DNA of 64,000 nt from the NCBI GenBank assembly GCA_030272155.1, contig CP126196.1:4154001-4218000 (forward strand). Reading direction: 5' to 3'. Below the pieces are notes generated by a model. It worked only from the letters and a program-made list of their open reading frames with translations. It was not told the origin of the DNA and ran no database searches. Shown one piece after another: positions 1 to 64,000 of the stretch (positions are counted from its first letter, which is position 1; every line of letters begins with the position of its first letter). The DNA is from Tetradesmus obliquus. Its lineage: Eukaryota > Chlorophyta > Chlorophyceae > Sphaeropleales > Scenedesmaceae. Made by a program: the position numbers and the translations under genes.

Positions 1-854
1 GCAGGCAGCGCCAGCACAGCAATGCACCAGCTGCCACTACCGCTGCATGCCACCATCTGCCAACGAAAACATACAAGTTCCAGCAGCTGCTGAGTTGCGC
101 ACTGGTGTCTGCGTAGCCGGCATCAACTGCGAGTTGGCAGGCTGCCGCTGCCTGCATTGATCACAAGTGTAGCGGTTGTTTCAAAGAACACCCCTGCAGC
201 AGTGCAGCAGAAGCAGAGCAGCTGCACTTACATTTGCATGCTGCAGCGTAGGATGTGGCACTTGTTGAGGTTGGCGTTATCTCAATCAAGGTCTGGGCCA
301 ACCGGCGTTTGCGCGTTGATTGGCGCCCGCCACGCACCACTACATGCAACACTACAGAGCAGCAGCATCTGCGCCAACATAATCGCTGCCACTGAATCGC
401 ACATATGAGGCAGACTGCTTGCAATGCCACACCCCTCAAGCTCACCAGGAAGTGCATCAGCCATGCCACGCTGCCGGAAAGTCGGCCCCTGTGTCTTTAT
501 AGGGAAGGTCTGCGCACCAACAGAGGTCTCAAGTCAATATATCACAATGGTGGTCTCCAAGCAGGCTGTCTGCTGCTGCATTAGATACAGTGGCGCCATG
601 CTGACTGCAATCAAGTAGGACCCATGCACACAGGAAGTAAAAGCTGGATGGGTGGCGCGCACACCACATGGAGGGCATTGCGAGCAAGTTTGGCGTGTGT
701 GAAGTGCGTCGCAAGCACGTTCCACATTATGCAACTGCTGGCCTGCTGGGCATGCTGTCTGCTGTGTGCGTATGTTCATGCACGCGTTGCCAAGAATGAT
801 CACGACAAGCCCTGCAGCAAGCGGCATGCTCTTGATTGGGAGAGCTGTCACTTC

Positions 855-886
<32 letters not shown>

Positions 887-3086
887 TGTAACCTGCTACC
901 TGTTAGGTTCTAACGTTTTCGTTATTCTGACCTACCTGTGATGCTGAGAGACGGGCAGCTGACAGGAGCCTGCACACAGCAGCAGCAGCAACGCAGGTGA
1001 CACACAACTGCACCTGTGGACAACCTGCATGCACCCAGCCTCTACAGCTGACATAGCACGGCTCATGCTGCTGTACCTGAAACTGATCTTGATCTGGTGA
1101 TGGCGTGATCATTCCTGCGACAGTACTGCTACACTGCTGCAACTGTAGCTGCTGCTGCTGCTGCTGTGAGCTGGGCGCCCTAGCAGCTGCAGGGCTGCGT
1201 GCTGTCGTTTCAGCCGCTGCTGATCTGGGTAAGAGTCGCTCACCATGTCATCAAAGTATCAAGATAAGCAGTAGCAGCTCCATGCGCTTTCTACAGCATT
1301 GAAATCCTGCAGGATAAACCTTGCAGCTGCATAGTGCTTCAAGGACTGCTGTTGCTCAATGAGCAGGCGTCTGCAGCCTCACGAACGCCCAATAACCGCA
1401 TTGATCTGTTTTCATTCATTAACGCTTTCAGCGATGGTCTCTGCCAGTGGACACGAGCTTGCAGTCTGTTTCAGCCGCGTGCACCATATGCAACGCAGCA
1501 GCAGTGCGCGACACAGGTACGATCGCTGTAATGCTTCAGCAGTAATCATATTGATCATCGTTTGCAGCTGTTTGCTTACCAGTAGACGAACAGTTCACGA
1601 GCGTATGCCATCTGACCATTTTGTATTTAAACAAGTGACACACCTTGCAGCAGCGCGCAATGGGGCTATACGGGCCACTAAACTTACTGTAATAGAAGTA
1701 AACGATGTGTTTGGAGAGGCTGCTGCTTCAGTAGTGGGGGAAAGTCGTGCAATGCTGTAGTGACATGCTGATCTTCGCCTTGAGGCGCTGTCGTGCCATA
1801 AGACACCATAAATGCTGCTTTATATGATAATTCTCTGCTCTAACGCACGCTTTGGCGTGACTCTCAAGCCGGTGTTGACGTGATATCGACAAACCCTACA
1901 GCAAGCCCATGGGCTGGCCAGCTGACGTGCTGGCTGTTCAGCGACACAGTATAAGCGGCATACATGCAACAACACCTACTTACGGCGTTTCAGCCGGGTA
2001 TCGTGCCGTACAACGCATCAGCAGCAGCACATGTCCAGTTGCAGGCAGACTGCCAGTCCAGTGGACCTGCAACTGGACATGCAAACCCACCAACTGGACA
2101 CGATTTGGTGCCACTGGACATGCCTGGACATGCAGCTGGACATCTCGATGACCATAGTGGTATTCGTATCCGTAGTAGGTGGTTTTCGCTGTCAGCGACC
2201 AAGACTGACGCACGGTTGCTTTAACTTCACTCGCTGTTGTCGTCAACGTTAAATCACCTCATCGTTACACTCTGATACAGCTTATGTGCACACTGACAGC
2301 ATACACTGATCAGACTACTAGAGATCCCAAAGGCATAAAGACACACTCCTCCGGAAACACTGCCTAAGGAGTAACATCAGGTGCGGGATATGTTGATCAG
2401 TGTTGCAGCAGCTGCTGGGCAAGTTTGGTGATCTGCACGCAGTGTGAGCCCCGCACGCCTCAGCGTCGATCCCGCGCCTGCTGCCATAAAACAGTCAAAA
2501 TGCATCATAGTAGTAGCTCTTTATATGAATTGTGCATTGTAGAGGCTCAGCGGCTGGTTCTTTCGCAAGCTGTTTGCTCGTATCGTATACACTGGTACAG
2601 CTGGTATCAGCTGTACGCTTGTCACCAGCCTGGCCTGTGAAGTAAGAGCTAGCAATTTGCTTATATCAAACTAAAGCATGCTACCTGATGTTTGTACCTG
2701 CTCTTTTTGACTGCCAGCATCAGCTCTTCCACCGTCAGGGCACTCACTCTGCGTTCATCATTTGCAGGTGCTTCTTAGACCTGCAGAATATCGCCCAGTT
2801 GCAGCCTGATTGTCCGTATACGTGTACGTTCTTATCCTGTCTAACGGGGCTGGCAGGACGGACGGGATTATCCGCCTGCCACAGTGTGCAGCACACTCGG
2901 ATTCCCTCACCATTGTTTGTATTTGATGTATAATAGTCATTTCTGACATCTTATGTCGTCTGCTGCGTTGCATCACCTGCTGTCATTTTTCGCAGGCACT
3001 GACGCCCACTGGCCCCATCCTGCCCAGCTCAACTGCAGGCTTGAGCTTGTGGGTGTGACAGCCAGCAGCTGTGCTGCAACGTCACC
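1..3086. other. Non-coding stretch, no gene recognised
   Basis: I see no exon series with consistent phases and no recognisable protein similarity here. Open frames are short and overlap on both strands, as expected from CTG/CAG-rich sequence. A (CAG)n run lies at 859-885. The last few hundred bases should hold the promoter and 5' UTR of the gene starting at 3087, but no convincing TATA element was identified. Confidence 0.5.
2029..2081. repeat. Inverted repeat and clustered CTGGACATG motifs
   Basis: ACATGTCCAGTTGCAG (2029-2044) is matched by its reverse complement at 2067-2081, giving a stem of about 15 bp around a loop that itself contains CCAGTCCAGTGG. The half-site CTGGACA recurs several times up to 2150. 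It could be a hairpin or a palindromic remnant; no function is assigned. Confidence 0.5.
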
Positions 3087-5741
3087 ATGCGTGGGTCTCA
3101 TCAGGCTTTAGGTTTCATAGCGCTTCTGGCGCTGCTGTCATCTGCAGCAGCATGGAGAGGGTGGGATGAGGACACTGGGGCAGTGGCCACGGTGGCCAGC
3201 CAGCACCAGCAACATGCCTTGGCCAAGAGGACGCTGCTGCAGTCCTGCAGCGGCAGCTGCACGTGTGCGTGCACAACCAGCAATTCCCGTGGAACTGCCA
3301 GTTGCATTGCCAACACGGGAGTGACGGTCACGTGCAGCAGCGGGGCAACCAATCGCCACACTGTTTCCATTGAAAATGCTGCTGGCACACAACGTGAGTT
3401 GCAGCTGGCCAAGGCAATGACATGTATGTGATGTAATGTTAGGGAATGTTTTCGTAATGATAATGTAATGTAATGTAATGACATATGGCACTGCCGCACA
3501 CATGCTGGGGCAGTGGCCAGCCAGAACCAGCAACATGCCTTGGCCAAGAGGACGCTGCTGCGGTCTTGCAGTAGCACATGCACGTGCACGTGCACCACCA
3601 GCTCTCTTTGTGGAACTGGCAGCTGCATCGGCGCAGGTGTAGCGTGCACCCGTCCACACTGTGAGCATGCCCACACCAGGTGAAGAGCAGCTGGGAGAAG
3701 GGCTCCAGCACGTTTGTTACAAGATATATGCTTCTACCTTGAAGCACCAAGGGGCTTACATAGCATCCTTGCTATGTCTGGCCTGTGATTACGTGTTGCA
3801 TGCGTGTGTGTTGGCTCAGCCCTTGGCAAAGGCTAGCACAGCTGGTGAAATTTGAGGACAGCAAGTGCCACCTCCAGTGTCATCAGCTACTCGCGCACTG
3901 TGCATGCTGAACCAGGTGGTGGTTGCATGTGCAGTGCACAATTGTGCACATTTGACATCCACAAGCGACCCACGTGTCACCACAAAGCCGTTGCGGCATG
4001 GTGGTGACCCCCATGCTGTTGCAGCAGTGAACTTGCATGCTCATCACGCCAACCCATTCCAAGCATCCCATGAAAAGTTACTGATGCTTTGAAGTTCACT
4101 GCTTCTGTGTGTGCAGCGCTTTTCTGCCAATCCCCAGACGACACGACCACCATTCCTGCAAGTTTCCTGACCGTGGGAGCATCAAGCAACCCCCTGACAG
4201 AGTTTAACATGGTAAGCCTGACATACGGTGTGGCATTTGCATAAAAAAAGCAGCACACCGCCCAATAAATATATGGTCGCAAATGGGCAGCACGAGAAAC
4301 CTAGGGGATTCATGCTTGTCACTTGTATAGCTTCTGTGGCTCACAGCGGGCCCCTGAAGTGGCCACAGCAGCAGCATTAGCAGCTGCTGCTGCCAGCTGC
4401 CAGCTGCAGCTGGTGTCCTGGCATGGCTGGCCTGCTGGCGTGCTGTCATGCATTGTTGTGGTGCCGCATGTAGCTGCTGAGTGCAACTAAACCATAATGC
4501 TACATAGCATGTATCTCCTACAGCAATACTACACAGCAGATAGACGACACATGAGGCTGTATCGGTCGTGTTTCTCAAACGCGGCACAATTGTGTTGCTG
4601 CGAGGCGAGCTTCAGCCAAGGGCTGGCACCAACTGCTGGGCGGCCGAAAGCACACATGTGCTTGGGTGTGTTTTTTATTTATGCCTCCTGCCTGCCCAGC
4701 TGTGCCATGACTGCCATGTGCTCATGATTGCCTGTTTCTGCCTGTGTACAGGGTATGTGGCTATCCACGAATGGCCTCCTCCCTAACACGGCAGGGAGTC
4801 AGTGTGCGCTGTTTGGCTTCCCTACAGGCAACAGTGGTTGTTACTCCAACGTGGGCGGTGATGCATGTGGCGACTTCGTATTGAAAAGCAACGTTCCGAG
4901 TGTGTCGTGCGCAATGCCTGCTGGAGTGACTGTGCCCTGCCTAGCCAACAGCGGCGGCAAGCTGAGGGTGCCGTGGTGTGTCACATTCAACACGGCTCAG
5001 ACCACCTGCTCTAATGTCGGCCCCTTCATCTCAAGCACAAACGTTGGGTGCTACTGTGGTGAAAGTGAGTGGCCGTGCGGGCAGCTGCTGACATGTGCAT
5101 TGACTTCGGTTCATGCCAGGCGCTGCAGAACTTCCTACAGCATTGGAATGCATAATAGAGGATAGTGCACGCCATATCTGCTTTGAAATGCATCTGGGCT
5201 GCAGGAGATTGAGTGCTTTTGTTTGGCAGCCATTGATTCATCTGATATCAGTCATGGCACGTGATGGCATGCATAGCCGTCATGGCAGTGGCTGCTGATA
5301 TGGAGTATAAATTGACCTTGAACTGATCGTAGTCACATTGAGCACCAAACTGACAACTTACTCACTGCTTTGTGCTGCTTGCCACTGCTCACCGCTGGTG
5401 CCTTGCAGCTATCTTTAGCTCTGTCACTGTTACACCACCACAACCAAGCCTGGTAGTGACAATCTCTAGTGGGCCGTCAGCAGCCACCTACACTGAAGGT
5501 GCGCGGCCAGTCCATGATCATGTGTGTATGGGAATCAGCTGCTTTATTTGAGGGCTTAAAAGGTTCTGCTGATGCAAAGGACCACTTAGCATGCAGGTCA
5601 GAGGGATGCCATGCTTGCTAGGACTCTTGAAAGGGAGTCGGGGGAGGGTGGACTGCTCTGACAGCAGCAGCTGCTCCTCTCTTCCAAGGTACCCTGAAGT
5701 GGTCCAGCTCAATTCCACAGCACGTGCCTAAGTGCTGGCTG

Positions 5742-5777
<36 letters not shown>

Positions 5778-8700
5778 CTGCTGCTGCCGCTATCACTGCT
5801 GCTGCTTTTGCAGACACGGACGTCTCGTTCACTGTCAGGGTCAGAAACATAGGCAACGTCAGGGTTCAAATCATCGCCGTCACACTTCCTGGTGCTACAG
5901 CTACACCGCCCTTCCAGAACCTGGTCCTGGAGAGGGGAGCTCAGGTACTGGTGACATTCACATATAAACTGACGCTTGCTGACCTTGAATCTTCTGGAAG
6001 GAGTTTCACTCCTGACGCCTCAGGCGCTTGGGCGCAGGCGAGCCAAACTATCCAAGCGACAGTATCTCGTGTACCCTCGACCTACACGTTTGTCAGCAAT
6101 CCCTCTCTGGCAGTCACGCACACCATTGATGGCCTTGAGGTTCCTTCCGTCTTCTCTGAAGCAGGTAAGTGCTGCTGGTTCAGCACTCTCACAGCAGTTC
6201 AAGTGGCTCATGTTCCTCCTGCTTGGATTGCTGTGCTCAATGCATGATGTACTGGCTGACGACCGTTGTTCAAGCGGTAGCTTGGAAGAGCAGTCCCCAC
6301 AGCAGCTGCAGCAGCAGAGTGTGCAATGCATTGGGGCTATACAGAGCACACTGTTTACACATGTGCGCGAGCATTTGTTGCATTATGCGTTTACGAGACG
6401 TGTATCCTGCATCAGGGTACACTGGCACCAGGTCAGACAAGTGGACTATAAGACCCCTTGCAGCTGCTGCCTGCATGCAGGAGGAATGATGCTATGTTTG
6501 CTGACATCAATCTGCCACTGTTTGCCCAGGGTTTTCCTGCATGGCCGCTGCAGATTGTTTTCATACACAAAAAGCCCAAAGCATCCACTTGTGCTTAGCC
6601 ATATTTGACGCGCCTGCATCTGCTGCTTGTGCTGCAGGCGAGGTTCGGGTGTTCACCATTACCGTGACAAACGATGGTAGAATCACTCTGAGGAATGTGG
6701 CAGTGGCCAACTCCCTGCAAGCAGTGGCAGCCAGCCTTTCATGCACCATGTCTACAACCTCGGGCTTGATCAATGTCGCACTCCCCTTGGCAACTCTGGC
6801 ACCAAACTTTGCCATCACCTGCAGGGGAAGCCACACAGTTGCTGCAGGCGACATCAACAAGAATATAGAAAACACTGCGATAGTCTCTGCCACTGCGTAT
6901 CCTTTGGGTAAAGCCACATCAGTGCAAGCACCGGCCATTCTGCGCAAAGCTGTCTTCAAATCGCTTGCGCTCAGGCCATCCTTCTTGATTGCTCAGACAC
7001 CGAACCCAAAGTACAACACACCAGGTAACCTTCGACCTTTGGTCGCCATATGCAACTCACGAGCCTTGCCAGCTGCCAACAGCTGGCAGGCAGCAGCTGT
7101 CTGAAGTTGTCTAGATGAGTTGATTCCTTTCAAAGGACGGCGGCTGCGAGCCAGATGCACTACATCGCATTACAATACATACTCAGCTCAACAATGCAAT
7201 GTCTGTCGTAGCTGTGCGCAAGCGCCCTTCCCGCTCTTCCATGTTTGCACTGATTTCTGGTTGTTGCACTGTGCAGGACCCCAAAGTGCACTGCTGTGGG
7301 TTGCCAATGAGGGACAGGCAGCGGTATACGTGTACAGCGTCTCTGTGGCGATCGATGCCTATGTGGACAGCCTTCAGTTGTCCAGGGGCGGCATAATGGC
7401 TGCTGGTGGTGTCACTCCTGCATCACGGAAAGCACCCCTCATCAGGCTGCCACCCCGCGTCATTAAAGCCAAGCCCCGCAAGAACAAGCGCCTGGGAGCA
7501 GCAGCATCCACGCTGACAGATAACTTGTCGGAATTTCCGTCTGGTATCCGGCTCGAGCCAGGACAGTCCATGGTGTATTATGTTCAGTTCGCCATCCTGC
7601 AGGACTCTTTTGATATCAACCAGCTGATCACTGTCACGCCAGTGGTGATTGCCAAGGGTCCAGCCAACCTGAATCAGCTGACAAGCCAGCTGAACCCAGA
7701 GGCATGGGTGTTAGCTGCTCAGCAGAGTCACGCGCTGGAAGTCAGTGTGGGTCAGCTGCAGCTGCAGCCGGCAAGTGATTACCCATTTGCTGGTGAGTGT
7801 GCTCTTTTGCTTCGTTTCCACCTGCTAGAACATGCCCCATGCTCAGGTCATCTAATTCTGCCTCAAAATGTTCAGATTTGGTAGTCCATGCATACATGCA
7901 AGTGCTCATGAATGGTGTTTGTCAGAGCATACCCAGGTAATTCCCACCAATTCTTTGTCTTCAGTGCCTTGACAGACCTCCACTTATTCAGTGGCACTGC
8001 GCCTTCCGGCAGAAGTGCAGGATGCATTTTGATGCAAGATGCTGTCAGGGTGATTCTTATCTGCAAGCGGCAGCTGCACGCAACGGCATGCATGCCATCA
8101 GCTGTTGCACTATTTTTCAACTCGGCTGCTGCTGACCTGCATGTTTTCTTCATAAGCTTCTCCGACAGGCCGATGTCACGTTGCACCACACACGCTTGAG
8201 ACAGATCGCTAACCATATTGCTTGCACTGCTGTGCACTGCTTCATGTTGCAGGCGACAAGGTGCCAGTCACGCTGGCCGTGTTGAACAACGGCAATGTCA
8301 GGCTGCGCTACGACACAGCCACTGTCAAAGTCGGTGCAAGGGACGTGACGCTCAGTGCAGGCATGTGCGGCGGCAAGAACCCTACTGATACCCTTGACAT
8401 CGGCGAATCCAACAAGCTGCAGTGCAGTTTCGACTATGAGATCACTCAGGATGACATCGAGTCGAGCAACAACCTGCAAGCGCAAGTGGAGTTCAAGATG
8501 TTTTACTACAAGTGTCCAGAAATGCTTGACAGCTGCAGGCAAGACGTGATCCACAAAAAGAGTGAGAGCGCAACCCTCAGCAAGCTGGTGTCTATGAAAG
8601 GCGAGGTGACATACGACCCATCATCCCGCACATACTCCGCACCAGGTGGTAAGTTGTGCTGGCTGGACATGAGACTCATGCAAATGCCTGGCCCGCACAT

Positions 8701-11700
8701 GCTGCAGAAATGTGTAGCAATAGGGGTGTGCTGCGTGTAATCTTCCTGCTTTGCTTTGTTTGTGTGGTCGCATGCTGCTGGCTGCACCTGCTTGTTGAGA
8801 ACAAGGGGGCTGGGTACATTGGGCTAGGAGTGTGGCGGCAGCAGCCAACTGCTTCCCAGTGTGTGTGCCTGGGCGCAAATCGCTCCACGATACAGCTGTT
8901 GGTTGGCAGAAGCAATGCAGGTGATTGCGTTATATGTGTCTGATGACGTGCTGTGTAGCTTTGCAAATAGGATTGGTGCCACCAGCCAGCCTGCTGCCAC
9001 TTATACAGGGCATCACCACGTGTTGCCTCTCCTGCACTGCTGACGTGTTGCAGAAACTCTGAAAGTCATCGTGGTGTTGACCAACCAGGGCAACACCCGC
9101 CTCAGATTTAAGGATGACAAAGGCAACAGCTGTGGCTTTGAGGGCCTGGTCAGCCCTCGTGGCTCGTCTACATGCACTGTGCAGATTGAGACCACCCAGG
9201 AGGACCTCAACCGTGGAAGCATCAAACGCACACTGTCGTATGCTGGCACTCCCAATGTGGACTCACGTGCGTCTTTGATTGTGCTTGTGAACTGTAGCGC
9301 GACTGCCAGGCGCCGGGGTGTGCTGCCTTGAGGAAGCTGCTTGCCAGCAAACCAGCCGAGGCTGATGCTATGCAGTGAAGTTTGCTGCCGGCGGCCATGC
9401 GTTTGCAACACACTGCAGCGCAATGCACAACTGCTGTGTAAACAGTTTGAGCCACATAGGCTTGCCAGCCGCCACACAGCATGACATGTATGTGTACAAG
9501 TAACACATCCTGCTGGAACTGTTCATCACAGCAGTTTCAAATTCGCACCTGACGCCATTGTTTGCTGCCCACACTGCTGCGCTCCTGCAGCTGTGCCTGT
9601 TGTTCACACCGAGGCCGTGAACTTTGACGCTGTTGCGACAGTGGATTTGGATCCAAGCATTCTGACAGACACAGGAACATTCAAGGCTGTCGGTGAGCCA
9701 TCCACACAAACAAGATGTCGTAGGCAATACATATCACTCTGTTCAGGGTCTCTGCAGAAGAATTTGTGAGTAACATACTCTGAACAGAGTGATAAGCTGC
9801 AAGCTGTCGTATTGGCGGCCACCAGGATCAGGTGCAGTGCACATGGCTCAAACCTTTGACTGCCAGTGTGTTGTTGACAGCTTGCAACAATACAATACAA
9901 TACACTTTCGGGACTGAACCCGCCCCCAGGCACTAGCCCAGCGAGCCACTAATCCGCTCATGGGGGGTAATAGTAATTGTACCCAGTCTTTCCTTCGTTG
10001 TTTGGGCGATCGAAACCACCCGCGCAAGTCCGTCAATTCCAGTTGCTTTTTATCCCCAGCCACGGGCCATAGTCGCAAGCTTTTTAGGCCCAGCCACGGG
10101 CGGTTGGACCAGGATTCGAACCTTGCAATGCTTGCAGTGGCACTGTATATCAACGTGATTACAAACAGAAGCGAGGTTGCATAGCAGGGCCAGGTATGCT
10201 TTTTGTTCAAAGGGCACTGCTTTTGTGGCATGCCCAACTGGGCCATGGGTAAGCTTGCTGCTGTGGCCTCCGCTGCTACTGCAGCTGCTTTCCGCTGCTG
10301 TCAATGCTGCTGCTGAGTTCCTACAGGTGACATCGTAACCTTCAACCTCAGCTGCCAAAAGAATGGCAACAGAATCATCACCGCTACCATTCACACTGCT
10401 GCTGCTGCTGCTGCTGTCAATGCTTCAGCTGCATTTCCTGCAGGTCACATCAACACCCTCAACCTGGGCTGCCAATGCAAAAGCAACGCGAGCATGAAGA
10501 TTACTGGCATTCACACAGCTGCTGTTGCTGCTGCTGTCAATGCTGCTGCTTCACTTCCTGCAGATGACATCGTCACCTTCAAGCTCGGCTGCCAGAACAA
10601 GGGCAACGTGAACATGAAGATTACCAGCATCGGTGTCTCATACAACGATGTCTTGGGGGATACAACCCCTGTCTGCACAGATTCAGCAGACATTGCTCCG
10701 ACAGAGTCATGCCAACAATGTGTGTTGAACTATGCGGTACAGCAGGAAGATCTCGACAGAGGTTATGTCAAGGCGTATGTGCAAGTATCTGCTCTGGCGC
10801 CTTGGCAGGATGTGTCAAGGACCACAGACTGGGCAGCTGCACCGGGCTACAATGTGCCAACAGGCGACTATGCTGAAGTGGCTGCTGCACAATCTCCGAT
10901 GGTGACTATCGTGCAGGCTGCTGAGCCCAACTCTCTCACCATAGGTGCGCCACCACTCGTAGCGTTCTGCAGATGCAAGCAATGTGCTCTTTACGCTGTC
11001 AAACCTGCAAACGCATGCGTCATGCTCAGTTGATTATGCTTTCCGAAGCCGCGCTCACAAAGGTTACGCAGTTGCTGCTGAACCACGCGCGTTGTGCCAG
11101 TTTATGTTATTGCAGCAGCGTATTTTTTTGGCCTGATAGAGACTGATTTCACGTGTGGTGGCTGCTTTGTTGCACTGCAACGTGAACAGGCACACCAGTG
11201 GACATCACGGTGACGTTCAACAACACCGGCAATGTGAGGATCACCGAATTTGTTGGAGCGGCTACTGATGAGACTGGTCAGACCACAAAGTGCAGCACAG
11301 GGTTGGCTGCCACCCTCAACCCTGGGGTAAGTGGAGTATGGCATGCCTTTGTTTGTGCTTTAATGTATGTTGGTCGATATCAGGTGCACTCTGAGCATCT
11401 CTTTACAACTACGAGAAGTAAAGCACAGACAGCAGCCTGTTTCTTGCATCTGATGCAATGCACGGGATCTCTCTGAGCTGTTATGCTGCCTTACGCGGAG
11501 CTGCTGCAGTGTTTGGCTCAAGGACCGCATAGCAAGATATACCACAGCAGCCTGCTCCTAGCAGTACAGGGCGCTGTCTTTATAGAGGCGGGCAGCACAA
11601 AGTTTGGGCCATTCAGAGGCAGGCACTGCGGGCAGCCTGGCTTTTGTAACCCATGTCACTCACCTCTGCTGCCTGCCAAGCTTCAGAAACACGTTGTGTT

Positions 11701-14700
11701 TGCCCCATGCAGGGCACTGCATCGTGTACGTACAAAGTCCAGGTCGATGGACAGGAGGCATTTGAGGCTGGCATTGCCCACACAGCTCGGCTGAGCGGCA
11801 AGTACACTAACGGCGCAGGGGTGCAGGTCTACAGCAAAGAAGACGCCTTCGAGTTACTTGCAACGCCTGCGCCAGGCATCACAGTGGATTTGTCAGACTG
11901 CGCAAATGCAACAGGCCGTAAGTCGAAACGCGAATGAGGCACTGCATTGCTGCTGTGAGCTATAGGCACAAAGTGTTAGCCAGAAAATGGGTCTTTGTAC
12001 TTTTGCCTGCTGCATGATTGTTGTGTATTGCTGTGCTTCCGTGTATATTCAAAGCATGCATTGCATTTCACAGGTACACTGCATTCAAGCTTAGCATGCG
12101 GAACCCCTATCAAAGCAAACTGTGGTGACTAAAGGAGCACCCGCTGCTGTCTTTGGTGCTTGTGCAGCTGGCGACGCAAAGTGCAAAGCAACTGTGGCCA
12201 ACACCGGTAACTGGCGGCTGCACCAGCTGCAGTTTATCTCACACGCTGATGTCACTGGCTGCTCAACAGACGTGCTGCAGCCTGGTGCTTCAAGGCAGTG
12301 TGACGTGGTGGTTGCCGTAACCCAGGCGTTGCTCGACAGCGTCACTGAAGCCAATGCAAAGGTGGATGTGGACGTTATGGTGGATGCAGTAGCCATGGGC
12401 AAGGCTACCACTGTAACCGACAGCGCAAAAGATGCAATTGTACTCGACATCAAACCTGCAGTGGAGCTTACTGTGGAAGCAACACCGACTACTATCGTGC
12501 CAACAACTGGTGAGTGACGCTGCAACGGCGCTGCTGGTTGCAATTGCTGCTTGATGTGCAGAGATCGCTGCCAGCAGCCAGGAAGCTGCAGTGAGCCCGC
12601 AATAGAAGTGCCACCTTTGCTGAACCTGTGCACACAACACGCAGGGAATCGCACAGGCGGAAGCGCGCTTGCCTGCTCTTATGCAGACATTTTTTATGCG
12701 TGTAGCGTGTCACCCAATACTTGCCAACCTCTGTATTATCATAATTGCAGCTGGCTGTGTGCACTCCGGGGGAGATTTGCCGCTGAAACAACACATATGT
12801 GCTGATGTGTGTTGCTTGGTGCAGATCCAGCCGGCATGACATCCTCTGTATCTGTTGTCATAAGCAACAACGGCAATGTGATGTTGTGGTTGGCAAAGGC
12901 TGATCTAAAGAGAGGTGATGTAGCAGCCGGGACGCTGGAAGACTGCAACAAAATTGAGTGAGTCCCTGCTTTCTGGCAGCTCTGTTTGTCTGACAAGGTT
13001 GTTCTGCATCTCTGTTGTCTGTTCTTGACAAGTTTGCCAGATACCGTAGACATGCTTCTCTGACCAGCAATTGCTTGTAAGCATGCCTCCTGTTTGGCAG
13101 TCCTTGCTCTGCTTAGAATCCACAACTATATACCAGTCAATTTTTTGCTGCAGCTGTTTCATAAGTTATGTCTGCACCAAACCACACAGCCCAAGCTGCT
13201 GCCATTACTTGCTGCCACTGCTGCTGCTGCTGCTGCTGTGCAGGTTGGGTCCCGGCCAACAGAAAAAATGCACCGCCAATTTCGTCAACGACATGGACAT
13301 GTGCAATAACGCGCCAGACTTTGCGTTTGAAGTGTCGCTCGTCTACAAAGCTGCACAAATCAACAACGAGGTCACTGTGACTGCCAAAAGCAACTCTGCA
13401 ACGTGCAGGGTGAGGCTCAGCAAGCAGGACTTGCAGCGCAGCGTATTTGCTGCGGATGAACGCAATGATTACAAGTGACCATGCTTGGCAGAACTATGTT
13501 ATCCGCATGTCATGCAGATAGCTTAGCTCTTAGTAAAAGCAAACATCAGAGAATGATATGCCATGCTTGAGTGCATGCGCACTTCCAGTCAGCAGGCAGT
13601 TGAGTTGCCGCAGTGATACATTTGAACACGCATCTAACTTGAGAACCTGAGAATCAGGCAGCAGGGTTGCAAAACTGGCATTACGCTTTCGTGACTCAAT
13701 GTCGTCGTCCTTTGCGCCGCCGGCACATGTGCTCATAATGACACCACATGCTGTTCTAATCCTGTGCACGCGGCTGTACAGCAACAGAACATGTTCATTT
13801 GCTTTCTGCTTGCAGACATGTGTGCCGAATGAGTGCCCTTCAGCAGCGGTTGTGAAGAGTGCGCTGGATGCGGTTGACACCTTCACGCTGGATTGCGACT
13901 GCGCGTCAAAATCAGTCACGGTCAACTTCAAGAGCCCGTTCCGCAACGGAGACTGCGAGAAGACACCAGTCTCACGCATCTTCATGTTCACTGACATTGG
14001 CCAAGACCGCAACCGGAAGGTCGCCCCAAGATGCCAGCACACGGGTGAGTTTGTGTGTGCAGACCATCCCGGACAAGCAGCAGCAGCATGGTCGCTGCTG
14101 CTTGTGAAGCTTCACAGATTGCTGTGTATGGGCGCGGCAGCAGCCCCTGCATACCTACAGCTGTGCAGTACCTAGTATGTGATGCTGGATTGGTTTTAGA
14201 CGCTGCAGCCTTGCCGCACCTTGAATGCTCGCGCAGTTCATCACATGTTTAGCCTGATCCCAGCAGCAGAATTTGGTCACATGTGCCTGCTGCAGCAACC
14301 TCCCAAGCAGCAGCACGCTGTGCTGTGCTGTGCTGTTTTGTGCTGTTCTCCGCTGTGCTGTGCTGTGCTGTGCTGTGCTGTGCTGTGCTGTGCTGTGCTG
14401 TGCTGTGCTGTGCTGTGCTGTGCTGTGCTGTGCTGTGCTGTGCTGTGCTGTGCTGTGCTGTGCTGTGCTGTGCTGTGCTGTGCTGTGCTGTGCTGTGCTG
14501 TGCTGTGCTGTGCTGTGCTGTGCTGTGCTGTGCTGTGCTGTGCTGTGCTGTGCTGTGCTGTGCTGTGCTGTGCTGTGGTGTGCTGTGGTGTGCTGTGCTG
14601 TGCAGGGCAGGTGAACTACTAAGCATTGTGTTGTCCACATACCTGCCTGCTGCTGCCCTGCCCTGCCCTGCCCTGCCCTGCCCTGCCCTGCCCTGCCCTG

Positions 14701-15825
14701 CCCTGCCCTGCCCTGCCCTGCCCTGCCCTGCCCTGCCCTGCCCTGCCCTGCCCTGCCCTGCCCTGCCCTGCCCTGCCCTGCCCTGCCCTGCCCTGCCCTG
14801 CCCTGCCCTGCCCTGCCCTGCCCTGCCCTGCCCTGCCCTGCCCTGCCCTGCCCTGCCCTGCCCTGCCCTGCCCTGCCCTGCCCTGCCCTGCCCTGCCCTG
14901 CCCTGCCCTGCCCTGCCCTGCCCTGCCCTGCCCTGCCCTGCCCTGCCCTGCCCTGCCCTGCCCTGCCCTGCCCTGCCCTGCCCTGCCCTGCCCTGCCCTG
15001 CCCTGCCCTGCCCTGCCCTGCCCTGCCCTGCCCTGCCCTGCCCTGCCCTGCCCTGCCCTGCCCTGCCCTGCCCTGCCCTGCCCTGCCCTGCCCTGCCCTG
15101 CCCTGCCCTGCCCTGCCCTGCCCTGCCCTGCCCTGCCCTGCCCTGCCCTGCCCTGCCCTGCCCTGCCCTGCCCTGCCCTGCCCTGCCCTGCCCTGCCCTG
15201 CCCTGCCCTGCCCTGCCCTGCCCTGCCCTGCCCTGCCCTGCCCTGAACTGAACTGAACTGAACTGAACTGCCCTAAACTGCCCTAAACTGCCCTGCCCTA
15301 AACTGCCCTAAACTGCCCTGCCCTGCCCTGCCTTAAACTGCCCTGCCCTAAACTGCCCTGCCCTAAACTGCCCTAAACTGCACCAAACTGCACCAAACTG
15401 CATTAAACTGCACTCAACTGCCTGACAGGTGGTGTCCATGGATGCAATGTCACCTCACACACATATCCTTGACTCTGTGCTTGCCTGCTGCTGCATTGCA
15501 CTGCACTGCCCTAATTGCAGGTGGTGTGGCAAAGGATGGCATTGCCAGGTTGCCAGGTGTCAGCCCAGGACAGACTGTGCGGGTCGTGTTGCACGACAAC
15601 TCGTACAAAAAAGGAAACGCGGTGCCTGGGCTCAGCGAGCGAAGCATGCTGATGACCAGTACCACTGCCAACAACATGTTCAAAGAGTACAAGAGCAACT
15701 GCAACGTAGGCGGCGGCAACGGCGTTGTGGTTTGTGGCACGTACGAGTCCACCATCAGGTATAAGGTGCCTGATAATGCCCTCTCTGCCTGCGAAGCCAA
15801 ATGCTCTGGCAAGAGCAAGCCCTAG
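3087..15825 (+). CDS. Secreted protein of repeated DUF11/DUF7507-like beta-sandwich modules, 19 exons, 1,683 aa
   Basis: Exons: 3087-3393, 3514-3660, 4117-4211, 4752-5064, 5409-5498, 5814-6164, 6638-7024, 7277-7792, 8253-8648, 9054-9266, 9591-9692, 10327-10944, 11190-11326, 11713-11917, 12168-12509, 12825-12957, 13244-13409, 13816-14044, 15521-15825. They sum to 5,052 bp in one frame. The N-terminus is a signal peptide (hydrophobic, ending near SSAAAW) followed by a KRTLLQSC Cys-rich region. From exon 6 on, modules repeat a pattern of 'V.V.N.GN' then 'L.PG....C....' then 'T.ADLE/QEDLDRG', the hallmark of bacterial/archaeal surface repeat domains of the DUF11/DUF7507 kind. Most introns are phase 1, so most modules are symmetrical 1-1 exons able to duplicate or shuffle. 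A cell-wall or extracellular structural role is inferred. Exon 2 and the 5' border of exon 12 are the least certain. Confidence 0.72.
3170..3660 (+). repeat. Tandem duplication of exon 1 coding segment (exon 2)
   Basis: 3175-3310 (end of the signal-peptide exon: QHQQHALAKRTLLQSC and the TCACTTS Cys-rich stretch) recurs diverged at 3510-3660. The copy has its own AG (3512-3513) and a GTGAGC donor (3661), starts and ends in phase 1, and reads NQQHALAKRTLLRSC. It is therefore a splice-compatible exon made by copying part of exon 1. It may be optional, because exon 1 also joins exon 3 in frame. Confidence 0.65.
9732..9794. repeat. Perfect 15-bp inverted repeat in intron
   Basis: TATCACTCTGTTCAG (9732-9746) and CTGAACAGAGTGATA (9780-9794) are exact reverse complements separated by 33 nt, inside intron 11 of the repeat-domain gene. 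It may be a small hairpin or terminal repeats of a tiny element. Confidence 0.7.
9886..10128 (-). mobile_element. SINE-like element copy 1
   Basis: Read on the minus strand the element begins with a perfect Pol III B box GGTTCGAATCC (about 10110-10121). It continues through two GCCCGTGGCTGGG-like repeats and a body shared with 37541-37715, then a second tRNA-like stretch (A-box-like TGGCTCGCTGGG, B-box-like GGTTCAGTCCC), and ends in a (TATTG)n tail. CTTGCAA occurs on both sides (9881-9887 and 10122-10128) and could be a target-site duplication. It lies antisense in intron 11 of the repeat-domain gene. The name SINE is inferred from structure, not from a database match. Confidence 0.6.
10284..10640 (+). 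repeat. Triplicated intron end plus exon start (117/120 bp period)
   Basis: Three tandem copies each contain a (GCT)n-GTCAATGCT... tract, a CAG, and the exon opening 'GD/HIVTFNLGCQ...GN..MKIT'. The CAG sites lie at 10324-10326, 10441-10443 and 10561-10563, all in the same reading frame. The frame stays open from 10317, so intron-derived sequence between copies would be translated as an alanine-rich linker (HTAAAAAAVN) if the first AG is used. Otherwise two copies are intronic decoys. Confidence 0.75.
14322..14602 (+). repeat. (TGCTG)n pentanucleotide array
   Basis: An almost uninterrupted array of the 5-mer TGCTG (pure roughly 14353-14574, imperfect at both ends with TTTTG, TCTCC and TGGTG variants), inside the last intron (14045-15520) of the repeat-domain gene. 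Confidence 0.97.
14656..15420 (+). repeat. (CCCTG)118 pentanucleotide array with AACTG/CCCTAAACTG tail
   Basis: 14656-15245 is 590 bp, that is 118 copies of CCCTG with no visible variant. It is followed by AACTG repeats (15246-15270) and a mixed zone of CCCTG and the 10-mer CCCTAAACTG to about 15420. It lies 50 bp after the TGCTG array in the same intron; all units share the NNCTG core. Confidence 0.97.
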
Positions 15826-15904
15826 GCATGGGGTTGGTCGATTGGTGGGTGATTGCAGCAGCCGCTGCAAGGATGTTGCCGACCAGAACAGATTGTGAGG
15901 TGAA

Positions 15905-15909
15905 TGTAA
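15905..15909 (+). terminator. TGTAA poly(A) signal
   Basis: TGTAA, the usual chlorophyte polyadenylation signal, lies about 80 nt after the TAG stop at 15823-15825 of the repeat-domain gene. Confidence 0.5.
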
Positions 15910-18900
15910 AGCGTGCAGCACACAGGCTCTTGCCATAGTAGCATCGGCAGGGCAGCGTGCTGCAGTAGCCGGGAAATAAAACAATGTATGTGGGTGACTG
16001 TGTTGATATGCCGAACCAGCTGCAGCTGTGATGTACAGTCAGAGCTTGGGTCAGTGGTTGTAGAAGGGGCATTGCTGGGTGTGATACGAGTCTTGCTGTG
16101 GGTGATGGCGCTTTGGCGGTGATGGCGTGGCATCATGCATGATGCATGGGCTGCGGTTGGAACCAAAAACATAGATGCAACATGCTGTACCAGGGCTGAT
16201 TGTGCTTCCAGTTCTGAATAGGCCCTGTCTCTTTGGTTGGCTATCGATCTTCAACTTCAGTGGACTGTGCCATGAGATTGTGCCGTTTCTGCAGCTGCTG
16301 CTGGGTTTGCGTGCTGCTTTTCTGTGCAGCTTTTCTGTGCTGTGTCTGTGCTGTGTCCGGCTCCAGTTTGGGTTCCCTGCATGAAGTAATGCATGCTGGT
16401 TCCGGTGCAGGTGTGTCACACACCGTTTCAGGTTTCTCTGCTGCTGTCTGCTTCTTAAACTAATGCACAACAGACCACTGTGAGTTTGCAGTCACAGTGC
16501 GTGGCATCTCAGCTTTGCTGCTTGTGTGGCGGGTCTCCACAGCACGATTGCGCTTTTAGGTTCTTGCAGGTCACGCATGTGCATTTTGTCCCGGGCTGAG
16601 GCTTCAACGGGTTTGAGTGTGCAGCTTTGGTTGATGCTTGTCGAGTGTCGCCTGAGTTTGGCATGCTGCCAAGCAAGAGCTGCAAGCCGGCTGGTTTACA
16701 CACACAAAGAAAAAAAGATGTCTGCTTGACTCGTTTGCTACCCCTGCTCATTCATGGCCATGCAATGGCAAGGGATCTGCGATCTTGCACCGTGACGGCT
16801 GGCTATGCGCCTACACAGCGCAGCTGTGCATCTTGGTTGCATTTTTGCTGTGCCCTGCAGGTCCAAGCAGCAGCAGTAGTGCTGCCTGGTCTGTTTGTCC
16901 TGTCAGCTTCTGGTTTGCGCAGCATCAGGTGTGCATTGCAGCCCATACTTCACCGGAATCCTTGGCCTGCAATTCTTGCATTCTCAAACACAGTCAACGG
17001 TGGCTGGTGCTCCCCATGGTTGTCGTTCCCAGTCGCTGGATGTGCCGCGTGAACAGCGTATGTTGCTGCACAGCTGTGCCGTCATTGCAGGAGGGACCTG
17101 CATTTACTGCACCACAACACAACGCCTTCTGCAGCCATGCTTGCATACATACTGCTCGTCTGGTTGACGCCAACAGCGCATCTTGCACTCTTTTTTGGTG
17201 CCCTGCGTTGCACTTTAGGCACGCCAGTGCTTGTGCAACGTGCGTGCATGTCTGTGGTTGACAGCAGAGCAAAGCAGCAGCAGCACCGCTGCCTGACACA
17301 GGTGACCTGCAGCTTCTGGTTTGCCAAATCAGGTGTGCATTGCAGCGCATACTTCAACGGAGTCATTGCCCTGCACATCTTGCGTTCTCAAACACAGTCA
17401 ACGGTGGCTGGTGCTGCACATGGTTGTCATTTTCAGTCGCTGGATGTGCAGTGGGAATAGCGGCTGTCTCTGCACAGCTGTGCCATCATTGCAGGAGGGA
17501 CATGCATTCACTGCACCACAACACAACGCCTTCTGCTGCTGTGTTTGCAACCCTTTCTGTTGGACAGCTTCATTGTCTTGAGGCAATCGGCTGATGGATC
17601 CGGTGTTTTCTTGGCTTGATAAGACGCATGAATGCATACCACGCCAGGGTGGTTGCGAGTTCACTGGGTTGGAATTTCAAGGGCTGTTGTGCACGCACAT
17701 GTACAGACCATACAGCTGGGGTATGTTTCGGCTACTGCGCGGCCCCTTCCGGCTGAAACTACATCACGTGCTACAGACGGTTGTGGTGCATGGAGCAACC
17801 TTGTGACAGTTGGCTGCGGCCTGGCAAGGCTTTGCTGCTCCTTTGTTTACCTGCTATGTGGCTGGCCGTGAAACGTCACGCAAATGAGCTCCACAGATGG
17901 TTCTGGAGCATCCGCAACTCACCTGCACAATTGTGGCTTGTGCACTCGCCTGCACGAACTGCTGCTCTTGTACATGGTACTGTGTAGTGACAAACATACA
18001 GCTTGGTCGGTTGAAGCCGCAAGCTTTGTGGGCACTGTTATGGTGCCTTGCTTTGCAATTTAGGCACGCCAGTGCTTGGAATGCTAAGTTACACAGACTC
18101 ATTGCTCGGTTGATGTGTCAGCAGATGGTCCTGCGTGACGTCAAAAGCATCTGCATCTTCTGCTTGTTGTCTAGCGTGGAGCAATCTTGTGTGTTGTGCA
18201 TTGCTGTGCCTGATCATCTCGGGTATAGTGTCTTGGCAATGATGCTGCAACTGGATATATGCATGGGAGCACCACAGCTGTGCCCCACAGACATATATAT
18301 GGTTGTGTGGCAACCACAACTGGCTTCAGCAAGTTGCATGAGTTTTATGAAAAGCTTGGCACCCCTAGCAAGACCACTCTGCTCAACTCACGCTGCACTG
18401 GTGCCTTGCATTTGCAAGCACATGTGTACACCCCTGGCGTACACGCATGCTGCCAATGTCAGTGCTGCTGCACAATGATGCTTTGGCGTCCTGTCTTGTT
18501 GTGTCTGAGACCTTCTGGCTGAACTGCATCACATGCAACAGCCAACTTTGTGCATAGAGCAATCTTTGATCGTCATGAGCTTTGGTCCCGGCTGTTTTGG
18601 TGTACTGTTCACCTCCGATGCTGCCAAGAGTGGGAGCGTAACAGCTGCGCCCCACTGTGCTTGCATCCAGTACTTGTTTGCAGATCTGCTGCCGGGTGCG
18701 TTGCGATAATAAGCATGAGCGGCCTTGCCAAGATACTTCGGACGTCGATATCGCACTTCGCCGCTGCCTTGTTCTCAGAGGATTGATGCACATTACTAGC
18801 AGTTCTGCTGTCACGACACTTACACAGAGATGTTTGCTTGTGCTGACCACGGCTGCACATACAACTGAAGGTACAACTGAATGCACAGAGCTTGTTTTTT

Positions 18901-19084
18901 GGTCCAGGAGAGAGCATGGCTGTGCTTCTGAAGGCTGCTGGTTTTGCAGCAGAGGTTTTTGTACAGAGTTTTGAGGTCTTATGCAGTCAGCATGCCCGCT
19001 GGTGGCGAGCTGTGTTGCTTGATAGTTAAGCACATCTGGGTAATGGCATCTGCTATTAGCCTGCTGGTGTTACATGTACAGGAT
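15910..19084. other. Intergenic region with ~405-bp duplicated segments
   Basis: No gene could be supported. About 16905-17130 and 17315-17545 are diverged copies of one segment (shared GTGTGCATTGCAGC, CTCAAACACAGTCAACGGTG and GCTGGATGTG blocks), offset by about 405 bp. A second pair (TTTAGGCACGCCAGTGCTTG) lies at about 17213 and 18060. Reading frames through the copies are Cys-rich but not held open by a consistent exon structure, so decayed coding sequence is possible but unproven. Confidence 0.55.
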
Positions 19085-20180
19085 GCAAGTACTGTTTGCA
19101 GTGCTCTGCTGCTGCGTGGCCTACATGAGCATGGTGTTGGTGCAAACAATAAAGGTGGGTTTTGGAGTTTTTTTGCTGGCTGTTTGATGCTGGGGCATGT
19201 GGTACAACAGGATTCATGAGCTGTTTGGAGTGCCTTCCTGCTGGATGACAGACACTGGCATTGTGCTGGTGCATGGATTGCGTGGTGGTTTTGGGCTGTA
19301 CGCTTGCTGGCTTTCTGATGCTGGTCGCATGTGGTATCGAAGGATCCATGAGCTGTTTGGAGTGCCTTCCTGGTGGCTGATAATAGCAAACTGTGTGCTG
19401 GTGCACATAATGCATGCGTGTTTTTGAGTGCCTTGCTGCTGGCTATCTGATGCTGCAGCATACGGTACCACAGGTTCTATGTACTGTTTGAAGTGCCTTT
19501 ATGCTGGAAGATAACTGCCAACCGTGCGCTGGTGCACAGAATGCATGCGTGTTTGGAGTGCCTTGCTGCTGGCCATCTGATGCTGCAGCATGTGGTACCA
19601 CAGGTTCTATGTACTGTTTGGAGTGCCTTTATGGTGGCTGATAATAGCTACCCTGTGTGCTGGTGCACAGAATGCATGCATGCGTGTTTGGAGTGCCTTG
19701 CTGCTTGCTGGTTATCTGATGCTGGCAGCATGCAGGGTCACAGGCTCTATGTACTGTTTGGAGGGCTTTTCTGGTGGCTGATAATAGCAACTGTGTCCTG
19801 CTGCACGGAATGCATGCGTGTTTGGAGTGCCTTGCTGCTCTGGCTATCTGATGCTGGGAGCACGCAGGATCACAGGTTCTATGTACTGTTGGGAGTGCCT
19901 TTGCGGTGGCTGATAATAGCTTACCTGTGTCCTGGTACACAGAATGCATGCATGCGTGTTTGGAGTGCCTTGCTGCTGGCTATCTGATGCTGGCAGCATG
20001 CAGGGTCACAGGTTATATGTACTGTTTGGAGTGCCTTCATGGTGGGTGACAACTGCCAACCGTGCGCTGGTGCACGAAATGCGTGTGGGTCTAGGGGTGC
20101 CTGCTTGCTGGGTATCTGATGCTGATAGCATGCAGTATCACAGGATCCTTGAGCTGTTGCGAGGGTTTTTGTGTTGCCTA
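19085..20180 (+). repeat. ~131-bp dimeric tandem satellite, about nine copies
   Basis: The block TGTTTGGAGTGCCTT recurs at about 19093, 19224, 19354, 19484, 19616, 19752, 19882, 20022 and 20152 (spacing 130-140 bp). Each unit also holds a second, related TGTTTGGAGTGCCTTGCTGCTGG block half a unit away, followed by CTATCTGATGCTG. The repeat is thus a dimer of ~65-bp halves. The unit length is not a multiple of three and frames do not persist, so it is read as non-coding. Confidence 0.85.
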
Positions 20181-20816
20181 ATAGTTGCTCATCTTGCTGT
20201 CTTGTGCACGGAGTGATGTGAGACTGGGAATACGTCAATTTGATACTTACTGCCTGCCCTGAGAATGAGAGACTTGGCAATACCCATATTTGAGTTTCAC
20301 GTTGCTACGGGAGCCGGCCTTGAAGAAAATGTGGGCAGCTGCGGCACAACACTGTGGTGGGTTTTGCGGTTTGTTACATAAATGTTACATAACAGATGCT
20401 GTCTGGCTGCCTTTTCCCAGGCAGTGCTCGTGGCTGTTACTGAGGCCTGAAGTACTGATGGCATGTTACGCTTTGCTACGATGCTACGAGTGCGATTCCA
20501 GCAGTATTTAGTGCATGGTGTGTGAGGCCGCATGATGTTTGTGATGCCAGGCGGACTGTAGGCTTTGAGACATGCCATATGCATATGTGATGTCAAGTTG
20601 CGTGTATCGGGCCCCTGTACATCCCGGACACGTTGCTTGCAAGTATATGCAGTGGATGATGAACTTTGCTATCCAGGCTGCAGTGGTGCAGGTGGTAAAA
20701 CACAAAAAAACCTCAGTTGTTCAACCGAGGAAACCAGCAATAACGATCTTGCTGCGGAAGTGCGAGGTCCAACAAAAGATCCAAAAAAAACCCACCATAA
20801 CAGAGCACAACACAGC

Positions 20817-23800
20817 CTACTTGACAGACTTCCACTGCGCTGCACAGCGCGGCAACAGGCTAAGCCATGCCTGCACAACTTTGCTGCATTTTGCCAGTAC
20901 CACCCGCACAGCTTGCCAGTTAAGCAGCTTCAGCAGCTGCCACAGCACTGAGCACACATACGCCAAGTTGATCAGCAGCAGCAGTATCCCCATCACAAGT
21001 CCATATGCTGCTGTCTGCTTGCTTTCACTGGTGGCACCGTACTGGTTGCTGCCACTGCCAGTAAGCTGGAATGTATGCCCTACAAAGCTCGTTAGCAGCA
21101 GGCACTGCACACCTCGCAGCATTGCCTGCCCGGTGTGTGCGTATGCATAGGGTTTAAGCACCATCAGCACGTACTAAAACACGGCCAGGACGGCTGTCAT
21201 GACAACAGCTTGGATCATGGCACCCATGTTAGCTCCAAATGTACTTACAGCAACCAGCGCCATTGTTTGGCAAATTACTACTGCCTCCCACCAGCAGCGG
21301 GGAGCCCGGTATGCGCGAGTAAGGAAACCCCAGTGTTGCTGGAACAGCCGACCATCCAAGCAGGTGCGATTTGACACAGTGATGCATACGACAGCTGCAG
21401 GCAGTCCAATGCACAGCGGCAGCAACAGTGGTAGACCCAGACCTAGAGCTGGTGCCCTATGCCAGCCTGCAAAGCAGACAGTGCTGACATCATACACCCA
21501 AAATGAGCCCACTGCTGCTGCAGTGTGCGGTGCTGCTGCAGGCCTGTCAAGAGGCACACATGCAAACAGCCCAAACACAATTCTTAGCAAACCAGGCAGG
21601 AAAAAAACATGACGACCATGGCGCTGCTGCCTAGCCTGTCTTTTAGTGTTGCTGCTGCTGCAGCACTTGGCTTGTGCTTCAGTTTTGACAGCAGGAGCTC
21701 AAGCAGCAGCAGCACCGCTAGCATCAGCACAGGAACACTCGCGTAAAACAGCACACGCTGAACAGCAAGTGGTACTCTCGTGCTATTCGTCAGCAGGCAG
21801 TCGATGCTCAGTGTTTCAGGGTTTGACGGCGCCCAAAACTACGCCAGCATTCAAAAGGGACATGCGATTGACGGCGGCCAGTCTATGTTGAGCGATGCCA
21901 CCAGCAGCAGCCACTGAGAGTACAACACCAAGCACTTGAACAAGATAGAAGCAGGTTCCTTGGCTTCATCTTGATCTTGGAAGTTCTCAGCTAGTGTGAA
22001 GTGACACATGACCTTTATGACAGCCAGCAACACAAAGCCACCAGCATACAGTCCAATGATTGTGCCAGGGTTCATGCAAGCACGACAGTAGAAGGGCTTT
22101 GTTGCACCGAGCCCTGCTGCACATGCGCCGCAGACATTGCCACTGTAGCCGCTGCTGCACTGCAGGCTGCTGCGATTGCTGCCGCCACTGTAGGCTGGCT
22201 CCTGGCTGCAGGCACGCAGCGCAGCTCTGTCGTCCTGGCAGGCAGCTGCATTGAGACACCTGTGCAGGAGAAGCAGCATCAACAGCAGCAGCAGCAGCAC
22301 ACCATAGATGTTGGCAACAGCAGGTACGAAGCGCTTGCCAGGCCACATGCGCATTGCACTGCAGCTGGAGTTCACGCCGCTCCCATCACAATCACATATT
22401 CTTCTACCTGCTGCACTCTGCTGTGCACTTTCTGTTGCGCACACCTGAGGCAAAGGTCTGAGCCACCATGGCACAACCTGCTGATGTGAATCCTCTTCAT
22501 AAGGATATGCAGCGTCGCTCACCTGTGCATCATCTGATTATTGGCAAACTTGCATTGCAGTGCCATGTTACATTGCTGCTACCTCAATTGCGCCACAGTT
22601 TGGTGTTGGACATCCGCGACTGCGCCCACAAAACTGCGCATCACACCATTCCCTCACCTGTGCATCTGCGCTGAGGTTGCTGCGCTGTGCCACCAGCCAG
22701 GCAGCGGCACCATTGCAGCGCCGCCGGGGCACTCCGCGCCGCCCGGGCATCCGCTGCACACTGCTGCAGCAGGGTCCAAGCTGTAGAAGCCGGGCAGGCA
22801 GGGCTCACATGTGTCTGGGATGGGGGCCACCTCCCCAGGCACACAGCCACGCACATGCACAGTCAGCACAGCTGCAGGGATGTCCCCAAACTCAAGCAGC
22901 AGAAGTGAGACGTTATACTGCCCAGGAGGCTTCCGGATGCGAATGAACATGTAGACAATGCCAGATTCATCTGATGTGTTTGTGCCGAGTGCTTGATTGC
23001 CTTCCAATGCAGCTGCTGCGAGGAAGCCTGGAGAAGGCAGTCCAGCAACACCTGACACTGCCAGCCTCACAGCTAATGCACCAAATTCTGCTGCAGCGCG
23101 ACTGACATAACCAAGCGCAACATTGCCGCTAACAAGCTTGATACCAACAGGATCAGCAGCACCATTGTGGCCGCCAACTCGTGCTGTGTTATTCACAGCA
23201 GCTGCCAGCATAACCGGCAGGTCGGGCAAGGAAACATTTGGTGCCAATAAAACACCTCCGCCAATCTGCGCTGAATTGAACATAATGCTGCTGCTCTTGA
23301 CTGCTAAACTGGCCTCCCCATTCATCCACACGCCACCACCCCACTCTGATGCAGTGTTGTTATGCACTGAGGAGCCAATAAGCTCAATCTCTGCATTCTC
23401 CGAAGCAAACAACCCGCCTCCATTGCCATTCTTCCCGCCAGCACGGTTCCGGGTGACTGAGCATTGCTTGACAGACACCTGCAGAAACATGCAGCATACA
23501 TCTTGAGAGCAATGTGGAAACCTGCATTGCTGAAGCAGTGCGCCCCAACAAATAGCTGCAGCTTGCATGTAGCAGTGTCAAAAAGATGCCTAGCGCTGCC
23601 CCAATATTCAACACCCACCACTGAGGAACCTTCAGCCATCAAACCAGCCCCATCACCTTTGCTCTGTTCGAGTCCAGTGAAGTGGATAGCAGCTCGACAC
23701 TGCTGTTGCCTGTGACATACACGCCTCCACCACTGTGCCATGAAAGAAGTCACAACAGCAGCAGCGGTGGCAGCAGCAGCGAATGCAGGGACCAGCAAAG

Positions 23801-26800
23801 TAGCAGACAGAGCAGACAGAGCAGCAGCAGCAGCGTTTGCGAAGCCAAAGACAGTTTGTAGATGTCTGCAAGCCAATTGGCTTAGGCAGGTTCTGGCAGA
23901 GAGAGAAGCTCTAACACACAACAGCACTGTGTACATGCTGCTGCACAGTCAATATGCCCAGGAGCAGTCTGGTGTTGCTTTAGGACGTCGCTAGGTGAGA
24001 GTCCTGTACGCTAGGTGAGAGCTGCCTAGCACAAACGGCACTAAAAAGATGCAATAGCGCACGGCGTGAAATATGCGGTAGCTGGCAGCTGAACTGGCAC
24101 TGCAGACAACTCACTGGTCGGCAGTGTTGTTAGCTATGATGCACCCCTCTAGAAGCACCTGCAGCGCACACAGGACAAATGAATAGCCATTTAGAACACA
24201 CAGAAAGGGATCAGCTGCTGTTGCGACGAAACAGCACTCTTGGCACTCAGTGTGTTTGGCGGTGGCAGTAGGCATGCAGTAGATGTGGCTGCTGTTCCAG
24301 GTGTTTGGGGAACAGATCGTGCTTGCATCCAGAATCTCATGCTTCCACTTCTACCAGTTGCCAGTTACCAAAGTAGGGCCACAGGCCCACCCACTAAGGA
24401 GCCAGACAAGGCTCAAAGGGTCCAAAAAGATCCTAAAAAGAAACACAGAAACTAAGCGTCGGGGACCTCAACAAGCTCTGAGTACTCAGTCACGCGTGAG
24501 CGCTTCTCACCTTAAAAGAGCCAGGGGAGACTCCCAGGGACAGCCCACCACCGCCAGAAACAGCAGAGTTTCCAGCAATGATTGTGTCAGTGATGTGCAG
24601 CGCCTGCAGTGCCAGCGGTTAGCTGTGTCAATCATTACAGTATGTGCTGTCCACAAAGCGGCCATGGCCCACAGGTAAAGCATGACGACTCACTGATGAC
24701 CAGGCTAGCGCGTGCCAGCACAGCAAATGTGAGCCTGATGAAATCATATGTAGCAGCACAAGCCCACGGAGGCCCACGCAATTGAATTCCTGGCAGTACT
24801 TCACTGCCAAGTTTTGAATGATACTGCCATGCTTGATCTAAAAGCACAGAGCAAGCTCCAGTTACTAACCAGGAATAGGCTTACAGACTCTTGTTGCAGT
24901 AGCCGCCGCAGCAGCAACAACAGAAGCAGCAACAGCAAGCCACACATGTTACACTCACTGCGGAGCTTTCCGTGATGAGGCAGCCTCCGTACATTCTTGC
25001 GCTGTTGCCAACACAGCGGCAGCCGCTGATGCTGACTGTGGCGCTGTCGAACACTGCAAACGCTGCACCAGACGTCGACGCGGTGTTGTTGATCAGCACG
25101 GTCAAAGTTACATTGACCGAGCTGCTGCCACCTGCGAAAAGTGCTGCGCCAGGGCCATTGTACTCGTTGGCTGTGAAGGTATAGTTGCTGATGTTTGCAG
25201 TGGCGTCATCGCCCACACTCAGTGCTCCTCCTTGGTTGTCGCTGAATGTGCAGCCCTTGAGAAGCACCTGCAAGGCAGTGCCGGCAGAGGAAGGTCACAG
25301 TGCCGGCAGAGGAAGGTCACAGTGGTGGCAGAGGAAGGTCACAGTGCCGGCAGAGGAAGGTCACAGTGCCGGCAGAGGAAGGCCACAGTGCCGGCAGAGG
25401 AAGGTCACAGTGCCGACAGAGGAAGGTCACAGTGACAGGAGTGCTGCAGGGGGTTTGCAGCAGTGTACAATGGCATACAAGGTGCATACAGCCAACACGC
25501 CAGGTTTCTTGTTTCTGTATTTGAACTTCACGGTAGGCGGCATGACAGGTTGCACGGTGTATACGCCACGACAGGCATCTGGTCTAATAGAGGGTGCAAG
25601 CTGTGAACCTCACGCGACTGCCGGTATTTTTTAACGAATATGCATCTGAACTCCAGCCTTGCACGCATTTACCTATTGCCATCACATCTGTACAGCGGCT
25701 GCACTTGCTCACCTGGCTGTTTTTGGACACTGTGACAGTGCCGCCTTCCACAGGGGCGGTGTTTTGGTCAAAAAGGCATGAGGTGATGTTTGCCTGCAGC
25801 AGCACATGGTCAGTTGTTGGCATGTTGTGAGCTGCACACCACCTTGGCCACAGCTTGCAGTGACAGTCAGCTACGTAGCGGTGTACAGTAGTGTAGCTCT
25901 GGCAGACAGGATGCTTAGCATTGCAAGTAGGTGCTTATTGTGAAGGAAAGCCAACACTCCCTCCTTTGAGGCCTTGAACACCTTGCACACAAGCTTGACG
26001 CCGTCAAGGACAGACCTGTGCTGTTTCGTCCAGGGCAATTGCCGTGCCTGAACCTGCCGTGTTGCGGCTGAAGTTGCTCCAGCTCACTACTGCGGTGCTG
26101 CTGCCATAAAGGCTGAATGCACCACCCGTTGAGTTATCGTACGCATTAAAAACATTGGCGAGAAAGATGCTGCTGTCGAATTGTGACGCTGGCTTGGCCA
26201 CTAGCTTGAATTGCCCCAAATGTCTTCATGTTGCTGAAGCTGCTATTGCTGATGTCCAGTGCAGAATCGTCAGATGCGTACACGGCCAATCCCCGCGTGC
26301 CCATGTGACCTGTCACTGACGTGTCTTTGATCTGCAAAGATGCCTGCTGCTGCACAACAAGGCCGGCCCCCGCCGAGGTGTTGTCAAAGACACCCCCAAT
26401 GATACTGGCACTGATGTTGCCTCCAAACAACAGCAGAGCTGGGTCGTCTGGGTGATTTTTGCTGTCAGCATCCACCAGCGCAACTCCTTGCACCAACGGC
26501 TGCAGCAAGGTTAGCTGATGGCTGCTGCAAAAGTACAGCAGCGCGCTAATTGGATACTTGTTGCTAGCCTCAGCGATCTGCTTGCATTCGCTGCTGCTGA
26601 CCACGCTCACACCACTGAAGGATGCCTTGAAACGCTCAAGATGCTTCTCGTCGATGAGAATGGGTAGAGGTCCGTCTGAGCTGCTGCAGTTGAGGCTGGC
26701 AAAACTGATGCCATGCTTGCTGCTGCTGCCTCCATAGCCCGAGATGACGACGTTGCATTCGGCCGTTGGAATTTCTGACTCGGAGGCAACAAATTTCAGG

Positions 26801-26865
26801 AAAATCAAGGCCAGTAGCGCCAAGACTGCTGCTGAACCCGCCTGCAGCACGGCTGTACGCACCAT
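20817..26865 (-). pseudogene. Broken Pmp-like beta-helix / Cys-rich / multi-pass membrane protein gene
   Basis: Exons in transcript order: 26016-26865, 25713-25793, 24959-25267, 24511-24603, 24115-24158, 23619-23732, 22658-23478, 20817-22259. A signal-anchor start (VLALLALIFLKFV) leads into many FxxN and GGA/GGG repeats (GGALSV, GGGLFA, GGGVW) of the chlamydial polymorphic-membrane-protein type. Then come a Cys-rich CPGGAECPGG segment and a C-terminal multi-TM region. Lesions: one extra base near 26180; one missing base near 23657; in-frame TGA (21851-21853) and TAG (21839-21841) inside a conserved loop just before the WAPSNPETLSIDC segment; one T missing from the T7 run at 21601-21607; in-frame TAG (21174-21176). 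The frame reopens in family-like sequence after each. The other genes here show no such breaks, so this is probably a pseudogene rather than sequencing error. An alternative start is 26946. Confidence 0.72.
25277..25435. repeat. 21-bp minisatellite in intron of the Pmp-like gene
   Basis: About eight copies of GTGCCGGCAGAGGAAGGTCACA-type units of period 21, with single-base variants (GTGGCA, GCCGACA, GGCCACA), directly upstream of the acceptor of exon 24959-25267. Confidence 0.9.
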
Positions 26866-27294
26866 GCTGCTGCCGGCAAACCCGCCCGCAAATGTGACAG
26901 CTGCTTGTTCAAACTGGCAGCAAACGCTTGAGCGGAGGTACAGCAATTGACTTCACGAAGGGGCAAAGAAGCAACGAATAAGGGCGTAACGGTCCACCTG
27001 GCATCGGGAGTGCACCTGTCGGCGCAGCGAGTTCCAATGTTGCCTCAAGCCCAAGAAGTACTCGACTCCAGTGCAAAGCACTCTCGTCATACCATACAAA
27101 GTACTATGTGAAATACTATGTGATATACACATACAAATCATTCGATCACAACATCTGCAAACCCTGACTGGCAGGCACTCTACCCTTCCCACCACCTGCA
27201 GTTCTTGCGCTAGCGCAGCGTGTAGCAGCGCTGCTACAGTTATTCCCGCTGCATGCGCAGCAGCGAACCGCTCGCTGCACTGTCGCACCCCAGC
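26866..27294. other. Spacer between hydrolase stop and Pmp-like start
   Basis: Both flanking genes are on the minus strand. The spacer must hold the 3' UTR of the hydrolase and the promoter of the Pmp-like gene. Nothing distinctive was recognised apart from short ATACTATGTGA-type repeats near 27100-27125. Confidence 0.4.
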
Positions 27295-28650
27295 TCAACC
27301 CCTGTCCGACGCCGGCTGCTGTTGCTGCTGCTGCTCCCCTGCTTGCCGTTCCTGCTGCCGCTGCCGCAGCTGCTGCACCAACTGCTCCTGTTTCACCCGC
27401 AGCGCCTGCTCCTCCTGTGCTGCTGCCTCTGCAGCCAGCCCGTGTGGCAGGTACGACTCCATGCTGCGCAGCAGCGCTGCATTGAAAGCCTGCGGCTGCT
27501 CTAGGAAAACGAAGTGGCCACTGTCTGGAACAATTTCCACACGGTGGTCTGAGGCAACCTGCAAGCAGTTGAGATGCAAGTGCCACAGGTACAGCAGCAG
27601 CGGATGTCATGAGAGAGATGCCCTGGAATTAGCAGATGCAGGAGCAGATCCCACGCTAATGCTGCGCAGTAGCACGGCATTAAGAGGGAAGGCCTGCGGC
27701 TGCTCCAGAAACACAAAGTGGCCGCTGTCTGGCACAATTTCCACTCTGTGGTCTGAGGCAACCTGCAGACCATGATAGCAGCAGAAGCAGCAGCAGATGC
27801 CGTAAAAGGACTGATTCAAAAGCTTGCGGCTGCTCTAAGAACACAACGTGGCCGCTGTCTGGCACAATTTCCACTCTGTGGTCTGAAGCAACCTGCAGAC
27901 AATGAGGACACAAGATCCAGCAGGCACAGCAGGTGCAGCAGCAGTGAAAGACCTTTCACTGGTCTTTCCTGTTCCAGCAGCTGCCTGAACAGACGACCAA
28001 CCATATGCTTGCAACACCCTCCACCTGCTCTGCTACTCGCTCAAATACCATATGGCAGCGGAGTGTTTTACACCCCCATCCCATCCCGCCCCTCCTGCCA
28101 CCGGCTCAGCCCAGACACAGCCCAAACATACCTTACGGGGCCGTATCTGGTCCAGCTTGTCTGCCAGCGCCTGGCCTGCTGCGGGCTGCATCCAGTCATG
28201 CTCCTCAGTATAGAGGTATTCGGCACCCTGAGCTCAGCCGGCTGCAGCTACGCTGTTAGATACTCCTTTGCTCATGGTATGCAGACATTGTGATGAAGTA
28301 TAAGCACAAGGGGCGGCCTCTAACCTCTAGTAGCTGATCCACCCACCTTGCGGGGCCGTATCTGGTCCAGCTTGTCTGCCAGTGCCTGGCCTGCTACGGG
28401 CTGCATCCAGTCATGCTCGCCGTATATGAAAGTGACAGGCACCTTAAGCTCTGCTAGGCGCTCCTGCAGGGGCGCATGTGCCCAAGCACCTGGGGCCTGC
28501 AGCAGCAGAAGAAGAACAGCAGCAGCAGCAGCAGCAGCAGCAGACATCAGATGAAAATGACAGGCACCTTGAGCTCAGCGAGCCGCTCCTGCAGCAGGCG
28601 CATGTGCCCACGCGCCCGGGGCCTACAGAAAAAGGAAAATGACATGCAGC

Positions 28651-28688
<38 letters not shown>

Positions 28689-29101
28689 TAGGAGCAGCGG
28701 CATCAGATGAAAATGACATGCACCTTGAGCTCCGCGAGCCGCTCCTGCAAGGGCGCATGTGCCCATGCGCCTGGCACCTGCAGCAGCCCCAGCAGCAGCA
28801 GCAGCAACCGCAGCAGGCAGGAAGACATCAATGACAGAGGATAGCAGAAGGACAGTCTGCATGGCAAGGACTCTGCGCACACTGATGCTGTCGTGACTGG
28901 CTGGTTTAGCAGCAGTGCCGGCTGTGTGCTGACACGCAACTGCAGCCGTGCAACACATTGTCAGCCTAATGCTTAGAGTGCCTCCTCACCAGTATGTGCC
29001 TGAGTGCGTATTCCCCGCTGCCGCGTGCTGCTGCAATGTGGTAGAAGTAATCCCTGAAGGTGGATGACTCAGCAGGCTCAAGCGGCATGCCTGCATGCAG
29101 C

Positions 29102-29163
<62 letters not shown>

Positions 29164-31630
29164 ATAGCAGCAGAAGCTGGGTGAACAACATGGTAGAAGT
29201 AATCCTTGAGGCTGGATAACGCAGCAGGCTCAAGCGGCGTGCCAGCACTCAGTCTAAAGTAAGTCAGCGCTGTAACTCAGCGGCGCGCACACGCAAAGGT
29301 CACGCGCGGGTCGGGGTGAAGGGTGTGGTGCCCTAGCACCTGCTCTCTGGCACAGCGATGATATCCTACCGGAGTAGTTCTGCCTTGTAACCAACAGATT
29401 CCACACAATCAAGCCATCAATCACATTGCTCCAAACACAAACAATCTCTTGAAGCAGCCATCCCCGCTCACCATGCATGCTGAAGCACCCAGTCACATAC
29501 TTCCCCACCAGGCCTGGCCCCCACGGCCCCAGCGCCCTGATCAGGCTGAAAGGGGTGATGCCGCTGCCCCAGGCGTGGGCCGCCAGCTTGAACAGCTGCC
29601 CTATAACAGTCAAGCAGTTCTTTTCCTGGATGCTGCTAGCGTGGCGTGGATATGAACACAACAGATCCCAGAATCCCACAAAACCTGCTCAAAACTGAGG
29701 GTAGGGTCAGCCATCCCCGCTCACCGTGCATGCTGAAGCGCCCAGTCACATACTTCCCCACCAGGCCTGGCCCCCACGGCCCCAGCGCCCTGATCAGGCT
29801 GAAAGGGGTGATGCCGCTGCCCCAGGCGTGGGCCGCCAGCTTGAACAGCTGGCTGCGCAGCGACCAACTGTCAGTTACAAAGCGGCTCTCCCAGCCTTCT
29901 GGTTTTGTAGGCTGCAGCAGCATAAGACATAACACACAAGAGTCAGCACGATGTCCGAATAAGTGAACAGCTGGCTGCGCAGCGACCAGCTGTTGGTGCC
30001 TTGGTAGGCTGCAGCAGCATCAGACATGACACACAAGAGTCAGCACGATGTCCGAATAATTGAACAGCTGGCTGCGCAGCGACCAGCTGTCACTCGCAAA
30101 GCGGCTCTCCCAGCCTTCTGGCTTGGTGGGCTGCAGGTGAAACAACACGAACGACAGCATTTATCATGGGACTGAGTAGCCAGGAGTCAGCCCTCTGGGT
30201 TGGTAAGCTGCATGGGCAACATGCATATAAGACGAGGCCGGTCAAACAGGCAGGCAGGCAAACATGCAAGCAGGCAGGCAGGCAGGCATGATGCTTCGGT
30301 TGGCAGTGTGCCAGCTTGAACAGCTGGCTGCGCAGTGACCAGCTGTCAGTTGCAAAGCGGCTCTCCCAGCCTTCTGGTTTTGTAGGCTGCAGCAGCATAA
30401 CACGAAAGACACGGCCTTACAGGCAGGCATATTGTTTGAATCGGCGCTTTGCCAGCTTGAACAGCTGGCTGTGCAGTGACCAGCCGTCAGTAGCAACGCG
30501 GCTCTCCCAGCCCTCTGGTTTGGTGGGCTGCAGATGCGTAAGAGAGGGTGAGACATAGGTCATCACGCACAGCCGTAAACGCAGGCGGGTAGGAAGGCAG
30601 GCAGAAAGGCAGGACAATCTGCCTTGGTTGACAAATGTACAAGCCCTCCGAATTCATGGGCAGCAGATGTCAGCCTTTTGAACAGCAGGCAAGCAGGCAC
30701 TAAGAACCAAAAAACCCCAATCCGAACCGAGTTTCATATACTGCAAAGACCCTGCAGCAGTGCTTAGCTACAGCAGCAGGCCATATCAGACAGCGAGGCA
30801 TGCAGCAAGCTGACATGTCAGGGCTGCTGAGTGACTGATGCATGCTAGTACATTACATTACATTACATTACATGCTCCACTCAACGAGGAGTGGGAACCC
30901 CAGTCAGGAGCCAACGAATCAACGAAAAAGTAATCGCAGGCATCAAAATTGAACCCTACACAGCAAAATGTAGTGTGCAAAGCACAGCAACCATTAACTG
31001 CAGCATACTCACAATGCCTGCAGGTCCCACCAGCACCAGGTGCTGCACCTGCTCCGGGTGCCGCAGCGCATAGCTGGCTGCAAGGTAGCCGCCTACACGC
31101 GGCACAGCAGAACAGCAATCACAACAGCAGCAAGCAGGCGCACAATACATCTGTCAGCACTTTTTAAAAAGGTGCGGCAGTAATCGTAGGCAGGTGATGC
31201 ATGTCAATGCCATTGCACTGCACAGCACGGTAAGCTGAGCTGTCAGAACATTGACAAGACCAAGCCGCGCAGTACCAGCTGGCCCTGCTTCAAGTAGTGC
31301 TTTGAAACAAACATACAAAAACAAACATGCTATTGTCTGACCAAATATTGCTCACCTAGGCTGTGCCCAACCAGGATGAAGCTGTCCAGGCCCTGCTCCT
31401 GCCTCCATGTGTTGAGGCTCTCCAGGAAGAAGTCCTCAGTGGCAGGCCTGTCTTGTGCAGTGAACGGCGGCCGGCCTGCACACAAATAGAGATCGTGCAT
31501 AATCACAGTGTACTTGGGCCCAGTCATACTACAGTGTTGCACACGGAGCATCAGACATGAGCATCAGACATGCACCGCAGCTATTCTGTCGCAACCACGA
31601 AGTGTGGAAGCTGATACAAGACGTTGTCGC

Positions 31631-31684
<54 letters not shown>

Positions 31685-32674
31685 CTGCACACCTGAGAGG
31701 CCTGTGCCCAGCCAGTCAACGGCAAAGAGATTGAACACACGCGCCAGCCCGTCAAGGTTCCTGCAGGGTACGAAACAGGTGTCAGCATACCGGCAACCAG
31801 CAATATTGGTGCGGAGACACAATAGCAGATGTTTGCAGGACGGATGCCGAGATGGGCACGTGCAACAATGCGACAAATGCCATTGCTGCATTGCAACGGC
31901 GGGGATGCTAGGCTGCATAATCGGCTGCTGGCTGTCAAGGTGAGTGCGCTCAGTGCACCGCATGGTGCTGACTCAGCAGCTGCACTGCACTTCACTGCAC
32001 TGCAGGGCACAGTACTTCCACTGCACTGCAAACCCACTGCAAACCCATGCTTTGCTTGTCAGGGCAGCTGCTGTACCGAGCTCCAGCTGCTGTGCTAGTA
32101 GCAAGCTGCCGCACCTGAAAAAGAAGCCTGATCCAGCTCCATAGCCAGGCATGAGCACCATTGCAGGGCCTTTGACCGGCTCGTTGCCGCTGCTGCTGCT
32201 GTTGGTCAGCGTGTGCATGTACTGCTCGGGCCCAGGGCCCACTGGCACATCCTCCACCTGCCACTTGCTCCTGCGTTACAACAATGAGACGTATAACATC
32301 GGCGTGGACATGAACAACATGAAATAGTTAAAGTCAGGGGAACACACACACACACACATTGCATGAGGAGGAAGCTGGCCTCAGAGTGCATTGCTGCGCT
32401 GCTGACACTGACGCTGATCACCCTGCTGTGTGGAAGCCTGAGCAGTTCGATGAAACCTACAGCTGACACATTGCTCCCAACACTGAAAAATAGCAGGTTC
32501 AGCCAATGGCAGAGCGCCATGCATGCATATGCTAATACACACAGTTCAGTGGACCTGCATGAATAATGTGCAACCAGCTGGCACCCAAGCAGCTTACCTG
32601 AGGAGGTTCAGGATGCCTCGCTCTGCATGCACAGCCTCCTCTTTGCTGGTAGGCCGCCAGCGTGTTACTTTCAT
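27295..32674 (-). CDS. CGI58: CGI-58/ABHD5-type alpha/beta hydrolase, 9 exons, 400 aa
   Basis: Exons in transcript order: 32598-32674, 32115-32270, 31693-31760, 31356-31475, 31013-31092, 29725-29911, 28990-29090, 28347-28496, 27295-27558; they total 1,203 bp in one frame. Family landmarks in order: RWRPTS N-terminal helix; LMPGYGAGSGFFFR (oxyanion loop, with P where plants have H); VDWLGTGLSGRP; nucleophile elbow GHSLGG, split by an intron after GHSL; RHPEQVQHLVLVGPAGI; LGPWGPGLV; VTFIYGEHDWM (likely Asp region); DSGHFVFLEQP (catalytic His). Plant CGI-58 has lipase/lysophosphatidic-acid acyltransferase activity and controls lipid droplets, so a lipid-turnover role is inferred. A Q/E-rich coiled-coil-like tail of about 50 residues follows the His. 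The start could lie further upstream if 32674 is internal. Exons 6-9 each have extra partial copies. Confidence 0.8.
27660..27762 (-). repeat. Partial copy 'b' of hydrolase last exon
   Basis: A second acceptor-anchored copy, 130 bp after copy a and 204 bp before the complete exon, reading VASDHRVEIVPDSGHFVFLE and on to LLRSIS before it loses similarity. It could act as an alternative last exon because its frame continues to a stop (27607-27609). Confidence 0.85.
27837..27892 (-). repeat. Partial copy 'a' of hydrolase last exon
   Basis: Begins at CTGCAG|GTTGC and reads VASDHRVEIVPDSGHVVFLE before diverging. It is anchored on an intact AG in the right phase (0), but F of GHFVF is V and the C-terminal half is missing. 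Confidence 0.85.
28132..28777 (-). repeat. Four copies of hydrolase exon 8 (one complete)
   Basis: Copy 1 starts at 28777 and copy 2 at 28622. Both keep the acceptor and the PGAWAHAP...LAELK part but hit a stop soon after 'V.VIFI'; copy 2 also has an extra base. Copy 3 is the complete exon 28347-28496. Copy 4 (28132 to about 28250) keeps the DWMQP...DQIRPRK half and a GTATG donor but has a broken frame. Copies are separated by (CAG)n tracts on the plus strand. Confidence 0.85.
29190..29246 (-). repeat. Partial copy of hydrolase exon 7
   Basis: Reads GTPLEPA.....KDYFYHV, matching the first half of exon 7 (28990-29090; GMPLEPA.....RDYFYHI). The acceptor AG has become TG, so this copy cannot be spliced in at the homologous site. 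Confidence 0.8.
29472..30527 (-). repeat. Six copies of all or part of hydrolase exon 6
   Basis: Acceptor-anchored 5' halves (PTKPEGWESR...SLRSQLFK) start at 30527, 30386, 30130 and 30008 (the last with an internal deletion). The complete exon is 29725-29911. A 3'-half copy with its own AG and donor is 29472-29600 (LAAHAWGSG...LGPWGPGLVGK), symmetrical 1-1 and 129 bp. Two neighbouring copies share an AGTCAGCACGATGTCCGAAT spacer, showing very recent ~97-bp tandem duplication. Confidence 0.88.
31640..31682. repeat. (CTG)n tract
   Basis: About 14 uninterrupted CTG units in the hydrolase intron after exon 3. It is antisense to that gene, unlike most acceptor-proximal tracts in the window. Confidence 0.95.
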
Positions 32675-33493
32675 CCACCTGTTATAGCAGCATGCATGAA
32701 GCCGTAGCCTGAGCATGCGTGGCTATCTATGGACAAATGTGCAGGCTGGTGACGCCGCTGATGCATTGTTTATTCAAGCTGAGTATTGCACGTATCTGGA
32801 TGGCATTGATGAGGGTGCAAGGCAGTGCAGCAATGCTTGGAGCAGAAGCCATCAGGCCTGCTGCTGGCAGCAAATGGCCTGACATCACAAGTCCTCACCA
32901 GGGCAGCTGTGGTGCCTCTGCGGAGGTGACCAGCTCTGCTGCCGCATCGGCTATCCCGGAGTCTTTCATATTCGCACGAGGCGCTGCTGATGTGGTAATG
33001 AGCGAACTGTGTGGACAGGGTGCTGCTCTGCTGCTGCAACGGATACTGGCTGTTTGGAACAAAGTGCGAGGCACGCCTCTGTTAGCGAAAGCGTGGGAAA
33101 ACATGAGATCATATTATTTCACGGGCGTCGATGCTGCCAGCCGTCTTGAACGTGCTCTGTGCATGTGTTGTCATCACTTGAAACCCTTCTCTCGCTCGAA
33201 GACCCTTCGAACACAAACGTGGCATCGGTATGCCAAATTCGATGATATAGCATCCTTTTTTGCTAATTTCAGCTCATTTGCACGCTTTGACTTCTGCCAT
33301 CTGAAAGAGCCTGGCCGAAGGTAGTCGCACGCTGAATTGCTTGACGTAAAAACATGTTTCTTGCCTGGTTTACCACGTTGCCATCTTTCAGGTTGTGCTT
33401 ATTTCGCATCGGTGTAGCTTAGCACTTGACATGCTTGAAGGTTCATAAAGTTGACTTCAGGTTTGAACTGGCTGTCAACACCTAAACCTGGCT
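32675..33493. promoter_or_regulatory. Shared intergenic region of two divergent genes
   Basis: The hydrolase start (32674, minus) and the TMEM237-like start (33494, plus) face away from each other, so this 819-bp stretch should contain both promoters. A 201-codon open frame (32719-33324, +) lacks family similarity and was not called. No specific factor sites are claimed. Confidence 0.45.
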
Positions 33494-35503
33494 ATGTTTC
33501 GACGTAGAACCAGTCAGGGGGCAGGAGGTGATGATTTTGATGCTGGCACCGCAGCAGCAGCACCAGCAGCTGCGCCTGAGCCAGCTGTCACAGGCAGCGC
33601 ACAACAGCTACAACAACAGCAGCAGCAGGGTTTGGAAAATGCCATCTTAATGGCCAGACAGCAATCAAGACCTAAAAGCAGCGATCCTTCACAAAACGAT
33701 ACGGGAGCTTTACCACGGCTCGGCCAACTGGCACCACTGCGCACGCGCGTGCAACAGCCTGCAGCTGTGCAGTCTCAGCAACCATTGATGCAGCGGCAAC
33801 AGCAGCATCAACAAACACTGCGGCAGCCACAAGTACAGCTTCAGCAAACTGCAGGTCAGCAGCAGCAACAGCAGCAGCCACAGCAGGGACAGTTATCCAG
33901 ACAGCAAACCCCTAAGGAGCCGGCTGCGCCTCTGCCTCAGTTCTCAGTGTTCAGCAACCCCTTAGCTGTCAGCAGTGACCCGCCGAGCACCCAGCAGCCA
34001 GTCTGGGACGCCCGGCAACCTTCCAGCTTGCAGGAAACAGCAGCCGCGCCAGTAGATGCACCCATAGCTGTGGAAAGTGCAGCAGCACACAAACAGCAAG
34101 ATGCAGCAGCATTGGACCCACCAACCCTGGCGCATGCACCTAGCAATCCTGCAGCCGCAAAGGCAGCTTCAAACAGCAGCATACCCAGCAGCCCCCTGAA
34201 ACACAGCAGCTTGCTGGCCACCAAAACACTGCGGTTCGAGGTGCAGCCTGCAGCAGAGTACCTGCAGCATCCGCCGCTGCAGCATGATGGCGTAATAGAC
34301 TACAACGGCCATGACCAGGAGCGAGTAATGGGCGAGCAAAAGGCCGCAGCTTCACAGCAGCAGTACTATTACAACCAGGTGGGCTTTCTGGTATTTTGGT
34401 ATTCTGTCTCTCGTTTGCATGAAGCGGTGCGGCAGTATATTGTGATGTGCTGGCAGCAGTGTAGCATAGAACGTTCCAAGATGGCATTTGCTGCTGCCCT
34501 TGCATGTATCCTGCAGCATATGAGTGGCACGTACTGTGCACCTAGCAGCATGCAAGCGACTCAGGATCACCTATGCAACAACTGCAGCACCAAGAACACC
34601 AGAATGCTGCAGCTTTCTCCTCACCAGCAGCTCCATGACCCAACCTCATGCTGCTTGCCGCACTGGTGCTGGCTGCTTGCAGGGCACCGGCCAGCTGTGC
34701 CGCGTGGGCGAGGGCGCTGACGCGACGCGGCTGGCGCACCACTACCTGGAGGACTGGAACACGGGCGAGTTCTTCATGCTGGCGGCGCCACGCAGCGGCT
34801 GCATGGCCTGGTTCAGGTGTGGGCGATGATGATGTTGATTGCGCAGCTCACTTGTTGCATAGCTGTGACCGCTGCCAGCTGCATGATCAGAGCGCAAAGG
34901 CGGTTGTGCGAGCGGGCTATGTATGTACAACACGCTGAGTGTGCAGTGTCGATTGTGTTGCCATGTGCAGACGCAAGCCCGCCGCCGTGCCTGCCGGCTG
35001 GAGTGGCGCTGCGCAGGAGCCCAGCCTGCTGGCCAGCCTGGGCGAGTTCACTGAGAGCATGGGCAGCGCCATGGCAGCACTGGGCATGTTTGCGCAGGTG
35101 GGATGCAGCAGTTGCAGTTGGGATGGGAATCTCGCCTTGCAGGAAAGGGGTTTTAGGTGGTATTGAGAGCATGGGCAGCGCCATGGCGGCACTGGGCATG
35201 TTTGCGCAGGTGTGTTCGTATGTGCAGCAGCAGCTGAGATATGCAAATGGCCTGGCAGGGAAGGGGGGCCATGTAGCACTAAGGGCTTGGCAGCGCCATA
35301 ACAGAGCTGGGCATGTTTGCGCACGTGCGCTGCAGCTGGTGTTGTGACGATGACCTTGCAGGGAAGGGAGTGCGCGTGTTGTTTTAGGCTGTTTCTGGCT
35401 CACAAGCTGAGCAGGGCGTGGTGTGTATAGCGTGTGGAAGCGAAAGTGCAGTGACATCAGGCCCTGGAGGCATGCGGGCTGCATAACAGTATTCAAATCA
35501 CGC

Positions 35504-35543
<40 letters not shown>

Positions 35544-37122
35544 AGGGTCTTGCTGGTGGGCTGGCGCTGCTGAGCTTGTTCATGACATACCTACAGTACA
35601 TCACAGCAGGCAGGGACGGCTTCCTGGCATACTACTCGGCACACGCACAGGTGCGCAATCAAGCCTGGGCAGCTCCTCATGCATGCCATGCTGCCTGCTG
35701 GCAAAAGCACCGCCCATCTTCTCTCGAATGGCCTTGCAGGCCGCGCTTGTGTGCCCAGCAATGGCTCATAGCTGCTCAAGCATTTGGTGTGTCAAGGATT
35801 ACAGCATGTGCACCTAGTCCTGCATATGCCCTTGATATTGGCTGATGCTGTAATCTTCCTGCCGGTCAGATGGTGAACCGGGCTTTCTTCACGCTCATCA
35901 GCCTGTCATTGGTGTCGGCATCATCCCGCCTTGCCTACGACCAGCTGGGAGGCTTCAGGCCCAGCATTCTCAGGTGCGCCTGGCACAGCACGAAGTGGTT
36001 GTTTGGCGCTGTTAGCTGGATGAGACCTAGCAGCTGACGCAGTGCAGACACATGATGCCTGTGTGTCATGCTACCAAACAACTGACAGGGTTGCTTATCT
36101 ACATGCATGTAGCTAGTTGCCCATTGCTTCATGCTGCTGCAGGCTGCGCGTGTCGGACGGCAGCGTGCTGGCGCTGTACATGCTGGCGTATGTGGCCTTC
36201 ACCTCACAGGGTGGAACAACTATATGCATATAACTGCACGACCGTCAATGACATTTTAAATTGCATTTGCACGTAAGCATTCTAACAAAGCAGATACCGG
36301 TGTGGCTGCAGGCTGCAGGTGGCGGACGGCAGTGTGCTGGCGCTGTCCTGCTGGCCTGCACGGCCAACCTGCTGGCCATGACATGGCACAACCAACTGCA
36401 ATCGTTTGACTAGGTGCCAGTGTTTGCTGCTGCAGGCTGCGCGTGGCGGACGGCAGCATGCTGGCGCTGTACCTGCTGGCCTCTGTGTGGCTCTTTCACC
36501 TCACTAACAAAACGCCAATGCGTGTTCATGGTTGCAGGCTGCGTGTGGCGGACGGCGCCGTGCTGGCACTGTACCTGCCGGCGTACACGGCCAACCTGCT
36601 GGCCATGCCATGGCACAGCTGCATTCAGTTGACTAGATGTCAATGTTTGCTGCTGCAGGCTGCGCGTGGCTGACGGCAGCGTGCTGGTGCTGTACCTGCT
36701 GGCCTATGTGTGGCTCGTTCACCTCACTAACAACACGCCAATTTGTGTTCATGGCTGCAGGCTGCGTGTGGCGGACGGCAGCGTGCTGGCGCTGTACCTG
36801 CTGGCGTATGCCGCCAACCTACTGGCCAAGACATGGCACAACAGCATCCGTTTGACTAAACGCCCAATGCTTTTGCTGCAGGCTGCGCGTGGCTGACGGC
36901 AGCGTGCTGGCGCTGTACCTGCTGGCGTACGCGGCCAACCTGCTGGCCACGCCCATTGATGACCAGCTCACCTTTGAGGCGCGGCGCGACGTGGGCTACT
37001 GGGCGCTGCCGCTGCAGCAGGCCTTTGTGAAGAAGGTGAGTGGTCTATTTCAACCTGTGAGAGGACACGAGGAGGGTGTGGCACAGCTGCAGGAATCTGT
37101 GCTGATGCTGAGAAGTGGTGTG

Positions 37123-37167
<45 letters not shown>

Positions 37168-38361
37168 AAGGTTGTATCAGGTCAGAAAGCTTGCTGCAGC
37201 AGTCTCAATGCATGAAAATGCGTTGTGTCACTGGACGCCCCGCGCAGATGTGGCAAGCCAACAGATGTATTGGTACATTGAGTCTGCTGGCCATTACGAA
37301 GGCCTGCTGTCGCATGATTTGCTGTGCTGCTGCTGCTGCTGCTGTGCAGCTCAACATGTGGCAGGTGCTGAACCTGCTGCGCATCGTGAGCTGCGGCCTG
37401 GCCTGGGCAGTGGTGTGCTACAGGTGGGCTGGCGGGTGTGGGCTCTGCAGCAGCCACTGCCAGTTCAAGTTGAACCCATGAACATGTATGTCAGTTGATG
37501 GTGTTGATGTTGCTTCTAGGGGTTTGGGTTTTGGGTTAGCAAGCAACTGGAATTGACGGACTTGCGCGGGTGGTTTCGATCGCCCAAACAACGAAAGGAA
37601 GACTGGGTACATTACTACTACAGTATCCCCCATGAGCGGGGTAGCGGCTCGCTGGGCTGGTGCCTGGGGCGGGTTCAGTCCCGTAAGTGTATTATATTGT
37701 AATGTATTGTGTTGGTTAGGAAGTAGGGTTAGGTCATCAAACCCTAAAGGCTCATCCAACCCTGAACCCCAGCCCAAACCCTTCAAGCACATGTAAGATG
37801 ACAAAGTACCTTGGTGCCTGCCTGCCCAAGGCAGCATCATGATGAGTTTGCAGCAAACAAGGCGTGGCTGTTGCGCCCGTGTGCATGTGCTGCAGGAGTA
37901 ATCCCTTTGTGATGATGATGGTGCTTGAAGCACACAAACAGCAGCAGCAGGAGCAGGACGGCGAGCCAGAGCTGCGCAACAATGCTTCAGGTGCTGGCGC
38001 AGCTGCTACTATTGCGAGGCCCAATGATGCTGCAGCAGCAGATGCCAGGCACCATGGCGTGCAGCACACAACAGTGAGCCGCTTTTTCGCGGCAGCAGAT
38101 GATGCCGGTGCATCTGCTGCAGGGCTGCAGGGCAGGCGCAGCATGGATGATGTTGCCGCAGCAGCTGGCTCAGCTGCAGGGGCAAGAGGTTTGCATGTGC
38201 AGCGCAGCAGCTATGGCAGCTTGGATGACAGCAGCGGCTATGGGCAGGGCTTGGTGGGAGTTGGTGGGCAGCTGCATGTGGAGCAAGGCAGCAGGCAGCA
38301 CAACAGCAAGGCAGGGCGGGTGGGCGGTGGGCTTGGCGGTGGTGGGCGGGGTGCTGCGTGA
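33494..38361 (+). CDS. TMEM237: TMEM237-like ciliary transition-zone membrane protein, 8 exons, 682 aa
   Basis: Exons: 33494-34378, 34683-34816, 34971-35097, 35546-35650, 35870-35973, 36882-37035, 37350-37423, 37896-38361, total 2,049 bp in one frame. Residues 1-295 are low-complexity Q/A/P-rich. The C-terminal half has four hydrophobic segments: GLAGGLALLSLFMTYLQ, NRAFFTLISLSLVSA, SVLALYLLAYAANLLA and VLNLLRIVSCGLAWAVVCY. The order and spacing (a GLAGGLAL helix, 'YYSAHAQ', '..SLVSA..R', a helix followed by TP.DD, then W.VLN..R..) parallel animal TMEM237, a transition-zone protein altered in Joubert syndrome 14. The assignment rests on remembered family pattern, not alignment. A polyampholytic tail of about 155 residues follows the last helix. 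Exon 6 is preceded by six partial copies; TGTAA follows the stop. Confidence 0.62.
35160..35327 (+). repeat. Two donor-anchored partial copies of TMEM237-like exon 3
   Basis: About 35160-35211 and 35284-35327 repeat the last ~50 bp of exon 3 (GAGCATGGGCAGCGCCATGG... GGGCATGTTTGCGCA) together with a following GT. They lie downstream of the complete exon (34971-35097), with decreasing similarity. Confidence 0.85.
36143..36960 (+). repeat. Seven copies of TMEM237-like exon 6 start in a higher-order array
   Basis: CAG|GCTGCG.GTGGC.GACGGCAG recurs with first exon bases at 36143, 36312, 36436, 36538, 36659, 36761 and 36882. Only the last continues into TPIDDQLTF and a GTGAGT donor. Copies alternate between two types: one runs into 'GTGTGGCTC.TTCACCTCACTAACAA', the other into 'GCCAACCTGCTGGCCA...TGGCACA'. 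Together they form a two-copy higher-order repeat of about 223 bp. Confidence 0.92.
37541..37715 (+). mobile_element. SINE-like element copy 2 (5'-truncated)
   Basis: Closely matches copy 1 (9886-10048, inverted) from AGCAACTGGAATTGACGG through GGTTTCGATCGCCCAAACAA and the tRNA-like TAGCGGCTCGCTGGGC ... GGGTTCAGTCCCG, ending in a TATTG-rich tail. It lacks the B-box head seen in copy 1. It lies in the sense orientation in intron 7 of the TMEM237-like gene. Confidence 0.7.
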
Positions 38362-38525
38362 TCGCCCGTTGGCAACTGACCAGCCGGAACTTAAGCACGC
38401 GAGGGAGTCAGAATGTGTACACGCCTTGTGCAAGTGCGGATGAATGCTTCTACTGGCTGCTGTGGGTGCTGTACAAGTTGTGGGTGCTGTACAATCTGAT
38501 GACGACAAAGGGGCTATTCCCTTTG

Positions 38526-38530
38526 TGTAA
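38526..38530 (+). terminator. TGTAA poly(A) signal
   Basis: TGTAA lies 165 nt after the TGA stop of the TMEM237-like gene. Confidence 0.45.
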
Positions 38531-39034
38531 CATACAATTTGTGATGTGTGCGTGTGTGTTACCCGCGGCAGCTCCGTAGCAGCGAGGCTGCAGGCTCAGC
38601 TGCTAGTGCATGATGCAAGCAATGTAATCATACGATTGCTATCACATTGACACCCCAGTGGCTGCTTAGCACTGACAAAGATATATATTTTTTGCCAACA
38701 GCAGGCCAAACCCAGCATCCAATTACCACACATGGTGCGGCCTGCATGAAAGCATGTATTGACGCTTCAGCCAATTTGTAGTGACAGTAGCTCAGCATGT
38801 ACAGCTGTGATTCTACAGATACGCTCCCATGTAGTTGTGCTTGTAAGATATGCACACTGTACAATGCATGCAGTCACCGAGCAGCCTACTCAACTGCCCA
38901 GCGTACATCACATACGTTTTGGCGCACATTGTGCGCCAGCCCACCCAAACTTCTAAGCACAAAGATTGAACCATGTTGCATTGCACATAACCAGCAAAGG
39001 TATGCAGCATACACAACACAAGCTTGAAACACCG
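38531..39034. other. Convergent 3' spacer
   Basis: Lies between the ends of the plus-strand TMEM237-like gene and the minus-strand Cys-rich gene. It presumably holds the 3' UTR of the latter. No gene or repeat was recognised. Confidence 0.4.
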
Positions 39035-39043
39035 TGCAACACA

Positions 39044-39110
39044 CTGTTTGGACTAATCCCAACCCCATGCACTAGTCCAGCGAGCCGCTACTCTGCTCAC
39101 GGGGAACATA
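39044..39110 (-). mobile_element. SINE-like element copy 3 (diverged fragment)
   Basis: The inverted sequence CCAGCGAGCCGCTACTCTGC TCACGGG with neighbouring CACTAGT matches the tRNA-like part of copies 1 and 2. It lies 30-100 nt after the stop of the Cys-rich gene (39140-44538), in the same orientation, so it is probably transcribed in that 3' UTR. Confidence 0.5.
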
Positions 39111-39139
39111 CACAGCTACGACCCTGTCAATATCAACCG

Positions 39140-42100
39140 TCAAGGAAGGGTGTTAACAACTGCCCCATCTTCCAAAAGAGATTCTGGTGCAACCCTGTAT
39201 AAGCTGGTCCAACTCTCATCCAAAACACCTCTATACAACCCACATGCATCTACACTGCTGCTGCTGCTGCTGCTGCTGCTGCGCATGATGCGGACCAAAA
39301 CACAGTCGTCACTCTGACTGCACGCTTCTAAGCACTTGCCAACACTCACTTTGCCTAACTCTGCCTGAAGCTCCCCTACAACCAACCCCTCTGGAACATA
39401 CGAAATTGCATAATCCAGCACGGCACCCCCGCCAAAAGCCTTGAACCCTAATGCAACCTTACTCTGATACCAAGCACCTCCATTGCTACTTGATAAGGCC
39501 ATCAACACTTGACAGGATGGGGCTTCCTTGGGTGCATCGCTTCCATGCCTCAACATAATGCAGCCTGGGCCGCACTGCGCCTTGCAAGCATGCATTGACG
39601 CTGCACCAGCAGGCGCATTCTGCCAAAACCCTTCATTGCTGAGTGGTATGTGCACAATTCTAGAAGATTCCTCATCAGGCCATACTGACACGCATTCTGT
39701 TGCACTTTCTGCGCCTCTCTTGCTGGTGGAGCCAGCGTCACAGCTGCAGCAAGGGGCTGTTGAGCCGCCAAAGGAAAATGTGCCGTAGCTGCACTGAGCG
39801 CAAGCGGGGCCGCCGTAGCCGGGAAGGCACACTGCAAGGCGGGAGTGTAAACAAGCACAGAAACGGTGCAGTGTCAGGAGTCCCAAGTTAGCCTTGTCAG
39901 CGCACGGCATTAGAGGGCAGCATGTGCAGACCTGTGCAATCTTGTGTGTGCTTGACGAGAGTGTGATTTATTGGCGTTGGATAATATATTTGAGCGCAGA
40001 TATGGCTGACCTGCAATCTGTCCGAGTTACAATATCTCAGCAAACAATATGCAACGCTGCTTTGAGAGCTGGCTGCAAGTTCTGGAGCAAATGAAAGCCT
40101 CCCCACACCCTGCGTAGCGTAATCGCGCACCTCTGCAGTCGCTTGCGCTGTCCTCAGCACTTTCAGCCGTTGTCCAGCCCGCAGGACATTCAATGCACGC
40201 TCCATCGGCATCACCCGCACTCCCTCCGGGCCCATAAAACCCCTTGGCACATGGCTGCGGCAGCCCATTTCCTGCCATTGCCCACCCGGGCTGCACCACA
40301 CAGTCTTTTGGGCTGGTTGAGCCCTCAGAAAGTGTTGTGTGGGCTGCAGGACATGGCTTGCATGTGCGCTGCTGAAGGCCTGCTGACCACAAGCCAACTG
40401 GGCAGGGCTGCACTACTCCATCAGGGAAGAAGCCCTTGCCTGGTAGTGGCTGGCAGTCTGAGATATCGGTGTAACCGCTGCTTGCGGGGATGCCGGTGAT
40501 GACATCAGCTGTGGCAGTGTTGCCGGGGCAGGGCATGCATCTGCAAGCACAATGAGTTGTGACATCATGCAACAGGGGATCATGGTACAGCAACGCAGCA
40601 GTAAATTAACCCCTGAGGACAGAAGTTAATTGCTCAAGGCATGCCGGCACAGAGCGGCTGCTGCAGATGTTGCCACAGAGGCTGCTGCTGCTGGTGCTGC
40701 TGCTGCTGCTACACGCAGCTGCCTTAGCAACGTGGCTGTGTAGTTGCGTGCACATCATTAGCTCACCTTGTAGACCGTGTGTCATAGTTGGGCGCTGACC
40801 TGCCAAACATGCCCTGCACACACATCACTGCAGAGACAGCGCCGCTGCCCTCTACGCGCACGATGCCAAAGCCTGGGGGCACGTAGCAGGCATCTGCGCT
40901 GACTGCGCCATCGCTCTCTGTGAGCAAGCCGTCGCCACACTGCAGACGGGCGGGCAGGCAGGCGGGCAGGTTGGCAGGTGAGCGGGAGAGATCATGTGAA
41001 GAAACGAGTCATCATCCGGCAACTTCAGACGTCAATTTGCCTTTTATACTCTAGCCGTATGATGCGGAGTGCATGACATTGCAGCAGCTTCAGGAGGACT
41101 GCTGCTGGCCGTAACTGCTGCTACCTTGACTGTGTTACACTGTCTCCTCAACTGGTTGGGTTGTTGCAGTCGGGAAGGCAGCCACTCACGCTGATGCAGC
41201 GGTTCAGATTCCAGCCATGCTCCGAGCATTTAGGCTAAAGAGCAGCATGCAAATGGGAGTTCCGCAATGTAAGGGGTCAGCATTGTAAACCAATGCTGAG
41301 TCAGCAGCAGCCACTCACGCTGATGCAGGGGTTCAGGTTCCAGCCCTCCTTGTAGCTGCCCACAGGGCAGTCGCTGATGCTGCCATCACCAGGCAGCAGC
41401 TGCATGCCGGGCGGTGCGAGGCACAGCGCAACACCATCTGCCCCGGCCTGCACAGCACATCATGCTCTGTTAAGCGGTTGCTTGGGGTATTGTACAAACC
41501 TTTGCTGCTGCTGCTGCTGCTGCCAGCCGTAACCCTCACTGTACATACATTTGCAGCCTTGCCGATCACCTGGTCAACTCTGCACTGGGTGGGTCGGCTG
41601 CTGTTGATCATGTGCCACCTGCTGTCCATATGAAAAGCTAGGGGCAAAGGCATGCGCCTTCTTGCTGTGGTGATGCCGTGACAAACATGCAAGCTTGCTT
41701 TTTTTTTTCTGGCTAGGAGGGGCAGACATGTAAACAGAGTGAGTTGCAAGCCTGCTCCCACCTGCTCTGTGCGTGCTCAAAATGCCTCAAGCAATGCGCC
41801 TGCTTGCTGTGGGCCTACCATGTTGAACATGCAGACATGCGCCCCTTTGGACGGGAGGGGCTGATAGATGTGCAAAAAGTGCGGCAAACATACAAGCCTG
41901 GGCTGACCTGCTCTGTGCGTAGCCCATGCGGGCATGACGTGCACTGCTGCTGCGTTGTCTCCCCATCTTGGTAGCTATTTGGAGGACACAACGCTGCTGC
42001 AATGGTTGCAACGAAAGGATCCTTCAAACTCTGCAGCCCAGTTGAGGAGTTGGTGCTGCTGTTACCACCAGCAGAACTGTCCAGATTGCCAGTCTGCTGT

Positions 42101-42230
42101 GCGGCTGTTCTGTTTGACTGTGTGACAGTGAGGTGGTAGCCGCGGGTTGCCAGCTTGCATGCCCCAATGCTTGTGCTGGCCTCATCTGGTGTTGTGAGGC
42201 CAGCCTTGCAGGCAATGCTGTACGTTGAGT

Positions 42231-42300
<70 letters not shown>

Positions 42301-43904
42301 GAGCTGAGGAAAGAGACACAGCAGCCACTGTCAGCCTGCCAGGATCTGGTTGAAAGGCTGTAAATCTATGTCTGTGCCACATGCATGGAAGAAAAGAACA
42401 GCCTTCCTCAAAGGATAACTCTTCAGACTGTTTGCTGGGGCTGGCAGGACATACTAGATACAACACATTTGTGAATGGTGCACAACCAAGACTCCATTTG
42501 TGTCCATCTATTAAACCACCCAATAAGCAGCTGCAGCAGCAGCAACGGCAGCAGCAGTAGCAACAGCAGCAGCAGAAGCAGCAGAAGCAGAAGAAGCAGA
42601 AGAAGCAGAAGAAGCAGAAGAAGTTCTTCTGCTACCCACCAGAAGCTCAGCGTGTTGAAGCTGTCTGTGTAGGTGCCCCTTGGGCACTTCTTGGCAGCAC
42701 TGTTGCCCATACAATAGCCGGGTGGCGCCACTACAGCAGATGGTGGACGGCAGGGGTGCAAATGAACATACATATGCAGGAGTTGATTTTAAAATCAACA
42801 GCTCTGTCCTTATCTGGCCCAGGCTGATCAGCAGACAGCCTGTAGGGTGTCGAGTGATGAGAAGCTGCAATGCAGTGAGGTGCCACAGCTCGCTGACAAA
42901 TGCATAAGCTCAGTCTTGGCAGCAGCTGGCACAGCATGTGCATGTGAGTTTTGTGCTCACCGCACTGCGAGTAGGCCGTGGATGCTGCCTGGACAGTGGT
43001 CAGCCCTGCAGCAGCAGCAGCCGCAGCAGCAGCAGCGTGTCGATTCCAACGTTTTAGCCATGACACCACCACAACTTGTGTTGAAGTGTTGATTCGCGCA
43101 CAAAAGCTGCTGTGCCGGACACATGCTACACACGGAGCGAAATCTTGTCGGCCAAGCCGCCACGACAGATGCAGTAGCATCAGCAGCAGCGGAGCAGCAG
43201 AACTCTTTCTGCCTCCCACCTGGCGGGCACTGCTTGCATCCCATGCTGTTACCGCCTGCAGCACAAAAAAATGTATAGCAGCGGGAGGAGTCAGCAACTG
43301 CTTGAATGTGCCAGAATGCGCCAGAGACCCTTTCAAGGGGCTGCCAGGTGAGGCATGACATCCCAAGCATCATGCCCACTGCATTGCCTTGGCCAAGCCC
43401 TGCAAAACATGATGGCAAGCTGCTGCTGCTGTTGCTGCTGCTGCTTTTGTCCATCTCAGTTTCAACTGCCAGGTTGGAGCGGCTGTCACCGCATCGCTTT
43501 GCGGCCATGCAACAGCTGTTGTGCTGCTGTGGTTTCAAGCACCCTTCCAGTGCTGCTTTGCTGCTGCCTTGCTCTTTTTTTTACCCTGTTGCACTGCCTT
43601 CAAGCACTTCTACCGTCCATCACTTTTGGAAAAGCTACAGCCCGCACCCAACTTGGTTGTATCTGCCAGGGGGACACACACTAGCCGCCACAGCCAGCCT
43701 GCCATCAGCGCCCCTGTAACTGATCCTGCCATGTCCTGGCTTTGTGAAGCACTGATCAAGCGTCCTAGCACCAACCAGTATGGTGGCTAGTCCTGCGGGG
43801 CACTCTCCGGCTGGCAGGTCACCTCCAGAGCAATACTGGCCTTTGGGGCAAAACAGGCAGTCCTGTGCGCTGGGGGACCAGAACCTGCCAGCTGCACACT
43901 CTGT

Positions 43905-43941
<37 letters not shown>

Positions 43942-44538
43942 TAGCAGCAGTGGGAATCTGATCAACGGAGGACAGCAGCTGCAGGACGCCTCAAACTTGA
44001 TGGCAAGGTGCACAAACATCTTGCAACAGCTGGGTTTGGTAAGTTGGTACAGAGTGCACAGGGTCAAACTGACAGCAGGAACAGGCAGAGTGTCCCGGGA
44101 CCATAAATCGGCAGTATCATACTGAACTGCAGCTGCCAGCTAGTGGTGCTTAGCACAATGCAACATATGTGCACAGTGATTTCTGTTTGCATCAAGCATC
44201 TGCTGCCTTGCTCGTGCACGAAATATCCGTGCCATCGCACAAACTGATGTTCAAGCAACAAGCACTTACTCACCACATGTTGGTGTGTCAGCTGGTGTCC
44301 AGGCTTTCTTCAGGCGGTAGCCTCCAGTGCAGCCCAAACATACCAGAGTCGTAGCTGCGCTGCTGTCTCTCGTTTTCCTTGCGTAAACGCATCTGTTGCA
44401 CGCTCGGTGCACCTGGCTGCAGAGCTCTGGGCTGCCAGCACCATTCGTGCTCAGCGTGCTGCTGCTGCTGTTGAACGGAGCTGCCAGCGCCAGTAGAAGC
44501 AGCAGGTGTAACATGTATAGTGTAATATTGCTGTTCAT
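39140..44538 (-). CDS. Secreted Cys-rich (GCC2/GCC3, ephrin-receptor-like) protein 1, 10 exons, 797 aa
   Basis: Exons in transcript order: 44274-44538, 43648-43900, 43220-43245, 42961-43005, 42640-42730, 41908-42217, 41319-41447, 40767-40939, 40131-40540, 39140-39831; the sum is 2,394 bp in frame. An N-terminal signal peptide (MLHLLLLLALAAP) is followed by repeated ~40-residue Cys modules with CP.G.Y, C..C..GLTT and S...C, as in the GCC2_GCC3/ephrin-receptor-like family. The last exon holds CLPGYGGPACAQC and then a ~200-residue domain with ACKAQCGPGCIM, KAFGGGAVLDYA and CLEACSQSDDCVLVR, which resembles two PAN/Apple-like units. No TM segment follows. A micro-exon of 26 bp and its acceptor are the least certain. 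It is a tandem paralogue of 48900-53492. The function (wall or surface recognition) is unknown. Confidence 0.75.
41187..41222 (-). repeat. Donor-anchored copy of the end of exon 41319-41447
   Basis: WNLN.CIS|GTGAGTGG is repeated about 130 bp downstream (minus sense) of the complete exon end. Another short donor-anchored echo of exon 41908-42217 (CGCACAGAGCAG|GT) lies near 41761-41775. Confidence 0.75.
42231..42300. repeat. (CAG)n tract at an acceptor
   Basis: Sense to the minus-strand gene this is (CTG)n placed 13 bases before the acceptor of exon 41908-42217. It is broken by one TAG and otherwise pure. Confidence 0.95.
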
Positions 44539-47500
44539 GGCTGTTTTAACGGCGTGCAGCGTGCTGCGCTGCCTGCCAAGCGTGGCCTCATCTCCACGCC
44601 ATCGCAGCTACGATGAGCTGCTGTCACCTTGATCGGGGCACAGGCATAGATCACGAGCTTTGGTCGGTTCGTGCACAATATGGCTTGACAAGGGACCGAC
44701 TGGCAGGCAGGCAGTTCAACAGAGTTAGTGCTGCAGCACAGGCAGCTGCCAATAGACCAAGAACCCCTATGTACAAACAGAGCAAGTTGTGAAGCGTCTC
44801 ACGGATATGCTAGAACAGTACCCTGGGAAGTTGTGGTGTGGTTTGGTTGGCGTACTGCAACCTCCGGCGAAGTTCACGTTTCTTGGAAAACCCAGGCTGC
44901 CCGCTGTCACTGTACTTCATTGTATCATTGATGCTTTATTGCTTGAACAACGCGTTCCAGTAAGCGGGATGGACAGTGTGATTTAGCGACTGGTCAAAGG
45001 TGTGATGTGTGATAAGCCTCTCGCCGGCTGCTTTGGGGGCCTAGCCCTGCGTGCGATGCCTGAAACGGCATCTCCGCAACCGTGACAATCTTTTAAAGCG
45101 GTTGTTTGACCGTGGAACATGCAGTGCGTGCGCTGTTGGTTGGTTTCCCGGCACGCTGCCCTGCATCAGGCACAGCAGCTGAGCACTGCTGCTGCTGGCT
45201 GGCAGGGGCACTGCTGGCTGGCAGTGGCTCAGCTGCCAGGCTGTGCTGCTGCTAGCTTGACAGTAGCAAGACATCATATGTGCAGTCCTTGCATCCACTT
45301 CATGCTGGCATGTGCCAAGTTCATATCATTAACTCTGTCGCTGAAGGTGGCGAGCTGAGCGTTACCAAAGCTGTCAAACAGAAACAAAACTGTCTCCCAT
45401 CATAACCTGGCAGGCCTGGTCACACCCAGGTCCTGAGCTGTGCAGGATACATGCCGGCTCTTATAAGATACACGCTGGCATTGTTACAGATAAGTAGTCG
45501 CTGCTGCACCACTAGGTGGCAGCAAGTGGCTGTATACTGATGATATCTTTCAAAAGGGGAAGGACAGAGCCACAGCAGTAAGCAGCAGGGCAACCCTCAT
45601 TTAGTGATGATGGAATTGCGGTACTGCAGAACTAACAGTAGTCCTGTAGATGTGCCCATCACCCCGCCGGCCATCGGCTAACAGCAATGCAGCCCATGCC
45701 CAGCTCTTCTGGCAAACCAAGCCATGTGTATTTCCTGGCAACAGGCAGACCCCTCGCAAAAACACAGCAAGCTGCTGTATAAAACAGATGGCAAATATGC
45801 CAGGGGTACTGGTACGCCAATGGGCAACAGATATTCCCAAACACAACCAAGCGTGGCCAAGCGAGAGCATATGCAAGCACAGACCTCAACTGCAAGGACC
45901 CCAACACTACTGCAGTGCATACACAGCCGACCAGAATCCATCTTCCTGGCTCTTCAAAAGCGTCCTGGGAAAGCACACTCAGTGCAACTTGGTACCCCAA
46001 GTAGCAAGGAAGGCTACCTGGAAAGAAGCCTGCCTCTCCCTTTTTGTGCTTCGCATGTGCTGCACAAGCATCCAAGGCTGTACAAGATGGTCATCATGAA
46101 CACGGCAAGATCCCTGTCAGCAGTAGTGCATACAGCACAGCGTGGCTCCTGATATGCTTCGTGTTGCGCCCAATGCGCCAGCAAGCAACACCATGAATCA
46201 GCTTGCCAAGTGCATAACGCACAGTGAGAAACACAACACAAAGCAACAGAGCCAAGCACACGGTCCTCAACCACAAATCAAAAACTGCCAGCAGCCTCAG
46301 CCAGCAAGTGAAAAGGCATCTGTTCATGCTGTAAAAGCCCATTCAGGCTATCATGGGTAAATTCAAAACTACTTTTTGATCTCGCTTGCAGGCAGCTGCT
46401 TTTAAGCTGCAAACCAGCCCTGAAATCAAGCCACCACACATTGGCAGCAGTTGGCGACGCTTGTAACACAGCTGGGTAACAAGCAACCTAGTGTGTACAA
46501 GTGTCCCAGTTTCATTAGCTGGTCAAAATGTGCACAGCGCACCAACACAGCAACACCAACAACACCTCAAAGGCTGCGAGGACCATTCAACAGCAGCACG
46601 CGAGCTGCAGGGCTCAGCCGGTATCCACACAGCAGCAACTGTAGAGCCTATTCATTCACAAATCCTGCACACTCCTTGCAGCATAAAACCCAGCCTCCCA
46701 CAAGGTCAAGCTCGAAAGCAGACTCATATCACCATGCTTTGCGGCTGTGTTTTCCTGCAGGCAGCAGCAGTGCTGTACTCTGCGCCAGCACCTCAACCAG
46801 AGCAGCAGCAGAAGCTGCTGCATTTCAATTGCAGTCAATGTCAAGTAACACCAGAAAGTGCAAGTCCTGCACGCAAGGTCAGTTCTGCCGCAGTTCACCG
46901 TATGCACAACCAACAGCTGCCAACACAGCTGCAAACCCACGTAAGCATGCAGCCAAAAAGCAGCAGCCGCCACCTTGCTGCATACTATCGAGCATTCCTG
47001 CAGTCCCCCGCAATCATCTGTATCATTGCTGCCATGCAAGGCATGTGTATATGCATGCAGGAACAGTCCTGCAGCCCTCAGCTGAAAAAAGCTGCACCCT
47101 TTCCTCGTAGTATGGCAAGCAGCCGCCACCTTAGATGCAGCAGCAGTCCACAGCATGCAGCTCGGCACAGCACAGCAGCTGCCGGCTTGCTGCAAGCCTT
47201 CATTCCATCTGTCACCTGCAGTCCCCCGCATCATGTGTAAAACCCTTCCATAGACCGGCACAGACGTGCATCCTGCTCAAAAGGTGATGCCTGACCGTCA
47301 CCAGCCTTCAATCTTCTGGCACAATGTGCAAAACGTCTCAAGCAAACCAGCAGCAGTTAGCAGCAGCTGCTGCTTGTCTTACCAAGCCACATACAGCCAT
47401 TCCTCGGACTGCCTTCTAGACAGCCCTCACCAGTATGCAACCACCTCGTTTAAAGACCCCCCTCATACGAAGGAGGCAGCCACAGTAAAAGCAAAATACC

Positions 47501-48899
47501 TTTGCTTGATCTGCCGGCTGCTGTTCTCCCGCACTGCTGCTCAAAACCCACGGTCACTTCAACAACACGACACCAAAGCAGCTGCCTGCCAGCACTTCAA
47601 AGGTAGCAGGGAGTCAGCATGCCAGGATGTGCCATCTTTAATTGCCCATTGTAGGAAAACCAGACCGCCATGCATCGCTGCGATGCAGTGTTTGCAGGAA
47701 ACCAGCGCAGCACACATGCCTGCATCTTCAAAAGTTCAAACAGGAGAGTGCTGGCTCAGTCAAAAACAACCCGTTCAACTGACACCGCCAAATGAAACCC
47801 TAGCTGGCAGCCATGCCAATGCTTGCAACGTTCTGAGCAGCACACTCAAGCCACAAAGGCGCAACAGACGGAACAGAAGCGACCGCCATGTGGCGCAACA
47901 GCACCGCACACGCAGCAGCTGTGGCCCAATCAATGCATCAGCAGTACATGTGCAAAACCGCAGTACATGTGTGCACAAGTTCAAATGCAGGCCGCAAACC
48001 CAATGCACTTCGCCTAGAGTGTGCTGCAGACGATGCAGATGCAGCCCAACGATGCAATGCAACTGTGCACTCTATCTCAAAAAGAAGGGTCAAATATCAA
48101 ACCATGGCAGCTCAGCGTCAGAAGCAACTCTCCTTCCCCTGCCACGAATGCATGGGTGGTAAAGCTGTTCAAACACAGCAGACCATCAACGGAGTCCAAG
48201 TCATGCAACTGCTGTAGCACAGTCCTGTGCCGCAGCCCGCATGCAGCACCCTGCAAACTGTTCCGCTTACAAAAGCTCAGCAGCAGTGTGTGCTGCTCCA
48301 TGCTGCATGCATGTGCTTGCAGAAGCGCCTGTTTTTGCACTTTGCAACAGAACGGCACCAACATGCTGGCATGCACTCTGCCACAGCCATACATGGCTGT
48401 AATTGCAAGCAAACTCCCCAATTTTGAACATGAAATGAAACATTGCATCATACGTTGTGTGCATAACCCTGCTGGGTGGTGACACCCGCTGCCGCCCCTC
48501 TCCCATGTGACTTTAAACCATGTCACATCTGCAATCACCGCAGCTGCAAGTCTGCCAGCACATGCTTGCGACAGCTGTCACAAGCTGCTGCAGCAGCAGC
48601 AGCTGCCAAAGTCAACAACATCCGAGTAAGGCGGCAGCCGTGGCTGTACCCAAGTGCCCAGTAGTAAGCAAAGCTGCACGGTGCAATGCAGCTGCACACT
48701 GCAACAGTGCGTGTTCAACTGTAGACACCAATGCAACCCCTGTATCTGTCAGCAACAGTGTGTCTTTCACTGTAGAGCCAGCGTATGTGAATGTCTTCGT
48801 GACTGCATCACAGCGTATCCACACGGTGTGGGTGCATGCCCAGTGTAAGTGCATCACAACGTATCCACAAGGTACCGGTGCATGACCAGTGTGACTGCA
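44539..48899. other. 4.4-kb spacer between the tandem Cys-rich genes, no gene supported
   Basis: Long open frames exist (46491-47240 and 47266-48162 on plus, 46656-47261 on minus), but they overlap in several frames, have no recognisable motif and have no flanking splice pattern. A minus-strand frame at 46094-46342 has two hydrophobic stretches and could be an exon of an unknown membrane protein (weak). TTGCTGCATACT/CCTGCAGTCCCCCGCA segments near 46960-47010 recur diverged near 47110-47235. The 3' UTR of the 48900-53492 gene should lie at the upper end; a minus-strand TGTAA lies near 48267. Confidence 0.4.
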
Positions 48900-49584
48900 T
48901 CACAGCGTGTCCACAACAAAGCCATCACTCAGCAGCCGCTGAGGCGTCACCTGATATGACGTCACCCAGTCCGCATCAAGCTGCCCACTCAGCAACACAC
49001 AGCTGTCCAGGCTGCTGCTGCTGCTGCTGCTAGCGCTGCCAGCAACACGCACCAACACACATGCCTCACTCCTGCTGCAAGCTTTCAAGCAGTCAGCCAT
49101 TGTTACTTTTCCCACATCCTTAATCTGCACCCCCAGATCCAGGCTTGCAGGAACGTAGTAAAACGCATAGTCCAAAACCGCGCCGCCAGAGAAGGCCTTC
49201 AGCCCTACCGCAGCCAGGCTGCTAAACCCTGACGAGCCAGCTGTCAGCTCCAGAAGCACCTGACACTTCTTGTCACCCGCATTATAACGATACATGATGC
49301 AGCCGGCCCCGCACTGCGCCCTGCAAGCTTGCTCTGTAGCATCGCCTGCTGCCATATCTGTCCACGCGCTTTCATTGCTGATGTGAACGTGTGTGGTGTA
49401 GCTGTCCCTGTCCTGCGGCCACACTACCACACACTGCAAGCTGGAATCGGCGCCACGGGCGCTTGTTTGGCCTGCTCCGCAATTCCTGCAAGCGTCTGTT
49501 GAGCCGCCAAAGGAGTATGTTCCATAGCCGCATGGCTGGCACTGAGCGCCGCCATAGCCAGGGCTGCAGACTGAAGTAGTGTCA

Positions 49585-49643
<59 letters not shown>

Positions 49644-51963
49644 CAGCAGCAGCAGCACAGTTAGCATGGCTTGCAGTGACGCGCGTGTATTACAGGAATG
49701 CACAGGGAGTGCATGGCACTGCAGCAGCGGCGTCAACAGTACCGGAATATGCACACTAGTAAACAGCAAGCCGCCTTTCACTTGCACCCGACACACATAT
49801 CCTGCTCCATATCTCTGTCACAGCAAAGTAAGCACGCAAACACCCGACAAGCAACAAGCAGCACTGTCCACGCACTGTTGCAGTCGTCAGCGCTCTCTGC
49901 TGCAGGCTCCTGTGTGGTGAAGCCCTCAAGGCAGGTGGTACAGGAGCCGCCGGGGGCCCCTGCTGATCCCCCAACAGAGAAGCTGCCTTGGCTGCAAGGC
50001 TGGGGCAGCCCCCGAGAGCCCTGCACAGCCCTGCAGGCAGCAGAACACAGCACAGGGCAGCACAAAGCAACATGTCACTTACAGGCCACGTGTTATTGAT
50101 GGGCAGCATGTCCTTGGCAGGCCTTGGCTGCAAGGCTGGGGCAGCCCCCGAGAGCCCTGCACAGCCCTGCAAACAGCAGAACACAGCACAGGGCAGCAAA
50201 AGGCAGTATGTCACACACAGCTGATTACACAACACAGATGCTGCAAGGCCGGGGCAGCCCCCGAGAGCCCTGCACAGCCCTGCAGGCAGCAGGATGCAAC
50301 ACAGCAGAGTGCAGCAGAGTGCAGCACAGTACAGCACAAGAGACGTTGTGAGGGACTGGCTCAGAACAGAACACAGCAGCCGTACAGTGCATGACACAGG
50401 ACACAGCGTGCACGCCAGCACCTGCTGCTCGAGTGCAAGCAGCAGCTTTACGTCAACACTTCGCTTGAAAGCTTGGTTGCTGATTGCAACCCCTTCATCA
50501 ACAGCAGTAGTTCAAACACAACATGCACAATGAGTACAACATATGGGCAACGTAGCAACCGCGCAACTCACCAGTCGGCTTCCACCCAGCACTCACTTGA
50601 CGACACAGCTCGGAGCATAACATCAACCAAGTTTGCCCAAAACAAGCAAAACCTGCGAACCAGCACAGCAGCTCACCAGCCGCCTTCCACCCAGCACTCG
50701 CTGGATGACACAGCACAGAGCATTGCATCAAACAGCTTCTTAAATACAAGCCTACTTCAAATGCAGCACAGCAACTCACCATCCGGCTTCCACCCAACAT
50801 TCGTTGGACGACACAGCTCCCTCTGCTGCTGTGGTGTACATCGCCGCGCACGCCCGGCACACCCGCTGCTGCCCGCCGGCACTCCAGCTGCCCACCATGC
50901 ATTTCTCAACTGCCCCTGCTGCTGTGTAACCCCAGCCCGGCAGAGGCATGCACGCCTGGCTGCTGGTGTAACCGGCCGCCGCGGTGACGCCACTCTGTAT
51001 GTCAGCTGTTGCAGTGCCTTCCGGGCAAGGGATGCAGCGAGTAGTGAGCAGGTCATATGAGGCGCTGCTTTGGCCGTAGGTGTTTAAGACACACATCACT
51101 GCACTGCGGACTTTTGTGATTGTGTTGATTTCAATGCCCCAGCCGGCAGGTACGAAGCAGGCATCCAGTGCGACTGCGCCTGTGGACTCTGTCAGAAGGC
51201 CCTCGCCACACTGCAGGCAGCAGCAGCAGCAGCAGCACACAGAGCGAGATAAGTATGTTGTAAGGGCCACCGCTTTTAAAAAGCCCCCACTCAACGCACA
51301 ACACCGGTCATGCAGGTAGGCAGTCAAACACTGCGCAGGGAACCATGCTTCATCCATCATGGCACTTTAATAACACATAATCAGCTACAAATGCTGAGTC
51401 AGCAGCGTCCACTCACGCTGATGCAGGGGTTCAGGTTCCAGCCCTCCTTGTAGCTGCCCACAGGGCAGTCGGTTACATTCTCCGCCCCATTCAGCAGCTG
51501 CACGCCTGGCGGTGCCAAACACAACACAACACCATCGGCCCCAGGCTCCCGAGTTGTTAGGCCATTGGGGCACGGAGTGCAGCTGGTGGCTTCTGATTCC
51601 TTGTCCTGATAGGTCCCAACAGGACAGGGCACTGCCACATACTCAGTGTATGTGCCATTAGCATCGCCTGCTGCCGCTGCTGCTGCTGCTGCTGCTGCCT
51701 GTACTGCGTTTGGTTCTGGCACTGCTGGCACGTCGCTCGGCAGCTGCTCGCCAGCTATGTTATTTGGCAGCTGAACCTCCGTTACATAAAACCCTGCCTT
51801 TGCAAGCCTGCATGCTGACGATGCACTGCTGCCCTCATTTGCAGTGGTGAGCCCATTGCGGCAGGGGGTGCATGCGGGTGCGTCGTTGAAGGCGGGTGTG
51901 TAGGTGCCGCGGGGGCAGCGCAGGCCGGAGCCGCCACCCATGTAAGAGCCGGCTGGGGCAACT

Positions 51964-51996
<33 letters not shown>

Positions 51997-53146
51997 GCAG
52001 CAGGGTTTAGGGGAGGCCAGCAGGGCTGAGCAGCGGGTGCCGTGGGGCAGCGCATGCCTGAGCCGCCACCCATGTAGGAGCCGGCTGGGGCAACTGCAGT
52101 TCAGGAGAGCAGTTGATGACATCAGCAGCAGGAGCAGCGGCAGCGATCAGAAGGTGTAGTAACAGCGTGTTGAAGCACCACCGCAATGGTATGTAATGCA
52201 CGCCTGTTTGTCTTTCAACTTGGGCATCGAACATCTACTTTTGTTAACTCACCGCAGTCCCTGGCTGACTTGGCTCCTTCTCCTGCAGTGGTCAGGCCCG
52301 ACCCGCAGCGCTGGCAGGGGCTGCTGTTGCCGCCCGCTTCATAACTGCAATAACCTGCCTGGCAGAGCTGTGCCTGCACAAGCAGCTGCCCAACCCTCAA
52401 GACGCTACTAACGCATGCTGCGCGCTGCCTTGTTGCCTCTGGCCTCCCCCAAAGCAGCAAACAGTGCACTCTTTCACACTACTTTAACACATTGACTCAC
52501 CGCAGTCCCTGGCCGATTTGGCTCCCTCTCCTGCAGTCGTCAGGCCCGACCCGCAACGCTGGCACGGGCTGCTGTTACCTCCCGCGTTATAACTGCCAGC
52601 CTGGCACGGCTGCGCCTGCACCAGCAGCTGCCCAGCTGCTGTCTTATTCACAATCCTGCCGAAGCCGGCAGTTGTCAGGCACTGCTCAAAAGAGCGGGCA
52701 CCAGTCATAACTGTTGCGAGGCCTATGGGGCAGCTGCTAGGGGGTGCATTGCCGCCAAGGCACACCATTCCTTTGGTGCAGATGCTGCAGGCGCCGTCGC
52801 TTGCAAAGCGGCCTGAGCTGCAAGCTGCAGGGGTGAGGATGGGAAATGGAGGTTAAAAAAAGTAAGCAGCGGCGGGCAATATTTGAAGAGTTTGCAGGTG
52901 ATGTGTCAAGCAGCGTGGCAAGACACCTGCTTGTGCTGCAGTGCAACGCTGTGTGCATGTGACGCAATGGATTGCAGCTGGCGGTGATGCAAAACTAGGA
53001 GACTGATGCCGAGGAAATGATTGAATAACACATGCTTGCAGGATAGCTGGTGAGGCCGCATGTGGCTGACGATGGCTGCTGCATGTTCATCATCCAAAGC
53101 GCACCCCAGGGGTGGGTGATGCCCTGCTGCCGCCTACCCCACCGCA

Positions 53147-53187
<41 letters not shown>

Positions 53188-53492
53188 AGCTGCTTGCGGA
53201 TTGCCGACACAAAACCCTCCGAAAATACAAACAACATATGCTCACCACACGTCATGCTGCTGCCCTGTCCAGCCAGCGTCCAGCCCTGCTGGGTGTTGCA
53301 CGCCCGGCATACTTTCCTCGTCACGAGCGAGCCCCCTATGTAGGCGCTGACGGTCTGGCACCTAGTGCAAGCTTTATGAAGAGTTGTGCAGTTGTTCCGA
53401 TCTGTGCCTGCGGTGGCAGCGCCCTCTGCAGAGCTGACGGTAGTCAGGAGGAGCAACGCTGCAGTGTAGGCGGCCCAGCGCCAGGCTATCAT
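48900..53492 (-). CDS. Secreted Cys-rich (GCC2/GCC3, ephrin-receptor-like) protein 2, 7 exons, 824 aa
   Basis: Exons in transcript order: 53246-53492, 52501-52824, 52253-52354, 51417-51961, 50780-51210, 49876-50030, 48900-49570; the sum is 2,475 bp in frame. The signal peptide is AAYTAALLLLTTVSSAEG. Cys modules (CQAGSYNAGG, C..CGSGLTT, CPVGSYKEGWNLNPC, CPEGTATAD) match those of 39140-44538 module by module. The C-terminal domain is shared too: ACRAQCGAGCIMYR, KAFSGGAVLDYAFYYVP, CLKACSRSEACVLVR. It differs from its paralogue by exon fusion (one 545-bp exon replaces two) and by a duplicated module (exon 3). The start at 53492 was chosen because it places the signal peptide at the N-terminus; the frame stays open to 53609. 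Function unknown; extracellular or cell-wall location inferred. Confidence 0.77.
49580..49660. repeat. (CAG)n tract at an acceptor
   Basis: About 26 CAG-type units with one TAG interruption. Sense to the minus-strand gene it is (CTG)n about 10 bases before the CTTCAG acceptor of the final exon (49570). Confidence 0.95.
50124..50279 (-). repeat. Two acceptor-anchored partial copies of exon 49876-50030
   Basis: GCAG|GGCTGTGCAGGGCTCTCGG GGGCTGCC-type starts at 50279 and 50166 precede the complete exon start at 50030 (spacing 113 and 136 bp). Each is truncated after about 45 bp, the point where the complete copy continues into GSFSVGGSAG. Confidence 0.88.
50566..50745 (-). repeat. Two donor-anchored partial copies of the end of exon 50780-51210
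   Basis: The exon end (...SSNECWVEAGW with GTGAGTTGC) is repeated at about 50676-50745 and 50572-50640 as SS.ECWVE..W|GTGAG, with spacing about 100 bp. Upstream exon sequence is missing in both. Confidence 0.88.
52020..52093 (-). repeat. Acceptor-anchored partial copy of exon 51417-51961
   Basis: CTGCAG|TTGCCCCAGCCGGCTCC and the YMGGGSG.RCP segment occur here and again at the complete exon start 51961. The copy diverges after about 50 bp. Confidence 0.88.
52253..52400 (-). repeat. Duplicated Cys module (exon 3 versus end of exon 2)
   Basis: The last ~150 bp of exon 2 (52501-52824; GQLLVQAQ.CQAG ... SARDCG|GTGAGT) is repeated in full, including its donor. The copy has gained an internal AG that gives a symmetrical 1-1 exon (52253-52354), so a donor-anchored copy appears to have become a genuine exon. 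Confidence 0.75.
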
Positions 53493-56067
53493 GTTGAGGT
53501 TAGCAGACTGTTTGAATACAGCAGCGAGGCCTGTCAAGGCCTGCCGCATGAACACAAACGCGAGCTGATCACAGTGCTGTCTTGCATATGTACGCTTTTC
53601 ACACGTCAAGTTTAGTCCTTATGCGTTGACGGTTTGCAAGGACTGGGCATGTGGCGGTGTGTGTGCCAAATAGTAAACTCCGACCAAGGACTGCCAAGGA
53701 CTGGACCGCAGTCTGTCAACCTGAGCAGCAAGACCAATGCTTTCGCAACGCATCACATTAATCCTAACGTGCTCCTTTCCGCAACTTTGAGGGTGCGATT
53801 GGACCGAAAGATACGTATCTCATAGCAAGCTTGCTGCACCAGATGGACTGCTAAAACTGCTCAACCACAGCCATGGCAAGCGTGTTCGTAACAACGAAAA
53901 TATTTAAAGTCTTACCGCGCATATCTGAATGCATTACGAACACAGCTGGGTGGCCAGGAAGCCCCTACTTCTGAGGCCAACCTGGGCAGCAGCTCTGCCA
54001 GGAGGGCCCTCCCCCCAGAACACCTCTCACAGTCTGTGTCCCACCTGCCCAGCAGCTTGTCGTTGGCACCTTGCGGTGGGTGGAATGTGGTTTCAGGGCT
54101 TCCAAATTAGCCGATTCTACTGGCACAAAACAGTTCCCATGCCATTTTGTGCGGCATGTGCACGACAACCTGTAGCCGCTGGCAGCCGAGTGGCCCACTG
54201 GGTTCAACCCAGTGCAAGTTGCAGTGGCACTCGCAGCATCAGGAGACTGTGAGCGACGATCTCCTGGTCCAGCATTGTTTGAAGGTGTGCTGTTATGCAT
54301 GTACCTTGGTTTTCAGGAGTCAAGAGGCCATATACTGTACACGCATACTATGTCCTTTTACAGCCCAGCAGGCCTCAGGCTGCTACCAGCCTGGCTGCTG
54401 CTGGCAGCACTGCACATCTCAGGTAAGCTAGGTAACTGTTGCAGGATGATCTTACCCCAAATCAGATCATGTTATTGGCAGTAACAGCACACGCCAGAAC
54501 AACACAACTTCACACCTCCATTGCAGCTCAACTGAGTCACTGAGTCAGCTGGCAGCTCAGCGTCCCAATGCAGCACAGCATGCAGCCTGGGTTCTGTTGG
54601 TCTGAACCACAACCCCAGCTCCTGCAGGAGCACTGGCATGCTACTGCTGCAGCCACGGGCAGCCTGCCTGCAAGCTTTTGCGCTGCCTGCACCTGCAGTA
54701 AGAACCTTTGGCGAGTCCACACATGTACGCTGGCGCAAGCGGCCTGCAGTGGCCTGCAGCTCCATTTCCAAGGCAGCAACCAACAGGCAGGACTGCATCA
54801 CTACGCCACCCTTGTCACCCTGACGCAACAGTCACCACACTCAACACGTTGCGTGTTTGTGCACCCAAGCATGTACTACATGTAACACTACACCAACCAA
54901 GCATGCATTTGTGCCTCTAGGGCTGCAACAGCCTCACACGAGCACAACGCCACCTGCGGCAGCGGCCCAACAGTAGTGCCCACAAAGCAGGGCTAGCAAT
55001 GTGTGTTGAGGCTGGGGGCAGTTCATGACCAGGCACCCCGTTGCTACCAGTGTTTCTGCATTTTGCCCTTTTACTAATTGTAGCAACAGCTGCAGCCTGC
55101 CGGCTGGCACGCACGCAAGGCTCGCATCTGCGCAATCAAACGTCACCCATGCAGGCATTGCAGGTCACCATAGGCAATGTGCCTGCATCTGGCATAGCCT
55201 GGCAAGCCAGGGTGAGCAGACAAACATGTCAGACAACTGATGTGACAACCGCCCCCCGCCCCGCCCCCTGTAGGCTACGCAGCACTTGGTACAGCACACA
55301 CAGCAGCACTTAATTGTGCCTGCTCGTGACAGGGCGCTGTGGTATGCTTCCACTGCCTGATGGATGCTGATGCTATTTTTAAAAGTCACATGCAGCAGCA
55401 GCAGCTGCTGCTGATGCAGTGATTCTTGCTGTTCAACCAGTAAGCACACAATGCAACACCACAGTAACCATATCAAATTAGTACTTGAGTAAAGCGCCCC
55501 CGATCCAATCAACCAGCACCTCTGGCACAATGCGGTGCTTAATCATTGTGGGTAATGGAACAGGTGTGCCAAGGCCGCCACGTAACCACGCACTACCATC
55601 AATTGTGTTCATGCCACAGTTGGCTGCTCGATGAACACCACAGCACGCACTGTGATAAAAATGATCACCAGGCATGCATATGCAGAACAGGCAACCTCTG
55701 TCTGCCTCCTACGATGAAATCTATCAACCATGTCATGGCACCCCGGAGCAGCGGATTTTCTCACCCGTGTACCAGATCTATGCTCGCTCCAAACGTGCTG
55801 CACGCACGATGGCAGGCGCAGCTGCACTGCAGGTCCCCACACAGGTCCTAGGCACAGCAACAGAGCGACAAACCCTACACACCCCTAGAGGTATAATCAT
55901 ATACCTCACGCGCAGCAGCTGCGGCCAGCAGCTGCAGCTCATGCCAGCTGGCGCGCTCGCAGCATCACACACAGGTGCTGGGGGCAGCACACCTGCAGCA
56001 GACGAGCTGAACACTCGTCCATGCAGCCCCAAGATGCCTCTCCCACCAGCCAGCACCTGCGCAGCTG
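53493..56067. other. Spacer with little recognisable content
   Basis: No complete gene is supported. A possible signal-peptide exon is listed separately at 54350-54422. CCCGCCCCGCCCCC lies near 55250, and a GCAGCAGCAGCTGCTGCTG palindrome lies near 55394-55412. Open frames overlapping 55674-56231 are antisense to the 3' end of the coiled-coil gene. Confidence 0.4.
54350..54422 (+). CDS. Possible first exon of an unidentified secreted protein
   Basis: ATG at 54350 opens a 24-codon frame with a signal-peptide profile (SPAGLRLLPAWLLLAALHIS), ending at a good donor G|GTAAGC in phase 1. I could not find a convincing following exon: the nearest acceptors lead to early stops. It may be chance or an incomplete gene. 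Confidence 0.2.
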
Positions 56068-56072
56068 TTACA
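56068..56072 (-). terminator. TGTAA poly(A) signal (minus strand)
   Basis: TTACA on the plus strand reads TGTAA on the minus strand, about 120 nt after the stop of the coiled-coil gene at 56193. Confidence 0.4.
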
Positions 56073-56078
56073 GCAGTG

Positions 56079-56221
56079 CTCACAGCAGCCCCTCCAGCTA
56101 AGCCGCCGCGTCCTGTACACTGTTGTTTGCTGTGCCCACAGCAGCCCCTGCAGCTGTGCCAGTCCAGCAAAGCTGTTGCACTGTGGCAGTTCTCAGAGCA
56201 GCCCCTCCAGCTGTGCCAGGT
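56079..56221 (-). repeat. Echoes of the last coding bases in the 3' UTR
   Basis: CTGGCACAGCTGGAGGGGCTGCT, the final codons before TGA (56193-56195), recurs as CTGGCACAGCTGCAGGGGCTGC near 56137-56163 and as AGCTGGAGGGGCTGCTG near 56079-56103. The spacing is about 57 bp. Confidence 0.75.
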
Positions 56222-59200
56222 CCTGCAGTGAGGGCTGCCCCTCATTGAGCTTCTCCAAAAGCTCCTCAAGTGCAGACCTGCTGCCTGCGCCATCGCTCAT
56301 CACAGACGCCGGCCGCTGCTGCTGCTGCTGCTGCTCGTGCTGCTGCCAGGACTCGAAACTGCCCCTGCTCCTGATGCCCTGCTGCTCGCCGGACCGCTGT
56401 TGCTGTTGCTGCAGCTTGGTGAGGCTGTGCAGTGCGCCCTGCCTGCTGCTGCTGCCGCCGTATGCATGCAGCCCATCTGCGCTGTTGTCGCCAGCAGCAG
56501 CTGGCGGCTGAGACAGGAAGGAAGACAGGCTGGGGTCATGCTGCAGCTTGCTGGACCCGCCAGACTGGCTGCGAGTGCGCTCCCGCTCCCGCTGCTGCTG
56601 CTGTGGTGCTGCCAAGCGCCCTGCTGAGCTGCCTGGGTGCATGCCGTAGGAGTTGTCATCTGCGACGGGCCAAGCAGAGCAGAGCATTGAGCAGATCAAC
56701 AAGCGCCACGGTAGTTGCAAGTTATACTGCAATCAAGCCAGCTGAGAGGGGAGTAACCAGTCCTGTGCATGACTGCCCATCTGCTGCTGCCAGCCGCACC
56801 TGAGCCTGCTGCAACCACTCAAGGTGCAAGAAGTGCTGCTGCACCACTGTGTTTGTTGCAACGATATCAAACAGCACCCCAGGCCTGTAACATGCCATGT
56901 GCGTGAGCTGTGGCTACCTCCCAGCAGAAGCTGAGTCAGCACAACAGTCTGCATCACCTGCTACCGTGTGGCGCAACATATACTGACAAGATCCCACGCA
57001 CCTTGCTCTCCTGCTTCATCCAGCCCTTGCATGCGCATCGGCTGCATGCCCATAGACCGCGACACGGGCGCAGCATGCACCTTGCGCGTGGAAGGCGGAG
57101 ACAGCAGCGACGGCCCAGCAGCAACGGCAGCAGCAGCAGCAGCAGCGGGGTCACGGCGGACACCAAGCCAGCTGCTGCTTTTGCGGCGGCTGCCAGCACC
57201 ATCGTCACTGTCGCTGTCCTCTGGCCCTGCAGCAGCATATTGCTGCTGCTGCTGCTGGGACGCTGTGTGGGACCTGTCGGCCTGGCTGCTGCTGCTGTTG
57301 TGCCTGCTGCGGCTCGACAGGTCTCGCAGGGCTGCCTTTGATGCTTCAAGGCGGCTGCTGCTATTGCTGGTGCGGCCGCCAGTGCTGCTGCGTGAGTTTG
57401 GGGGCAGCGCATGCGCAGCGCTCGCGCTGCCGCCAGCGGATGTGCCGCTCCCGTCCCTGCCCTGCATGCTGCGCCGGCTGCCCTGCCCATCTTGACCAGC
57501 AGCAGCAGAAGCGCGCGCCTCACTCCGCTCGCTGCCGCTGCTGTTGCGTCGGCTGCCCCTGCCCTCCTCTGCTGTTGGGCTGTCTGAGTCAAACGTGACC
57601 TCCCACGCGCCACACCCCTCCTGCAAGATGCTGCTGGCATGCCTGCTCAGATCTAACGGCTCCACCACGCCTGCTGCTCCTGCAGGCCGCTCCTGCTGCG
57701 CTGCACCACACCTTGCCAGCAGCGCCTGCTGCTGCTGCTTGGGGGTGGTGGAGGGCACGCTGCTGCGGCGGCTAGCCTGCTGCTGCTGCTGCCGCTGCTG
57801 GGGGTCAGGCAAGCCGCCGCCTGCAGAGCTGCGCTGCTGCTGCTGCTGCCAGCTGTTGCTCATGCTTGCCCACAATCTGCTGGCGCCAGCAGCTGGTGCC
57901 ACCCCACCCCCGCTGCTGCCATGGAACTGCTCACCCAGTGACACAGCGCTGTGCTCCGCAGAAACAGGCAGCGAGTACGGATCTGCATACTCCGCCGCTT
58001 GGCTGTGGCTGCCGCCAGCTGCGGCAGCAGCACCACAGCCGCCTGCGCTGCTATCCCCGCCGCCTGACCCAACTGCCGCCACACCCACACGGCTGGACTT
58101 CACCTGCTTTGGTGGTGCAGGCAGCACAGATGGCGAGTAAGGCTCTGACGGCTGCAGCCAGCTGCAGCTGCTGCGCAGGGCCCTGGCAGCAGCAGCAGCT
58201 GCTGCTGCGCCATCCTGCTCGCTGCCGGCACTGCTCATGCCTTGCCAGCAAGCTGCGCCTTTGCTGCGGCCTTCTGCCACACCAGCTGGCGAACTCATGC
58301 TGCGCCGTGCATCGACAGCAGCCCTATCTGCAGCACCTTCCTCCTGCCACCTTTGCTGCTGCTGCTGCTCGTCTCCTTTGTGATGTGACGCCCTGCTCCC
58401 ATGTATTGGTGACCCTGCCCCGCGCGCACCGTCTTCTGTCGGCACCATCGCCGCCTCAAATGCAGCGGCCATCGCAGCCACAGTGCCACCCTGCCTCCCG
58501 GTCGGGCTGCACGGGGCGCTGCCAGCCAGCCTTCCCCGCCCATCTGCTGCTGTCGGCGAGTGCAGCGCCGAATACGGCGGGCGCGGGCTGCAGCTGCGGC
58601 TGCGCTCCCGCTCAGCAACAGCAGCAGCAACAGCGCCGCGCGCTGCCTGCTGCTGCTGCTGCTGCTGCGAAAGCCCCGCAGCGGCGCGGCCGCCAGGGAT
58701 CTCAGCTGCCCGCAGGATGCTGTGCCAGTCAATGCTGCCGTCCTCCCTGCCCAGCTCATCAGCCAGCCCTCCGGCACTGTGCTGCATGCCGCCCTCGCGC
58801 TGCCTCGAAGACCGCATGCTCGCGCTGCCTGACACAACACCACCACCGCCGCCCCCGCCACTTTTGCCTGCACTGCCAGCGTAGCCGTCTTGCCGCGGCA
58901 CCAGCTGCGCTGCAGCTGCACTGCGCACGCCATAGCCCACCTCCTGATCCTGATCCCCAGATTCGTGCCGCTCTGGCTCGCCGTAGCCGCCAGCACTGGT
59001 GGTGCTGCTGCTGCAGCGATGTGCTGCGTCTGCAGCAGCATTAGCAGGGCTCCTGTGGGTGCCCCTGGCTCCATGCTGATGAGCATCTGTGGATTGCGTA
59101 TTGCCGCTGGCTGAGTAGCGCAGCTCTGCCAGCTCCCGCTGCAGGCCTAGTATAGAGTCCTGTGCTGGCGGACCTGGATTGTACTCCACTGCCCTGCCAG

Positions 59201-62200
59201 CAGCATGGTGCCTGTCATGCTGCTGCTGCTGCCGCTCATCGAAGGCTCTGCCAGTGCTGCCGGACCGCGCCTGTGCCAGCAGCAGCGACGGCTGCTGCTG
59301 TTGCGTCCAAGGCGACGTGCCGGTGCTGCCGATGCTGCCAATGCTGTGCCGCGCACGCCTCTGCTGCTGTTGCTGCTGCTGCTGCTGCTGAGCACCTGCT
59401 GGTGCGGCGCCAGAGCCAGAGCTGGCAGAGGTAGCAGCAGGTACACTGCGCAGCTGGCTGCCCAAGCTGCGCCGCACTGCAACACCAGCCTTGGCCCTAC
59501 CCCTTGCAGTGTCCAGTGCAGCTGCAGCAATGGTGTCTCCCACGCTCAGCTGGCAGTGCTGCGGCTGCTGCAATGCCTCATACGCATGGCTGCTCGTCAG
59601 CCCAGCTGCGCCCTTGCTGCTGCTGCGCAGGGCGATGCTGCTGCTGCTGCTCCTGTGGCGCTGAGGGAAGATGGGGCTGGTTGATAGCGACAGCTGCTGC
59701 TGGCTGTGCAGCCTAGCCTGCTGCAGCCTCTCTTTGATGCTGGAGATCTGGTGCAGCATGTTGTGCTGCAGCTGGGCCTGCAGGGCAGCAGGGCAGGAGT
59801 ACGGATATGTAATTCACCAGTGCGCTGTCAGCACCAGCAGGTTGCCAGATAGCTTGCAAGCATTAAATGCGGACAAGCAACACTGCCGAAAGCAGCACTC
59901 AAGCACTGTGTGGTTGCCGACACCACGGAGTGGCTGTCAGATGTAAACCTTGCGCTGTTGACTGTGCTGCACCTTTCCTGCCCACCTTGGAGCTTGAAGT
60001 CTTGTCCAGCTGCTCAGAAAGCTGCTTCAGCTGCTTTTGCAGCTCAGCAACGTCCTCCATGGCACACCTGCAGCACAAAGAACAACACAGGTTACTCGCA
60101 GTTGGAAAAACACCGTCGTGCAGAGAGGCACATGGCCCAACGACCTTTGCTGTGAAACCGGAGTACTCAGCCGCACGCCATGTATGCACAACTTGAACGC
60201 AGGTGCCTGAAGCAACAGTACACCTTGTATCTGACAATTCATATGAATATTAACAGCAGCTGATAGGCTCACTACCTGCAGCCGCACAGCTACAGGACAA
60301 ACAGCAGCAGCCACACCTGTGTGCAGCCTCCTTGGCTGCCAGCTGCACGCGCAGCCCATCCATCTCCCGTGCAGCCTCCTGCTGCGCTGCCGCAGCGTCA
60401 TCGCCCAGCTGCTGCAGGCGCTGCTCCATCTGCTGCCGCTCAACATCTGCCACGCGCAGGCTGGCCTCCAGGCGGATGACCTGGCAGCAGCAGCAGCAGC
60501 GGCAGCAGCAGCAGCAGAAGAAGAAGAAGAAGACAGCATATGAGGGGCCAATGATTACAACTGAACGAGGGCAGGCAGCTGGACGCTTGTCCAGCAGCTG
60601 CTGCGTCTGGCAAGGGGTGTTGGCACCATCTGCCTGCAGCAGCACGCAGTGAGGCACTGACTGCACTGCAGCAAATTTCAACCAACGGTCGATGCTGCAG
60701 GCTGACACCCTGCGCTTTGCTGTTCCAACAACCACCTTGCACGCACCTGCTGCTGCAGGTGGCCGGTCCTACATGCAGCAGCCTCCGCACTGCTGGCTAC
60801 CCCACCCAGCTTGTCTGCCTGTGCCTGCAACGCTGCCACCTGCCGCTCCAGCTCCAGCTCACGCTGCCTCCGCGTCTGCATCTGCGACTCGAGCACCTGC
60901 GCAAGCAACACCAGACACACCGCTTCAGTCATGAAAGAAAGCGAGGTCTGCTGGCAGCATATGACAGCTGCATCAGGCGCAACTTCTCAACGACCGCATC
61001 CTTCAAGCGGGCACCGCTGCATACGCTGGTAGTGCAGGCCCTGTGGCTCGCACACACATAACATGCAGCATGATCACCAGAAAAAGACAATTCCAAGTGT
61101 CTTCGCGCACACAGCCCTGCCTCTCACCAAAATCTGCTGCTGCCTTGCCGCTGCCTGCTGCTGTGCCGCCTCGAGCTGCTGCTGCAGCGCGTCCTGCATC
61201 TGCTCTGCTTGGCGCTGCAGGTGGCTGCAGTGCTGGCTGAGCTCAGCCTCACGCTGCGCCTGCTGTGCCCGCAGCTCCTCCGCTACTGCACGGCTGCTGG
61301 CAATGTGCTGCACTGCCTCATCAGCAGCAGCTGCCACTGCTTCATGGCCACGCCTGCCGCAGGTGTGACGTGTGGGCAATGCAGAGCGCAGTCGAAGAAG
61401 GGTAAGCACAGGAGCAATGATGCAAGTGCCACAGACACGTACTGAGACTATCCCATTATGCTCACAGATGGGTTATCCAGGATCAGCAGCTTTCCTCATA
61501 CATGCAACAACCGGTACTTGCAACACACATCCACAGCAGGCAGAGTCACACAACCACTGACATAGCACGCTGCTGGCTGTCATAGTGCTGCAAGCATTCA
61601 CTGCTCCTGCAAACACCTGCTGACTCTGCACTCACGTGCGGCTCTCCTCCCGCTCCGCTTTCAGCGCCTCACATTCCTCCTGCATCTCCAGCACCACCTC
61701 CGCCAGCTCATCACGCTCACTCTTGTAGCCCTCAGCCTCAGAGCGCGCAGCAACCAGCAGCTGCACAGCACCACCCACAGCAGCGATGAAGCAGCAGGAA
61801 CGGCACAGAAGCAGGCTATAGTGTGTATGATGCTGCTGCAATAAGGGAGGCAGGGGCCGCATGCATCAGCGTGGTGCGGCTGCTGCATGCCTGAGCTGTA
61901 CAGCGTGCATTCAGCAACGTCATAGACAGAGCAGCAGCACATAGCACGAGCCTGCAGCTGCCACTTGCTGTGGTCCACTACTGTGCAGTGCGCACGGCTG
62001 CAATATCAGGCAGTTGCGCAACAGCAGCTGGCTTCATCCCAACCTCAGCTGTTTCAACCCACCTGAGCCATGTCGCAGCGCTGCTTGGTCACCTCCTGCG
62101 AGCTGCCCACCAGGCGCTCCAGGCGCTGCCGCAGCTGCTCCGCAGCCACCTCTGCATCAGCCCGCATCAGCTCGGCTGCCTCAACGCGCGAGTTCAGGCG

Positions 62201-64000
62201 CGCAGCAGACGCGCGCAGCTTGTGCACGTCTGACTTGGCTGCTGCCAGCTGCTTTGCCAGCGCCAGGGACTCCTCACGGCTCTCTGCGACCAGGTTCAGC
62301 AGCAGCAGCAGCAAAAGCAGCAGCAGCTAAGCAGTCGCAACTCAAGATTGTGCAGGGGCGGGCGCGGTGCTGTTGCTTTATGCCGCAGCAAGCAAAAGCA
62401 AGTGCTGCACACACAACAAAGGCAGATGCTGCTGTGCCTCGACGACGTCGTTCAGAAGCACTCTGTCGTGCTGCTGCCGCACCTGCCAGCGAGTGCAGCA
62501 GCTGTGCAGGGATGTCTGCGCCGCCAGCCTCCTGGCTGAGCTCAGAGGCGCGGATGTCCAGCGCCCTGGACAACACAGAAACATCATTCAGCAGCAATCA
62601 ACACCAAAGATACAGTCCGTCAAGTGCTACACAGTCGCCCACTGCTGCCAGCATTGCAGAGATACGAGAAAAGGCGCACTTGCGGTGTAGCCAGCAGCCG
62701 CTGCGTTGTTGTGGGTGAGTACGTGCTGCAATGCCGGCTGGGGTTTGGCTCTGCCGCTGCTGCAACAGCGGCCGTACACCAACAGATCACCCCTGCTAGC
62801 CCAATTGCCATGATGCCACTTTTGCTGCTGCTGCTGCTGCTGCTGCTAACTGTTGCTGCCTGTTGCAGCAGACCCGCAGCTCACCTGTTCAGACGGTCCA
62901 CTTCTTTGTCCCGCTGCTGCACCACCTGCCTAGCAGCTTCCAGCTCAGCTGTCGCTGTCACAAGCTGTTGCTGCAGATCGTGAGCCTGCAACGCACAGGA
63001 CAACAACAGTATCATACTGTCATTCTGCATGTTGAACAACAGCGAGCAACCAGGCCAGGTGCAGCGAGCAAGACACGTGACACATCTGCAGCAACCGCTG
63101 CACTGCAAAGCTGCGCAGTCGGCCGTGTGCACACAGTGGCTCGCAACTCCTGCATGCAGATGTTGTAGCCGTAGTAATGACTTGAGCAGCAAGCACAGCA
63201 GCTGCAACTGCAAGGCATGCCGCACCTTGCCTTTGGCAACCTGCAGCTTGCTGCTGAGGTCTGCTTGCCCCTTCAGCTCATCCAAGCGGGCCTCGAGCTT
63301 GCGCGTGTACACCTTGCTCTCAGCAACCTCATCCTGCGTAACATGCAAGATTTGGGTGTACACAGGTGTGAGCGAAGTGTGACTGCGCCTGCGATGTGAA
63401 CTTCAGCAAGCCAAGCGTCACCAGGTGGCATGAATGCAGCTTACTTCCAATGTGGGTATCTGCACCCGCCTGTTGAACGGTCCCTAAGGTACCAGTATTG
63501 GCATCTGCTGCTGCCAACCCTTAGCATGCTGGGGCCACAACGTGCGCGTGCTGCACCGCCGTCTGTGCTACCGCCGGCTGGAATCAATGCTAGCTGCGTG
63601 TCCTCTGCTGCTGCGTTCTAGGCCAGCTGCTGTACAATGGCTCATTGCACACGCACCCTCAGCTGCCCCTTCTCCTGTCCCAGCTTTTGCAGCAGCCGCT
63701 GAGCCATGTCAAGCTCTCGCTCCTTGCTGGACAGCGCTGCTTTAGTGACCTTGAGCTTGTCACGCAGCTCATTGCACTTCTGATCCTTTGCCTCATATCT
63801 CTTGGCAAGGTCCTGCAAGCATGAAGGACACAAGTCTGCAGGACTGAGTAGGATGTGGGCCATTCAGGCTACTATGATGTGTGTATTGCTGCTTCGCTTG
63901 GTGAGCAGAGAATGAACCAGTGCAAGTGCCGGCACACCGCATATAGGTAGCGATAGAAATGATGCCACTGATGCAAAACCGTTAACACAACAATGCCTGC
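56193..64000 (-). CDS. Long coiled-coil protein with Q/S-rich tail, at least 12 exons, N-terminus outside the window
   Basis: Exons seen, in transcript order: 63657-63812, 63226-63333, 62885-62985, 62483-62565, 62063-62283, 61636-61760, 61128-61353, 60747-60896, 60317-60480, 59986-60067, 57002-59777, 56193-56659; they sum to 4,659 bp in frame (1,552 codons plus stop). The first ten exons give a continuous heptad-type coiled coil of about 470 residues rich in E, K, Q, R and A (LAKRYEAKDQKCNELRDKL ... LEKQL-type). The 2,776-bp exon encodes a low-complexity region dominated by S, G, A and Q runs, with scattered SRR/RRSS stretches. A short last exon ends in a helix (ALEELLEKLNEGQPSLQDLA). The first codons lie beyond 64000. 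The pattern suits a cytoskeletal or basal-body scaffold, but I do not recognise the family. The dense (CTG)n in the big exon translates to poly-Q/poly-A. Confidence 0.75.
57120..59420. repeat. CTG/CAG-rich coding low-complexity region
   Basis: Numerous short CTG/CAG tracts (for example near 57242-57256, 58651-58672 and 59367-59392) encode Q and A runs on the minus strand. They also create long spurious frames on the plus strand. Confidence 0.8.

Follow-up and report, generated by a model that had tools for sequence, protein, structure and literature searches.

The 64-kb window of Tetradesmus obliquus DNA analysed here contains an ABHD-type hydrolase gene on the minus strand, a TMEM237-like gene and several Cys-rich exons. 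Its exons are accompanied by the following partial copies, located on either the acceptor or the donor side:

3513..3628, plus strand: donor-side partial copy of exon 3148-3262
10289..10510, plus strand: two acceptor-side partial copies of exon 10564-10901, a 116-120 bp array
27644-27767 and 27819-27914, minus strand: two acceptor-side partial copies of hydrolase exon 27295-27561 (tblastn of P0001 matches the exon and both copies)
28130..28238, minus strand: donor-side partial copy of hydrolase exon 28347-28496 (local matches, tblastn)
28551..28815, minus strand: two acceptor-side partial copies of the same exon, 28347-28496 (local matches, tblastn)
29186..29252, minus strand: acceptor-side partial copy of hydrolase exon 28990-29090, acceptor at 29090 (alignment)
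29455..29612, minus strand: donor-side partial copy of hydrolase exon ~29728-29911 (local matches, tblastn)
29964..30543, minus strand: three acceptor-side partial copies (29964-30139, 30302-30400, 30443-30541) of hydrolase exon ~29728-29911, acceptor 29911
35164..35368, plus strand: two donor-side partial copies of TMEM237-like exon 34971-35097, donor 35097 (local matches)
36120..36845, plus strand: six acceptor-side partial copies of TMEM237-like exon 36882-37035 (local matches)
41162..41221, minus strand: donor-side partial copy of the Cys-rich exon ending 41319
50121..50323, minus strand: two acceptor-side partial copies of the Cys-rich exon with acceptor 50030
50563..50751, minus strand: two donor-side partial copies of the Cys-rich exon ending 50780
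52036..52144, minus strand: acceptor-side partial copy of the Cys-rich exon with acceptor near 51961
52231..52392, minus strand: donor-side partial copy of the Cys-rich exon ending near 52501 (which is real exon and which copy is the gene finder's choice)

All but one of the examples listed in the initial annotation were recovered, namely those in the hydrolase and TMEM237-like genes, the Cys-rich exons at 50780, 50030 and 41319, and the exon near 10284-10640. The exception is the Cys-rich exon end at 51417, for which our scan found no local copy. This exon end is similar in sequence to the one at 41319, where a single copy is present.

Using tblastn with P0001, P0121 and P0241, we found the extra partial copies within introns; the match list contained two of the three copies at 29964..30543, and a further check all three. 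Each exon occurs once in the hydrolase proteins P0001, P0003 and P0004, in the T. obliquus aspartokinase-homoserine dehydrogenase (P0121) and in the TMEM237-like protein P0241, where exon 36882-37035 is single. Because the best-matching proteins of relatives or of T. obliquus carry each exon once in these three checked genes, the copies look like intron sequence, and they are probably absent from mRNA in this strain. At precisely the acceptor accompanied by three copies here, P0002 from Scenedesmus sp. NREL 46B-D3 is longer by 17 residues. Introner elements would place one sequence in many introns across the genome. When a 401-bp query over the hydrolase copies was searched against the genome, the matches listed at other loci covered its simple-repeat part (query 228-294) only, a result for one segment in a search that skips common words.

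The sample comprised the window and 200 kb from two other contigs of the assembly (264 kb in total). A BLAST self-comparison yielded 127 local direct matches, forming 59 clusters, versus 2 inverted matches (50, 64 and 13 direct versus 1, 1 and 0 inverted in the three sequences), while a reversed-sequence control gave none in the same distance band and one at any distance. A second, independent detector recovered 54 of the 59 clusters, with no one-site cluster among the 5 missed. Of 820 splice borders predicted across the sample, 45 are accompanied by a partial copy; outside the checked genes, these borders are calls of a self-trained gene finder from which extra copies were hidden, which labels 34 percent of the DNA as coding (compared with 15.7 percent in a table of PMC5966456) and failed to call most of one exon in the TMEM237-like gene. 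In two-copy clusters with splice sites, the exon parts are 76-100 percent identical and the intron parts usually less so, suggesting that simple assembly duplication is an unlikely source of most copies. We also considered dispersed templated copying, because the BLAST alignments did not extend over the full spacing, and rejected it after a banded alignment of unmasked DNA showed that many pairs are contiguous. Splice-site-straddling partial exon copies are confirmed as real and are present beyond the window too.

The spacing lies at 100-160 bp in 44 of the 59 clusters, and in 46 of 72 clusters with the second detector, which found none at 60-80 bp. The apparent minimum unit of 82 bp is partly an artefact of BLAST, in which matches at short offsets fuse with the main diagonal; with the second detector, the smallest offset is below 60 bp in ten clusters, two of which also hold a unit of ~160 bp. 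The copies had initially been described as beginning exactly at a splice site. That wording goes too far, since the units cross the site and carry intron flank along. Among 35 measured cases, the site lies between 0.18 and 0.73 of the unit in 34 (the remaining value, 1.40, is a misalignment). The standard deviation of this position is 0.138, compared with 0.280 for simulated uniform placement with an equal limit, and none of 20,000 draws was as narrow, although the two distributions differ only weakly (KS p 0.06).

Exactly one splice site is contained in the kept copy in 32 of the 59 clusters, compared with 13.3 under random placement, whereas noncoding-only units number 8 (two being short-unit arrays) against 28.7 expected. 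One-site clusters thus make up 32/40 of the one-site and noncoding clusters combined (null 0.32, maximum 0.56 in 1000 placements) and 24/28 in the 200 kb outside the window, so that the proposed recurrent duplication process is enriched at splice sites and denser there than in purely intronic DNA. In one part of the sample taken alone (C2, 13 clusters), the share is 7/10 against a null of 0.31, which is not significant by itself and only suggestive. All three new units of at least 80 bp found by the second detector span one splice site, as opposed to none of its eight short-unit arrays. Among solid matches, 80/102 lie on the intron side and 22/102 on the exon side, the latter arising partly from the gene finder keeping the wrong copy in the hydrolase array.

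Such a pattern could in principle be what selection leaves behind, with duplications falling anywhere and the survivors being those that contain one splice site or are noncoding. Pure survivorship accounts for the scarcity of exon-only units (6 versus 12.3 expected) and for the unit lengths of the three short arrays within exons (21, 24 and 27 bp, all multiples of three). However, it predicts more noncoding than border units, the reverse of what we observed. Simulated detection bias (a factor of 1.32; 40 replicates per age and class) raises the expected one-site share only to 0.38, leaving the observed 32/40 with a p of 7e-8. Neither weeding nor detection alone explains the surplus over purely intronic duplications, and we consider survivorship on its own unlikely.

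A further possibility is that an AGGT-containing exon segment is duplicated and the duplicated stretch turns into a new intron, the Rogers/Hellsten model, which would hide exon-internal duplications too. Even if every exon-internal unit were rescued in this manner, the expected share would be 0.54 (p 0.0006). A few introns may show the signature. Against the model, when donor and acceptor sides were compared within each of 344 introns of at least 125 bp, they resembled each other in 5 at the loosest score, 22 (1.7 on average after permutation), and in 1 at the strictest, 34 (0.1 after permutation). Most donor copies, moreover, keep the donor and most acceptor copies the acceptor. AGGT-type intron gain is not a general route here, and as an explanation of the copies it is highly improbable.

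The initial annotation had suggested CTG/CTGCAG seeding at intron ends, and CTG/CAG microsatellites could act there through slippage or microhomology. CTG repeats abound in the genome, whose acceptor consensus at the intron end is CTGCAG. Microsatellites of at least 12 bp nevertheless occur in 20 of 55 duplicated spans, fewer than in random splice-border spans (mean 29.9, sd 3.4), and no constant motif was apparent by eye in nine junctions. We give this mechanism next to no credence.

We then consider the state of the copies. GT is kept in 32 of 38 donor copies and AG in 37 of 42 acceptor copies. Among copies whose alignment covers the complete splice site, its strength equals or exceeds that of the real site in 19 of 27 donors and 10 of 28 acceptors. 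In the 47 of 80 solid copies used for coding counts (15 borders were left out by judgement), differences at codon positions 1, 2 and 3 amount to 6.7, 7.3 and 19.0 percent, compared with 18.2 percent in intron parts; no stops were gained against about 5 expected, and 17 indels fall in exon parts versus 48 in intron parts. A copy-against-copy codon test was set aside, being contaminated by arrays that resemble real exon repeats. The copies thus appear somewhat too well preserved, and some may be translated. Third-position skew, intact reading and splice sites of similar strength are what alternative or optional exons under coding selection would display, yet the skew exceeds the neutral limit only modestly (p 0.006), most copies are truncated with one splice site each, and the exons are single in P0001, P0003, P0004 and P0241. 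Several copies would, moreover, insert a repeat into the alpha/beta-hydrolase or the homoserine-dehydrogenase part of a bifunctional enzyme. Functional exons are an unlikely reading: of the spare splice sites, optional exons and new modules initially envisaged, the spare sites are present, whereas the proteins compared for the three checked genes show no sign of the rest.

We favour, with a probability of roughly 0.7, a reading in which recurrent tandem duplications of ~130 bp persist when they straddle one splice site, the copy being hidden by splicing, combined with a bias towards splice sites whose origin is unexplained. Short local tandem duplications are numerous in this alga, with units of about 80-250 bp, mostly 100-160 bp. 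A unit placed over one splice site would leave the full exon and a working site intact on one side, while the truncated half-exon would land inside the intron. Because that half-exon would be removed with the intron, the change would be close to harmless and copies could pile up; exon-internal units would disrupt the reading frame and be weeded out unless in frame. We infer that the surplus over weeding arises because duplications begin more often within exons or at their margins. In a stronger version, duplication would be aimed at the splice sites themselves: a process linked to transcription, to splicing or to chromatin at exon edges would produce ~130-bp tandem copies with the exon-intron border at their centre, and would steadily seed introns with intact spare donors and acceptors. 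This version draws on the narrow placement of the site within the units, but seems rather unlikely.

If general, these duplications would be a frequent class of mutation that gene annotation could take for extra exons, and a route for intron growth and possibly for new exons. They would also supply strong unused splice sites steadily beside used ones, a natural test of how the spliceosome ignores decoys. The splice-site surplus raises a testable question, namely how short tandem duplications start.

A survey of titles and abstract openings, largely outside the subscription literature, found no published genome-wide account of splice-site-straddling partial exon copies. Tandem genomic duplication has reportedly been described as a source of introns by Rogers in 1989 and, for ATP2A1, by Hellsten in 2011. 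In potato RdRp, a tandem duplication copied intron-exon structure including a 3' splice site (Ma 2016, PMC4974935). The initial view that no named phenomenon describes the pattern therefore went too far, as isolated examples of tandem genomic duplication across intron-exon structure have been published. These examples share with our copies a short direct tandem duplication involving exon sequence, but are single cases that each create a new intron, whereas here there is generally no new intron and the partial copy lies inside an existing one. Minisatellites (VNTR) likewise form head-to-tail arrays, and some of our cases also exceed two copies; here, however, there are mostly few copies of a ~130-bp unit over splice sites, which the short-unit arrays of the same DNA do not span. 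Tandem exon duplication and mutually exclusive exons also involve local direct exon copies with splice sites. Tandem exon duplication copies the complete exon with both sites, whereas the majority here differ (32/59 clusters with one site, 11/59 with more than one border) and, unlike mutually exclusive exons, the copies are absent from the proteins compared in the checked genes.

Tandem duplications were enriched at splice sites over random placement in a 264-kb sample of one T. obliquus assembly (104.66 Mb, 17 contigs), comprising the window (G000:C6:4154001-4218000) and 200 kb of two other contigs, C1 and C2, cut at round coordinates without regard to content. Self-comparison of these three regions, with microsatellites masked, yielded 50 local direct matches in the window, 64 in C1 and 13 in C2, against 1, 1 and 0 inverted local matches; a reversed-sequence control gave none in the equal distance band and one at any distance. 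The direct matches group into 59 clusters (window 19, C1 27, C2 13). For each cluster, only the copy most needed by the gene model was retained, the others were hidden, the sequence was re-annotated and the span of the retained copy was classed.

Placement of the retained copy in the 59 clusters; random values are from placements of identical lengths
One acceptor: 15/59 observed, 6.7 random
One donor: 17/59 observed, 6.5 random
Several borders: 11/59 observed, 3.7 random
Gene end: 2/59 observed, 1.1 random
Exon only: 6/59 observed, 12.3 random
Intron only: 7/59 observed, 24.2 random
Intergenic: 1/59 observed, 4.5 random

Units over exactly one splice site thus made up 32 of the 40 one-site and noncoding clusters (null 0.32; highest in 1000 placements, 0.56). 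The share was 24/28 in the 200 kb outside the window (null 0.32) and 13/17 among two-copy pairs of at least 85 percent identity (null 0.24); C2 alone gave 7/10 (null 0.31, maximum 0.89), which is not significant by itself. Some clusters that the placement rule classed otherwise, such as those at 3192 and 49985 in the window, reach a splice site in the unmasked alignment. Neutral decay followed by BLAST detection was also simulated, with assumed rates of substitution and indels and 40 replicates for each age and class. Intronic pairs were lost to detection sooner by a factor of only 1.32, raising the expected one-site share to 0.38, under which 32/40 has a probability of 7e-8.

Gene models came from a purpose-written, self-trained gene finder, and borders outside the checked genes are its predictions. 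Its coding share, 34 percent of the sample, exceeds the 15.7 percent in a table for a T. obliquus draft (PMC5966456), and the finder therefore probably calls too many exons; in that case the real noncoding fraction would be larger, and the scarcity of noncoding duplications more marked rather than less. Training reached the consensus CTGCAG/G for acceptors and CAG/GTGAG for donors. The CTGCAG proposed in the initial annotation as a seed of duplication is therefore the acceptor consensus of this genome, and seeding by CTG found no support, CTG microsatellites not being enriched in duplicated spans.

The smallest spacing per cluster had a median of 130 bp (quartiles 117 and 155) and lay at 100-160 bp in 44/59. 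A second, non-BLAST detector found 54 of the 59 clusters again and added 9; by its count 46/72 clusters were spaced at 100-160 bp and none had its smallest offset at 60-80 bp. All three of its new units of at least 80 bp cover one splice border. Ten clusters had a smallest offset of 13-47 bp, two of them also with a unit of about 160 bp; the other 8 are short-unit arrays. Not one of the 8 spans a splice border, one touches a predicted gene end, and two are included in the 7 intron-only clusters of the placement test. Three lie within predicted exons (sample coordinates).

C1 9611: array with a 21-bp unit
C1 34611: array with a 27-bp unit
C2 60382: array with a 24-bp unit

All three unit lengths are divisible by three, the pattern to be predicted should selection remove exon duplications that disrupt the reading frame. 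In banded alignment many pairs are contiguous tandem copies, while others align over a stretch shorter than their spacing. A 132-bp satellite (7-9 copies, window 19067-20228) holds no predicted exon, so the unit size of about 130 bp is also found away from splice sites. The window further contains two long neighbouring pentanucleotide arrays at 14317-15364, (GCTGT) with about 57 copies and (CTGCC) with about 142.

Within the unit, the splice site lay at 0.18-0.73 in 34/35 measurable cases; the remaining value, 1.40, is a misalignment and was set aside. The spread was narrower than under uniform placement simulated with identical measurement and limit (sd 0.138 versus 0.280; 0/20,000 draws as narrow), with a KS test of observed against simulated positions giving p 0.06. 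Part of this narrowing may be selection, because an acceptor requires its branch-point region; we see no comparable reason at donors.

In the window, tblastn of P0001, a relative of the ABHD-type alpha/beta hydrolase (Pfam Abhydrolase_1), matched every exon plus additional partial copies in introns, bearing out the initial annotation. Without these copies the hydrolase aligns along its length to P0001 (91 percent) and to P0003 and P0004 (74 percent), with every exon present once. These three relatives look like translated transcript assemblies, judging by their GHRQ, GHUV and GHRR accessions and ORF labels; P0048, also of the GHRQ set, departs from the common sequence upstream of the duplicated exons. 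P0002, from Scenedesmus sp. NREL 46B-D3, has 17 additional residues exactly at acceptor 29911, which has three partial copies in the window; a decoy acceptor may have misled the prediction of the P0002 gene. At the place of RFVTD in the real exon, the three acceptor copies have RFATD, RFASD and RVATD, P0001 has RFASD and P0002 has RFATD, so the copies seem to retain an older residue.

The TMEM237-like gene scored 25 bits against PF15383, under the cut-off of 28.1. Its sole protein-search match, P0241, has the repeated exon once. The gene finder skipped most of one exon of the TMEM237-like gene, which tblastn places at 35867-35974. In C2, an aspartokinase-homoserine dehydrogenase gene is identical to the T. 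obliquus protein P0121 (A0A383V4M3) at 575/575 ungapped aligned residues; we read the 34 gap columns as errors in its predicted exons, and tblastn of P0121 mapped an additional stretch at 99 percent. By this match the source is T. obliquus or a very near strain. The tblastn search of P0121 also found partial copies at five places, each duplicating the end of an adjacent exon. These copies and two adjoining predicted Cys-rich genes are listed here.

C2 20029-19967: partial copy, aspartokinase-homoserine dehydrogenase
C2 17911-17816: partial copy, same gene
C2 17741-17679: partial copy, same gene
C2 16605-16558: partial copy, same gene
C2 15129-15085: partial copy, same gene
Window 39250-43508, minus strand: predicted Cys-rich gene (gene finder)
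Window 48900-56022, minus strand: predicted Cys-rich gene adjoining the first, part matching PF07699 Ephrin_rec_like

Two Cys-rich exon ends similar in sequence had both been said to carry copies: that at 41319 does, and a scan of predicted borders found none at 51417.

Across the sample, 45/820 predicted borders (23 donor, 22 acceptor) had a solid intron-side copy, for 80 copies in total; 22 more matches of solid strength sit exon-side. GT is retained in 32/38 donor copies and AG in 37/42 acceptor copies. Among copies aligned across the whole site, the splice-site score equalled or exceeded that of the real site in 19/27 donors and 10/28 acceptors. After exclusion of 15 borders whose arrays resemble real exon repeats, 47 copies differed from the real exon by 6.7 percent at the first codon position, 7.3 percent at the second and 19.0 percent at the third; their intron parts differed by 18.2 percent. 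This skew goes beyond what is expected when the exon is constrained and its copy noncoding, namely position-3 differences at most about twice those at positions 1 and 2 (p 0.006), and no stops were gained in these copies where about 5 were expected (p 0.009). Together, skew and absent stops are a hint, not proof, that some copies may be used or that some hidden 'copies' may be real exons.

AGGT-type intron gain, considered as a general route, was set aside as rare in the sample. A duplication over one splice site would be nearly harmless through splicing, because the complete exon and its splice site persist, and this would explain survival but leaves the surplus of one-site over intronic units unexplained. 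The simplest addition would be that duplications preferentially begin within or next to exons, whose GC content is 62.4 percent versus 54.5 percent in introns; a bolder one would be that duplications are centred on the splice sites themselves.
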